Below, piece after piece: positions 1-64,000 of a stretch of DNA of 64,000 nt; the stretch's first letter is position 1; each line of letters opens with the position of its first letter. Source of the DNA: Branchiostoma floridae (Eukaryota; Chordata; Leptocardii; Amphioxiformes; Branchiostomatidae); the NCBI RefSeq assembly GCF_000003815.2, contig NC_049980.1, positions 31,903,779 through 31,967,778 on the forward strand, written 5' to 3'. Below the pieces are notes generated by a model, which did not search any database, was not told where the DNA came from, and saw only the letters and a program-made list of their open reading frames with translations. Made by a program: the position numbers and the translations under genes.

Positions 1-120
1 CTCATCTGCCAGCAGAAACTGGCGAGGACGTTAGATCTAGCTAGTAGCTACTAGCTACCGAATCCATGGATATACCTTCCAAGCCGCTTGACTCCTTTAC
101 TGGTCTCCATTCCGAGTGTG

Positions 121-1497
121 TCAAAACCGTGAATGTTCTTGTTCAGCCCGCGTAGGCTTTTTCTTCACCACAACTGTCTCTTCTTGAGTCTTCTTTTCCC
201 TTTCGCTACTCGTTTTTCCAGTTGCACCTGTACCTAAACTTGGCGATGGCGCGTATTTCCCAAGTAATCTGTTCCGCAAAGCTTCTCTGTCGAGCGTCTG
301 AAACTTGGACGCTGAGCTCTTCCTAGATCTAGGTCTGGAAGGCTGAGACGTTTGCAGTGGCGCTTGGCTTGCTACTTTATTCAGCACCCTGTCGTTGAAG
401 GTTAGAGGGGGCAATTTGGATCTGACAGAAGAGGTCTCTTGGTTGCCATGTCCTTGTTTACCTTTCGCAGCCGACTTGGAGATCCGTTTCCTCTCGTCAT
501 TTCCTGGAGCGCGTCGGACTGGTGTTCGTCTTCTGTTAAGATGGGTGTGTCTACTACTACTAGGCGGACCCCTACTTAAAGTTGTGGTACTCCGTGGCTC
601 TCCTTGGTTCTGGTTTCCCGTCGGTAGAGTAGAAGTCTGTGTACGTTTACCTTTAGTCGGTGTCTGTGATTGTTTTGTGTGATCCGAGTCGAGCCAATGC
701 TGTGGCTTTTGAGTTCCAAAACCCTTCGCATCAGCATCGCAATTTGTTTCTTCGTTCAAACGATTTCCTCCATGTTTCGATCTACTGTGCTTGACCGTGA
801 TAGCGGGGAGTTCGAAAGGCTTGTGACGCTGCTGAAGTTCATACGAGCTCAAATCCTCGTACTTCGCGAGAGCCCCGCCCTGATGCCGTTCGTTGCCGTT
901 CGTCTGCCCGTCTCTTTGTTGCCTGACACTAATTCCTGCGGAGGCCCCAATGTGCCGGAGAGTCGGAGTCCTACCTATACAATCCTTCCGTGGCCGTCCG
1001 TCGATTTTACTCATACGTGTGCGATTGTTGTGCCCACTGGTTTTGTTTCCGTCAGGGCCAGCTTCATCAGTGTCTGTAGTAGGAATGACATGTATTGCTC
1101 GAGGTGTTACTTTGTCCTCAGGGACGGCTAGCCTACGTTTAACATCACCTGCTTTCGGGTTGGATTTACCGTTTCCCAACCTATCTTCCTTCGCATTACA
1201 AATTTGTCGCTCTCTCGACTTCACTCCTGTGCCAGTAGTTTCACTTCCACCTATTTCGGTGTTTCCAGAACCTGCCAGAGAAACCTTCTTGTCGTTCTCA
1301 TGAACGTTAAGATATCCAATATTTCCCTCCACACCCCTCCCAGCAGCAGCCAATCCTGTACCATCGCCCCCGCTGCCCCCTAGTGTCAATGACCCTTCTA
1401 TTTCATTTGATGTTGCTCCTATTTTTGCGTGTTCTATCGGAAGAACTTCCCTTGTCGGTCTCGCTGTTGTCGGAACTACCGGCACCCCCTCCTGCCC
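121..1497 (-). CDS. Unrecognised basic Ser/Thr-rich protein, likely C-terminal part of the same gene
   Basis: Open frame of about 458 codons with no ATG near its start and an in-frame TAA directly upstream (1498-1500), so it cannot start independently in an obvious way. It overlaps the preceding frame by ~95 bp, consistent with one gene interrupted by a frameshift. Composition is low-complexity, rich in K, R, S, T, N, Q and G, with a basic C-terminus (SSEREKKTQEETVVVKKKP) and no recognisable domain, signal peptide or membrane segment; probably disordered. The length of the open frame in an otherwise stop-rich region supports real coding. Function unknown. Alternative: a separate gene whose first exon lies elsewhere, or a pseudogene tail. 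Confidence 0.4.
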   Translation of the reverse strand, partial: GQEGVPVVPTTARPTREVLPIEHAKIGATSNEIEGSLTLGGSGGDGTGLAAAGRGVEGNIGYLNVHENDKKVSLAGSGNTEIGGSETTGTGVKSRERQICNAKEDRLGNGKSNPKAGDVKRRLAVPEDKVTPRAIHVIPTTDTDEAGPDGNKTSGHNNRTRMSKIDGRPRKDCIGRTPTLRHIGASAGISVRQQRDGQTNGNERHQGGALAKYEDLSSYELQQRHKPFELPAITVKHSRSKHGGNRLNEETNCDADAKGFGTQKPQHWLDSDHTKQSQTPTKGKRTQTSTLPTGNQNQGEPRSTTTLSRGPPSSSRHTHLNRRRTPVRRAPGNDERKRISKSAAKGKQGHGNQETSSVRSKLPPLTFNDRVLNKVASQAPLQTSQPSRPRSRKSSASKFQTLDREALRNRLLGKYAPSPSLGTGATGKTSSEREKKTQEETVVVKKKPTRAEQEHSRF

Positions 1498-2503
1498 TTA
1501 CGGTCGCCGCTCCCCCTCCCCCTTTACCTGGCACGCGCAAGTCCAAAAGTGTCAAATCCAACACGTGTCCGTGGTTTTCTGTATCGCTCTCTTGGTTGAA
1601 CCCTCCGGCTTTCAGCAAGGCAAGCTCGACACCAGCTCTTGCTTCTACACTGTTTTCTGTTCCACTGACTCGTGCGTTGAACGCGGACAACTCTACAGCC
1701 TTCACGCCCATGTGTACCCCTACATCTTCCTCCACCCTCACACCTGCTGCATCTACGTTAAACGCTTTAACCTCTAGAGCCTTTCCTTCAAATGTCACAC
1801 CGGCTCTTTTTTCGACCTTGACTCCGGCAACGCTGGCGTTGCCAACCTTTACATCCGCCCCAGTCACCACAGCTTCGGCCCCGACGAAAACATGTTCATC
1901 TACCGCCCTCACGTCAACATTTCCTGCGACGACTTCCGCCCCTTTTGCCTCAGCTTTGGCCTGCACGTCGACTTCCACGGTGTCTCCAGAAGCTTGTGCC
2001 GTTAGAACGTTTGCTTCCAGCCCGGTGGCCGCAGCTGTCGCTTGTGGCGATAACGTCAGCGACGTCAGGTCTGCGTCAGCCGTCAGCGCTGCGACGTTAA
2101 GACCTGTGGCGTACGCTTTGGCCTGGTCGTCGACCTCGGTGGAAGCGCCACTTTTCTTCACACTTAGAACTCGCTTTCTGACGGCACGTGCGCTGGTGTT
2201 AAGCTTCTTGGATGTTTTCCTCTCTTCTCCGCTGTCTTCTGTTGATGAGTTCCTTGTAGCTCGCCTTGCAAAGGCACCGTCTGTGTCCTGAGACACATCA
2301 TGAGGAGTTTCTTTGCTTAAGGCTGGATGTTTTAGACGCAGCAGTCTGTCCTTCTCCCTTTGCTTGTGCTTTATCTCTTTCATCACCTCTTCTGCGAAGA
2401 CGTTCGCACTCTCCTCCTCCGCCTCCTCCCCATGCAGCAGCTTCCCATCCCGCCGAACGAACCGGTACTTCCCTTTGAAGTTTTCGTCCTTCGTCGGCGC
2501 CAT
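1403..2503 (-). CDS. Unrecognised repeat protein, N-terminal part
   Basis: Open frame of 366 codons from an ATG (MAPTKDENFKGKYRFVRR) with no intron. I do not recognise the family. The first ~70 residues are charged and helical-looking (EEAEEES, KEIKHKQREKDR). Residues ~115-300 are Ala/Val/Gly-rich with alternating hydrophobic positions and a degenerate repeat of about 27 residues; the clearest units begin GVKVEKRAGV, GVRVEEDVGV and NSVEARAGV and share an 'AFN' near their end. Such spacing would suit a stacked beta fold, but that is inference. No signal peptide is visible. The frame closes at 1403 while a second long open frame on the same strand starts at 1497, so the true product probably continues into it through a one-frame shift (sequence error, real indel or unrecognised splice). 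Isolated from the polycystin gene by ~3.6 kb of repeats. Confidence 0.5.
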   Translation of the reverse strand: MAPTKDENFKGKYRFVRRDGKLLHGEEAEEESANVFAEEVMKEIKHKQREKDRLLRLKHPALSKETPHDVSQDTDGAFARRATRNSSTEDSGEERKTSKKLNTSARAVRKRVLSVKKSGASTEVDDQAKAYATGLNVAALTADADLTSLTLSPQATAAATGLEANVLTAQASGDTVEVDVQAKAEAKGAEVVAGNVDVRAVDEHVFVGAEAVVTGADVKVGNASVAGVKVEKRAGVTFEGKALEVKAFNVDAAGVRVEEDVGVHMGVKAVELSAFNARVSGTENSVEARAGVELALLKAGGFNQESDTENHGHVLDLTLLDLRVPGKGGGGAATVRAGGGAGSSDNSETDKGSSSDRTRKNRSNIK

Positions 2504-3675
2504 TAATCTCTACCAGACCGTCTACGCTGGCTATTAAAGAGAATTTGATTTGCCAGGGGTCAGTTTTGCTACCAGAGGAGTTGACCGGCCGCGCATGAGG
2601 GGGAACATGAACCTAAGCGTGGACTGACTCCCCTGGCAATTCCTTCCCAATTTTTTTCCGAATTCTGCTATCTCCGTGCACCCGTAGGAAGGCCTGATGG
2701 AGGCTATGCGTCGTGGTGTTTAGGGGCTACATATCAAGTCTGTTGCAGGCTCTTCAGGTCGTTTGATCAATCGAAACCGACGGAGGGTACTAGTAATTAG
2801 CAACTATTTAGCAAACACAGTTTGATTGGGCAACAAGGAGGGGCAACGACAGCAGTTTTAAAAAGAAATCTCCTTCCTGTTTGAGTGAGGGCACACCTCC
2901 GGTGGCCTATTGGATACTGGTCGGAAACTGCCTTGCCACCGGTAGATCGGCTTGGGGATACTGTAGCAACTAGTCAAAGGTGGTTGGAAGTTGGTAGCGT
3001 CCTCCGTCTCTTTCCAAGGAAGGCAAACGTTTGTGCTGCGTTTCCTGTTAAGGCGTCAATCTAATGAGGGAAGTAAAAAGAACAATTTAAGGCATTTTAT
3101 TACACTTAAGAGTGCGATAGCAAACTCATTCTAGGGATAATCGTGCATGTGTGGCAGTGTGTTGTAAGATTCAGCTTTGTTGTTACGGAAAAGACTGTCT
3201 TCAAACGGGCTTTACAAATCAAGAATTTAGCTCGGCCGACGTGTTGGCGAGCTCTAAATGGACGTGTTTTCTTGGAGTAGCTTACTAGTTACTATGACAT
3301 TGTACACTAATGAAAAGTCAATTTCTGCGTAAAATGTCGGCGATCCATGAGGGAATTTTACTCATAGTTCTGGCATGAAAGCCTTTGCGTGAATTTGTTT
3401 AAGGTGGATCGCAGGATGCGGCCTGGGACCCACGCACTTTGGGCACCCGCCTTCTCCAGCGGCACCATGGAGATGGAGACGTGCTGGTTTGGGTTGGGGT
3501 GCTTGCAGGTCCATCCTTTAGCGACTACCCAAGCTCCACCCCCTCATTCGAGGTTACAGAGTAGGAATGTGGCACCTACCCCGGGACTGGGAGATTGGTA
3601 CATTCGGGCTCTCACACCACGGCAAGGCGGATGGACCGGGAGCCGATGTTAGGGCATCCCCGTGAGAGAATTTTA

Positions 3676-3925
3676 CTCATACCCCTGTCGCATTTGGCGA
3701 ACATCGATCGGAAGACGATTCTGCGGCAATCGCCCGAGCCTCGCTTATAATAATAACTTTATTGCACAGCAATTGTACAAGGTACAAAGTATGGCTTATA
3801 TGTGACAGGGGCGGTTTTCATGTGAAAAAAATACGCGCAACCCTCTGTCGATCTTAAATATGGCCGATCTTCCATTGATACGCCCGAAGATCGTGGATAA
3901 TGTGACAGGGGTATCAGGGGCATTC
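3676..3925. repeat. Foldback element with 'ATACCCCTGTC' termini
   Basis: Left end TACCCCTGTCGCATT and right end AATGTGACAGGGGTA are near-inverted copies, giving a short non-autonomous DNA-transposon-like element. Inside it (about 3748-3805) lies an antisense copy of a sequence also seen at 41190-41250 (sense TTGTGCAATAAAGTTATTAT), which looks like the 3' end of a retroposon. So one element is probably nested in the other. Confidence 0.4.
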
Positions 3926-4628
3926 TTCAAAACCTGACAAACTCGATGAGATAACAATGGAGACGAGTAGTACTTGGCACACATACGTCGATTGTATGAA
4001 TGTAAAAATATCTCCATTGTAAAAATCATTTGTGAAGGGACAAGTGTGTGATTAACATTGTATGAATTTTAACTATTTTTGGTAATCCACAATTTTGGTA
4101 ATGGGCAATGCTGATACTGTAACTATATAATGACAGAGACATTTAAACAACTACAAAAGGTAACTACTCACAGGTAGGTATAATCAGAAGCCCACTTTTC
4201 CCTTGACTTCCGGGACTCAAAACAAAGATATGGGTTGTTATGATATAGACTTCTGACCGTCAGCCGCTGTACGTATACTTGAACAGCGAGCAAAATATCC
4301 TTACCTCAAGACGATTTTCCGCACTTGTGGACAGCAAAATTCCAGAAGTGTCCAGACGTTAACACGCCTCTTTTCGTTCTACTTCCTCCTTGACGCAGGT
4401 AACTACTCCGAGGGTGACCTTTGATATAACCATTGTTCAACTAGTGCAGGCACGTGACCTATTCAAGCTGCGTTGATTGGCTGTAGATGTTTGTTCACGA
4501 AACCCGAGAACTTGCTTTTGTTTGAGTTTACGTCATATGCGTATTATTGCCTGCCCCGCGCGCTGTCGTCTTAAGACTTGTTGCAAGGAAGTGTGGTCTC
4601 CGAGTCAGGATTGTTGTTTTAGAATCTT

Positions 4629-5580
4629 AATTACCTTCGCCAAGAAGGTTATGTTTTGTGTAGCGTGTGTATGTATGTATGTATGTATGTATGTATGTAT
4701 GTATGTATGTATGTATGTATGTATGTATATATGTATGTAGAAGACCAGCATAACTCAAGAACACCTGGATGGAGTGTTTTGATATTCGGTATGTGAGTAG
4801 ACCTGGAAACGACTAGATTTTGGGCCTCCTAGCAGCCTTTTACGGTACTGCAGCGGAACTTCCTGGTTTGATATTTCGAGTTCTGAACATGCTATGATTT
4901 TTGAGTGGTAGACAGCTCTTGATGCCAAGAGCAAGTGGGGTAAGTTTGGATCCCCTTAGCGGCTTGTTTTGGAACTGCAGGGCAGGTTTAGTGTCAGACT
5001 TTGAAAGGGAATAACTGAAGAAGGGATTGAAAGTTGTTATGATTTTTGGTACGTAGATAGCTTAAGCAATGCTTCATATAATTAATATCAATTATGCAAA
5101 TTGGTATCTAATTTGCACAATTAATTAGGAAATCGTGTAAACACGCTCAGTTCCAGTATAGGATCATTGCAATATTAGACATTTGTAACTGAAAAGGAGA
5201 AGAATACTGATAGATAGATATTATGCAAAATTAAGACCTAATTTGCATAATTAATGAGAAAATGCTATAATGTCATTGTGGTAAATGACAGGAAGTTCGT
5301 ACTTGTAGCATTTGGAAGTTATGTACAGGTGAACATCGTTGAATATCAATTATGCAAATGACGTCCTCATTTGCATGAATTATCAGAAAGTACGATAAAG
5401 GCCTTCTTTCTTAACATAGATTGTGTATGTCTGTTGTTTAGTGGAGATGATCAAGTAATATCATTTATGCAAATGAAGAACCTTATTAGCATACTAGTAA
5501 TTAATGACAAACAATTAATACAGCAGTTGTAAAGGTTAGGATCATTTGGCGAAGGTATGGGGTCGTGGAACTCTAGTTAT
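4629..5580 (+). repeat. Dispersed ATGCAAAT-rich repeat, copy a (complete-looking)
   Basis: Starts TTACCTTCGCCAAGAAGG and ends GGCGAAGGTATG...GTGGAACTCTAGTTA, so the ends carry a short inverted ACCTTCGCC. The interior has a simple-repeat stretch (GTAT at 4669-4738), then segments shared with other copies in this window ('ggatggattg..gatatttggtatg', 'cccctagcggc', 'actgcagcgg') and paired TATGCAAAT / ATTTGCATAA octamers. No coding capacity; non-autonomous. Confidence 0.6.
4669..4738. repeat. (GTAT)n microsatellite
   Basis: About 17 tandem GTAT units inside the dispersed repeat. Confidence 0.9.
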
Positions 5581-6172
5581 ATTTATACATTGCAATGCCG
5601 TCTATGTTTATGGCATGTACTATGTTCTTATGGAGTTAACTGACTTTCGGTACAATTTCGGGTCGTAAGAATTATTAGCCGTAAACGTTTGTTACCGATC
5701 TATTCATGCAGTCTAAAGGCCGTTATGTACAAGTTGTGATCTTATTGCACGCTACAGTAATAAAATAACTATACATTAAATCTTCATGTACTAGCATTTA
5801 GAACTTTACACAAACAACTGACACCAAATTCACAAACTTCAAGTCGCGTCTCTCTAAATAGTTTCGAGCTTAAATTTTTAACAATATTGAACCTCGTTAA
5901 CAGTGCATGATATACATGTCTATAATTCATAACCTTACATTATATAGTCTATCACATGAAATATATAACAACATAATCAAATATTCTAGGCGTCAGCTCC
6001 GTAACACGAACAAACATAAGTCTGAATAAATCTTGTTCTGTCGTGACAAAAACGACCTTTGTCTGTAACAAACACTAAATTCAGCACATATAATTGATAC
6101 GACGTCCTGTAATATCAGTCTTGCATATGTCATTATTTCTACAACTTCTGCATCATTCTACCAATGACTACA

Positions 6173-8752
6173 TCATTTCTTATGTAAACCATGATAGAAC
6201 TTTCGCATCACATTCTCTGCGACTTGTCTCTCCTTCATGGCCCGTGTTAGAAGGTCCAGTCGAGTCAAACGATCATCCAGTCTTTCCGATGCCAGCATGT
6301 CATCCTCTATAAAACATTGTCATCGCGTGAGGGGGAGTAAAATAAACACCTACACAATTACATCACAAGTAGGAATCATAGATAGTGCTACCGATTTTAT
6401 TTCGCACAAATGTGCATTTTATGATATGGACACACAAGGATAAGCAAAAATAAAATAAACAAGGATAAGCGTCTTTGCCACCTTGGTGCTGTGCTAGGTT
6501 ATCAAGGTTTATTTCAAATTCTTGCCGAAGGCTGCTTACAAGTAACAGTAAAAAGACTAACAGACAATGACAAACAATGTAACATTTGACTAATCTAGTC
6601 TTAATGCCGACTTAAGATTTTAACGTGCTTGAGTGAACTTGTTTTGAAACAGTAGAAGCCGAAATGGCTTACGTTTTTCTGTTAAGTGTGTGCTCTATGA
6701 TGTTAAGAGGGGAGTGACTTTCTTTTTTTTCTGTGCATGTGGAAAACAGAATGAAATTTGCCGCAATCTTAAATGATCCCAAAGTTATAAATAAGTCATC
6801 TTACCCCGACCTGCAGAGTTTGCCAGGCCAATGAAGTTAGCAAGCCTCCTCCACAACTCGTCCAGAATCTCCCTATGTTCCGGAGGCGGCGTGAACCCTC
6901 TCATGACCACAAGTGCGTCATTGATGATGGCCACCAGGATGTTGATGATGATGATGAAGACGATGCACAGGTAGGCGTACAGGAACATGGGCCCGATAAT
7001 TCTACTGGTGCTTAGGATTTCATCAAAATTGAAAGTCCCCAGTGCACAGACGAAGAGACTCTTTCCTGATGCGGCAATCGTTGAGTATTCCTATAAAACG
7101 CATTTCACACATCAAGCGTCTTGCGACCGTCCTCCATTGATCAAAGCAAAGGTTACCTTATTTCAAATACTGATGACATTGTTCCACTTTCATCTATGTG
7201 CTTCATGCAGCTTTTTTATCTATTTGTTTTTTGTCATAATGCTTCGTACAGGAAAATGATATGGATTTCTAAGTTAACCCTAGGACATCCTGCCCTTATT
7301 CTGGTACAAATGTACTGACGTTAGAGCATTTTATAGATTGGTAAGGGATTAAGACATGTGGCCAGTGTCACTGATGATAGAAAATAATCTTCCAAAGAAA
7401 CCAGAAACAATAAACCGGCCACACCTGTATTTTCAGTCCGAACACCAAGTGTCCCAGCTGCACGAATGACATAAACAGGAGGGTGAAATAGAAGGCAAAG
7501 GCAGCAACCTCTGGTAACATGCGCCGCAGTGACGTCATGAAGACAGACATGAGCGGGTTGAAGCGAAGGAGGCGAAGAAACTTTAAGATGTTGATGAAGG
7601 CGACGGTGGCCACTGTCCAAACAAACGCCTGGTTCCAGAAGGAAGCAAGATCGAAGCTGATGAACTTCGACGAGTCTAAATTAAGGAGTAAGAAAAAAGA
7701 ATGGCATCATGAAATGTACTATACTTTTAGTCAACTATAACTACTTTTAGTTAACGTTTCTACAAGCTGAACAGTCTTCTTTACACAACCCTCTTTTATT
7801 CTTATGCAGACGTTTTAACCAGATGTCGTCTTCATCGGTGCATAATGAACAGTTTTTATCGATGATAAGTAAAGTTGTAAACATCTGCAGAGGAATAAAA
7901 GAGGGTTGTAAACAAAAGAAGACTATGTTCAATTACTGTATTTTGCCAACCTGATGAACTATTGATATGGATTTTTTTAATTCTGTCTCACGTCGTTCAC
8001 CTAGATGTTTGATGCCATATGATAAATCTTCGAAGCAAATCAATCATAGAGGTTGTTACCATGGTGATAAAATAGCTTGTCCAGAGTTCTCCTCGATGTA
8101 ATGTAGTCGACGGCAAACACGATAAATGCGCTGAAAGAAACCAGGATGTTGACAATCTCCAGAAGGTTCCACGGTTGTTGGTAGTACATTTTCCCCTGTT
8201 CCTTCATCATTTTTGCTTCCCTGTATAGCATGTACAGGAAACACGCCACGTAAAGGATGTGCAGAGCCAGGATTATATACCCAGCTGGGCCCACGAACCG
8301 ATGAAAGCGGTAGGTCCGGATAGAGCGTGACGACACCGCCCCTCCCATGTTGAGGAACTCCACCGTGTACGACATCGTGCTGAAGAAGTTGATGTTGGCG
8401 TTATAAACTGTGAACTCCACGACGACAGCGCGTGTATAGCGGTCAATCCAGTCGGCTTCCTTCAGGTCAGCGATGTCAGCGAGGGCGGCATCTTTGTTCC
8501 TGCCTACTCCGGCAACATAACCTCCCGAGCCGTACGTGGCAATGTCTGCCATCACGGGTAGCTCGCCACCAGAGTCGGGGATCTGGTAGGTCCAGGGGGA
8601 TTGCTCAGGGACATCTTCGGACAAATTGGAGGAGGAGAGGAGTCTCCATCCGGGCAAAAAGTCTCGCGTTTCCCCGTCTGAGAAGGAGTTCCCGCTGTTG
8701 CATTCCTGGTTCAAGAACAGGCTGGTGTAGCGCTGGTGAAAGCCACAGGATC
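6173..8752 (-). CDS. Polycystin exons 45-48: polycystin domain, channel and coiled-coil tail
   Basis: Exons 8060-8752, 7425-7675, 6805-7090 and 6173-6306. Polycystin (TOP) domain: DLKEADWIDRYTRAVVVEFT, YNANINFFSTMSYTVEFLNM. Channel: S1 GYIILALHILYVACFLYMLY, S2 PWNLLEIVNILVSFSAFIVF, S4 FINILKFLRLLRFNPLMSVF, S5 PEVAAFAFYFTLLFMSFVQL, pore region SLFVCALGTFNFDEI, S6 GPMFLYAYLCIVFIIIINIL. The S4 has only scattered basic residues as in the family. The filter position reads LGT rather than the LGD of PKD2. The short last exon encodes LASERLDDRLTRLDLLTRAM...KFYHGLHKK and stop, a heptad-like coiled coil that in the family mediates partner assembly. Confidence 0.88.
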
Positions 8753-11700
8753 CTTTGGAGTAGATGGAAGAAACAACATGTATTCACTTATCTACGCTTG
8801 AAGCAAGCAAGACAGCATGGGATGAGCTGCATGACTACCATGGATCCTCCTATATGAAAAATGAGGACTTTGTAGTTGTTGTGTTTTGTGTCTGTTTCAA
8901 TGGTCAGCTTTGGTTTCTCAACTTTTGTTTTAGAGAAACAACGCAGCTTATTAAAAAAAGATGTATATTAATTTTGTACTGATGGACTGAAAATCCCATG
9001 CATCCATCATACCTTTATCATGTTCTATCCTATTTAGAAGAACATAGGACATAAAGTCTTACGGCGTTTTACTCGTATCTGCTTGAAGCGTGCAGCTCCG
9101 ATCCTGTAAGAAGCGGTGTCACTGATGAAACGCTTCCGTCTCCAACCGAGTTTATCACCGTTGTAATGTCGTTCCTGGAATAGACCCGGAACAAGGACAT
9201 CGCGCGCCCACGACCAATAGTCATCCGCCGTTTGGATCTGTGAATGCAGAGGTGAACTTTTACGTCCGAAAAACATTTGCAAAGACACCTATTAAAGGAG
9301 GTTACAGTGGGTGGGTCACCAGGGATGTCAAGCATTAGCCTGCGCAGCAAGTCGGCAAAACTACTATCAATGGAGGACAAGCTTAAAGTAGCGAACGCAA
9401 GGCCTCAAGTACTGCCTTAAGCGAGTAGAGATGAAAAGGTCAGCCAGGCAGGGATAAGGCAGAGAGAAAGTGGGCAGTGAGAAGCAGGCTGAAACACAAA
9501 GATATTTTCGGGGTAATATACCCAGGGAAGGAGAGGGTTTGGGGAAGGCAGTCAGAGCTGGGGCAAAGCTGGTCCAAGGGGAAGAAAAAAAAAAGATCTA
9601 TAAAGATGTTTAAGACAGCGGGAGGAAGAAAACCGGACGGCTCGGGCAGTAAGCCCGGGGGTCGAAAGAGGAAGGGTAATGTGGAACTAACTCAGATGCT
9701 GTCGGAACGATCAGTCTCCTGGGAGGACAGAATAGAAGAGGCACATGAAAAGAAATCGCAGAAGTACCAGGAACTAGTGACTAATGCAGCTAGCAGGGGA
9801 TCCTCTGTATGATGTTAGTGTATGTGACTCGTGCAAATACATGTTAAGGCATTGCATAAACAATATTTTATTGCTTAAAAAGCTTTTAAAAGGGAATCAA
9901 ACCTGATCAAAATCCGTTTGAAAGAGGCCCCCTATCGTGTTGTACGCGTGGTGAGAGTAGACGTTTGTACCGCCATTGGCCACAAATAGCAGAATCACCA
10001 CGAACAGGAAGAAACTGATAACCTCTTGTATCACATTGTCTGTGCTCTTTCTTGTCTCTTCTCTTTTCTTCTGCTCTCTCGAAGATTTATCCGCTTGGTG
10101 ATGTTTCCAGAGAACTTTCTGCAATTGCTGTTTAGCCACTGGTGAAAAGGAGAAATATACATGGATTTTCGCCAGAGCCATCAATTTTCACATTCACTTT
10201 ATAATTGATTTGAAAGTACATTTACATAAAATATATCACTTTACAAGATTGAACCCTTATCAAGTAATCATTTTTGTAAATGGTGATGGCGTAATTGGTC
10301 GTTATGGCAGCTTCTCAACAAGCAGGCAGTTCTGAAGCCGTTCTTTATCATTTGCAACATCTATCATATTGGTAGATATAAAAATAGTTCGTATATCTTC
10401 AGTGGCAATCAGTAGACTATGTCCCGCCAGGACTTGGCACTCACGGATTCCAATACTACAAAGTGCTGCAAACCTCTCATGGTCGCACGGTGAGATATCC
10501 AGGCAAACAGGCCGCCTTCTGACGGACTGGAATCCTCCACGTCAACGTGTTGTCTGACGTGGTCATCCCGAGTCGATACCACCGCGGATTTCTTGAAGAC
10601 AAAGGACACCAGGGCAGAGACAGCCAGTATCTGCGGGGGCAGAAGAATGATAGGTGAGCATGTGGAGTCTTCCTTAGAGATTCTGACTGGAGTACTTTTT
10701 ATCGCCGCAATATGAGTCGATGTAGGTGGCGCTTTTGCGGCGAGAACACAATTCCAAAGGTCGCTAAGTTTGTATCGTCCCTCGCCACGGTTCATCAGTG
10801 CCGGGTTGACTCTCGAAAAAAATTACCTTCATCGGCTACATGGAGCGGCGAGAAGCACTCCAGTCAGAAGCTCTGAGGGCGATATCTGATATGTATCGAA
10901 AAGTCAGCAGGTGAGAGGGAAAACTCATATTTTAAACTCATTTGTTAAAGAAAACTCATATTTTCTACCAACCTGACGATGCTATTTTCGGAATAAATGA
11001 TTGTTGTGATGACATTAGTCATGAACATCAGGGAACTCTTACCTTGACTGGCTCAACTACAAAGACATCTTGCACGAAGGACATCAAGAATGTCTTCAGC
11101 CATGCGTTTGCCGTCTCAGGTCCCCACTCCAGGCTGTAGAGAATGGTGAAAAACGCCGATACACCGCAGATGAGGACCAGGACTGACCAGGCCACGTACA
11201 CAAATCCATGGGGAAGAAATTGGGAGGACGATTGAGTTTTCAAAAGCAAAGCCCTGATGTTTCTTTTCTCTGCGACATGCACGGGATTCTTGGTCGGTTG
11301 TTTCTTTTCTTTGTACCATTTGAAGAGCTGGATGAGGAGCACGTTTACTGGGAGGACATACAATGACGTCATCGTGCTGACGTACAACTCGTGAAGGGTG
11401 AAGGAAACTATCCCAAGATTCACCACTGTCGGTTGGTGCAAGCTGTCTTCCGTTCTGTACCACATGGCGTTGGCAATCATGGTGGTGTAGATGATACACA
11501 GTCCACAGGAGAGACGTTGAACCCTGCTGAAATGGCTTCCCCTGGGGCAGAACAAGGTGGAGAGCCAGATGTGCTCATTTCTAAAATCGCCGGCTGCCTT
11601 TGTAGTGAAAAGGTGAAAGGACGACAGATCTTGTTCTGTTGAAGCAGGAAGAATCCGGTTCGTTCTACCGTCCCCGTGGTCCAGTGAGAGCCACTGGCTA

Positions 11701-14700
11701 CACAGAAAACTGGTTCTGTAAGACAAAACAAAGATGGTAAGTAAAAACATACAATTCAAGAAACCAATACAACCTGGTCTATGTGGACAGGTGGTAACTA
11801 TAGACAGGATCCTAAATGCTTGTGGTCACTTAGTCAGCTTTCAGTTGTACTAACTTGATATGGGATAGTTTTATGCTTAACATATAAACATGCGATATGG
11901 TCATCAAATGTTTAGAATTTGTGAATGCAAGTGGTAACTTACGATAGTTTAATGGGCATTCTGTCTGATTGCATGACTTATAGTACTCACGTATCTCCTG
12001 ACTGCAGATCTCTTACGATGACTTTATCTAGCTTCCAGGCCCTGTCGTCGCCGCCCTGGTTGTCGTGCCAGATCTGAAGTCTTTGAAGATCACCAAGACT
12101 TTCTTCTACAGCCATCAAGAAGATATCCACGCCACCAGCCTGAAAGGTCTAAAATGGATGATTGTAAAACGGGTTAGTTTTAAAAAGCTTATGGACTTAT
12201 GTCAGTCCTCTGATGTCATTGGGTTTTGCTGTTATTAACGAATTGCTTAATTATCATATTCTGCGTGGTCAATAACAAAGTATGTCAATCAACAAATAAA
12301 TCCTAGGTCTAGGTTCAGCCAAAGTAACGCTCAATGAAGCAACTTAAGGATTTACTGAATCCTTACACCCGGGTCTTGCTTGAACACCCTAACTCCAGTA
12401 CTCCCTTTGTCACCAAACAATGAGAAGGCCACGTTGGACTTAGTTCCAGATCCTCGGCCATGACTGGTGTATACTGTCATCTTGTAATAATATGTGTCCG
12501 TGGAGCGGTTGTCTGGTAGGCTATGGACAATCAACTGCCAAAGAAAAGACAACTATTTAGCAGGATAAAATCGTCCGTTAGCACACGTCTACTATTGCAA
12601 TAGATTACACCCGTGGGTACATCAACAGCAGGCTTCGAGGATCAGATCACTTTACTTCGATGATTGACTAATATTTCCATGTGTGTTTTACATGCTGTTT
12701 CCTTTCGTTTCAGGTGACTAAGAAACTGTAGATTTGTTGGATGAAATTGTAATACTACAAGAAGTATATCATTTGTCTCATTTAGAAGAGGCAACAATGT
12801 TTTCTTACCTTCTTCGTCCCGACTTTGTCAAATTTCCTTAAAAACATGACCACGACAAAGTACAGAGTCAAAGTCGTCAGCACGGTGGCGAGGACCCCTG
12901 CGTTGTTCCCTATGTCCGAGAACTTGTCAAACACGGTGGTCAGGTCAATCGTGTTTGGCGCGGTGACAAAGCCAGCCCCGAATGCTGTCATGTGATTACA
13001 GGCGCAGACAGTCTCGGTGACTGTGGAGGTCGGATGTACCTGTCGAGACGACATAGATGTTATGGAAAAGTTAAGAATTTCTCCGACCCGAATTTTAAAC
13101 AAGTTCTAACGAATTCTTCAGGCCATGTTAACTGAGGTCCCGATTGCTCAGCAGTCGTTAGCTTCACATGAGTGTAAGGAAATAAACGTCTTCCTGCTGA
13201 CGCACAAGTACTTGTGTCCTGCTTTCCTTTATTTCAGAACACCCTTTATGCCACGACTTGACAGTTACAGCCAGTGCGGATGTCTAGTTACCCAGCAGCT
13301 GTTACGAAGTATAGGTAAGTGCAGCAGAACTCACACACGTGTTCAAATTACTAGATTACAAAAGCATTCGAACTCATGACCGGATTAGGTGGGAGTAGCG
13401 ACGAAACTGACACAAATAACCATGGTTAATAGATCTTACTCTACATCCGTTGGGAAGCCAGCTCTCTGTGTCCTCCGCCCAATAACGACAGCTCAGACGC
13501 AGCACCTTCAGGCTGTAGAACTGGGTTCCATTCAGGCCGGACTGGTCAGCAGGGTCCACAAGAAGTACGCCGTCATCGACTGCATCTTGGTAGACATCGT
13601 CAATACCTAGATAGACGTTAAAATTTGAATGTCATAAAGATATGTACATGTACATTCAAGCCTGTAATAGTAATTACCTATTATATAACTGCCACTATTC
13701 TCCCTCGTTTATGGATCACTGTGTTCCACTCTGACCTGTTCCTACTCGCTTTGCCATCCTGTCGGTCACTTTGACAAATTTCAGCTGATCTTACCTATCT
13801 ACCAGCTCAGCTTATTTTGAATTACGTTGTACAAAGTAGGGGTTGTTCTTACCAGCAACCTGTACTCCGACAGAATACTTTCCGGTATGATTCTTTCCCG
13901 ACACGAAAAACACGACAGACCTAGACTCAGGAGCGCCATGATGGGAGGCAGTCGGTTTCCAGTCTTGCCAGGTCAAACATACTTCACAGTTTTTACTATG
14001 GGCCAAGCCTCCTCCTCTGCCGAACACGGATATTTTGGAACTCCTGTTCAGCGCAGTGACTTGGACGACGAAAGCATCATCTACGTCTGAGATGTTGAAC
14101 GCATGGTGCACCACGCTCCCATTGCCGATGGAATCTACTTCATGAACCAGTCCGCTGGAAGAGTCCGCTCCATTAGTGGCGATGGTGATCAGGATATCCT
14201 CTTCTGTGTCTGTTATTTCCCCGGGGGAAAAGCTCGATGGTATCAGAGAGATGTCGTAGGCACCAGAGTTGATGATGTGTGAGTTGTTTCCCCACGTGAA
14301 AGGGTTGTCATGGTAACAGATGAGCTGGAGACAAAGCAAGATGCATTCAATATGAACATATAAGGAAATCGTTTACGTAGTACAGACGATTGCAAGAGTG
14401 TTCAATGTCTTATCGAATACGAGGGAAAGTCTATAAACTGTAAGCCTTCCATCAATATCTACCACATGGCACTTTGTTGTCGTCATATTTTGCCCTTCTG
14501 AACATCAGTATACGGTGGCTTCCCCAAGGGAAGGGGTAGAAAGTAAATATAAGTATTTGGAAACACATAATGATACTATTTGTTACCTATCATATTGCAG
14601 TAAGTTCTCCATACACACAAGACAAGTGTGGGACGTGCTCAGTGTTCAATGTCAGAAGAAGTTTCCACGCACCTTAGCGTGAATATACCTGGGCTGAAAC

Positions 14701-16125
14701 CCTTTAAACAGTTTGTCAGCAGAGGGAAAGGCAATGTTCACGCCTGTGTCGTTTAATCGATCATCTGTCAGACCCTCTCCATGGATTTTCTGGACTTGAA
14801 GACAGAGGCTGTCGGTGTCGATGCGTATTGCTGGGCCACCTGGCGTCAACTCTCTTCTCAGACGGTCCGCCATAACGTTCAGGGTCCTCCGTCCGCGTGC
14901 GACAACGGCTCGTTTCTGTAGACCACATCAGACATTGATAATGTTGAACATCATGACTAGCAATTTTCATCGCGGTAGTTCATCTTCAACTATTCTACAA
15001 AATACATAAAAGAGGAAGTCCACTGGAAACGAAAACGGCATACTCCTCGTGATGGAAGGTGCAACATTACGGCAAACGAATAGGAAATCGATTATACCAT
15101 TTGGTCACGTTCTTCTTCCTTTCGCCGCCTTAAATCTTGTCTCTCCTCAGGTGACAGAACGTAATCATTTGTCGCAGAATCGTCCTGACCAAGTGCTTCA
15201 TGGAAGACATGTCCAACGGATCGTAACATGTCTGAATCACAATTAAATCAGGTTAGGGCACAAGGCTGTATACAAGACTGGATACTAAGGTTTTTGCTTT
15301 GCTGGAAAAACGGACAAGCCAGATCTCTACCATAAAAAAAATATTATGACGTACATTCTTCAATACAGGACAGAAAACCGATTAAATCTTTAAAAAGTGC
15401 ATATTGGACCAGGATATCATCTTACCTGTAGTGATGCGCCTCACGTCGTCCGTCGCCACTACTTTTCTCGCAAGATCATCGTTCAGGTTGTCCAGAACAG
15501 TGAGGTAGGCAAGCTTTAGATGCAAATAGTAGGATTGAGAAAAACTATATTCATATACAATTGTCGCACAATAAAGTTCTTATTCTATAACAACCGAAGA
15601 AAAATTGCTTTTCTATACACATACATCAGCGAAACATACCTTTCCCGGATTTACTGAAATATCTTCCCATAGTCGCCTAGCCTATAGTGACGAGTGTTAA
15701 CGCCAACGCTAAGGATTGTAGCTACTCGTGGGTAGGCAAAGAGGTTGTTATCCATTGTGTTTAGGGCCCAACCCTCTCCTTCCACACACCGCCTTTTATC
15801 CCAGCCTCTACCCAGCCGAAGTGAGGTACCCATTTTACACCTGGTTGAAGCAAAATAGTTTAAAGTGTCTTTCCCAAGGACACAAAATCGTTTGTATGGC
15901 AGGATTCGAACCCGGGATCGTGCAGTTATGCCACACGACCTCAAAGCTACCCATTGATCGACAAAAACGAACCTTTTCTTCCAATGACTTGTCTTTACAC
16001 GCTTTGATGACAGATTCACATAACTGGGCAAGAACGCTGACAGCATTTGTGGTCCTCAAACGCTCAGATGCTATCTTCAGTCTTTCCAAGGCACGTTTGC
16101 AGCTCTGATGCACATAAACACACAC

Positions 16126-16187
<62 letters not shown>

Positions 16188-19100
16188 ATATATGCATATA
16201 TACACATGGATACGTTTTCTCAACAGATGGTAATGTGTAGCCAATTGTATTGCATTTTGTCAGCAATTTGAATGGATTTCCACAGTAGATGTAATATACT
16301 CCATGTATATGATAATATTTTTCACCATGCGAGCTTCAAAAGCTCGATCGACAAAATGCAATGTTGACTGTGCAATAGATTTAAAATTTCAAAACCAAAC
16401 AGATAAGAACATACTCTCGCTAGTTTATTAATCTTATCTTTAGACGCTGTTTGGCTCTTTCAACTTTTAAGCTAGTTACACGTTATCGGCCGGTAAGTTC
16501 TTACGTATTCAAACTTGACAAAATACAGTGTTATGCTGCATGTCACCAAAAACAACACAGATCAGGAAACAGTCTGGCATTTACTCACATTGAAGCTCAA
16601 CGTCCTCGCGTTATTGGTCAATGGTCTGTTGACACTCTCAGTAAAAACAGGATAGTCGTCCAAATCCTATTGTGGCAAACGTACATATTGCTCATGAATC
16701 AGCCTGACGTGTGTCATGGTTGTTTGTTTCCAATTATCAAGTTAGGCGATTATTTTGTTGAAGGCACGCTCTTCACATTCATTTTGTTACTATTGATCAT
16801 CAATACTGATAGAGCCATTCGTGGTGAACTTGACGCTTACCGGCTGAGTTACCCTTGCTAGTGCTTCTACAAGTGCCACTGGATCCGCTGCCGCGATGTT
16901 ATTGACATCCACGATATCAATGGTTGTTCATTCACGTATATGTTTTTACAGTTACAAGTAACTTACAACAGATATCCGAGAATGGTACAACCACTTGTGA
17001 TGCTTACCGGCTGCATTGTCCTTGCTAGTGCTTCTACAAGTGCCACTGGATCCGCTGCCGCGATGTTATTGACATCAACGATATCAATGGCGGGGATGGC
17101 GAGACCTTCGACCATCAATGGTGGAAAAGTCTAAAAACCACGGAACAGGAAATGCGTTAAACACGGGACTGTTCAATTCCACGTATACGTAGAAACATTG
17201 GCACAATATGATACATTACAATCATGTACGAACTTGATAGATTATGCCATGGTAAAAATGTAACTGTTGATTTTTTTCATTCTAAAACTTTCTATTGACA
17301 AGATGATTTATTTATTCATTCAAAGCTTTTTTATTTATTCATTCAAAAGTTGCAGTGCAACGGTACATTACACAGACCTATAGTCAGCACAAGCTGATTA
17401 CATGGGTCTACAAATAACATTACATAAGAATGGTACAGGACAGTTTCACATAAGACGGTATATACATAATGAGTTTAAAAGAAACATGCGATATAATACT
17501 ACGTACATACGGAAGCTTGAGAGTAAATAACATTCTACGGGAGGTCAGAGGTCAAAGTTGTAGGTAAAGACAAACAAATTTCATTATAACTAAATAAATG
17601 CAAGTAAGAAGGCTATCTAGTTGTCGATTACCTGACTCGTAGCCACGTCGTCGGCAACAAATGCGTCGGAAGAACTCTTGTCTGGATGATATTGTTCTAA
17701 AATAGATGCATTTCGATGAAGTTCATTATAAGTTATTTGGTCATGATAAAGTTTCTTTCCAACTTCCTTTTCTTTGGAAAGTGCTATTATAATTTCCGCT
17801 AGCTTTGAAATTTCCTCAATTACCCATGCCTTTATCATCAGTGTAACAATCAATCAGACAAACACCCAGAGACGCGGGGCGACACAGGTTATCTTGCACC
17901 CGTTGCTGCAGTCACTTGTCTCCAACGTTACTCCCCGGAACCTGCAGAAGATGGGTCCATTCTGTAAACAAGGCTAACGATGTCAGCCGAAATGTTGGTA
18001 GGTGTCTTTAGTGTTGGTTAGATAAAGTTTTCATTTTTTATAATCATTATCAATCAATCATGTATACCAACCATCAGCATCATCACTCGAACTGCTGCCG
18101 ACGTCAGAATCTTGCTCGGGGTTTTCGGATTCCAACGATTCAGAAGGCGACAGTGGTGCAAAGCCTCCAAAGCCGTCCTCACTCAGCACATCGGTATCGA
18201 GATCACTCTCTTGATTTCCTCCTTGGCCTGGGTAGGGATGAAAGTCAGTGCATTCATCATTATACTTTGTCGGCAAATTATATGATACAGATAAAGACCA
18301 GCTCAAAAAGAACGACGAACAGCAATGCCATCAAGTACCAGAGTTACCAGGATTGATGTGCTCAAAAATTCGTACCCTTCCAGAACTATCGTAGAGTAAA
18401 ATTTGTTGCCACCAAGTACAGTAGGGGCATCTTCTCTGGATAGTTTTTAAAGAACGCTTGCAGATAGATGCGCAAAACTTAGATGTGACGGGTCGTTCAG
18501 TGTAATATAACCAGCTGCTGCCGCGCGGCGTGCTTGCGAAGCTGGTGTGCTACGCCGAAGGGCGGTTATACCAGCTATATAGATAAAGAAAGTTTGAGCA
18601 AGGACGGAAGGTGGTGAAACGTTTGGATTACTTTGCTGTCATCAAGTTTGTATCGTCTTAATTCTGACTCAACTTATAACTCTAAGAGTTAATACTTATA
18701 ACGATAAGAATGTATATAGACCAAGTCGGTTTTACCTTCCAAAATGTCATCCGTTGTATCTGGCATGTTCTCTGTTGTAGATCGAGCTCGGGTGGGTACT
18801 GAAGTAGTATCTAGCAATGCATTTTTTAATTGTTAGCTCTCTCACATTGAGGCAGGTTATGTCATGTTATATATATAATTTACATATATCTTTAACAGGA
18901 TTGTTCAGAGCAAGATCATTAGACCACTTCAAGGCAATGAACTAAGAGATCTTCCCCTGTATTAGGTGTAGAATGTAACGTATATCAAGGTTGACTTCAT
19001 CACACTTATTTTCCATTGTTGTTGAGAGAATAATGAATTGTTGGAGAAGGTATGAGGTCATGGAGTTCCCGCTGGCAATATTTGCCTTATAGAACAACAT

Positions 19101-22100
19101 GCAAACTGATTGCCCACCTAAAAGACGACTTTACAAAAAGTGCTCGTTTAGCAACCTTTTGATAATGTCAAGATTGTAGTGAGAGGGCAGAAAGAGAAAA
19201 CATTGGACAAACTTACTGGTAGATTCTGTAGATGAAACGCTCGTAGATATCAGTGTTTGCTCCTCAGTAGCTGTTCCTGTGTCGGGTGAAAAATACATTG
19301 TACATTAAATATTTTACATTTATGTTAATGTGTCTTGAGCTATTTGGGGATTCTTTGAGGTCAGACATACAAAGCTATGTGTAGAGTACTTGCATAATAA
19401 CGGAGGCAATGTATGGTAAACTACTAAACAGGCCTATATTCATGATATTGTAAGTATAATATCTACACTATGTATTTTCAAGAATTACTAACATTTCATT
19501 CCAGGACATTGTCTTAGAGTGGCTGGTACATTATTTTAACTAGCGTTTTCTATCTCGAAACAGTGGTGTCTATTCTAACAAATAGCCAGCTTGTTTTTAT
19601 TTACGCTATCTCATTATTTTTGCATTCTACATAAGATATCATCCATAAATGTACTTGCAGCGGCCTTAGGTTTCTAACCTGTTATCCACGGAGCAGACAC
19701 ACCGCCACTAACGCCCGCGTGACCAACGGCGTAGAGCTTCGCGACGTAAGGCTGAAGCGGGGCTAGCCCTGTTAGATCCGCTGTTGTTAGGCTGTTGCTC
19801 AGGGAAGTGTTTGCTGCTTCTGATGGAGCAAGGACCGGTATGAGCTCCAGCAGGAACGCCACAACCTCGCCTTCAGGCGCCGTCCAGACTAGAGTAGCGG
19901 AACGGTCCGTCACGGTCACGGCACGGAAATCACGTGGGGAGTCCACAACTGTTACAAGAATGGAAAAAAAACGTTATTTGAAGGTACTTACATGGCCAGC
20001 GACCACATTTTTCCTTAAATCATAACAAAAACAATGCTGATAAGACACGACTGAAGCTTTGCCTCGACTTGACTAATGACCAGTGTCTGAGCCTGAAACG
20101 TCCAAACAAATTAAGTCGCACATTGTATGTATCCTCGATCGGTTATTCAGTTGGCATTGACTACTGCATAGAACACAATTTCCCATGTAACAGTAACTAT
20201 TTAATTATTTATATTTTTGAAAAATTAAATATATCAATTAATATTCAAATACAATTCAATCTCTACAAGTGGTTAAAACAACGGACGTATCAATAAATAT
20301 TCAAATACAATTCAATCTCTACAAGTGGTTAAAACAACGGACGTTTCCAGTGACATCCATCACTCTTCTTCAGCGTCACTAGACTGAACTAGCAGAACAA
20401 TTCATAGGGAACTATGCTAACATGATTTACATTTGAGTGACTTTTGCATGTGATCAAAACGACTTAGTGGTTAAACCAGTTTTTCTAGTTAGCTGTACTC
20501 GTATTGAATTGTTCTGCTAGTTCATTCTAGTGACGCTGAAGAAGAGTGATGGATGTCACTCGAAATGTCCGGAAGTAAATATCCTTTTTTTATCTGGTTG
20601 TAGAGATTGAATTGTATTTGAATATTGTTTACCTGGATGTCTAACCTTCATAAAAATATCAATAAATAGAAGGTTAAATCAGAACTTTTCAAAACCTACG
20701 AAGGATAACAGTTTCTCAAGTAACTGGATAGATGTTGGAAACAGTCATGCCTTTCAAGTAGCTTCCACTTCCTTTCATCAGTGAGAGTTGCCTTTGTTTA
20801 AATTTTTAAATTTTGTGTATTTATTTAAAATGCAACAGTACATTACACGGACCTATAGGCAACACAAGCTGATTACATAGCTCTACAAATAACATTAGAT
20901 AACAATGGTGCAAGACAATATCATACAAGACGGCATATACATTATAATTCTATAAGAAACACGAGATAAAATACTACGCACATGCGAAAACTTGAGAGGA
21001 AAAAAACATTCTACGAACGTTCAGGGAGGTCAAAGTTTTGGGTAATGACAAAATTTTATTAGAGAGTTATCTTGTGTATCATTTTCCCTGGTTGTCTAAT
21101 AACCTTCATCAACATGTTCAAAATCTATATCTACTATGTCTTTTTTCACTCGCATGACATACGTTTTCTTTACCTACCAGTGTATTGTTGGAGACTGCTG
21201 GCGCTACCCTCAAAGGCTGTAGTGATGGCTCTTGCGGACACGTTGTATTCAACCCCTGGCAGCAGCCCTCTCAAATGCACTTCCGGATAATGCACGTACA
21301 GCTCGCCGATATTCTCGCTGCCCATCAGATGATATGTAACCTGATACCCCATGACTAGAGAAGAAGTGACATTCCAGGTGACGTAAAAGCTTTCTTCTGT
21401 CACCATGGATACCGTCAGATTCTGAATCCACACGTCGTTTCCTGGAAGGTACACATATCATTACCAAAGCTATCCAAAAAATACCGTAAGATACAGACAC
21501 ACCAAAAACAGTACCATTTTTGCGAAAGTAAATATTGCTATTTTGTCAGTTTATGTGATTAAATATTACTACCGCATGAAACAAACTTCTGCATGGTAGT
21601 AATTTTCAAATGTGATATAAATGGAGTTTGCTACAAAAGTACGTGACTTAAGATCGCCATCATAAGACGACATTGTCTTACATAACCGACACGAAAGCAA
21701 CTATTGCTCTTAGTACGATCGCAATGAAAACTTCCAACCTCGAAGCATGATCCTTCTTGAGTAGGACAGGTAGATGTGGCTTCTTTGTGTCATGATGTAT
21801 ACCTCCAACAGGTACGGGACTTCCAGCCCAAGATTGGTGAACATGAGGAAATCCGTGTCCCAATAAACATTCCAGCTCGTCGTCAAACTGGTTCTAAGGT
21901 TTGTCTGGGCAACCAGCACAGTGCTGCGGATAACACATGAAAGAGCTACCAATTGACACTTGTTAAAAACTCCTTCATCTCAATCGTTTTGAGCACAGCA
22001 TAGTTCTGATACAGTGTTTCTAAGGTATTCTATGATTGGTCGAAATGGGTCAACTGGTAGGCTTCAAGAAGGTCGACCCATGACGTCAGCAGTCAATATG

Positions 22101-25100
22101 GCGGCTGCGAGTCCCATTGATCGAGGGTACAACATGACAGAACTTTGTTGTCACTACTCTATTGCAAACCTGACAAATTCTGGTGATTTGTTTGTAACGG
22201 CAGTGCTTGTGACATGTACAAGTCATTACGGATGGTGTGTGTATCCATGGACCTACCTTGTTTCACAGGCGTACTCTGATAAGTTCCAATGTGCCGACAC
22301 TGTGCCAGGTCCAACTTCTGCTAAAAGGATCCCCGTTACATTTGTTGTCGGGTCTGAAATGCGCAAATAATGTTTAATCAATGAAATCATCGTTTGATTT
22401 ATTTTGAATCACCCGATGCTGTACCTAAACGTACTATCAACGAATCCAACGATGACTAGACAAATCAGTCTATCCCAACCAAATTACTGCCAACTGCTCA
22501 TATGACAAGCAGTCAAAAGCGGATACAGACCTGACCAAGGCATGGTACCGAAACTGCCACACGTATTTACCTTCTCTGGCGTCACATGGTGTAGACATCG
22601 TCAGCAACTCAGTTACCTCGTGTAACGGTAGTTTCCTCAAAACCTTTCGGCCAGCATAACAGTTCACCAGCTCAATGCTTCCATCTATGTTGTCAAAGCA
22701 TACCTCTCTCCCCAACACCCTCCAGCTCAAGGCGTCTTCTTTGACTTCAAAGAATATAGATTCTCTGATCGGTGAGCAGTCCGTCGTGACAATGGCGTTG
22801 TTGGGAAGAAGCTCGAGACACTGCGAAGTTTCTCCGTTTCTAAGAGTTCCCTCTGCAGTGTGCAGCCAGTGGTATCGAGGATGATGCGCTAAACACGGGC
22901 CTATCTGTGGTACACGTGAGGCACTGTTCGCGTACATACACGAGCAGGTCATGCGTGGAGTCCATTCGATCAGTAAATAAGCTGAAAATAAGAAAATATA
23001 TTTACAATGGGAAGGACGGACATTATGAATTAAATTGTACCTAGAACTGGAAGAGAAGTTATGATAGACGATAATTCTCTGCGTTTAGCAAGAGGAGGTA
23101 TAGAGAAGTTTTAGTTTCTTTACGATAGGAATAAGTTGAAATTCGATTAGAAATAATGGCAATTCCACAAATACTAACTTTCGAAATTCCTCTCAAAATA
23201 CGAGACGCTTGAATCCACCACCAGTCGTTCCACCCCATCCTTAGGAGCCGCCCATCCAAACATCTCGCAGTGCCTTATACCAGCCTTGTACTGAAACGAC
23301 TGGCAGAAAAACGTGGGTTCTTCCAAACACCTGATGGCGCAGTCGGCAAGAGACAAGTTAGACGCTTCTGCGAGTACCGGCATTCTTGACCTCCTGTCGA
23401 TGTGTTGTCGGAATCTGGCGAGTGCTGGTATCAATTCGAATTCTGAAACGCAAATACATTCAATCACGATGAACACTTTGTATTCTTATGACGTAATATA
23501 CATAATTATGGCGACATTAGGTTCATTTTTGGCTTAAAGGGTCTAAATAGGAAATTCTCCCAATAACTAAAGGTATGTAACAAGGTTAACAGTAAAGGGT
23601 TTATCATTGATATTTAACTCTTCTTTTGCTTCTGTTGTCAATAACAACCGCATTGATGTCAAAATGACGTCATAAGATAACGTCATATGTATTTTAACTA
23701 TAGCTGTCGATCCGCCATCTTGAATCATCAGACTTACATACATCTTTTTCAACATCTAACCCAAAATTCAATAAGAACGGACTTAAACGTTCGCACGGAT
23801 GTTTTTGTAAGAAGTGATGAAATTCAAGTAGTGATAAATTAAAGGGAAAATAACCTGATTATACTTTTCATCATGATATAGACCACCATCTTGGAGTATG
23901 AACAATAAAGTCATTACATTAGCATAAATTATGAATAGCTAATTATAACTTTTACTTTTAAATAAATTAGGTATCAAAGATACATGAAAACAAGTGTGGT
24001 TTAGCAGAAAAACCTTAAAACCACATTGTTTAAACCAAAATTAGTGAATTTCGTAAAATATGCCTTTCCGAAAGCCGTTGCCTTGGCAACACGAAAAATG
24101 ATAAACTCATGGGATTTTCTTATATTGTTTGGTTGGCCTAGCACAAGTCATTTGGTAGTTATATGACATCAAAGTTGGCGCGGGCGATTTTAGTCCTCCA
24201 GTCTGGATGAGGTTAAAACATTTTAGTAATTACGTGGCGAGACCATATCGCAAATGAAGATAATATCGGCGAAGAAATGTGACACCTCCCACAGGTGAAA
24301 AGGTCACTAAAAGAAAACTTTAATTCTTGGATCACGTATGGATATTGGGAAGCCTGATAGCAAAAAAATCGCTGCGTACAGGAGCCCAAAGTGCTAAAGG
24401 ACATGCAGGGGAAAGGATCTTAGGACTTAAAAATGTAATAAACGTACAAATACTAACAGCGACCTAGTTTCAAACTCTCAAAATCTCTTGTCCGAATCTT
24501 TATTTTCAAGAAACGCCCTCACCTTCAGGATAAGCTGTGATGAACTGAGCCTCAATGAAGCCGCTAGTGGAGGCTGTATACGTGGTGAGGACAGTCATCT
24601 TCACAGAGTCTGTTTTGGTCGTGTCGAACAGAAACTCGTCGTAGTAAACTTGGGTCACGTCGTACTGGTCGCTTCCTTCACGCTGCCTGAGTTCAACCTG
24701 TGGTTCGCACATTCACACAGAGAGTGTCGGTAACATGTGACATTATGATATGACACAATGATATATGATTATCATCAGCTTCCTTTGAAAGATGTAGATA
24801 CGAAACTAGCATCCATCATAATTCTTTGCTAAGAAGAGCCAGGGTAAGTCGCAATGGACTAACGACACAGGACCTACGAGAGTATTGAATTAAATTCCTT
24901 AACTTAGCTGAAATAGAATTGGACTGAGACTGGCAATCAGATCCAGTCGTACAATCTGGGTGGGATGGTGTGTCAGTTGAAGCGACAAGAAGGACCAGAC
25001 GTGCCACCAAAATAGGCAAGAGATCTAGAGAAACTAATCTATGTTTAACGTCACAGACACCAAACATAACAAAAAGGCCGGAATCCTTCGTCTTCCACTG

Positions 25101-28100
25101 AGTCGAACCCAATAAGTTAGAATTTAGAGTCACATGCTATATTGTTCTATTCAATACTCCCTCCCCGGCATGTTACCTTCAATTATTTCTCTAACAAATA
25201 TTTACAATAAACGTGTCATTTTAAGGTCTTATGTACCGCACTCACGTCTTCATAGGACCCGTCATCAAACGTCAGCCTGATTGTCCTGATTTGACCTGTG
25301 ACCCATGTAGACTGTGCGATCTTAGCCCGGTTGATGAAGTAGTACCCATCAAACTTCAGCTGAACCCACGAGCCAACGCCCTGCGAACTCAGCCAGCCGA
25401 GCTGCCCTGGTCTCGGTGTCAGCTGACCGTCGATGATGCCGCTACAGGTGGTGCCGTTTTGTGACGCGTTCACGCACTGACCACCACTGGACAGGGCTGC
25501 CACGTTTATTCCGCCAATATTGGCTGCAGAATAAAGGCATGTAATTGTTTACAATCTGAAATCTGCTGCAATTATACATTTCAGATGGTTATCTTGGAAT
25601 AATATTTACCAGCATAAGCTCGAGTACGTATGCGCGGCGACAAGAAAGTAATATGTCAAAGGTGACGGCCCCTAAGACATAAACATAAGAAGTCTGGACA
25701 TTGTCAATGGTCCAGACGAGATATGTGTACAAGTCAGGTGCCTTCACCTCTGACACATTACCTTGAATTCCTAACACTGCACATGCGTACTCGGAAGTGT
25801 GAACGAGCTTATTACCTTCGTCTGAGACGGGATAAACCTCGAATTCGCTGAACTCCAGCCGCCGCGGCTCTCCCAGCTGGGTCAGACGGATCCCCACATA
25901 CCGACCCCGCATGCCTCCGCAAGGAATGGTCAGTTCCGATTGGCTGGCGGCGATGCTGTGGTCCTGCCCGCATTGGGGGTTGGCTGACACGCTCTGCCCG
26001 TTATCGCCGATGTGAATGAAGAAAGGGTTGATGTTGACGGAGACTGGTTTGACAACAGTCACCCTGTCGATGGCCCACTGTCGGTCTAAGTCCACATACC
26101 ACCAATGGTCTAGTGTTGAGGAAACGTGGGCAATAGATATTGAAATATTAACTATCTATATACACTTTCCTTTTGTCAGCCCCGCAAAAGTTACGAAATG
26201 CTCGGATATGGCATCGAGCAGTCCGCAAGAAGACGACAAAAATTTCAGGCTGGCCAATGTCTGTACTGACGCATGTACCTGTCCTATGTCTTGTCATCCC
26301 GTTAAGACAATATGACTAAATCGTTAAGATAAAACTGTGGAATAAGACTGCGATGTACATATTCGAACGGTTATATAACCTAATTGGTCAAGCAAAAGAG
26401 GCGACACGACAAAAGTACAAACCTGGACTAGTGACGTTATCTGTTCTGACGCAAGTGCCGTTGCCCTCGTTGCAACCCTCCGTTGTTCTGACGCCGTCGT
26501 TGCCGTGCCAGGAGTGACTGTTCGCGTCCAGTGTTGTCGACTGACGTGTCCTCTTCCCGAGTGCGATGTTTGTTCCAGCTGAGTTGTAACAACACAAAAA
26601 CACGGTAGAAGATGAAGTGCACTTCGTCATAGATAGTAATTGCATGATAAGGATAGAAACATACTATAAAGAATGTAGATTCCCTTACTTTAGACATATG
26701 AGTAGCACTGAAAAATATACTCCTCATGCGTTTTGACAAACCGACTATTACGAATCCCATACAATCCTACATTTTAACCATTACCAAGAAGCGAGAGGAA
26801 TCCGAACTTCTACGCTAGATTAGATCTGATACTTTTTCATATATGTTTTGTATTTGTTGTGACCTATACTTAGCTCGGTTGCGCTAAAATGTACCATGAA
26901 GCAAAGGCCCAGGCGTGCTGGCCTGAGTTGCGTCCTTCCGCTGTCCCACACCTGACCAGACGCTAGCTAATCAGAGTTATTATGTGGTTTAGGAAACACG
27001 AGGACAGTGTTGGATACCAGGCTGTGAGAGGGTGCAAATATACTAGCCTTTAAAACTTCGAATCAAAGACTCGTAAAATATTCCTGACCTGTTTTACGGA
27101 AGCAAGCCGGATACCCGGGGTACGGATCCCAGCAGCACCCGTGGAGCTCGCATTCGTGAGGTGTGACGTCATCCCAGGCACACGGCTGTCTGGCGACCAG
27201 TGGCGTGGAGCATCCCAATCCTTCAACAAAACATACCAAAAATCACGATGATCTATCAAGTGTTGTCGACTAATATGTTACCCTCATAAACTAGGGGGCC
27301 CAAACTTGCGTCACCTACTCTCTGCCCCAAAAGCTATCTACAACTCAAAAATCACGACCACAGGAAAATAAAAAATATGAGATACTAACGCCGAAGGTTC
27401 CCCTGAAGCACCTTAGAGAGCCACTAAGGGACCCATTGTCGAAATTGAGCTTAGTTTTCCAGACCCTTTCCCAGATAACAAATATCATCAGTATCTATCC
27501 AAGGCTTCTCGAGTTATGATATTCACAGACACACACACGCAGCCAGATAGACAAATACACCGAAAACATAACCTTTTGGTGAAAGGAATTACACACACAT
27601 ACTAACATACAGAAAGTTTTGAGGCTGTGTGTGATTAAAGTACATTAGAAGCCGCTTAACTACAATTCCATTCGGTAGCGTTACGGAGGTTCTGTGTGGC
27701 AAAACGGGACCGGAGCTAAGCTACCGCGCTCCACAGGCGAAGGGCTGTTATGTTGCCCTGCAGTTTGACAAATTTTCTTGCCATTTCACTAACAACAGTG
27801 TGCACAGGAAAGAAGTCATCACTCCACCGTCATAGGGGCAGGGGGATGGTGAGTATCGAACTCGGGACCTATTCATTCAGATTCCAACGCTCTTGCCGTT
27901 GCGCCACACAGACACCCCATCACACAAGGCCAAACAGACATAACAAGAGTTCGTAGACCTAATATCTCCATGAAATAGTCCGATTATGCAAATTAGTTCC
28001 ACATTTACATAATCTATGCTTGGTTATGTACACCTTTAAATAACTTATGCCGGACCATATGTTGATTGTCCAATAATATACCATTGAGAAGAATTATAAC

Positions 28101-31100
28101 ACTTTTACACTAATTATGCAAATTAGGGTCGAATTTGCATAGTTGTTTTTGCTAATGTACCACCAGCCACAAACTACATAATATTACAGGTATTTGAGTC
28201 CTATAATGGAAAACACTACAATTATAGATTCCCCTTATCAATTATGCAAATTAAGTGCCAGTTTGCATAATTTGCACTTTAGGATGTACATCTCTGCCAA
28301 AGCTACCTACATATAAATCGTGACATACTGGAAATATCCTTTCTTATTGTACAAACGGAACGGAACAGGAACATGGATGGAATGTGAAAAATGTGTAGGA
28401 AACCTCTTATAAACACCGCTGGTATCACGTACTTTCTGACATAGGCTGCATGCACCACACACGACGTAGAGATGAACTGGGTCGAACACCCCAGTTGATG
28501 ATGCCGGTATAGTGATAATTTGAAGCAGGGGACAGGCGCTCGAGGATGTATCTGTGAGTCTGGTCAGTCAGCCACCCATGCCGAAAGATGCTCTCTCCGG
28601 CCTCAAACGCGGCCCGGAGCTCGCTAGGGGACGCCATTCTGCTGTGGAACTTGGTGCAGTGATGACGGGCAGCGGGAAAAGACAACTCAGGTCCCATGTT
28701 GAACACTCCCAAAACAGTACCCGTGTCTGAAATTGAATGAATGAATGAATGAATGAATGAATGAATGAATGAAAGAAATGAATGAATGAATGAATGAATG
28801 ATGAATGGATAAAAGTAATGAATAAATGAATGAAAGACTTTAAAGGAATGAATGAAAGACTTCAAAGGAATTAATGAAAGACTTCAAAGGAATGAATGAA
28901 TGAATGAAGGAATGAAGGAATGAAGGAATGTAGGAATGAATGAATGAATGAATGCATGAATGAATGAATGAATGAATGAATGAATGAATGAATGAAGGAG
29001 TGAATGAATGCATGCCAAGTCATTGTCATTGTCATTGTCAATGTCAATGTCATTGAACTACGTTCAGATGAGAGTAAAGCTATGCTGCTACTCACGCCTG
29101 GCGGCGATCAGTGCGCTCTCACACCCCAGGACCCCCAGAGTCAGCGCCGGGCGACCGAACCAGGCCACAGGGAGGACTCGCAGGTACCGGGAGGAAACGC
29201 GCGGCTGTATGAAGGTACGGACAACTGTTCCCGGGTCAGTGTTCGCCTGGTACACCTGAAACAAGAGTTCGGAGAGCTCGTAACTCCACCAAATATTTAG
29301 GATCTTTGTAGATTTGCTGTTTTATCTCTTCTCATGGATTATGCAAAAGTCCTATTACGAAAAATAATGGAAATATAGAATTTCTCCATCTATTATGCCT
29401 TTTATATGGCTGTCTGGACAAACGCTGGTCGCATTAGTGTTTGCCCGATACACCAAGAATACATATGGTTAATAAGTAGTAGTATACAGTCAATGGGAAT
29501 GGTATCAATTATTCAGGGGGCTAACAGGCGACCCATCAATGGCACACATTAGGTATGGAATAATGTTCCACTAAGTGAAACATGATACTGTTCTTATAAG
29601 AAGAGGAGAAAGCTGAGAAGGGTGGAGAAGACTGCTTTACCAGATCATCTGTGGTGCCCCAACGGTCAAATAGTTAGAATGCGGGATAGATGAGATGACA
29701 TGCAAGTGTGCTAATGGTACTAATAGTTCCTGGCAATATGCATTTATACGACATGCACATAGTCCCTGACATACGAATGGCATAGGATAATAGCAGACAG
29801 AGTGTATGCAAATGTATTCATGTACGCAAATGACGTTTGCGTAGTGTTTGTAACGTATATCGTTTAACACAATCTACCCCAACTATACTCTTGCTTGGCC
29901 ATACAAGCAGTCGTCATCAAGATTACCTTAACACGTGTACACGGCTCAGAGCTGTTTCCATGATCGTTGTAGACCACCCCGTCAGTACTGGTCTGCAGGC
30001 TGTACGCTTTGATGTAGCAGTTCGTGGTCACGTCGCCAGAGGTCTCTATTGCAGCCAAGTAGATCTCTCGACCGAAATCCAGCTCCACCCAGGGGCGGGC
30101 GTCAGCGTAAACCGTGCGGCTGATGCTGAAAATCGTCCCACAGACCAGTCCTGTTGTGAAATGACAACAATATATTAGGCCGCAGTCAGTCGGCAAAAGG
30201 AGATAATGCCTTTCAGGGCTAAAACGAAGAAAATATTCAACATAAATACATCTTTCCAAAAGAAACGTTTTTAACACTTTTCAACAACAAACCTTCTATT
30301 TCACAAACGACCCTGGCCCCGAGACCACAGTGCTGAGTTGTCCATTGGAACCCTGCAGTTCTGCCCATGATCACACAGGTGTCGCTGCCGAACGCGGCCG
30401 TTTTGTCGGTGCCTGCAGACCACCAGGACGACTGCGCGGCCAGCGGAACTTGGTTCCACCAGTTGTACCAGGAGTTAGACTGGATGGAGAAACGTCAACA
30501 GAAGAATCAAATTAGACAGCATTCAAAGACGGAACCAACATTACCGATAGGGCCTTGGCTTCATTGAAATAATTTACATTATCTGTTTGTGACAGTCTTT
30601 ATTAGTCTTAATGGGTTTATATAAGTTTGGGTGATTATGTCTAGATTGCCTTGGGTTCGGGTGCAAGTAGTAATCCACCGTTAGGGCTAGGAGATTTTGT
30701 CTAGATTTCTGGAGGATGGTAAGTCTGTTGGCTGTACTTCTATTTTTGAGTGTATCCCAACCCAGGTCCGAGACTAGTTTAGTGGCGCTTAACTGAGAAT
30801 TTGGACAGTTCGGGACATTTGAAGCAAATCTAGCCGCTCTTTTTTGGACCTCTAGTTCACCTTAATCCGCGGAGTAACCTAAGTATATCCATTGTTTTAA
30901 AATAGGCTATTTACTATATAATAGGTATATCAACTCGACAGACGGCGGTTTCAAATTGCAATATTTTAATATTTTTTATGCATGGAAAATATTGCAATGA
31001 AGATATCCCAAAATGCAAAGTTGTAAAAAACAACGGGTATAGGTTACCCCACGAATAAAGGTGAACTAGCGCTACATGTACATTCAGAAAACGGGACGTC

Positions 31101-34015
31101 CACGCACTGAACGCCTGCAATCGACGAAATTCCGCACTTGCTTCTGTTGGCATCCACAACTGAGGATAGCAAGCAAATTCTAATACAGCCTGTAAAATGA
31201 ACTATTGAACAACGGATAGAGAGTTCCGATTTATAAAACGCCAGATGAAGTTTAAGAATCACCTGAGAGAAGCGCAGTCCGACCCAGTATTTGTCTCCAT
31301 CTTTGGCTGATGTGATGACGCGGAGAATCTCCTGTTCAGCCTCGCTGTTGATTTCAACCACGTGAGCTGGAGAATCAGAAAACGCGATGTGTCAATGATC
31401 TTCCCTTGTGGACTTTGTGTACCAACTTGTCTGCTGCAGAACTAAAGATCTTTACACATTGGACAGGAACAGCCCTCAAAATGATCGGCACCCTAGCGTT
31501 CACGACTCACGAGAAGTGTAGCAGACTGGAATGTACCCCTATCAACATGATATAACCGGGTATGATCTAGATCTCAGCCTGCTATATCAGAACAAGCAAA
31601 GAATGCATATCCGCTCTCAAGTTACTCAACTGACCTGCCATGTTGTGACAAGCTGAAACTGCTGTTTCGTACGGAACATCAGACCTTCCGAAATAGTAGC
31701 AGGAGTCTCTCCACGCACGCCATCCGAACGGACAGTGCGCTGCAGAAATCAGTGAAACATTATATTGTGTGCAAATTTCACAGTACTATGGCGACAGGTC
31801 TTCAAAGTATACTGAAAACCCGAGTTGAACCACATTTGCAGTTGAAAGTGCTTTGTTTTACATACGTTTTTGCTTCTTGTTAGACCCCTGAAAAATTATG
31901 AATCGCTTGGATATGGCATCAGCCGGTCAGCGATGCCATATCCAACCCGGTCAGCGATGGACGACGACCGNNNNNNNNNNNNNNNNNNNNNNNNNNNNNN
32001 NNNNNNNNNNNNNNNNNNNNNNNNNNNNNNNNNNNNNNNNNNNNNNNNNNNNNNNNNNNNNNNNNNNNNNNNNNNNNNNNNNNNNNNNNNNNNNNNNNNN
32101 NNNNNNNNNNNNNNNNNNNNNNNNNNNNNNNNNNNNNNNNNNNNNNNNNNNNNNNNNNNNNNNNNNNNNNNNNNNNNNNNNNNNNNNNNNNNNNNNNNNN
32201 NNNNNNNNNNNNNNNNNNNNNNNNNNNNNNNNNNNNNNNNNNNNNNNNNNNNNNNNNNNNNNNNNNNNNNNNNNNNNNNNNNNNNNNNNNNNNNNNNNNN
32301 NNNNNNNNNNNNNNNNNNNNNNNNNNNNNNNNNNNNNNNNNNNCGTTTTTTCACGGCCGGCAGACAGGTCAATAAAAAGGATGACATACGTTTGATGTCC
32401 GTGGTATTCCAGGTTACCCATAGATACTGCCCGGTGTCTTGAGATCCAGTGGTCAGATCAAAGAACGCCTCGTGAACGTCTGGTATTCCGAAATAATACC
32501 TGGCGGTGTTGGTATATTTACCCACAAAGTACCCCTTGTTCGGACCAGAGTTGACCTTATAGCAAAAGAAAGGGAAGAAAGGTCTCATATAAACATCCTG
32601 ATTCATCGATAAGGTCTCATATAAAGGTCATGACTTGTCGATGAAGTCTCATATTAAGATCATAACTAGTCGATAGGGTCTCATATGAAGATCATACCAA
32701 GAGTACGAGTCGTCGATAAGGACTTACTTGATTTCCTTAATTAAGGGTCATTTCAACTTGAGGAGGGATAGAGCACTGATAGAAATCTTGTATTCTGTTT
32801 ACCTGCCATAGGCAACCTCGTGCCTGGACTACCCAAAGTAATAAAGCCATAAGTACCTAAGATTGATAGATAAACAAAATGAATAGATTTTTTAAGCTAT
32901 TGGGGGGGGGGGGGGGGCTGTCTCCGTAGCTCAACTGGTAGCAGCCTCACAGTCGAGCTCTGGTTCCAACTAGTTGGTAATTGAGAGACCCTGGTTCAAA
33001 TCCTGGATAGGGTATCTCGGTTTGGGTTCGTCTTTCAGAAGGAAAGTAAAATGAGGACCCGGTGTTGTACAAGGTGCCTCGAGCACGTTAAAGGGGAAGG
33101 GCTAGCAACCCCACCCCCTTAAACGTATACCCCTGCTACAAATACAGAAAGGAAACTTGTTGCCCTATGTCACTCAGCACTACAACTCAAGGTGAACAAC
33201 AACAATCATGTTACTGACCTCTAACTCGTCCTCGTCCGAGAGGCTGAACTTGAACTTCGGGGCTATCATGCCGCCAGGATTGCCGATGATGTGGAGTTTA
33301 CACTCGCTGTTCTTGTCGAACGGGCTGTTGGAGTAAAACTCCCGCGATCGGCTGGACGCTGTCATCACTGAGTCACATCCTGCAAACGGAAAACATGGTA
33401 AATGTCAGTGTAGAGAACACGTGGTGCACATGCCACATGTCTAGGGTAAAATATCCTAATACTTTCTTATTACTGCCAAGCGTTGTCGGGCAACCACATG
33501 GCCCAAACAACCATCTCAGGTCACAAGCCACATGAAGACAATGTTCGTCATGCATACATCAAATATGTTAAAGAAATAATTTCTCAAATCCCGTGTTTGA
33601 AAATAGCCACACTTTTAGCCCCGCCCATTTTGCCCAGTGCTACGCGAGATTACTTGCCCCTCTCCCCAATAAAAACGAAAGACTTGATCATAATAAACCA
33701 GCAAGGTGAACAGAACAGTATTTTGTAACATACCGTGAAGAAAATAAAACGAGGTCCCGTCACGTCCGTTATACCTTTGAAAACCAAGTAAAACATTGTC
33801 AGGATATTTCTTATTTTGATCTGAAGCCGAAATTCACATTTTTTATGGTTCCTCTCAGGTTACGTGCATGTCCGTTGGCAAAGTCATGATAATGCAAGAT
33901 GCGGTAAATATTTTACATCTGTGACGGAGGTATTGTTTGCTCTCTCTTTCTCTCTCTCTCCATTATATCACTGCTGTCTTTCACCCACTCTCTCTCGTCC
34001 CTCTCTCATCTTTCC

Positions 34016-34061
<46 letters not shown>

Positions 34062-37000
34062 ATTTGCAAGTATTTTGTGTATGACAGGAGCTTAACTCAC
34101 CACAGCGCCGTGACCCCGTTGCGTGTGGTCGTGTAAGTGGTCCTGTCCAGGTTAGGAGTGTACTTCCTGACGGTCACGGCTCCTCCCAGCTCGTCTCTGA
34201 TCCAGCCGTGATGAACAGCCGCTTTACAGACGGACGAGTTCTAAAGCGTGTAGGAGAAATAGTTTAAGACCATTGGACAATTACCGTGTAGGTGTAGGTT
34301 AATGTGTAATGTTTGGACATTAGAATTATTAGTGTAAACGATACGTTGAACTCAACATGTTGATATATTCAAATACTAGTAGCTGCTTGTTTTAATGACG
34401 TCATCGGCCAAAATCCAAGATGGCGAACCATAGCACTATATCTAGTAAAACTAGCGTATTTTCCCTTGAAACTGCTAGTTATTTTTTAAATCCAAAAACG
34501 TTGTTAGTCTATTTTTGATGTATTTTGCGATTGTGTGCTGATTCGCCTTTTTGTAAATTCAATTTGGCGGACCAAAGATGGTGCACCCCAACTGTATATT
34601 ATATGTGTATGGCGTCGTTTTATGACGCGCCGTACATCTCGTACTTACCGCGCTGTACATCCCGTCACCATAGATTGTTCCTGCAACAGACGCACAGCCG
34701 GGAGGACAGACGATACTGAAAAACAACATTTCATTTCCTTAATAACTGACCACAGTAGACAGAGGGATACATATACTGTTCGCTAAGGCTGGTAACCATA
34801 TCGTCGTGAGCTCGCTGCCATCGCTGCGGTGCTAGGAGTGTTGCCCGCCCGCCAAATTTAATAGTGCACGCCGGGGAAGTTTTAGGGAGTTAGCCTCCAA
34901 TACTTTGTTCCACCGGGCGGTGATAACTCGAACACCCGGCTGGAAAGAAAAGCTGGCAGCACAAACAGACCTATGGCTATGCTTAGCAGACTGGGTCCGA
35001 AAAACACCCCTAGCTGACCCGTGGAAGACGGTGACCAGCCTAGGTGTTTGCGAAACATCATGTGCGGCTGTGAAAAGCCACGATCACCGTTGCTATATAT
35101 TCAACCACATTCAGCTTCTATCATCTCCATGGTTTCGCTTTTGATTTACGAAAAGTGATGAAATTAAAGAAATTTTAATTGATGTGGTAGCACCCTATGC
35201 TATTGACGACGTATGTACTATGTGTGTACTGCTAAAATCAACACTCTCTTTGCATATCCAATTACAAAGCTTACGTTTCATGGTCCGGTTACACTGTTGT
35301 TCATCTGCTGAGTTCGGTCCACTGGGTACAGTAATTTGGAGTAACACTATAGTATGGGTCTCAGCTGCTGATTTCGCCATAAATTGCCCTCAAAATTAAT
35401 TTCCAAGAAGATCCAACGGACCAACTGGATATTGTTTTTCTCCTTTGACACTGCCAAGCCTCCGGTAAATCTGCTCGAGGATTACTCCATCGTAAACTAC
35501 CAGCGTGGCGTCGTGTGTGACGTAACTAGTAGAGCGTATCGGCTCGGAATCTATAGGTCCCGAGTTCGATCCCCGCCGTGCCCCGATGTTGTGCCCTTGG
35601 GAAAGACACTTCACACGACCTCCCTTACTTCACCCAGGTGTAAAAATGGGTACCTAGCTCCGTTAAGGGAGGTAAATGGAAAGACTACCTTTACCTTCTG
35701 CCTGTACTGTGTATGTGGAACTGTTAATTTAAGTTACAAACTTGAGTGCAGTGCCACATTGTCATTGTCTGTCCAAACAAAAACAAAAAAATACCAGCAG
35801 CCTACTCACGTGAACACGGACACCCTGCTGGTCAATGACAGAGTAGCGGTGGCGTTGCAAACTATGAAAAAAAGTAAGAAAAGACGAACATCATACATCC
35901 GTGAATAGTTTCATCATGTACCCTGCAGTACAATGTGAATCAGTCAAAATTGCCCTGAAGAAGGTGTCAGACGGATCGCAATCCCTATCCTAACATAAAG
36001 ATTTAGACATACCTTCGTCGTCGCTATACGGCCAGGGGTGAGCTTAAAAGTAGAAGAACACTTAGTTATATTCGATTCTTATTAACATGAGATGAAAAGA
36101 ATGTTGTCAATGTCGGAACTATAGACTATTATTTGTATAATGAGAATAGATTGTTATCAGTATCAGAAGAATAGTTTATCATCAATATCAGAATAACATA
36201 TAGATTATCAACATCAGAATTTATCGTTATCAATATCAAAAGAATGGATTGTTATCGAGTAGAATAAGAATCGCCATGAATGGAAGTAAAAAAAAATGAC
36301 ACGTGTGTAAATACTGAATGGCAAGAAATGAAACACAATTCGTATGGGTTAACTGCAGTGTTGACACAACAAACGCCATGAAACTCACGCCTCTTGAAGT
36401 ACAGATCAGCCCCTGGGAAGTTGCCGGGTGCCGGACATGCTTGTTTGAGCGTACATGAGCTGGCGGAGTCGCCTGGCACGTGCACAAACGCCCCGCACGA
36501 TCCTGACACCGTGCAGAGGTGCGCACAGGTCGCCAGGTTCGTGTTCCCATGGGAACTAATGTCGTACAGCCCGCCGAGACAGGCGTGGTCTTCTCTCCGT
36601 ATGTAACCTTGTGTAGGGTCTGGAAGGAAATATGGAAGGACCCGCTTAAGTTTCTTTGGGTCATCATCCTTACATTTACCACTGTCGTTAGAAGCGAGGA
36701 GTTGAACCTGTACATACTAGTCTACACAAGTCATTGTAGATGTACGTCGATGAAGGTTAGACATCCAGGTAATCGACAGTTACTGAAGCAACTGGATATG
36801 ATTTTTTAAACGGTCAGACGTTTCAGATAGCATCCACTACCGGGTACTAACTTTCAAATGGGATTACGCTAATGAAGGAGGTGACCTCCTTTGTATATTC
36901 ATTCATAGTTACGGTATAAATCTTGAACGGATCTGCTCAGTGTCACTGACGAAATGTAGTAGAGGCTGCCAGGAAGAAACGTCTGACCGTTCCAAATCAT

Positions 37001-40000
37001 ATCCAGTCTCTTGATTGTCTGCTATTTGGCGCACTGTAGCCTACGTAAGATGTAGCAAGAAATCACATGCCTATATCACTTGAATAACATTCCCACTGGG
37101 AAAACTCAGTCAAGAACAAGATCATAGCATGTCCGGGTCAAAAGATAAAAAAAATCGAAGTTCTGCTGCAGTACCAAGGTCACACACCAGGGAGCCCAAA
37201 ATCGACATTGACATTTGTCAACTCCTAACCACATACAAAATATCATTACAATTCGTTCAGAGGTTCTAAAGTTATGCTAACCACAAATATTCGGAAAGAC
37301 AGACAGACAGACAGACGCACACACACACATACAGACACACACCAACCAAAAACTATACCTCCATTTTTCATGGAGGTAACTATTCGGCAAAAGGACTCTC
37401 ACCTCATCTCACCTCACCGGCCGTAGGGGCAGCAATGCCATCAACAAAAGGACTAATGTTTCGTATTTTACAACCTTTTCAATTCAACAATAAGGTTTGA
37501 ATGAATACTGCAACAAAAGCCATCTCTTTGTTTGCCATAGTCATCTGAGGTTATCTTATTATCCAACACACGTCATAGATGTTGATTGAAATGTCGTTAA
37601 TTTGACAGAGTGATCTTTCACCTTTAGAAGCAATGACAAAACAACAACATTACAAGAGGTCACAACCAACGTTTCCACACCTTAACATGCAAAACCGAAA
37701 CATACAGGGCAAGTTACTTCCCCCGGACAGTCATAGAGTGGAATAGCCTGCCTGAACATCTGATACATACCACCTCCGTAGAACAGTTCAAAGCCGGGGT
37801 AGCCAAGTATTATGGCTACCCTAGCTCTACCCAGCTGTAAGACCGAACTATGCCCTAGCAACTTGTACAGCACAGCACTGTTATTTTTGTCTAATGAATG
37901 GAAACGTTTTTTTTTCACTATTTTTGTCTCACCACCACCGGTTTGCTAGGGCATCCTCACTCCCCTGGGCACAAAGTCCCGCGAGGGGCATTGCCCAGTA
38001 TTACGTAGATGTAGATAAGTGTGAAATATGCGCTCTACTGTATTGTGTTTCTACATGAATTGTCAGGCTCTGTGCGGCTGAACCACGATTTGCGTGCCAG
38101 ATATTAGTCTCCAAGCAGACGTGTCAGCTGGATGAAAAAAGAGAAGAATTTGGCCAAATAGGACACATAAGTTGCCATGGGATTTCAGTCAGCCTTTTGC
38201 AGTCTATCCAGCTATCACACAAGCTGTACTCCTCTGGTCGGCTTACTCCTATTTGTTCAATATCCAGACGTTTTCCAGCGACCTGTGGAGTCTGGTAGAG
38301 ACTAGCCAGATATTGCGATCGGAACATGATAGATTCGGTCTGGTCGTGGTCTAACGCTCGGGTCGTGTGTTAACGTTCGGTTCGTGTTGTTAGGCTCGGT
38401 CGATTAAACGCTCGGTCCTCGTAGTGAAGGCGTCGTACTCTCCAAGCAGAGCTGAGGCTCCGGTCGTTTTTGACGTGTTTTCAGGCGATTTTGTCAGGCT
38501 TTCTATTTTGTATTGTTTTCGTCACGCATGCACAAAGTCGAAGTGTTTTTAATTTCACGGAACACGGTTGCCATCGTCAACTTCCGCGATTTTGAATACC
38601 GAGTCGGTACGGACGCGAGGGTTGGATCACGACGATCTTAATGCGGCAAACTGCCGATGATGTCTGGGCGCTCATTTTCCGACGATAACCTGTCCGGTTT
38701 TTATGTAAATAAGCCCGACATAAGTGCTAGAAACTGGGCAAGCACAAAGCCAAAGGGAGACGGGGCACCGCCCTAGGGTATTGTGTGCGCATTAAGACTT
38801 GGGTGGTTGAATTCTAATTTGATGCACCAACAAAAAATATACCGTGCAGATACTTGTAATATCTACCAACTCCGAAATTGAAATGCAAGGTGTATATGAG
38901 TATACTTTCATATTGGGCAGACTGTAAACCCAAAGTGACACGAAACTACAACATACAGATGTCAGTTACAGACGCACCAATTAAATAAGAGACAGCTGTT
39001 TAAAAAAACAAACTCGTAATAACACGGTATACTAGTAGAGATAATTGAAGACAAATGTCACTTTTTGATAGTATGTTCTAAAAATTCACCATATAAAGGC
39101 TATCGTCTTATATACAATAATTTATTTGAACTTGAATAGCAGATTGAAGTACTGTACATAATGGTACATGACAACCCCTGCATGGTATACACAGGAAAAT
39201 ATATCAAAGGAGATCTCTCTAATGATTGTACATGTATAAGTAAAAGCCCACTCCCATCCCATACTACACACACTAGTATGCTAGAACGTCGTGGGACTTA
39301 GACTGACGTGGACCCCATCTAACTTTCTGTGTTCTGCCCTCCTCTAAAGCAGCTGCTTATTCTCTTTCAAAGGGACGCGCCTTGTCCCCATGCACTGGGC
39401 AAGCGCAGAAGGAGATAGGGCGCCGCCCATAGAGGGCCTTCACATTGAAAGCGAATTAGCAGGAATCAAGCAGAAAAAGCTGGCATGAAGAATTTGTAAA
39501 TTTCGTGCCACATTCGGGCGGGGACCCAAATGGACCTTATATCCGGTCCCCTTCACACGAGAAGGAATGGGCCGAAATACCGTCAGAATAACTACTCCTT
39601 GGTATTCCTGGGTATTTCTTTAGTGCATTATAGACATTCTCACTGCATTCCAGATGCACTTTTGGCCACATTCTGGCTGGATTTGAAGTGACTTGCCGTT
39701 TCGTTCTGCATCGAATGAGATCAGAATGTTTCGAATAATGTTGGAATGCCTTAGAATGCGGTCACACTGCAGTTAGAATACACTTTAAATGTCGTTAATC
39801 GATAATCTTACACTTCAAATGCTCCTCAAAAGTTTTGAGCATGACAAAAACATTCGGGACGGCCCCAAGACTGGGCAGAAATATCTGAAACACAGTGATA
39901 ATTTCTAGAATGAACTACGAATACCCAGGAATATACAAGGAATAGTCGTTCTGACGGCATTCCGGCTGATTCCGCTTCTCGTCTGAAAGGTCCTTTGTGT

Positions 40001-42424
40001 GAACATTAGGACTTGGGTGGTTGAATTTGATGTCCCATTTGAAATTGATGTCACGGTATTGTTTTCTTCATGCACGTATGCGCACAGTCGAAGTGTTTTG
40101 AATTTCGCGCCGTATAAAGAGTACGGCAGCCATCGTCAACTTCCGCGCTTTGGAATGTCGATGCGGACGTGAGGGTTAAAGGCAACCTAAGCAATATTAG
40201 AGTGAGAATATAAAAGTGGAAATATTCTGGATGATGCAATCTGTATAAGAATGGATATCTACTGCACTATATTCCCACATTTACATCATTATGTCATTAT
40301 GAGCAGTTAATTCAAAACGGAACAAAATCAAGCCAAGCTAGGATTCCCTAAATATGGTAACCCACAAAAATTAGACTTCACTACATCCAAGCGCGACGTG
40401 CACTGTGGCAATAAATATTTGCTCACTGAATGTTGGTATGGAATGGAATATATAGAGTTGCTTCATCTTATTACGCAGAAAAGTGCCCCAAAAATTTCCT
40501 TTGATAATTCAAGTTCTACAACCCTGGCTCGGGCTAAATATTGCTTGTGTTGCCGACGACCTTACTGAGGTAAACTACGTGTACCGATGTTGTCTGGTGC
40601 TCATTTTCCGCCGATAACCTGTCTGGTTCGTATGTGATTAAGCCCGACATAAGTGCTAGAAACTGGGCAAGCACAAAGCCAAAGGGAGACGGGGCACCGC
40701 CCTAGGGTATTGTGTGCGCATTAAGACTTGGGTGGTTGAATTTTGATTTGATGTACCAGCAAAAAACATACCGTGCAGATACTTGTAATATGTGCCAACT
40801 CCGATATTGAAAAACAAGGTGTACATGAGTATACTTTCATATTAGGCAGGCTGTAAAATGAAAGTAACGCAGATTTAAAACATGCAGATGTCAGTTACTG
40901 GCGCATCAAACGAATAGGACAGCGATTAAAAAAAAACTCGTATTTAACACGGTATACCAGTAGAGATATTTGAATATTACTTTTTGATAGTATGTTCCAA
41001 ATATTCTGATACGCGTAATTCACTATACAAAAGGACATCATCTTATATACATTGATTTTAGTACATAATGACATGTGACAACCCCTGCATGGTATATACG
41101 GGAAAATGTATTAAAGAATGTCAAGACGCTAGAAATTACTCCAATATATAGGCTATATATGTCCTTATAATTATGGAACCGTAGTTATGTACCGGTGGAC
41201 GCCATACTTTATATACAATGTACAATATTGTTGTGCAATAAAGTTATTATGATCTGACAATTGTCGAAAACATGGCAACGCGGAGGAGACATGATGAAAC
41301 AGGCACAAACACGTACACCTGGTCCATACGATTCAGTGCACAAAATTGTGCGCGGAAGGCAAAACCCGTGGGGCTTACTTCAAAATGCTGTATTTCCTGT
41401 TGCCCCAGAAAAACCTGCGGACCCAAGCCTTTTTTTAAGGTGGGCGGTGGAGTCATCTGGTTTCCAGTTCTCCCATACTGCATACATCTCTGCTCTGTGA
41501 ATCTTGGTTTGATAATTATGGGTTTATTTGTACCTATGATTTGATGTCTCTGTCCGATGATTGTCTGTTCTGTTACCCAATGACTTCGTACCTATGATCT
41601 TTGTTAAAGGCCCCTTTACACGAGGGCAAGAATGAGCCAGACTGCCGTCTGAATGAAAGTTCTTTCCTATTCCTGGGAATTCGTAGTGTATTCAAAATTT
41701 CAAGAAATTTTCACTGCATTCCAGATCTTTGTGCCCGTTCTTTTGGCTGGCCCAAAAGTTTTTGACTTGCTCAAAACTTTCGAGGTGCATGTGAAGTTGA
41801 GAAATATCGAATGACATTCAAAGTGTTAATTCTTACTGCAGTCTGACCGCATTCTACGGCATTCCATTACCATTATTCGACACATTCTGATCTCATTCGA
41901 TGGAGAACCGAAAGGCATGCAAGCCACTTCAAATCCTGCTAGATTGTGGCCAAAAGAATATCTTGAATGCAGTGAAAATGTGTAGAATGCACAACAAATT
42001 TAAATACCCAGCAATAGAAAAAAATAATAGTTATTCTGACGGTATTTCGGCTCATCCCTTGTCGTGTGATGGGGACAGAAGGATTATCTGGAATTCCCGC
42101 CCGATTGTCTCACATTGTGATTCCGGCTGCAGCTGGTTCTGCTTTATTCCTGCTAATTTGTTTTCAGTGTAAGTCCCTATTAGTTGTACCTCTGTTCTCT
42201 TATGGTGTATCTTGTATGTGTCGCTATTCCCGAGTTTTATAAGCCCATGCAGGCTGGGCCCATTAAGCGTTAGACACGTAAATAATTTTTCATTCCTTCA
42301 TTCATACGTGTAGGGATGCTTTCTACTCACTGGTAGAGGGAAGTAGCGTCCGCTCTCCAGAAGGACGTCCAAAACAAACCGGCAACAGAACCAAGATGCC
42401 AACGGATCGGGAAAACCACCACAT
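6173..42424 (-). CDS. Giant mosaic polycystin-1-family receptor/channel (48 coding exons)
   Basis: One gene, read from a signal-peptide exon at 42424 down to a stop at 6173. All 48 exons I placed have plausible splice signals (mostly GT-AG) and join without phase conflict; total 9504 nt, 3167 residues. Architecture: signal peptide, PAN-like, LCCL, CUB, C-type lectin, F5/8C, Link, trefoil, FTP lectin, F5/8C-like, PAN, ricin-B-like, unassigned beta module, FN3 x2, linker, GAIN/GPS, TM1, PLAT, TM2-5, polycystin domain, six-TM channel, coiled-coil tail. By family knowledge such proteins are autoproteolysed at the GPS and act at cilia or cell surface, often with a PKD2-type partner. PKD repeats, LRR, WSC and REJ modules of vertebrate PKD1 were not recognised. 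Uncertain points: the gap at 31971-32343 could hide an exon, and the acceptor of the exon near 17798 is a choice. No one-to-one vertebrate orthologue is claimed; ligand unknown. Confidence 0.85.
9063..11610 (-). CDS. Polycystin exons 41-44: transmembrane helices 2-6 region
   Basis: Rest of exon 11043-11715 plus 10489-10630, 9903-10138 and 9063-9237. Hydrophobic helices: FSRVQRLSCGLCIIYTTMIA, LYVLPVNVLLIQLFKW, FVYVAWSVLVLICGVSAFFT, ILAVSALVSFVFK and VISFFLFVVILLFVANGG; loops are basic or charged (KEKKQPTKNP, SSREQKKREETRKSTD). The last exon carries DDYWSWARDVLVPGLF, the start of the polycystin extracellular domain. This layout is that of polycystin-1 proteins (11 TMs). Phases 0, 1, 0 and 1 are consistent. 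Confidence 0.8.
9309..9812 (+). mobile_element. Decayed non-LTR retrotransposon (LINE) ORF remnant
   Basis: In an intron of the polycystin gene, on the opposite strand. Three-frame reading gives GMSSISLRSKSAKLLSMEDK, SRDEKVSQAGI, then RSRLKHKDIFGVIYPGKE and, from 9603, ELTQMLSERSVSWEDRIEEA, KKSQKYQELVTNA. These resemble the C-terminal region of LINE reverse transcriptase proteins found in amphioxus and other aquatic animals. Frames are broken; function lost. Identification is from remembered motif style only. Confidence 0.4.
11610..12534 (-). CDS. Polycystin exons 39-41 (start): PLAT/LH2 domain
   Basis: Exons 12367-12534, 11991-12142 and the first ~100 nt of 11043-11715. Encoded: YYYKMTVYTSHGRGSGTKSN, VAFSLFGDKGSTGVRVFKQD, GGVDIFLMAVEESLGDLQRL, QIWHDNQGGDDRAWKLDKVI, then FLCSQWLSLDHGDGRTNRIL. 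Y.V.V.TG...GSGT.S.V...L.G..G.......... F......LG.L....IWHDN.G....W.L..V.V.D...G....F....WL..D.GDG is the PLAT domain. It sits in the first intracellular loop in polycystin-1 proteins and binds lipids or regulates trafficking. Confidence 0.9.
12809..17798 (-). CDS. Polycystin exons 30-38: GAIN domain, GPS cleavage motif and first TM
   Basis: Exons 17632-17798, 17008-17130, 15973-16104, 15426-15513, 15098-15231, 14673-14915, 13853-14324, 13440-13606, 12809-13039. The first five encode helix-rich sequence (ADPVALVEALARTMQ, SCKRALERLKIASERLRTTN, LAYLTVLDNLNDDLARKVVA, DMLRSVGHVFHEALG) as in GAIN subdomain A; later exons are beta-rich. The GPS reads WLPNGCRV...ETVCACNHMTAFGAGF, with W, the paired cysteines and the HM-T cleavage tripeptide all present, so autoproteolysis is predicted. 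TM1 follows (AGVLATVLTTLTLYFVVVMF). The acceptor at 17798 (GCTAG|CG) is chosen for phase; GATAAAG|GCA at 17829 is an alternative but breaks phase. REJ not recognised in this stretch. Confidence 0.75.
15640..15968 (-). mobile_element. tRNA-derived SINE (minus strand)
   Basis: On the minus strand a tRNA-like head ends with a B-box GGGTTCGAATCC followed by TTGGGAAAGACACTTTA and GGTGTAAAATGGGTACC. The same body (CTTGGGAAAGACACTT, GTGTAAAAATGGGTACCT) appears in the SINE at 35505-35750. It begins within a few bases of the donor of polycystin exon 15973-16104, so nearly all of that intron's start is SINE. Confidence 0.65.
16126..16187. repeat. (TA)n(TG)n microsatellite
   Basis: TATATA run followed by about 22 GT units, immediately upstream (on the gene strand) of polycystin exon 15973-16104. 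Confidence 0.9.
16826..16920 (-). pseudogene. Partial tandem copy of a polycystin exon (pseudo-exon)
   Basis: A ~90 bp block nearly identical to 16997-17090, offset by about 171 bp. It keeps the donor (CAGCCG|GTAAGC) and codes AIDIVDVNNIAAADPVALVE-like sequence, but the 5' part of the real exon, including its TTTTTAG acceptor, is not duplicated and no alternative AG lies close upstream. It is therefore probably not spliced in. Few differences, so recent. Confidence 0.55.
17325..17575 (-). repeat. Dispersed T-rich-headed repeat, copy 1
   Basis: About 240 bp similar (roughly 80 percent by eye) to 20815-21055. Shared blocks: GCAAC(G/A)GTACATTACAC, CACAAGCTGATTACAT, TCTACAAATAACATTA. A T-rich stretch at the left end suggests an antisense retroposon tail (SINE or LINE 3' end). 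Family not identified. Confidence 0.45.
18072..19276 (-). CDS. Polycystin exons 27-29: Ser/Thr-rich and acidic linker
   Basis: Three phase 1-1 exons: 19217-19276 (GTATEEQTLISTSVSSTEST), 18736-18810 (NTTSVPTRARSTTENMPDTT) and 18072-18227 (GNQESDLDTDVLSEDGFGGF ... SDVGSSSSDDAD). The first two look like an O-glycosylated stalk; the third is strongly acidic. All three are frame-neutral cassettes, so alternative inclusion would change stalk length without disrupting the frame. Splice sites: CACAG|GA..ACCA|GTAAGT, CTAG|AT..GAAG|GTAAAA, CCCAG|GC..GATG|GTTGGT. Confidence 0.6.
19679..21441 (-). CDS. Polycystin exons 25-26: two fibronectin type III domains
   Basis: Each FN3 is one phase 1-1 exon. 21178-21441: VWIQNLTVSMVTEESFYVTW ... 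MGYQVTYHLMG ... LRGLLPGVEYNVSARAIT. 19679-19948: DSPRDFRAVTVTDRSATLVW ... FLLELIPV ... LTGLAPLQPYVAKLYAVG. The core W, the Y/L of the C strand, and 'L.GL.P...Y...... A' are the FN3 signature. FN3 domains occur next to GAIN domains in several adhesion receptors. A TIR element and a T-rich dispersed repeat occupy the 1.2 kb intron between them. Confidence 0.85.
20241..20640. mobile_element. TIR element (MITE-like) with ~100-bp inverted ends
   Basis: Left end TATTCAAATACAATTCAATC..CTACAAGTGG..GACATCCATCACTCTTCTTC and right end GAAGAAGAGTGATGGATGTC..GAGATTGAATTGTATTTGAATA are inverted copies; the middle also pairs (GAACAATTCA / TGAATTGTTC). The first ~58 bp are tandemly duplicated at the left edge (20241-20298 and 20299-20343). 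No coding content. A second copy, split by another repeat, is at 60078-61705. Confidence 0.65.
20815..21055 (-). repeat. Dispersed T-rich-headed repeat, copy 2
   Basis: Second copy of the repeat at 17325-17575, in the intron between the two FN3 exons. Confidence 0.45.
21739..22317 (-). CDS. Polycystin exons 23-24: unassigned beta-rich module
   Basis: Exons 22257-22317 (VGPGTVSAHWNLSEYACET) and 21739-21923 (STVLVAQTNLRTSLTTSWNV...TNLGLEVPYLLEVYIMTQRS...). The 61-nt exon was found because the flanking phases (1 and 2) require an exon there; acceptor TTTTAGCAG|AA, donor ACAAG|GTAGGT. The sequence is beta-strand-like and lies just before two FN3 domains, so it may be a degenerate Ig/FN3-like domain. 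No family recognised. Confidence 0.55.
22571..22981 (-). CDS. Polycystin exon 22: ricin-B-lectin-like beta-trefoil
   Basis: A 411-nt phase 1-1 exon. The segment GPCLAHHPRYHWLHTAEGTL, RNGETSQCLELLPNNAIVTT, DCSPIRESIFFEV, and GREVCFDNIDGSIELVNC shows repeated 'W....G.L.n....CL......v...C' units spaced ~40 residues, as in ricin B-type trefoil lectins. A preceding CSCMYANSASRVP part is unassigned. Sugar-binding residues cannot be judged by eye. Domain assignment moderate; coding status strong (splice sites, phase, open frame). Confidence 0.6.
23179..23442 (-). CDS. Polycystin exon 21: PAN/apple domain
   Basis: One 264-nt phase 1-1 exon: FELIPALARFRQHIDRRSRM, NLSLADCAIRCLEEPTFFCQ, SFQYKAGIRHCEMFGWAAPK, DSSVSYFERNFE. 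S...C...C......C.SF.Y......C.......... ...YFER is a textbook PAN/apple module (hepatocyte growth factor, plasminogen). Mediates protein or carbohydrate binding. It resembles, but is more canonical than, the Cys-rich exon at the protein N-terminus. Confidence 0.8.
24523..25523 (-). CDS. Polycystin exons 19-20: second F5/8C-like galactose-binding domain
   Basis: Exons 25246-25523 and 24523-24697, joined in phase 0. Encoded pieces: NIGGINVAALSSGGQCVN, GIIDGQLTPRPGQLGWLSSQ, GSWVQLKFDGYYFINRAKIA, RTIRLTFDDGSYED, then VELRQREGSDQYDVTQ and VKMTVLTTYTASTSGFIEAQ. N.A..S......IIDG.......GW.S.....WVQL.F...Y.I....I......Q.......F.DGS matches the discoidin/galactose-binding-like superfamily, more diverged than the other F5/8C copy. 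Outer boundaries phase 1. Confidence 0.7.
25816..26578 (-). CDS. Polycystin exons 17-18: fucolectin (FTP) domain
   Basis: Exons 26423-26578 and 25816-26109. The first encodes NIALGKRTRQSTTLDANSHS...CVRTDNVTSP, the second DHWWYVDLDRQWAIDRVTVV, CGQDHSIAASQSELTIPCGG and MRGRYVGIRLTQLGEPRRLE. NIALGK.TRQS.T, WW.VDL.....I..V.V, CG.........(I.C)....GRYV.I...G....L...E.EVY are the hallmarks of the fucolectin/tachylectin-4/pentraxin-1 domain, an F5/8C relative that binds fucose. The exon boundaries are phase 1 outside and phase 1 inside. Confidence 0.85.
27089..27220 (-). CDS. Polycystin exon 16: P-type trefoil domain
   Basis: Single 132-nt phase 1-1 exon, acceptor TTGAAG|GA, donor AAACAG|GTCAGG. It encodes LGCSTPLVARQPCAWDDV, TPHECELHGCCWDPYPGYPA and CFRKT. 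The order C....R..C......EC..xGCC.D......CF with six cysteines is the trefoil (P-type) signature, seen in TFF peptides, zona pellucida proteins and sucrase-isomaltase, where it aids mucin/glycan association. The exon was found in a frame different from the longest open frame at this place, so it is easily missed; phases with both neighbours support it. Confidence 0.75.
27275..27595 (-). repeat. Dispersed ATGCAAAT-type repeat, 5' part
   Basis: On the minus strand it follows the 5' part of the copy at 60301-61585: AAAGGTTATGTTTT, ATAACTCGAGAAGCCTTGGAT, ATTTTTGAGTTGTAGATAGC, GTTTGGGCCCCCTAG. It stops before the octamer-rich half. Confidence 0.45.
27725..27925 (-). mobile_element. tRNA-derived SINE (minus strand)
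   Basis: Minus-strand reading gives GTGTGGCGCAACGGCAAGAG (A-box region) and GGTCCCGAGTTCGATACTC (B-box), a tRNA-like head. The acceptor stem does not close, so this is a SINE head and not a tRNA gene. Confidence 0.6.
27943..28330 (-). repeat. Dispersed ATGCAAAT-rich repeat, 3' half
   Basis: Minus-strand copy carrying paired octamers (ATTATGCAAATTA, TAATTTGCATAA) and the family's terminal motif CATGGAGATATTAGGTC..GAACTCTTGTTA. Confidence 0.5.
28433..28726 (-). CDS. Polycystin exon 15: Link (Xlink, hyaluronan-binding) domain
   Basis: A single phase 1-1 exon of 294 nt encoding one ~97-residue domain: GVFNMGPELSFPAARHHC, MASPSELRAAFEAGESIFRH, GWLTDQTHRYILER and VWCMQP. The V.F, A...C...... (M)A(S)P..L.AA.EAG....GWL.D...RY pattern is that of the Link module. 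In vertebrates Link modules bind hyaluronan. The usual second cysteine of the C-x-GWL segment is replaced (SIFRHGWL), so one disulfide may be missing. Its acceptor sits right against a TTCA microsatellite. Confidence 0.75.
28734..29020. repeat. (TGAA)n microsatellite, imperfect
   Basis: About 290 bp of TGAA/ATGA units with interruptions. On the gene's strand it reads (TTCA)n and runs directly into the Link exon acceptor TTTCAG at 28727-28732, supplying its pyrimidine-rich tract. Confidence 0.9.
29096..30150 (-). CDS. Polycystin exons 13-14: F5/8 type C (discoidin) domain
   Basis: Exons 29927-30150 and 29096-29255, joined in phase 0. The first encodes TVYADARPWVELDFGREIYL...YSLQTSTDGVVYNDHGN, the second VYQANTDPGTVVRTFIQPRV, SSRYLRVLPVAWFGRPALTL and GVLGCE. 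W.ELDFG, S.DG..Y......, V...F..P...RY.R..P..W.G.......V.GC is the standard discoidin pattern (galactose-binding-like fold; phospholipid, collagen or glycan ligands). Outer boundaries are phase 1. Confidence 0.8.
30293..31739 (-). CDS. Polycystin exons 10-12: C-type lectin-like domain
   Basis: Exons 31635-31739, 31263-31366 and 30293-30479. They encode HCPFGWRAWRDSCYYFGRSD..ACHNMA, AHVVEINSEAEQEIL...DKYWVGLRFS, and SNSWYNWWNQVPL...DTCVIMGRTAGFQW...ARVVCEIE. The C-P-x-G-W start, A-H-V-V-E-I-N-S-E-A-E-Q motif, YWVGL (WIGL-like) and the final C....VCE are diagnostic of the C-type lectin fold. The canonical EPN/QPD and WND calcium-sugar motifs are not evident, so sugar binding is not assured. CTLDs also occur in vertebrate PKD1 and PKD1L proteins. 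Bounded by phase-1 introns. Confidence 0.8.
31908..31946. repeat. Short palindrome beside an assembly gap
   Basis: TTGGATATGGCATC and GATGCCATATCCAA pair with an 11-base loop. The motif GGATATGGCATC also occurs at 26207-26220 with similar left flank, so it belongs to a dispersed repeat. The gap starts 25 bp later. Confidence 0.5.
31971..32343. other. Assembly gap (Ns)
   Basis: 373 Ns inside the polycystin gene between the CUB and C-type lectin exons; could hide a phase-1 cassette exon. Confidence 1.
32390..33379 (-). CDS. Polycystin exons 8-9: CUB domain
   Basis: Exons 33219-33379 and 32390-32555 join in phase 0. They encode GCDSVMTASSRSREFYSNSP, CKLHIIGNPGGMIAPKFKFS, then DELEVNSGPNKGYFVGKYTN and TGQYLWVTWNTTD. 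The pattern C...Y.SP....C.w.i...G.I.L.F..F.L......D.L.V..G....(G) is that of a CUB domain, an extracellular protein-binding beta-sandwich. The 3' exon ends 47 bp from an assembly gap (31971-32343), so a further exon may be lost there; the next visible exon is nevertheless phase-compatible. Confidence 0.7.
32922..33175 (+). mobile_element. tRNA-derived SINE (plus strand)
   Basis: Head GTCTCCGTAGCTCAACTGGTA (A-box) and CCTGGTTCAAATCCTGG (B-box), then a tRNA-unrelated body ending AAAGGAAACTTGTTGCCCT. Preceded by a poly-G run (32906-32920). The anticodon arm is disrupted by an insertion, so not a functional tRNA gene. Confidence 0.65.
33734..35861 (-). CDS. Polycystin exons 4-7: LCCL domain
   Basis: Four small exons: 35810-35861, 34649-34715, 34101-34240 and 33734-33774. 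Together they encode VCNATATLSL..., IVCPPGCASVAGTIYGDGMY, NSSVCKAAVHHGWIRDELGG...YTTTRNGVTALW and YNGRDGTSFYFLH. The CPxGC motif, the SSVCKAAVHHG core and the SFxF end are the hallmarks of an LCCL domain (cochlin/Limulus factor C), a ~100-residue fold implicated in lipopolysaccharide or matrix binding. Internal phases are 2, 0 and 2; outer boundaries are both phase 1. A tRNA-derived SINE (35505-35750) lies just 3' of the first of these exons. Confidence 0.8.
33944..34060. repeat. (CT)n tract
   Basis: Long pyrimidine-rich CT repeat in the intron inside the LCCL domain. Confidence 0.85.
35505..35750 (+). mobile_element. tRNA-derived SINE (plus strand)
   Basis: AACTAGTAGAGCGTATCGG (A-box region), CCCGAGTTCGATCCCCGCC (B-box), then CTTGGGAAAGACACTTC and GTGTAAAAATGGGTACCT. 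Same family as the element at 15640-15968, opposite orientation. Confidence 0.65.
36013..36619 (-). CDS. Polycystin exons 2-3: PAN/apple-like Cys-rich module plus microexon
   Basis: Exon 36389-36619 encodes a ~77-residue Cys-rich segment (HACLGGLYDIS, ATCAHLCTVSGSCGAFVHV, SSCTLKQACPAPGNF) whose C..C...C..F....C.L spacing resembles a PAN/apple domain, a protein- or carbohydrate-binding fold. Acceptor CTTCCAG|ACC, donor AGGC|GTGAGT. It is followed by a 30-nt microexon (36013-36042, PHPWPYSDDE) flanked by AAG|CT and GAAG|GTATG; both are phase 1-1, so the microexon can be skipped without changing frame. Confidence 0.6.
36785..37015. mobile_element. Foldback MITE-like element
   Basis: CTGGATATGATTTTTTAAACGG..CAGACGTTT on the left is matched by AAACGTCTGACCGTTCCAAATCATATCCAG on the right. 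About 230 bp, non-coding, in intron 1 of the polycystin gene. Confidence 0.6.
37120..37385 (-). repeat. Dispersed ATGCAAAT-type repeat, 5' part
   Basis: Minus strand starts TTACCTCCATGAAAAATGGAGG and continues with GTCTGTCTGTC, AGCATAACTTTAGAACC, GGTACTGCAGCAGAACTTC, as in the full-length copies. Confidence 0.5.
37648..38010 (+). mobile_element. 5'-truncated LINE: reverse transcriptase C-terminus and 3' UTR
   Basis: A frame ending at 37843 reads RGHNQRFHTLTCKTETYRAS, YFPRTVIEWNSLPEHLIHTT, SVEQFKAGVAKYYGYP and stop. The YFPRT..eWNSLP block followed by an F..x. tail is the conserved C-terminal end of many non-LTR retrotransposon proteins (CR1/L2-like). The following ~150 bp (ending ATTACGTAGATGTAGATAAG) is its likely 3' UTR. 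Opposite strand to the host gene, in intron 1. Confidence 0.65.
38500..39110. repeat. Intron-1 direct repeat, copy 1
   Basis: About 600 bp matching 40055-40175 plus 40580-41110 (about 85-90 percent by eye), with a long identical core around GTGCTAGAAACTGGGCAAGC and GGGGCACCGCCCTAGGGTAT. No coding content; family unidentified. Confidence 0.6.
39540..40010. mobile_element. Foldback element family, copy 1
   Basis: Left arm (CACACGAGAAGGAATGGGCC..CCGTCAGAATAACTACTCC) and right arm (GGAATAGTCGTTCTGACGGC..TCGTCTGAAAGG) are inverted and related. Similar structure at 41612-42140. Confidence 0.5.
40055..41110. repeat. Intron-1 direct repeat, copy 2, split by a MITE
   Basis: Second copy of 38500-39110. 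Between its halves lies 40178-40556, which begins GGCAACCTAAGCAATATTA and ends with the inverse form AATATTGCTTGTGTTGCC, matching the MITE at 54470-54850. So the MITE jumped into this repeat. Confidence 0.6.
41612..42140. mobile_element. Foldback element family, copy 2
   Basis: Left arm CCCCTTTACACGAGGGCAAG and right arm containing TTATTCTGACGGTATTTCGG and CTTGTCGTGTGATGGGGAC; interior arms pair around 41700-41960. Lies just 3' of the signal-peptide exon on the gene strand. Confidence 0.5.
42331..42424 (-). CDS. Polycystin exon 1: start codon and signal peptide
   Basis: ATG at 42424-42422 in a good context (A at -3). It encodes MWWFSRSVGILVLLPVCFG followed by RPSGERTLLPST, a typical signal peptide with a hydrophobic core and small residues before the likely cleavage point. 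Donor CTACCA|GTGAGT leaves phase 1, which exactly fits the first Cys-rich exon 5.7 kb downstream (36619). I chose it as first exon because it is the only signal-peptide-like exon upstream with matching phase. A non-coding 5' exon further up cannot be excluded. Confidence 0.7.
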
Positions 42425-42824
42425 TGTGGAAGATGCTTCTCCGTAGGTGTCGTCTGCCCGACTGAAATACACGTTTCACGGTGGGAACTCGATGGACTGA
42501 GAACTTGATATAAACACACCGCAGGATCAAATACGCCTTGTATAGCGTCCTTGGTAGCATAGGGCACCACCCAAGCTAGCTAATGTGTGAGCCGTCAGAT
42601 ATGGGCAGTCAGAAATGTTGACGATGTTCAAACATATAATGGTGCGATGATGCATACAATTCCACGAACTACAGATAGCGTAGAGAGGGTCATTTTTCAT
42701 CGATGACATATTTACAATCGTTGTGCGCTTCATCAAATAGCTCGGTCGCAGCGACGCCATCATCGTGCCATAGCTTTAGTGAGATACTCTATATTTGAAA
42801 AAAATTCGCGTTGATTTTGGGGGT

Positions 42825-42907
42825 AAATGCCGGGAAAGGAATATATACCGAGAAGCTTGTTGGGGGCGCGTACAAGCTTCCCGGTATATATTCCTTTCCC
42901 GGCATTT
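42825..42907. repeat. Near-perfect 36-bp-arm palindrome
   Basis: Left arm 42825-42860 and right arm 42872-42907 are inverted copies with one mismatch, separated by 11 bases (TGGGGGCGCGT). Arm motif: ATGCCGGGAAAGGAATATAT..GAAGCTTGT. It lies ~400-480 bp upstream of the polycystin start codon. Could form a cruciform; or be a very small foldback element. Confidence 0.85.
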
Positions 42908-43687
42908 TCGCACAACGGCGATCAGCGTTTTCGCCCCCCCCCCCCCCCCCAAGAGCAGCTGGTTACTACATATTACAGGTGCGCTACCTGGTACTATACT
43001 GCACCTGGGGAGTAACGTATATGGCACCTTATTACCGTACCGTAAGATGTCATACCTCGAAAGTCGATACTATATTGTTCGGTGCAAACATGACATTGAA
43101 ATGAAAAAGACAATTTTTGCAGCTGAGGTGGCATAAAACCAGTACTACTGCGAACGTATAAATCAACACCGTCTATGGTACGGAATACGTCAGCTATATG
43201 TTTTCAATTTGTCACAGTGTTTTCTTTCTTGTGCTGGAAACATTTCTAAAGCACTAACAAAAACACACGTGAATAATAGTTTCTCATTATAAACACTATC
43301 TACGCGCAAGTTGCAAGTTGATATAGCTGTTGCTAAATGCTACACAAACACTGGTAAAGTACCAGTCTTAAGAAACACGGGTGAATGCATCAGTTCCTAA
43401 ATACTAGAAAAAACAGTCATGTTGGAGGTGAAGATATCCCTTGGCCAGGTGCATATACCAAAATGTGCGTTATTCTAATTAATACCTAATATTTGCATAA
43501 TTAATAAAGACATTACATAGTTCTTTTGTGGTCACTTCATGGTAGAGACTTCATATTGGAGATATATAGGTTGCTTGAGGACAGGTGAATACAATGAAAT
43601 ACGTATTATGTCAAGACTCAGGTATATGCAATAATGGGAATACAAGGGACCCAACCCTCCTTGTCTGAAACAAGTTCAACTATCTTA

Positions 43688-44730
43688 TTACCTCCATGAA
43701 ATGTCATGGAGGTTATATTTTACCCTGCGTTTGTGTGTCTGTCTGTGTGTTTGTGTGTGTGTGTGTGTGTAAACAAGATAACTCAAGAACGGCTGGGTGG
43801 ATTGCTTTCATACTTGGTGTGTTGGTAGTGTGTGATGAAAGCTGGAAATGATTAGATTTTGGGCCCTCTAGCGGCTCCCCTTGGTACTGCAGCGCAACTT
43901 CCGGTTTTGCTATCTCGGTGTTCTGAACATGCTGTGGTCACGATTTTTGAGTGTTAGATAGCTCTTGTGCTCAGGAAGAAATGACATAAGTTTTGGCCCC
44001 CTAGCGTCTAGTTTTGGGATAGCAGGGGCGTTTTTGTCAAAAACTTCTGAAGAGGATAACTCGAGAAGGGAACAATGGATTTTCATGATTTTTGGTATGT
44101 AGGTACCTTAGACAATGTTGTACACGATAAAATACTAATTATGCAAAATAGGAGTAAATTTGCATAATTAATGAGAATATTCTATAATAGCAGTTTTTTC
44201 AATGTATCTCTTGTTTCAGACATGCTATGGTCTTGACATTTACGTGGTTGATAGCTTTTAGTGCCATGACATATTGGGGCAAGTTTCAGCCCCCTAACAT
44301 TTAATTGTGGAACTGCAGGGGCATTTTTGTCAAGACACTTCAAAGAGGATAACTGCAGAAAGGAACGACGGATTGGCATCATTTTAGGCATGCAGGTAGC
44401 TTGGGCAAAGATGTTCATAATGATATGCATGTTATGCAAATGAGGACTTAATTTGCATAATCAATGAGGAATTTGTATAAGTCAATTGTTATCCATAACT
44501 CCACTTCAATAAATGCAATACATGTAATTTATGTCTGTTGGAACATGAACACGGGAAAGATTTAGATCACGACGTAGTTTGCATAATTAATGTGACATGT
44601 TACATAACCTTTCTGAATTTTTTTCCAGCATGTGATGTGGCAAGAAATAATGAATCCAAATAATTAAGTATATCATTCACAATGTATGTGATGAGGCAAA
44701 ATTACTTGACAAAGGTATGATCTCGAGGAA
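43688..44730 (+). repeat. Dispersed ATGCAAAT-rich repeat, copy (near full length)
   Basis: Starts TTACCTCCATGAAATGTCATGGAGG (itself a hairpin), has a GT run, GGATTGCTTTCATACTTGG, CCCTCTAGCGGC, ACTGCAGCGCAACTTC, several paired TATGCAAA/TTTGCATAATTAATGAG sites, and ends near ACAAAGGTATGATCTCGAGG. Confidence 0.55.
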
Positions 44731-45602
44731 ATAATGCGATATGAACAATCAGGAAAATTCTTCTGCTCCGAAAATCTGGTGTACAGTGTATATGTAAGGA
44801 AGCTTTATGGAATTCCAGAGGTCACTGAGGTCAATTCTCAACTCGGCAAGCGCCGGCAGCTGGCATATCCCAACGGCAGGACATCAACTTCCTGTTCTAG
44901 TACAGGAGGTCACAGGAGGTCGTGTAGCATCTGGGAGATGACCTTTCAGGTCAGATAACATACACTGTTACAACTGCGTACTGCAGGAAAATTCTCTGGC
45001 TTTAAATACGATTTTGATGCCTTTTCTTCTTGGAGTTTGTTGCAATCTTTGAATGTCAAGGGTGGTCCTTTTTCGCGCAGGAGTTTATTTGGACTGAAGA
45101 TAAGACCAGCTGGTAAGTACAAAGTGTTTAAAACTATCTACTTGTCAACCCTTTGAGTCGAGCCTGAACTGTCACTCTGAAATATATGAGTACTCCACTA
45201 GATACATATGAAGGTTTCTAAGTGACAAAGTTAGGTGATACTGCTGATAATATTGCATAGATATTGCCCTGTGGATAAAGTTTTGATAGGTGATGTCTTA
45301 TGTCTTGTGGGCCAAGCGTGATATTAGATATTATACAACAATCTGTATGTATTCAACATTACGCTCAGTGTATTGAGAAAAAGATCCATACCCTTCCATT
45401 CATAGAAGTTAAAGCACATATGACGTTTTTGTCAGTAGAGTTTATATTCTAAGGGCTGATCGCTCGTATTCAATGTATTTACCACAGTGATGCCAAATTA
45501 ATGCCGTCAGATAAGTTATTTAGATTTTTTTGTTTACAATTTTCTACACCAATTTTCCCTGTGAAGAACCGGCATGGAACATTTATTTGTGACTCTTAAT
45601 TA

Positions 45603-46450
45603 TTACCTTCGCCAAGAGGGTTACATTTTGGGTAGCGTTTGTATCTATCTATCTAATAGTATGATTGTAGAATACCAGCATAACTCAAGAACGCCTGGAT
45701 GGATTGTATTGATATTCGGTATGTTGGTAGGTCTTGATGAGACTTGAAAACGATTAGATTTTTGGGCCCCCTAGCGACCTGTTACGGGACTGCAGCGGAA
45801 CTTCCGGATTTGATATGTCGAGTTCTGGGCATGCTGTGGCTTTGATATTTTAGTGGTAGACAAGACTTAATAAGACAGCTCTTGATGCCGTGAGTATTGT
45901 GGTATAGGTTTGGGCTCCCTAACGGCTTGTTTGGAATTGCAGGGCAGGTTTAGTGTCAGACTTTGAAATGGAATAAACCAAGAAGGGGTTGACGTATTGA
46001 CATGATTTTTAGTAAGTAGATAGCTTAATTGATGCCTCATATGATCGCATATCAATTATGCAAACGAAATCTAATTTGCATAGTTAATTAGAAAATTGTC
46101 TAAACATGCTCAGTTCAATTATAGGACCATTGCAACATGTGACATTTGTAACTGAGAAATAGAACAATAATGATAGATATATATTATGCAGAATGAAGAC
46201 CTAATTTGCATAATTAATGAGAAAATGCTATAATTTCATTGTGGTAAATGCTGGGAACTTCTTACTTCTTGAAATTTATGTACAGGTGAACATCATTGAA
46301 CATGTATTTTGCAAACGAGGTACTAATTTGCATAACTTATCAGAAAATGCGATAAAAAGCCTTCTTTCTTAACATAGATTACGCACGTCTGTTGTTTGGT
46401 GGAGGAGATGATCAAGTTACATAATTTATGTAAATGAGAACCAATGAACA
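45603..46450 (+). repeat. Dispersed ATGCAAAT-rich repeat, 3'-truncated
   Basis: Very similar to the copy at 4629-5580 (TTACCTTCGCCAAGAGGG start, octamer pairs at ~46060, 46190, 46320), but lost its 3' end ~300 bp before the Helitron coding region. Confidence 0.6.
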
Positions 46451-46762
46451 CATGCTTTTACTGACTTCAATCTAATCTCTGTTTTACTGTGTAGGCTTGA
46501 ATATAAAGAAGGAGGGGGCATTTGTAGATATCTGTGCAACAATAGTTACCTGAACAAGATTTCTTTGAAGAACTATGGATATCACCACGGAAAGCATCTG
46601 CCTTGTCCCACGCAAATCTGATTTATTGCAGTTGTGAGCCGGACTTGTGACCTTTAACACCAACACCCGAAACATTAGACTACAACAGTGCTAAGTCCCA
46701 GCAGTCAGCAGAGGTACTGAAATCAGTTACCCCGTATAGAAAGGAAATATACCATAAATATC

Positions 46763-49059
46763 ATGGCTCGAAGCAAACGCAAAAGTGTGGAGCAAAGAAG
46801 AAAATTAATTGCGCAGTACAATAGCAGGCAAAGAGAAGGAGAGACACCAAATACTGCTGCGAAACGTCGTGAATCAAATAGGGTCGGCATGAAGCGACAC
46901 AGAGCACAGGAGTCAGAAGAGACTACAGAAAAACGTCGTGCGTCAAATAGGGTCGGCATGAAGCAACACAGAGCACAGGAGTCAGAAGAGACTACAGAAA
47001 AACGCCGTGCATCAAGTAGGGTCGGCATGAAGCGACACAGAGCACAGGAGTCAGAAGAGACTACAGAAAAACGTCGTGCATCAAATAGGGTCGGCATGAA
47101 GCGACACAGAGCACAGGAGTCAGAAGAGTCTACAGCAAAACGACGGGCAGCAGATAAGAGTCATAAAAAACGACACAGAGCACAGGAGTCAGAAGAGTCT
47201 ACAGCAAAACGACGGGCAGCAGATAAGAGTCATAAAAAACGACACAGAGCACAGGAGTCAGCAGCGACTACAGCAAAACGACAAGCATTAAATAGGGTTG
47301 GAATGAAGCGACAAAGAGAACAGGAGACAGCAGAGACTACTGCGAAACGCCGTAAAACTGCAAGGACAATTATGAACAGATGCAGAAGAAAAAAACAAAG
47401 CGAAGAAGCGACGATTGATAAGTGCGCTTCAACTTTCTTATCTAAAATTGCCGAGGGACCAATATATGCTTGTATCTCCTGTTGTCGGCTGCTCTATAGA
47501 TCAACTGTTAGAGAGCTCAAGGTTGAGAATTACACAACAAATGAAGATACAGAGAAAATAGTAAACTGCACAACTGGTACCCAAGTTCATGGTAAATATT
47601 GGGTATGTATGACCTGNNNNNNNNNNNNNNNNNNNNNNNNNNNNNNNNNNNNNNNNNNNNNNNNNNNNNNNNNNNNNNNNNNNNNNNNNNNNNNNNNNNN
47701 NNNNNNNNNNNNNNNNNNNNNNNNNNNNNNNNNNNNNNNNNNNNNNNNNNNNNNNNNNNNNNNNNNNNNNNNNNNNNNNNNNNNNNNNNNNNNNNNNNNN
47801 NNNNNNNNNNNNNNNNNNNNNNNNNNNNNNNNNNNNNNNNNNNNNNNNNNNNNNNNNNNNNNNNNNNNNNNNNNNNNNNNNNNNNNNNNNNNNNNNNNNN
47901 NNNNNNNNNNNNNNNNNNNNNNNNNNNNNNNNNNNNNNNNNNNNNNNNNNNNNNNNNNNNNNNNNNNNNNNNNNNNNNNNNNNNNNNNNNNNNNNNNNNN
48001 NNNNNNNNNNNNNNNNNNNNNNNNNNNNNNNNNNNNNNNNNNNNNNNNNNNNNNNNNNNNNNNNNNNNNNNNNNNNNNNNNNNNNNNNNNNNNNNNNNNN
48101 NNNNNNNNNNNNNNNNNNNNNNNNNNNNNNNNNNNNNNNNNNNNNNNNNNNNNNNNNNNNNNNNNNNNNNNNNNNNNNNNNNNNNNNNNNNNNNNNNNNN
48201 NNNNNNNNNNNNNNNNNNNNNNNNNNNNNNNNNNNNNNCTTCCGTACGACACCATGCTACAAGATGAGCGCGTAGCTGACGGGGAGTGCACATATTCTGT
48301 GGCGCCTGGAGAACACCAAAAACCATGCGCATTTCTCACTGATCAAAAGTTCGAAGAGATGGCAAACCCGTCAAAATACCCATTTGGTCGTGGTGGTTTA
48401 CTCCAGGAGCGAAGTACAAATATCACACCTCGAAAATACTTCAATAAAAGACTTCTGCACCAGGATGGAAGATTTGCAAGGGATATAGAGTACTTATTGA
48501 CCGCCCAGTATACAGTAGAAGCAAAACAAGTCAGAGACTCTATTCAGATTTCTATGCGGCAAACTCGAGGTCATACCTTCCAAAATAAGACAATAAATGC
48601 TGGTCTGATGAAGAATACAGACAATGTTCAAGCTATGCTCCGAACGGACATGGCATTCAAATTCATGAGGAATATCCGGGGATCACCAGCTTACTGGAAC
48701 ACTGTTTTACTGGACTTACTGGCCATGGTCAGACAGCTCGGCATACCAACCTGGTTCCTTACCCTGTCAGCTGCAGACATGCAGTGGCCAGAAGTTATTC
48801 AGAGCATCGCTCATCAGTACGGAAAGACACTGACTGCTGAAGACATTAAGAACATGCCATGGGAAGAGAAGTGTAGTTGGCTACGATACAATCCGGTAAC
48901 AGCAGCTCGCCAGTTCAATCATCGACTGAATGTGTTTTTCAAGGAGTTCATCGGAGGCAAGGCCAACCCTATCGGCGAACTCCAGGACTTCATGATTCGT
49001 ATAGAATTTCAAGCCAGAGGATCCCCCCACGCCCATACCATTCTTTGGATGAAAATGCT
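46763..49059 (+). pseudogene. Helitron ORF part 1: basic repeats and Rep domain up to HUH motif
   Basis: Start MARSKRKSVEQRRK. Residues ~30-205 are ~8 imperfect 23-residue repeats (69 bp; RVGMKRHRAQESEETTEKRR), probably DNA binding. YACISCCRLLYRSTV follows, then Ns (47617-48238). After the gap: NPSKYPFGRGGLLQERS, TRGHTFQNKTINAGL, GSPAYWNTVLLDLLAMVRQL, GIPTWFLTLSAADMQWPEVI, and the HUH motif RGSPHAHTILWMK. The frame then changes: the next residues expected (NAPKLNV...) continue in another frame. Typical of Helitron_like_N. Confidence 0.8.
47617..48238. other. Assembly gap (Ns)
   Basis: 622 Ns inside the Helitron Rep region. Confidence 1.
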
Positions 49060-49104
49060 CCAAAACTAAATGTAAACAGCGACAAGGACATCATCGCCCT
49101 TCAT

Positions 49105-50136
49105 CAACAAACATCAAACATGTGCAATTCCGGATGAAGAACAAAGTGACCTCAGGAACTTGGTCCTCTCTTTACAAAGACACGTCCATTCAGCTACGTG
49201 CCGAAAAGGAGGGGGATGTAGATTCAAATTCCCCCACCAGCCTAGCAAAGAGACAGTGATTGCCCGGCCTGATCAAGAAGAACTGATCGATGTTCAAAAG
49301 AAGCAGAAGGAGGTGCTCAGCAAAGTAAGATCAGTCATGGATGACAAAAACATTCCTGAAGACATTTCCTTGCAGAATTTGTTACAGAAAGCTGATGTCT
49401 CCCCAGATGCATATGAACAAGCATTAAAAGTTGCAAAATCAGAAAAAATCATCCTACAACGTCATCCATCAGAAAGAAACATCAATCAATATAATCCTAA
49501 AATTTTGACAACTTGGCGGGCTAACATGGATCTTCAGTTTATTTTGGACCCGTATTCTTGTATCATGTACATCACGAGTTACATGCTAAAGAGCGAACGA
49601 GCCATGAGTGAGTTGTTGAGGAAAGTAGCAGAGGAAAGCAGAGGTGAGGACTTGAAAGCTAAACTGACAAAGGTTGGTTCAGCATTCCTGAACAACAGAG
49701 AACTGAGTGCACAGGAAGCTGCTTGGAAGCAGACTTCCCTACCTTTACATAGAGCAAGCAGAGCAAGAGTGTTTGTCAACACTGCTCCAAAAGAGAAAAG
49801 GGTGTCAATGCTCAAGCCTCAGAGTGTCCTGCAAGACATGGCCGATGAGGATGACAACATTTTCTGCACATCCCTCACTGACAGATACGAGTCCAGACCA
49901 GATATCCTAAAGGACATGTCTCTCATAGAGTTCGCAGCTACATATAAAACTGGTGGCCAGGATGTACCTGATGAAGTCTTCGACCACATCCCAGACGTCC
50001 GCCACAGCTGCGATGACCAAGATGCTACCTGCAGCGGAGAGACAGATGAAGAGGACGACAAACGGTATCCACCTGTCATCTCCTTGCTGAACGACATGGG
50101 CCAGATGAGGAAGCGCAAGCGGCACTGCATTGTCAG
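49105..50136 (+). pseudogene. Helitron ORF part 2: Rep domain with catalytic tyrosines
   Basis: From FINKHQTCAIPDEEQ onward: RHVHSATCRKGGGCRFKFPH (zinc-like CxxxxxCRF), NQYNPKILTTWRANMDLQFI, DPYSCIMYITSYMLKSERAM. The YITSY pair is the Y2 position of Helitron Rep proteins. Ends at CATTGTCAG|GCATGT, joining FHKEKTDGEERYRNLLMLYY after a 105-bp intron (50137-50241) with a GC-AG boundary; the acceptor is TTTGCAG|A. Confidence 0.75.
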
Positions 50137-50241
50137 GCATGTATAGCTTTGCACATTGATCCAGTTTTAGGCGTTTCATATCTATGTTACTTTGATAAAA
50201 CGTACATATCAATTTCTTAACATTATGCTTATCATTTGCAG

Positions 50242-52285
50242 ATTCCACAAAGAGAAAACTGACGGCGAAGAACGATACAGGAACCTCCTAATGTTGTACT
50301 ATCCGTGGCGACACGAAGACGTTGATCTTAAAGCCGGATTCTCATCGTTCAAAGACCACTACGATAGTGTAAAGGACACTGTTCACGTCAATGAAGCCAA
50401 GTTCAGTGTACATGCAGAAGTAATCGAAGAAGCCTATGAAAATTTGCAACGCAATGGCCCTCCAGAGGACGTATGGGACAGTGTTGCACCAAATGTGNNN
50501 NNNNNNNNNNNNNNNNNNNNNNNNNNNNNNNNNNNNNNNNNNNNNNNNNNNNNNNNNNNNNNNNNNNNNNNNNNNNNNNNNNNNNNNNNNNNNNNNNACT
50601 ACACAGAATGACTTACTGAGGAGAACGACGCGACAACATAGACTTGGCACCACACAGGAACACCAATGATCATTCTGAGCTTTATAGGCGGTTCTCCACA
50701 GACTTGAATACAACATCACTAACATCATCCACATATAGAAGCATGATGCGATCTTTGAATGCTGCACAAATGGAAGTTGTCCGCGTCCACCGGAAGTGGT
50801 GTAAAGATTCAATATACGCACTGCAACATGACCAACCGGTACCGCAGTACACTCTCTTTCTAAGCGGCCCCGGCGGTGTTGGGAAGAGCCATGTCATCAA
50901 GATAATACACCACGAAACCATAAGGCTTCTGCAACGGTTGTCCGGACATTACGATCCCGACGAACTCTCTGTTCTGATCACGGCATTCACCGGAACAGCA
51001 GCATTCAACATCAATGGGATGACTTTACACTCGGCTCTCGGGTTTGGTGGTGGTCCGAAGAAGAGCAACGAATACAAGCCTGTTGGTAGTGAGAAGTTAC
51101 ATAATCTCCGCTTACGCCTTGGAAAATTGAAACTTCTGATCATAGATGAATGTTCGATGTTAGGTTCAGATCACCTTTATCACACCCATCGTCGCCTGGA
51201 GGATATTTGTGGCACCTGTGACCCTGATTCAAGGTTTGGAGGCGTCAGCATTCTGGCCGTGGGCGACCTCTTCCAGCTGCAACCCGTGGGACAAAGGCAT
51301 GTGTTCGACCTGCCTACTGACAGGTGAGCTACCATCATCTGGTTGATCATATCCACTTAGCATTGTTCATATGCCACTTACCCTATGTGTGCATGTATTT
51401 TCGTGTGCACAGAAATTTCGAATGTGATCCTTATTTCATTGTCATTTCTTTTCTACATCTATCCGCAGTTATGCCAAATTACACGGATCACTATGGGAGG
51501 AGAACTTCACCATGATGGAACTGACAGAATGTGTGCGGCAAAGAGAAGACCAAGACTTTGCACAACTCTTACTTAGAATGAGAACAGCTGAATGTACGGA
51601 AGACGACATCACCGTGTTAAAGTCGAGGATCATCTCAAAAACAGATCCTCATTACCCATCAGAAGTTCTACATGTTTTCAAAACCAACAGGGAAGTTGAT
51701 GACCACAACAAAGACCATCTACAGAAACTTTCGACGCAGCATTTTCATATTCAGGCCATTGACACAAAGAAAGACATATACACAGGCCTCGTAGATGTTG
51801 GTTCATACAAGACGTCGAACGATAGAGGTTTAAAAGAAACTGTATCGCTAGCTGTAGGTGCCAGGGTCATGGTGACCGTCAACATCGATGTCTCTGATGG
51901 ATTGGTTAATGGTGCCTTGGGGAAAGTAGTTGGCATTGACAATACACAAAATGACGTCCATACTGTGTTAGTTACATTTGACAGTGATCGTGTTGGTAGA
52001 CAGGCGATGGCAGACAGTCAGTACAAAGACAGCTACCCAGGCGCAGTGCCCATTAAGAGACAAACCCTTCCAATTTTGACTGGCAGTAAACAATCGGTTC
52101 AAGCGCAACGTGCACAATTTCCACTGACCTTGGCATGGGGCTGTACCATTCACAGAGTACAGGGCAAAACACTTGACAGAATTGTTGTTTCAATGGACGA
52201 CAAGAGCAACTTCAGTGACAGGTCATTGTCATGTTGCCATGAGCCGCGTCACGACCTTGACTGGTCTGTACCTTCTAGGTATTGA
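50242..52285 (+). pseudogene. Helitron ORF part 3: PIF1-type helicase
   Basis: After FHKEKTDGEERYRN...PWRHEDVDL and a 100-N gap (50498-50597), helicase motifs follow in order: I TLFLSGPGGVGKSHVI, Ia TAFTGTAAFNINGMTLHSAL, II LLIIDECSML, III ILAVGDLFQLQPV, IV AVGARVMVTVNIDVSDGLVN, V TLAWGCTIHRVQGKTLD. A 145-bp intron (51324-51468, GACAG|GTGAGC..CCGCAG|TT) joins motif III to SYAKLHGSLWEENFTMMELT. Motif VI is present only in a shifted frame (HVAMSRVTTLTGLYLLGID, ending at a TAG where Lys is usual). So the helicase is broken at its end. Confidence 0.8.
50498..50597. other. Assembly gap (100 Ns, probably unknown size)
   Basis: Exactly 100 Ns inside the Helitron between the Rep and helicase parts. 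Confidence 1.
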
Positions 52286-52316
52286 TCGCTAGTCAATTAG
52301 ATGTCAACCTGACAGA

Positions 52317-53031
52317 GTGCAGGAAATGAACCGTCTTCGCCAAAAACTTTCACCCAAGGTACCGCTGCCCTTTGTTACTACAATGTCCGGTATGCAAATC
52401 CGACTGCTAAACATCCGTTCGTACCTTGAGCATTTAGATGACTTAAAACTTGACAAATCAGTTCCTCAGGCAGATAGATGTATTGTGCTTTGTCGAGACA
52501 TTTTTAAAAGGACAGGAACCGATTGACCTTGTATTACCAGAGGCCCAATCTTTCAGAGCTGACAGGGTTGGAAGGCTAGGAGGTGGAGTAATGACTGTTG
52601 CTACACAAGCAGTCTGCCCCGCAGAACTTGCAGTCACGGCTAGTGAACTTGAGTGCACAGCCATTACTGTCACAAAATCAGCCACCAAAGTCAACATTGT
52701 CACCATCTACAGACCCCCATGCTTCCCACCTGCCATCTTCATGGAAAGGCTGCAAAATATGCTACCTTTACTCCAAAATCCCACAATCATTCTTGGGGAT
52801 TTCAATTTTGACCTCCTAAAATATCCAGACCACGACATCCTGACAGTCATGAAGCAGTTCGGCTTCAAGCAACAAGTTCAAACTCCAACCACTGACCAGG
52901 GTAGTCTTTTGGATCATGTTTATATCAATTCAAATTGCAGCGCACAGGTTAACATTGTAGACACATACTACTCAGACCACGACATGGTCTGTATTTCCTT
53001 AACCCTTGATCATGTTGATGATACACCCTAA
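52317..53031 (+). pseudogene. Helitron ORF part 4: AP-endonuclease-like (EEP) domain
   Basis: QEMNRLRQKLSPKVPLPF links to the domain start IRLLNIRSYLEHLDDLK; the frame then shifts near 52470 and continues DVLCFVETFLKGQEPIDLVL, GRLGGGVMTVATQA, VNIVTIYRPPCFPP, PTIILGDFNFDLLKYPDH, GSLLDHVYINSNC, YYSDHDMVCISLTLD. The YRPP, GDFN, LDHVY and SDHD motifs are the catalytic signature of exonuclease-endonuclease-phosphatase domains, as in LINE endonucleases. The catalytic Asp/Asn/His residues are intact in the main frame. Confidence 0.8.
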
Positions 53032-53394
53032 GTTGCATGAAGGCTAAACTTCTTTGCGCAAAGAATCTTTAAAGTTTACTTTTCTGCACTATTAACAATG
53101 CATATTTGATACTCGTGTGTGCAAAAGTTTAGGTATGGTTTATATACAGAGGATATATAACGTTTATATGTACGAATATCATATCTACATATATGTATAT
53201 AGAAAGAGCGAGAGATACTTGTATATATTTGCTATGCAAATGAATAGATACATGTTTATATTTCCTTGCTGCTTCAAAGATGTACATACATACCGACATC
53301 AATAATGAGCACTGTTATATATATTTTGCATAATCAGTAAACATCTTACATCAATGTGTCGCAGGTGTTTGTTATGAATTCTGAAACATACTCT

Positions 53395-53975
53395 CTACCT
53401 TGTTTATGTATCTCTTGCCCGGACGTGATAGGGTCTTGACATTCAGGTGGTAGATAGCTTGCAGTGTCATGACAAAGTGGGGCAGGTTTCAGCCCCCTAA
53501 CATTTAATTTCGGAACTGCAGGGGCTTTTTTGTAAAGACACTCCAAAGAGGATAACTGCAGAAAGGATCGACGGATTGACATAATCTTCGGCATGCAGGT
53601 AGCTTGGGCAAAGATGTTCGTAATTATATGCATGTTATGCAAATGAGGACTTAATTTGCATTATTAATGAGGACATTGTATAATTCCATTGTTTGCAATA
53701 TAACTGGACTTCAATAAATGTAACACTTGTTAATCATGATAGGTGGAATATAAGCAGAAACCAAATATGGTAATGAGGAACTTATTTGCATAATTTATGT
53801 ACAAATTGCAAAACCTCTTTATGATTAATGATGGGAATTTTATTATTGTGACATGTGTACGTTAGTCAATGATGAACAACACCATGCATAAATTATGTTA
53901 ATGTTCATTCATTGCATAAAATTTACAAAAGCTTTAAATTTTCATGGAGGTATGAGGTCGCCGAACTCTAGTTAC
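53395..53975 (+). repeat. Dispersed ATGCAAAT-rich repeat, 5'-truncated
   Basis: Closely matches 44200-44560 (TTTCAGCCCCCTAACATTTAA, GAGGATAACTGCAGAAAGGA, TTATGCAAATGAGGACTTAA) and ends CATGGAGGTATGAGGTCGCC..GAACTCTAGTTAC. Confidence 0.6.
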
Positions 53976-54101
53976 CATGTAATTACGTTAATATTGATAC
54001 TATGAATGGAGTTATGTATCAAACACGTGTACTTATATCATTCTGAAACTGCATTTTGTGATTTATACCAATCAACTTCTAAAATGTCATGTAAACCCGT
54101 T

Positions 54102-54240
54102 TTTTTTTGGGGGGGGGGGGCAAAATCGCTAAAGGGGGGCGAGATCACTAGCCGGGGAGGGCGAGATCGCTAGTGATTTCGCCCCCCGGGGGGGTGGGGG
54201 GTGGGCGAGATCACGGGGGGGGGGGCGAGATCGCTGTCAC
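54102..54240. repeat. G-rich tract with 'GGCGAGATCRCTAG' units
   Basis: Runs of up to 11 G alternating with GCGAGATC(A/G)CTAG; one unit is inverted (CTAGTGATTTCGCCCCCC). Plus strand has strong G-quadruplex potential. Confidence 0.7.
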
Positions 54241-54404
54241 ACCGGGCCAATTTTAAATCCGACTTAACATGGACCCGGTGCCCTCCCGTACTCAATTTCA
54301 TCCCGGGACGCGCAGGGTATTCCACGGGGCCACGTAGGGGGCACGCCCGAAAGTGCAAAAAACATCCCGGGAACTACCCGACAGGGCCCCTTTTTCCAAT
54401 TGAA

Positions 54405-54945
54405 CCTAAGGCTTAGGTCACATTTCCAAACCGGGGCCCGGCCGGGATGTTTACAAAAACGACAAATTAAAACGTATACCTAGAAATATACACAACTTAT
54501 GCAATATTACATTGTTAAAAGTGGAAATATTCTGAATAAGGCAGTCTTTATAATATTGACTTCTAATGCACTATTTTAGCACATTTACATCATTATTCCA
54601 TAAATTGAGCCGTTATAACGGTGCGGGAACGAGTTGCACAAGGATTCCAGATCAAGTCCTTATTTTTTTGGGGTACAATAATTAGGAATATCCTCGTGCA
54701 ACTTGTCTTTGGGCCGTTTTTAACCTCTCAATGTATGAAATGATGATGTAAATGTGAGAATACAGTGCAGTAGATGTCAATATCATGCAGATTGCCTTAT
54801 TCAGAATATTTCCACTTTGACGCTGTAATATTGCTTAGGTTGCCTTTGATATTTTGTGTATTTCTAAGTCTTTTATATCGTTCTTTTCCTTCCCAAAAAC
54901 TGCACGGCCGGGCCCCGGTTGTGACCTAAACCTAAGCCTGAGTAG
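54405..54945. mobile_element. Large foldback element enclosing a MITE
   Basis: Outer arms: GGCTTAGGTCACATTTCCAA..CCGGGGCCCGGCCGGG against CGGCCGGGCCCCGGTTGTGACC..TAAGCC. Inner arms (54480-54620 and 54720-54850): GTGGAAATATTCTGAATAAG, CACATTTACATCATTATTCC and their inverse copies, ending TAATATTGCTTAGGTTGCC. The inner part is the same family as 40178-40556. Confidence 0.6.
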
Positions 54946-55441
54946 GCTCTGTGAGGGTCGCTTTTCTTGTTTCATGAAAATAACAAAATTCACCATAAAT
55001 TACACCCAAACATACAGAGTAGACACCAAACGTTGTACAATTGACCGAATTACCTACTGCACCCTGCAACTTACAACCCGAAAAACGACCCTGTCATATT
55101 GGACTACCCAACCTAAATGCTGTGACTTACTTATTTTCAAACAATATCTCCATTTTTCATGGAGGTAACAAAAAAATGTTTCACAAAATCAATGAAATAT
55201 GAGTACATGTAATGATTACTAATGTACGTTCCTTTATAATCCTTCCCTGGATACAACTTTGTTCTTTCCTCTGTTTACAAAAACAACTTCCTGCGCACTG
55301 ACTCTCCTGGTCAATTATACTATCCATGATCCCCTTTATAGGAAGGTATGATGTCTTTTTCCATATTATCTTTATTGTAGTAAAATTACACTTTGCTGGT
55401 ATCTAAAAAAAAAAAAACTGCTCTCATTTTCCTGAGAATCG

Positions 55442-55758
55442 TCATGTATTTTGAGTGTTTAGGAAGAAGTGCGCATCTCTGAGCGCCTCCTGCATGTCCT
55501 GGTACCCGGAGTACGCGCACGCCTCCTCCAGCCCTAGCCACTCAAACTTCTGATGCTCGTCTGACAACACCACGGGCGTGTCGCTGTTCTTCAGTTCCGC
55601 CAGCCAGTATATCACCGTCTTGGGCTTCCCCCTCACGTTGTATTCCAAGACCTTCTTGAAGTTGTCCACGATGTTGAGATGTTCTGTTGTCAGGCCGGCT
55701 TCTTCCTGCGTCTCTCGCAACGCAGTTTCGAGGTCTGACTCGCCGGGATCAACATGCC
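55442..55758 (-). CDS. NUDT2: NUDT2 exon 2: Ap4A hydrolase, Nudix box and C-terminus
   Basis: Asymmetrical bis(5'-nucleosyl)-tetraphosphatase; splits Ap4A to AMP and ATP. The exon starts after CCCTAG| with GG completing a Gly codon, and encodes the Nudix box GHVDPGESDLE, TALRETQEEAG (G-x5-E-x7-RE-x2-EE-x-G, all catalytic Glu present), then GKPKTVIYWLAELKNSDTPV, LSDEHQKFEWLGLEEACAYS and a TGA at 55444-55442. These blocks match vertebrate NUDT2 closely (KPKTVIYWLAE, EHQ..WLGLEEAC). With exon 1 it gives a 144-residue protein, against 147 in human, so the gene is complete and looks functional. Confidence 0.95.
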
Positions 55759-56217
55759 CTAGGGAGAACACAAGAGTGACAAATTGACAATATATTTAAA
55801 CAAAACGTTATTTTTTTATTTATATTAACTTAACTAAACCAATGTATTTTCATGGGTATCTGGAAAACTCAGCACCCTAGGCTAGCGTTTTTTTACAAGT
55901 GGCAACTTGAAGTTGAACGCTAATCAATCACTGAATCAGTGAACTCGACACCATACCCGACCATATACGACGACTCTGAATTTACTTATACTTTATGGCT
56001 ATAGAAGAATTAAGGGCTAGGGTTAGAGTTTGGTGAAATCGTGACGACGAAACATATAAAAACCGTCCTAGATATATTGCCGAGGTGTCCGACATTCATT
56101 TTCAGGCCAGGCCGTCTGCTGATTGTCTCCGTCGAACGCGGCATTCGATGGAGACAAGTGAAGAGGGGCCCTTGTACTTTGGCCACGACTGGAGTATCCG
56201 TAAAATTCGTGGCATTA

Positions 56218-56391
<174 letters not shown>

Positions 56392-56843
56392 CTAAGTTCT
56401 TGGGGGAGTTGTATATTACTAGGATTACTATGTTTGGTAGGGATAAGCATGTTAATATGAATGTATATAAAATCAAGAACAAAAAGATGACTTACTTGCT
56501 TTTAATGGAAACAAATTTTCAAGTTTTTGATCTTGATAGTTTTTCAAATATTAACCACGGCACCCCTACTATCTTAATGGCATATGCGAAATGGGATGTT
56601 TGACCTTTCCCACGATAGGGGTGTACTAAACCAGATTAAGAGTTAAATCAAAATTTAAGCCTTGTAAAAATCGATAATGATTCTAAAATGAAACTCTACT
56701 GACATCTATTTGATGTTTTATAAAGTATATTCGATTCCACAGTATAGTGGTAAGAAATTTCTATTTCTTTTGCGACTAAGCAAACCAGTTGTCCCCTATT
56801 TGTTCAAAGTGGCGTCTTCTTTTTAGGCGCCTTTTCTAAAATC

Positions 56844-56855
56844 AAAGATGGCGGG
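56844..56855 (+). promoter_or_regulatory. Candidate YY1-type site between NUDT2 and KIF24
   Basis: CAAAGATGGCGGGC matches the YY1 core (AAGATGGCGG), a motif often found at or just after transcription starts of TATA-less, bidirectional promoters. It lies between the two divergent start codons, on the KIF24 side of NUDT2. Position is suggestive; activity is inference. Confidence 0.4.
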
Positions 56856-58492
56856 CATTTATCATGTTTTTGTAGTTCGTTGAGGGCTTTGTCGGATTTG
56901 AAGGTTTTATTGTGTTTGTTTGCTCCAGGCCTGGGTCTCTAACTTGGCGTCTGGGACGCCAATCTTCTTGCAAAAGCCTGTACAGATTCATCAGAGGTAA
57001 GTTGCCCAAACTCCCATGTTTGATTTCGACCGTTTTGACCGGTATAACGTTTCAACCGGGATGTTTGAAATATTTTTTGAGAATCGAACCCGAGCAAAAA
57101 CAATTTGCGCCGATTTATGTTGTCCAAAATAGTGTAGCGCACTTGTTGAATAAATAAAAAATGGTGTGAATTTCTTCTAGTTGATGGTTTGAACTTGTAC
57201 AGCATGCATATTTTTTTAATTAAATTAAACAATGATATGTAAAATGTCAAGTGACATTTTCCAACTTACTTACGATGTATGTAACGTTCTGTAAGTTATA
57301 TATGATAACGGTAAGTATAATGAATTCTAGTCTAGATTAGAGACTAAGATTATTGCGATTGAAAATAAATTAAAACCAATAAAAGTCTTTTCTTCTGTAT
57401 CTCTAATTATTCATCAATCGCTAGAACTATTCAAACTACTAGTATTAGCCAGCCAAAGAAACGTGCTACTCTGAAATGTTTACTATCATGTACTAGTATG
57501 GCAATATTCAAGACTGTTTCCATTTTCATTTGGAAACTCGATATTTCGACTCTATTTTACAATTTCACAATGTTCCAACGTGTACTGACAGACACCACAC
57601 CCACAAATTATTGAAGACAATTCTGCTACATTTGGCGTGAGAACCAACAGACACCGTACTGTAAAATCCATTTACTTTTGCAGTGGTTTTTATTTTGTGG
57701 TAGGAAGGAAAAGGATATTTTCGCAGTGTTCAAATACATCTGTGGTACAGTAGTTTAATAGTGATCCAAATTGGAAATGCTAGTAGTAGTAGTACATATT
57801 CGCAGTCGCAAATTTTTGGTGGTAAATAATGCCATAAACGTTTCACGATCTACAGTATAGAAATTGGCCTCCCTTGGGAATTGCTGAACATTTCCCTTAC
57901 CTTTTGCCATGGTGTAATTTTCCTAAATATTTAATGATGAAGTGACCTCTGAATGGAAAAAAAAAAACAGATGGAAGCACCACATGTATAAATACCTATA
58001 ATATAGTATAAGAAAATTATGATAGGTTTATCTTAAGGATGAAGGCAACGTTACAGTATTATAAATAGATCAAAAGAAAAACTGAAAAAAATTAGTCACA
58101 TAGCATTAGTCCAGTTAGAATTTTTATTCAGCCTGGTTTCTTTTCAGGTAAAAAAAAAAAAAAGAATTAATTTACAGATTTGTAAGCAAAAAAATTCATT
58201 TGAAAAATTTGTGTCCTCATGCATTTTACTTTATTTGGTTTCGTTTGATGAAACTACATTTTTCAAAATTGGAAAAAAGAGAGATAATCTGACCCTAATG
58301 TGTAGGGACCGAAACAGAAAACACAACGTTTTTTTCTTAGGTCTTGAAATTACTCTGTTAGTATTCATCAACACTATGCTGCAGTGTTATGTGGATCTGT
58401 CACAATTGCCCCGAGGAAGGTGACAGATGGAATGAAACACTTGGTTTCATGTCATTCATACTTATTTGTCAACAAAATTTCCATTTCAGACC

Positions 58493-58617
58493 ATGGCGAA
58501 CTGCCTGTACGAGTGTCTGCGTGAGGCCCGACTGGAGCGGTACTACCCAAACTTTGAATCCCAGGGCCTGACCATGTCAGAGGGGCTCAGTGAACTCACC
58601 ATGCAGGACTACTCAAG
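58493..58617 (+). CDS. KIF24: KIF24 coding exon 1: N-terminal SAM domain
   Basis: ATG at 58493 (ACCATGG, strong context). It encodes MANCLYECLREARLERYYPN, FESQGLTMSEGLSELTMQDY, S, closely matching the start of human KIF24 (LYECL.EA.L..YY..F...GL.......T M.DYS). KIF24 starts with a SAM domain, a protein-interaction helix bundle. Donor TCAAG|GTCATT leaves phase 2. A TTTCAG at 58484-58489 directly upstream suggests a preceding 5' UTR exon. Confidence 0.9.
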
Positions 58618-58994
58618 GTCATTGTAGTTCACACTGATATTTATGTTCATGTCAGCACTTTGTCTCTAGGACTAGTATAGATTTTTGCAGTCAAGCTTGT
58701 ACTGGTACTTAAGTGACCACCTCTTCAAGAGGACACCTGGCTATTGTTATAGTCAAACCTGTAATGGTGACCACTTTTTGCTGGTAATATTTCCCACCTT
58801 TCAACAATGAACACAGACCAGATTTTATCGCTGAATGCCAGTCTTCTGGTTGATCTCCTCCGCTAGTTTTGACTGTATACTCATCTTGATCTCTCTACAA
58901 CTGGACAGGATTTAGTAGCAAAATGTATATAACCAATCAGGCAATACTCAAATCATGAAGATGATCATGGATTTATGACCGATATATATATATA

Positions 58995-59132
58995 GAATAC
59001 AACACAGTGTATTCCGTATCACCCAAGGTACTAGCCTGACCGCGGGTCGGATTGCACGAAGGCTGGAGGGTGATCCGACCTGTGGGAGGGCTGGGATTGA
59101 GGGTGATGCGGAATACACCGTGTTGTATTTTA
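58995..59132. mobile_element. Short foldback MITE-like element
   Basis: GAATACAACACAGTGTATTC..CGTATCACCC and GGGTGATGCGG..AATACACCGTGTTGTATT are inverted ends of ~30 bp around a 78-bp core. In KIF24 intron 1. Confidence 0.65.
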
Positions 59133-59419
59133 TTTATGTCATACTCACCTGAGAAAACCCATGTTTGATGCAAAATGCGCTAGAAATTTGGTGCCCTCGA
59201 ACAAAAAGTGTTGCAACAGCAATGTTCCAACATCCGAATCAGGTATTTGAATTGCCAATTGTGCCACATTCGGCCTGCTCGAAACAGTTCGATTTACTTG
59301 AAGAAAGCCTGTGTGATACGCCTTTTGAACCTGTGCGATGCGGAAGTTATGGCCCGGCCCGGAACACCTGTATCGAATGTTTTCGCGTCACAGGTATGAC
59401 ATATATGTTCCTACTGCAG

Positions 59420-59915
59420 GTTTGGAGTGGAGGACATGCACGACAGGAAGCGATTGTTCCAGCTCATCCAGGTCATCAAGATGGTGCAGGACGAGGGCAA
59501 GCGCTGCAACGAGTCCTGCAGCAAACCCACTCCCCCCAGCAGTCCCGACAAACTGACATCCTCCACGAGCACTACTCGCGATCATACCGACAACGTTACT
59601 TCCTCCAGCAGTGCCTACTTCGGTGACGCCTCGGAGAATCTCAACAACTCCGCCATTCTGGCGTGGCAGAACTATCAGTCTGTCCTGCACAGGACCTCGG
59701 CGACCAATCAGAGCAGGTTCTTTGCTGAGCAGAACGAGGCCCTCGGTCTCAACGAGAGTCGGGTCGACATCGCCGTAAAAAGCAACAGCATCTCTCCATC
59801 AGAGAACAAGGAAAATGTGGCCAGTAACGAGAGGGAATCGGCAACGGACGGGCCCGGTACAGAGGCCATGCCGTCGTTCACCCCCCCGCGCCCCAGACAG
59901 CCGTACACGGAGAAG
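59420..59915 (+). CDS. KIF24: KIF24 coding exon 2: end of SAM domain and disordered linker
   Basis: Acceptor CTACTGCAG|G. Encodes FGVEDMHDRKRLFQLIQVIK (human counterpart LGV.DM.DRKRLFQLI.IIK), then a Ser/Thr/Asn-rich disordered linker (TSSTSTTRDHTDNVTSSSSA, NSISPSENKENVASNERESA) ending in YTEK|GTATCT, phase 0. The SAM end is conserved; the linker is not expected to align. 165 codons plus one base. Confidence 0.9.
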
Positions 59916-60077
59916 GTATCTCTACCTAACGTTATGCCTTATGAATAATGTTTGATTATTAGGATACAGCTAGTAGAGATATATTTCTAATTGATTCTAT
60001 CTGTGACGACATGATTTTAAAACTGTAATTTACTTGTTTCCTCCGCATTTAGCACTGTAAATGACTATGTATGTTCA

Positions 60078-61705
60078 TTATTCAAATACAATTCAATCTC
60101 TACAACTGGATAAAAACGGATATTTACTTCCGGACGTTTCGAGTGACATCCATCACTCTTCTTGAAGCAAAATTTCTTCATTCTTGTATCCTAACATGAT
60201 TTACATATATGTAACCTTTTGCATATGATCCTAACGATTTAGTGGTTAAACCAGTTTTTCTAGTTAGCTATACTGGTAGTGGTATTGAATTGTTCTGACT
60301 AGTTACCTTTGCCAGAATGGCTAAGGTTATGTTTTAGGCTTGTGAGTCTGTCTGTCTGTGTGTTAACAGTATAACTCGAGAAGCCTTGGATGGATCCCGA
60401 TGATATTTGGTAGGTGGATAGGGGTCGGAAAACAAAGGTCAAGTTCGATAATGGGCCTTCTGGCGGCTTGCTAAGGTACTGCAGCAGAACCTCAATTTTT
60501 TATATCTCCTGTTCTGGACATGCTGTGGTTATGATTTTTGAGTGGTAGGTAGCCCTTGAGGCAGAGAGTAAGTACTATAAGTTTGGACCCCCTAGCGGCT
60601 TGTTTGGAACTGCAGTCGCCGATTTCCTTTCAAACTTTGGACGAGAATAACTCGAGAACGTGTTGATGAATCATCACGATTTTTGGTATGTAGATAGCCC
60701 AAGTAACAATGTACATTATGAAATACTAATTATGCAAATCAGGAACTAATTTACATAATCAATGAGGAAAGTTTATAAATCCACTGCATTTCATGATAGG
60801 ACTTTCAAACTTGAAAATATAAACGCATTGATGGATCGTCATGGTTTTTGGTATGTAGATAGCCAAAGGGAAGACTTACATGATGGAATTCTAATCATGC
60901 AAATCAACAGCTAATTTGCATAATTAATTAGGAAAATGTGTAAATCCACTGCATTCCTTTATAGGACTTTCAAACTTGTCACATGTGCAGCTGAGAAAGA
61001 CAGAAATATCAATACAAATTAATTATGCAGATGATGATCTCATTTGCATAATTAATAGGAATATGAACGTGCTGACGGATCGTCATGATTTTTGGTATGT
61101 TGATAGCCTAAGTAAAACGTTACATAATGAGATACCAGTTATGCAAATTAACAGCTTATTTGCATAATTAATGAGGAAAGTTGATAAATCCACTGTATTC
61201 CATGATAGGACTTTCAGACTTGTCACATATGTAACTGAGAAAGATAGCAGAGAGTAAGAGGTGTATGTTTGGGTCCGCTAACATCTTTTCTTGAACTGCA
61301 GGAGCCGGTTTAGTTTCCTACTTTGAAAGATAATGAGTCAAGAAGGGATTGAATGGATCATCATGATTTTTGGTATGCTGACAGCTTAAGTGATGCTTGA
61401 TACAATTTAACATTAGTATGTAAATAGGGATCTAATTTGTATAAGCAATGGCAAAATGTTATGAACCAACTCCAGGCATATAAAATAAAATATAATGAGT
61501 AGCACATTTATGTCTTCAGACATCATTCTACATAACAAACCTGGTTTATTTGGCAAAGGTATGTGTTCGTGGAACTCTAGTTCATTCTGCTTTTGCTGAA
61601 GAAGAGTGATGGATGTCACTCGAAACGTCCGGAAGTAAATATCCGTTTTTATCCATTTGTAGAGATTGAATTGTATTTGAATATTGCTTACCTGGATGTC
61701 TAACC
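60078..61705. mobile_element. TIR element (as at 20241-20640) split by another repeat
   Basis: Left part ATTCAAATACAATTCAATCT..CATCCATCACTCTTCTT..ATTGAATTGTTCTGA and right part GCTGAAGAAGAGTGATGGAT..TGAATTGTATTTGAATATTG are the two halves of the same MITE. 60301-61585 between them is an inserted dispersed repeat. In KIF24 intron 2. Confidence 0.7.
60301..61585 (+). repeat. Dispersed ATGCAAAT-rich repeat, longest copy
   Basis: Starts TTACCTTTGCCAGAATGGC and ends GGCAAAGGTATGTGTTCGTG..GAACTCTAGTT. Contains at least four internal paired octamer blocks (TTATGCAAAT...AATTTGCATAATTAATGAG), each preceded by GATTTTTGGTATGTAGATAG; this block is partly tandemly reiterated (about 60690, 60850, 61090, 61370). 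Confidence 0.65.
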
Positions 61706-62074
61706 TTCATAAACGACTGTACGTTCAATTCAGTGACTGATTTTGAGATTTCTGTCTATTGTTAAATGATTGTTGTTGTGATCTTGTTACGATCATGATA
61801 CGCAATTCAGCCTTTGGCTGCCAGGTGCTGTAAATGTATTAAAGTTCGCGGAGATTTAATTTGGCGCTAGCAGGAAAATGGACTTTTTACGTATACGGTG
61901 GTTTTAATTTTGCAGTAGCACCATGCACTGTAGTCTCTTACTGTTATGAAAAAATGTGCGCGGTGGTTTTAAATTCGCGGTGAAGCAGCCGCCGCAAAAA
62001 CCGAGAACATTAAAGCACCGTGAAAGTCTCTGCATCCTCAATTTTAAATTGAAACAATCATCATCATCATCAAG

Positions 62075-62320
62075 GTGCATCACGGCGCGGGTTACGACTA
62101 CGGCGTGCCGCAGTCTCACGCCAGGAGCCCCCGGCGGACACTGTCGTACGGAGACGACTGTGGCGGAGGCGATAAGATCAGGGTGTGCGTGCGGAAGAGG
62201 CCAATGAACAAGCGGGAGAAGAAGGCTGGACAGGCGGACATAGTCCAGGTTCAGGGGAAGAAGGCTGTGCTGGTTAACGAAGCAAAGGTCGCCGTGGATC
62301 TGACCAAGTACACTCAACAG
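62075..62320 (+). CDS. KIF24: KIF24 exon 3 (third recognised): start of kinesin motor
   Basis: Phase 0-0 exon of 82 codons. VHHGAGYDYGVPQSHARSPR precedes KIRVCVRKRPMNKREKKAGQ (kinesin beta-1, RP motif), then DIVQVQGKKAVLVNEAKVAV, DLTKYTQQ. Human has YNYGIP, KIRVCVRKRPL, LLVHE.K.AVDLTQY. Donor CAACAG|GTAGGC. The acceptor CATCAAG|GTG has only a CAT-repeat, poor pyrimidine tract, so the 5' boundary is the least certain one; an additional small exon may lie in the 2.2 kb upstream. Confidence 0.88.
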
Positions 62321-62630
62321 GTAGGCATATATTGTATTTAACTATGACCTACGAAACTATGATCTATGAAAACCAATACATTATAAAATAGTGTAAGTCT
62401 AGTTGCATTTTTAGTTATACAACTAAATGTAAATAGTTGTAAAATGAATGTTTTTATTATGTCAATTACATGTACGTCAATATAAGTGCTTAATATTCAA
62501 AACATCTCAGAAATCATTCAGTTAGATTGGATTTAGAAATAAATACTTTGACATTGCTACAAAGTTTAATAAATTATTTTATTCAATGCAGCTGCTATTG
62601 GATTGAAGTTTTCCTCTTCTTTGTCTGCAG

Positions 62631-62728
62631 CATGAGTTTATTTTTGACGAGGCCTTTGGTGAGGAATGCAGCAATGAGGAGGTGCATCAAAGGACTGCCA
62701 AACCCCTGGTGTCCTGGGCTCTTAAAGG
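62631..62728 (+). CDS. KIF24: KIF24 exon 4: kinesin motor
   Basis: TTTGTCTGCAG|CAT to AAAGG|GTATGT, phase 0 to 2. Encodes HEFIFDEAFGEECSNEEVHQ, RTAKPLVSWALK, the F.FDE.F.......V......PLV segment just before the P-loop of kinesins. Confidence 0.93.
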
Positions 62729-63827
62729 GTATGTCAGCCTCAGAAAGTTACATGTTGCTGTGTTAGCCAGTTTCTAACATTGCCATTATGAATGTGACAA
62801 TCCCCTCACCACATTCTCTTCTCCTTATGGGTACTGTAAATTCATTAATTCAGTTGTTCTTGGGACATGATATCAGATAGAAGGGGAAAGGGATTTTTCA
62901 TGGTGTTTTGAGTTTTCGGTTGAAAACGATTCTGTATGTGATTGTCATACAGTAGTGCATTGTGATACATTGGAAAGGCATATTCGCGGAATTTTCAGCA
63001 GAGTTGACACTGAAAAAATGGAAAGATAAAACAACAGTGAACATTTCAAGATTTACAGTACCAAAGTCCTGGTAGGATGGGTGTTAGGTTACCACCAGCT
63101 GTTCTCAAGTGGGGTCTGCATAGCCCTTAAATGTGTAATGTGTAGACTAGCTATTTTAAATTCCTGTCACTTGCAGGGAAAGCCTGTTATTTCTTTCTGT
63201 AAATATGCAATTGATAAGTAGATGGTTTTCCTCCTGAATGTAGCTTAGAGTGCAGCCGTTTCTCCTGAATTTAGTGTAAAGCGTTGTAGGAACCCCCTAC
63301 TAGTGGGCAAGCCCCCTCAAGTACTTATGACAAATAGAGGGCAGCTGAAAATGTTGTGGCACTCTGCCCTCACCCTGGAGGGAAGTTGTGATGGTTTCCA
63401 ATCCAGCTGCTCTTTCTTACTTATCAGCCATCAAATGAATGATTGGATGAATGAATGAATTTTGAAGTCACCTAGCTGTCTAAAGATGAAATGAATACTA
63501 GTAATAGATACAGGTAATGCACAACAACTGTACAATAGTGTGTAGGGTACAGTATGACAAACTACAAAAGCAAAATACTTCTGACGCCTTATCGAATACA
63601 AAAGCAAAGTACATTTATAATTCTCAGAGACTACTGCACGTATGACGTACTAGACAAGTACACTTATAAGTTATGTCCAGGGTGAACTTTTACAGCATCG
63701 CCCTGGACATAACTAAAAGAAAGAAATGAATAACACAAGGTTAGTACACACTGTCTGGAACAAAACAGTCCTAGGGCAGGTTGCACGTTTGTACAGGCCT
63801 GATGCTAGACATCCCTTTCTCCTGTAG

Positions 63828-63926
63828 GAACAAGTCGACATGTTTTGCGTACGGCCAGACAGGAGCAGGGAAGACCCACACCATGCTGGGGAAGCGCGGA
63901 GTGAAGGGTCTGTACCTGCAGTACTG
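63828..63926 (+). CDS. KIF24: KIF24 exon 5: kinesin P-loop
   Basis: CTCCTGTAG|G; encodes [31 protein letters not shown]. The P-loop GQTGAGKT is intact, and phase joins exon 4 as GGG AAC AAG. The 3' boundary is either ~63920 or 63926. An almost identical acceptor and exon start recurs 151 bp downstream at the window edge. Confidence 0.88.
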
Positions 63927-63960
63927 GTATATACATGTAGGTGTCGCTGCTTACACATGC

Positions 63961-64000
63961 CATCCCTTTCTCCCGTAGGAACAAGTCGACATGTTTTGCG
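63961..64000 (+). other. Duplicate of the KIF24 P-loop exon start (cut by window end)
   Basis: CATCCCTTTCTCC(T/C)GTAGG followed by AACAAGTCGACATGTTTTGCG: 39 of 40 bases equal 63810-63849. Either a tandem duplicate/mutually exclusive exon or an assembly duplication of two haplotypes. More sequence is not available here. Confidence 0.7.

Follow-up and report, generated by a model that had tools for sequence, protein, structure and literature searches.

A lancelet gene model joining a lectin-rich ectodomain to a polycystin-1-type channel body

The window analysed here, a stretch of 64,000 nucleotides of the Branchiostoma floridae genome (C2:31903779-31967778), harbours on its minus strand a gene (W) that runs from 42424 to 6173 and comprises 49 exons with compatible phases, whose open frame encodes 3166 amino acids (Table 1). 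The model is a comparative one, guided by paralogues and relatives, with the exon chain then curated by hand. The curated chain begins with an ATG at 42424, has its sole stop at the terminal position 6173 and shows GT-AG borders at all 48 introns; the same 49 exons contain 131 and 141 stops when read in the other two frames. The 48 phase-compatible exons and 3167 residues put forward in the initial annotation, which did not state the strand, were nearly exact. Models of 65 and 72 exons from a plain codon-plus-splice gene finder over-predicted exons inside introns and were replaced, and a small exon of an earlier model (26951-26895) was dropped; relatives join the trefoil domain directly to FTP. 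The least certain parts of the chain are exons 4 and 7 (52 and 41 bp), which have no paralogue match at E<=0.01 and are covered by permissive alignments.

Table 1. Features of the gene in order of transcription (window coordinates).
Exons	Feature	Position	Strand	Evidence
1	Start codon and signal-peptide-like sequence	42331..42424	-	Sequence; matched in paralogues A, B, C
2-3	N-terminal PAN-like module	36013..36619	-	PAN_4 17.7 bits, below cut-off of 27
4-7	LCCL domain	33734..35861	-	PF03815 54.6 bits; genome profile match at C2:31937884
8-9	CUB-like module	32390..33379	-	CUB profile in relatives P0016, P0021 only
10-12	C-type lectin-like domain without EPN/QPD or WND motif	30293..31739	-	PF00059 (Lectin_C) 47.6 bits; motif scan
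13-14	F5/8 type C domain	29096..30150	-	PF00754 59.2 bits
15	Link module, phase 1-1, two cysteines	28433..28726	-	PF00193 (Xlink) 36.6 bits
16	Trefoil domain, phase 1-1	27089..27220	-	PF00088 28.6 bits
17-18	FTP-like module (F5_F8_type_C_2)	25816..26578	-	PF22633 50.0 bits
19-20	F5/8C-like module (DUF7402)	24523..25523	-	PF24135 26.8 bits vs cut-off of 27; 29.1 in P0002
21	PAN domain	23179..23442	-	PF00024 (PAN_1) 37.4 bits
22	Putative ricin-B-like (beta-trefoil) module	22571..22981	-	PF00652 15.5 bits, below cut-off of 29
23-26	Fibronectin type III (FN3) modules	19679..22353	-	PF00041 59.7 bits, 2 stretches
	In-frame TAG on retention of intron 26; P0039, P0041 end here	19674..19676	-	Same stop in 5/5 copies read
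27-35	Ser/Thr- and acid-rich linker and pre-GAIN region	15098..19276	-	Curated model, paralogue matches
36-39	Presumed GAIN region, GPS (CNHM^TAFGAG), first transmembrane helix	12809..14915	-	PF01825 33.7 bits; motif alignment; hydropathy
40-41 (into 42)	PLAT domain	11991..12534	-	PF01477 56.2 bits, residues 2210-2320, after first helix
42-44	PLAT end and transmembrane helices 2-6	9903..11715	-	Pfam, hydropathy
45-46	Polycystin (TOP) domain and channel start	8060..9237	-	PF20519 (Polycystin_dom) 123.8 bits
47-48	S4-like helix, pore loop (LGTF), S6 (NILVAIIND)	6805..7675	-	PF08016 (PKD_channel) 126.8 bits; alignments
49	C-terminal tail and stop	6173..6306	-	First 37/43 residues matched in A-D

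A Pfam profile search of the 3166-residue model, with hits graded against the family cut-offs, bore out most of the modules initially read from the DNA: LCCL, C-type lectin, F5/8C, Link, trefoil, FTP-like, PAN, FN3, GPS, PLAT, polycystin and PKD channel all scored above cut-off. The remaining modules stood in part: the ricin-B-like module lies below cut-off, the F5/8C-like module (DUF7402) falls 0.2 bits short, and CUB gave no Pfam hit in the 3166-residue protein even at E<=1, whereas it scores 36.6 and 40.0 bits (cut-off 21.4) just N-terminal of the C-type lectin domain in the B. lanceolatum models P0016 and P0021. The PAN-like exon 2 had been absent from the initial module list. Structure prediction for the ricin-like exon gave an all-beta fold of low confidence (mean pLDDT 48.6), and the best Foldseek matches of this low-confidence model were beta-trefoil lectins (E 2.3e-3, TM 0.35), with none at E<=0.001. 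Neither the REJ domain nor PKD repeats gave a Pfam hit at E<=1 in the 3166-residue protein.

Calcium-dependent sugar binding in C-type lectins depends on EPN/QPD and WND motifs, and a canonical Link module has four cysteines. The motif scan of the fixed C-type lectin domain turned up WTT at residue 443 but neither EPN/QPD nor WND, and the Link exon, despite its Xlink match of 36.6 bits, carries two cysteines instead of the four of hyaluronan-binding Link proteins. With the lectin motifs absent and the Link exon two cysteines short, neither of these domains can be assumed to bind hyaluronan or to engage sugars in a calcium-dependent way. The Link, trefoil, PAN and ricin-like modules are each encoded by one single exon of phase 1-1, the class reported to shuffle in lancelets (PMC4284660).

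The polycystin-1-type body claimed for the C-terminal part was recovered, with the GPS (33.7 bits against a cut-off of 22.5, residues 2099-2137) preceding the first helix at residue 2165, PLAT following it, and the polycystin domain and channel likewise above cut-off. Judged from these sequence features (GPS, PLAT, TOP domain and channel), the gene product is a member of the polycystin-1 (PKD1) family. The GPS is the one part of the GAIN domain that was detected; it holds a cleavage-type motif (NHM^T) in a conserved context, aligned relatives having HMT or HLT at the GPS, and the stalk that follows (TAFGAGF) resembles the TAFGASLF of PDB polycystin-1. Alignments to PDB structures run along polycystin-1 through the stalk and PLAT, and along PKD2L1 through the TOP domain and pore. 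Hydropathy gave 10 peaks above 1.5 after the GPS; an eleventh should precede residue 2409 but stays under this threshold. In the pore, S6 (NILVAIIND) is PKD2L1-like and without basic residues, and the filter has a threonine (LGT) where PKD2L1 has an acidic residue (LGD). The altered filter, together with the description of polycystin-1 as an atypical GPCR (PMC11458180), would suit a poreless receptor that either signals in the manner of a cleaved adhesion GPCR or helps a PKD2-type channel; we consider this rather unlikely, and both the PKD2L1-type S6 with its zero basic residues and the constraint on the channel exons described below argue against it.

W belongs to an array of neighbouring paralogous loci, here called A, B, C and D, which are colinear with it. 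At E<=0.01, protein-level matches were found for 44 (A), 46 (B), 42 (C) and 31 (D, whose sequence is partial) of the 49 exons, and exon order is conserved in all four (for A-C as determined with an earlier 51-exon model, for D also with the 49-exon chain). Exons 13-15 are absent from copy C because 2500 N lie over them, and copy B, which extends over 95 kb, is interrupted by ten N runs, so that its continuity rests on the assembly. The copies vary in their cassettes: in our own models, A and C carry extra modules between the two FTP exons, namely FTP and a C-type lectin domain in A and a C-type lectin domain in C. Profile searches of the 513-Mb genome, one of which scored 150 of 400 candidates, brought the set to at least seven similar loci, of which one lies on C11 and the other six on this chromosome; those near C2:31.64 Mb (31.64-31.68 Mb) and at C11:13.96-14.02 Mb are known from profile hits alone. 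The order LCCL, Link, trefoil, channel on one strand recurs at six of the seven, within 70 kb at five (W, A, D, C2 ~31.64 Mb and C11) and within 100 kb at B, while in the seventh a 2500-base assembly gap takes up the place of the Link module. Random expectation for a 70-kb window is about 0.4 loci for each module, and among the matches listed (150 of 158, collapsed into 126 loci) none of the other PKD loci has an upstream Link match within 100 kb.

Comparison of the copies revealed selection against amino-acid change along the chain. Of the 47 exons measured (exons 4 and 7 lying outside this set), 46 had a pooled pN/pS below 1, the exception being exon 43 (1.08), and constraint was strong in the PLAT exons 40 and 41 (0.14 and 0.04), the latter being the most constrained of all. 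The Link exon 15 had the highest value of the ectodomain exons (0.92 over three copies), with no significant excess; positive selection on it was considered and rejected, as the comparison of W with A gave 1.73 at p=0.08 and the other two pairs 0.79 and 0.59. Low splice-site scores at the acceptors of exons 30, 34 and 49 and at the donor of exon 35, in a tandemly duplicated gene, could be taken as signs of a decaying or silent copy, but the unbroken frame and a pN/pS below 1 in nearly every exon make this extremely improbable.

We next asked whether the lectin-rich exons and the channel exons belong together. Many lancelet domain combinations are reported to be prediction errors, one of these false fusions being a chordin-PKD_channel chimera (PMC4967905, PMC6071037), which lends some credit to a reading with two neighbouring genes, one for a secreted lectin array and a separate one for a polycystin. 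We compared 14 Branchiostoma models of the group (P0001-P0007, P0016, P0017, P0021 and P0039-P0042), leaving out the distant REJ-bearing P0036. Nine of the 14 join lectin-type modules to GPS, PLAT or channel, in agreement with the single gene of the initial annotation, and four (P0039-P0042), which speak for two genes, are annotated without the channel and stop before the junction of FN3 and GAIN; P0039 is 97% identical to the W ectodomain over 88% of it. The junction itself is crossed by ten of the 14 models (P0017 on the basis of Pfam hits only), nine of them with lectin-type modules before it and the other, P0007, beginning at FN3, as a separate polycystin gene would, and continuing to the channel. 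In W, all introns after intron 1 are shorter than 1.3 kb, introns 22-24 measure 217-333 bp and the intron between the ricin-like and the first FN3 exon 217 bp; with introns this short there is little room for a gene border.

A start for a second gene was sought with a crude hydropathy screen of five copies, in which no second signal peptide common to all copies was found. Candidate starts, each an in-frame ATG with a hydrophobic stretch, read into the pre-GAIN exon 33 in copy B and into exon 36 in copy D, but each occurs in a single copy. One hydrophobic reading that W, A, B and D have in common (~16695-16620 in W) was rejected, as it overlaps exon 32 in another frame and hits a stop; the same screen returned another one common to B and D alone. 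Given that module order is also identical at six loci on two chromosomes, the two-gene reading is weakened and, in our estimate, very unlikely, whereas a single gene with lectin-array and polycystin architecture has a high probability.

A single gene may possibly yield a soluble isoform besides. If intron 26 were retained, translation would end two codons past the donor and release a secreted lectin-array protein alongside the receptor-channel. All five copies read share the read-through stop, the exact end point of models P0039 and P0041, an AATAAA lies about 73 bp past the stop in W, and a soluble N-terminal fragment is reported to act as agonist in human polycystin-1 (PMC7728438). The stop, however, belongs to the GTTAGA donor, so that its conservation may be splice-site conservation alone; polyadenylation signals are not co-located across copies (none in the B stretch, distant in D), and the automatic models may simply be cut short. 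We therefore regard two products from one gene as conceivable but on balance doubtful.

The LCCL, Link and trefoil combination, part of the wider set (Link, trefoil, FTP, CUB and LCCL on a polycystin body) that was unfamiliar to the initial annotation, reappeared in the B. belcheri and B. lanceolatum models, which join modules of these types to polycystin, and nowhere else among the proteins returned; no protein from any non-Branchiostoma animal in this set carries all three on a polycystin. (Protein searches limited candidates beforehand by length and shared words, and absence elsewhere means absence among the proteins returned.) The B. belcheri and hybrid models P0001-P0006 are most like W, with 76-80% identity over the aligned part from GPS to end; P0001 has the W architecture nearly complete and the others in part. 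As opposed to W, P0001, P0002, P0003 and P0005 have C-type lectin domains inserted inside the FTP module. P0002 (B. belcheri) has two such insertions, both with WND and one with EPN, and EPN together with WND occurs in the inserted domains of P0002 and P0005. The B. lanceolatum models, named PKD1L3 or PKD2L1 in the database, are more distant (40-52% identity over the aligned C-terminal part): P0016 and P0021 share with W the CUB(-like), C-type lectin, F5/8C, Link, FTP, PAN and FN3 modules, and P0016 also trefoil and LCCL, but P0016, P0017 and P0021 differ in also having kringle, SUEL lectin or laminin-G-like domains. P0003 and P0016 give the impression of chimeras, with pieces of P0003 matching the window at 55520-55762 and 1421-2503.

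In a tree of 37 proteins built from GPS to end, W, A, B and C grouped together (100/98) with the belcheri-type set (100/99) as sister, the two uniting at 100/100 and joining P0007, P0016 and P0017, also at 100/100. P0016 and P0017 fall in the sister subfamily, P0021 being too short for the tree. Forks within the belcheri set were unresolved and many outside rows sat on long branches. On this tree, the array was expanded or homogenised separately in the two species.

Most of the non-Branchiostoma relatives listed carry REJ or PKD repeats. F5/8C is found on the sea anemone relative P0025, and on the lancelet P0036 together with FTP and REJ, so that neither F5/8C nor FTP alone is peculiar to the W family. 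The sole non-lancelet hit of the ectodomain search, Syngnathus P0043 (secretory phospholipase A2 receptor-like), shares LCCL, Link, C-type lectin and F5/8C and also has SUEL, but it is a weak match (E 5.8e-8, 9% of the query) with no polycystin part listed.

Akin to vertebrate PKD1, PKD1L1, PKD1L2, PKD1L3 and PKDREJ, W has the GPS, PLAT after the first helix, the polycystin domain and the PKD channel; the TAFGA stalk is common to polycystin-1 and W, and a C-type lectin domain is reported from several vertebrate family members (PMC1934368). The difference lies in the ectodomain, where LCCL, Link, trefoil, FTP, CUB-like and PAN modules stand in place of REJ and PKD repeats, which are common in the family without being obligatory, PKD1L3 being described without REJ (PMC1934368). 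The sea urchin SpREJ proteins are likewise polycystin-1 family members, with lectin domains in some and GPS, PLAT and channel in several, but have a REJ domain and often PKD repeats, with no comparable lectin array described (PMC1934368). Ciona s-Themis-A/B/B2 are chordate polycystin-1-like proteins with GPS and LH2/PLAT, and with a channel in B and B2, in which a hypervariable region and REJ replace the lectin array and for which sperm self-recognition is reported as shown (PMC9265791). What is known here is accordingly the polycystin-1 family body, whereas the lectin-rich ectodomain, with a combination of LCCL, Link and trefoil met in Branchiostoma only among the proteins returned, appears to be new. 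Full-text searches of open-access literature, a scope outside which most subscription papers fall, listed no paper whose title or abstract describes the W family.

Overall, we lean towards one gene encoding a presumably 11-pass polycystin-1-type receptor-channel subunit with a ligand-binding lectin array as the best explanation. For its mechanism, a GAIN-cleaved, ligand-binding subunit that gates a cation channel, we see about an even chance; the scheme draws on analogy with vertebrate polycystins. The array lying outside the cell (PAN-like, LCCL, CUB-like, C-type lectin-like, F5/8C, Link, trefoil, FTP, F5/8C-like, PAN, ricin-like and FN3) would bind glycans or matrix, be it on a cell, an egg coat, a microbe or a secretion, and the GAIN domain would cleave itself at NHM^T. 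Moving or shedding of the outer fragment would then free the stalk (TAFGAGF...) in the way described for polycystin-1 of vertebrates, and the freed stalk, or agonism by the N-terminus, may with a PKD2-type partner open a cation channel. In line with this scheme, a C-type-lectin-bearing N-terminus is reported to activate the PC-1/PC-2 channel (PMC7728438), and stalk peptides to activate polycystin-1 (PMC11458180). Tandem copies with acquired C-type lectin and FTP cassettes would recognise different ligands.

A bolder reading, which we think distinctly unlikely, would make this Branchiostoma-specific tandem family a recognition system (for egg coat, self/nonself or microbe) in which cassettes are gained and lost by exon shuffling and each gene can yield, via one retained intron, a soluble lectin-array agonist in addition to the membrane receptor-channel; the family would then be to cephalochordates what REJ is to sea urchins and s-Themis to ascidians, and a role in gamete recognition would follow by likeness to what is described for SpREJ (PMC1934368) and Ciona s-Themis (PMC9265791). 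Even on the preferred receptor-channel reading, the W family may act as a sensor for recognition in a lineage that branched early among chordates. It would also indicate to what extent exon shuffling can remodel the ectodomain of a polycystin-1 protein next to a machine of cleavage site, PLAT and channel that stays constrained. As closely similar receptors differ in single lectin cassettes, what polycystin ectodomains bind becomes directly testable. At the level of gene models, a strange lancelet domain combination has largely survived a check for gene-prediction error. The relatives are present in public databases under automatic names.

At least 158 exon-level PKD-channel matches were found genome-wide in Branchiostoma floridae, and the 150 of these that were listed collapsed to 126 loci; the polycystins of this lancelet are a very large expansion. 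Among the matches listed, a same-strand trefoil match lies at most 70 kb upstream of six PKD-channel loci outside the lectin-array family (see table), compared to ~0.4 loci expected at random for this distance. Link and LCCL matches were absent from the same 70 kb of upstream, same-strand sequence at these six loci, which may possibly be further trefoil-bearing polycystins. An LCCL match also lies 29 kb upstream of a PKD-channel match on the same strand (C2:16144704 and C2:16173536), and this pair, from the genome-wide matches, falls outside the lectin-array family as well. The distant lancelet polycystin P0036 (B. belcheri), whose listing includes REJ, F5/8C and FTP-like domains, shows by the latter two that lectin-type modules also occur on lancelet polycystins outside the family.

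Within the family, the tandem copies A and C on chromosome C2 differ in their cassettes: between the two halves of the FTP module, the gene model of A carries an extra FTP module and a C-type lectin domain, that of C a C-type lectin domain. The B. lanceolatum database model P0016 looks like a fusion in which one family member's end runs into the start of the next, with LCCL, CUB, lectin and Link placed after the channel.

Location of extra modules, linked loci and window features
Feature	Position	Strand	Remark
Trefoil-linked PKD-channel loci	C10:1968227; C11:19344153; C13:20065603; C19:14519121; C7:11072289; C7:17085670
Extra FTP module and C-type lectin domain	paralogue A, C2:32014356-32015574		gene model
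C-type lectin domain	paralogue C, C2:32153299-32153688		gene model
Exon-like stretch	window 55520-55762	minus	90% identity with part of P0003 (B. belcheri)
Open frame	window 1421-2503	minus	75% identity with another part of P0003
Several long open frames	window 49076-53028	plus	by resemblance

Two flanking stretches resemble different parts of P0003, a chimeric-looking protein model. The exon-like one, matching what is apparently its Nudix-like piece, probably belongs to a neighbouring gene, and the open frame is probably a second neighbour, conserved in B. belcheri. The plus-strand frames resemble a helicase of the Helitron type and a transposable-element endonuclease, which we take as their candidate identities.
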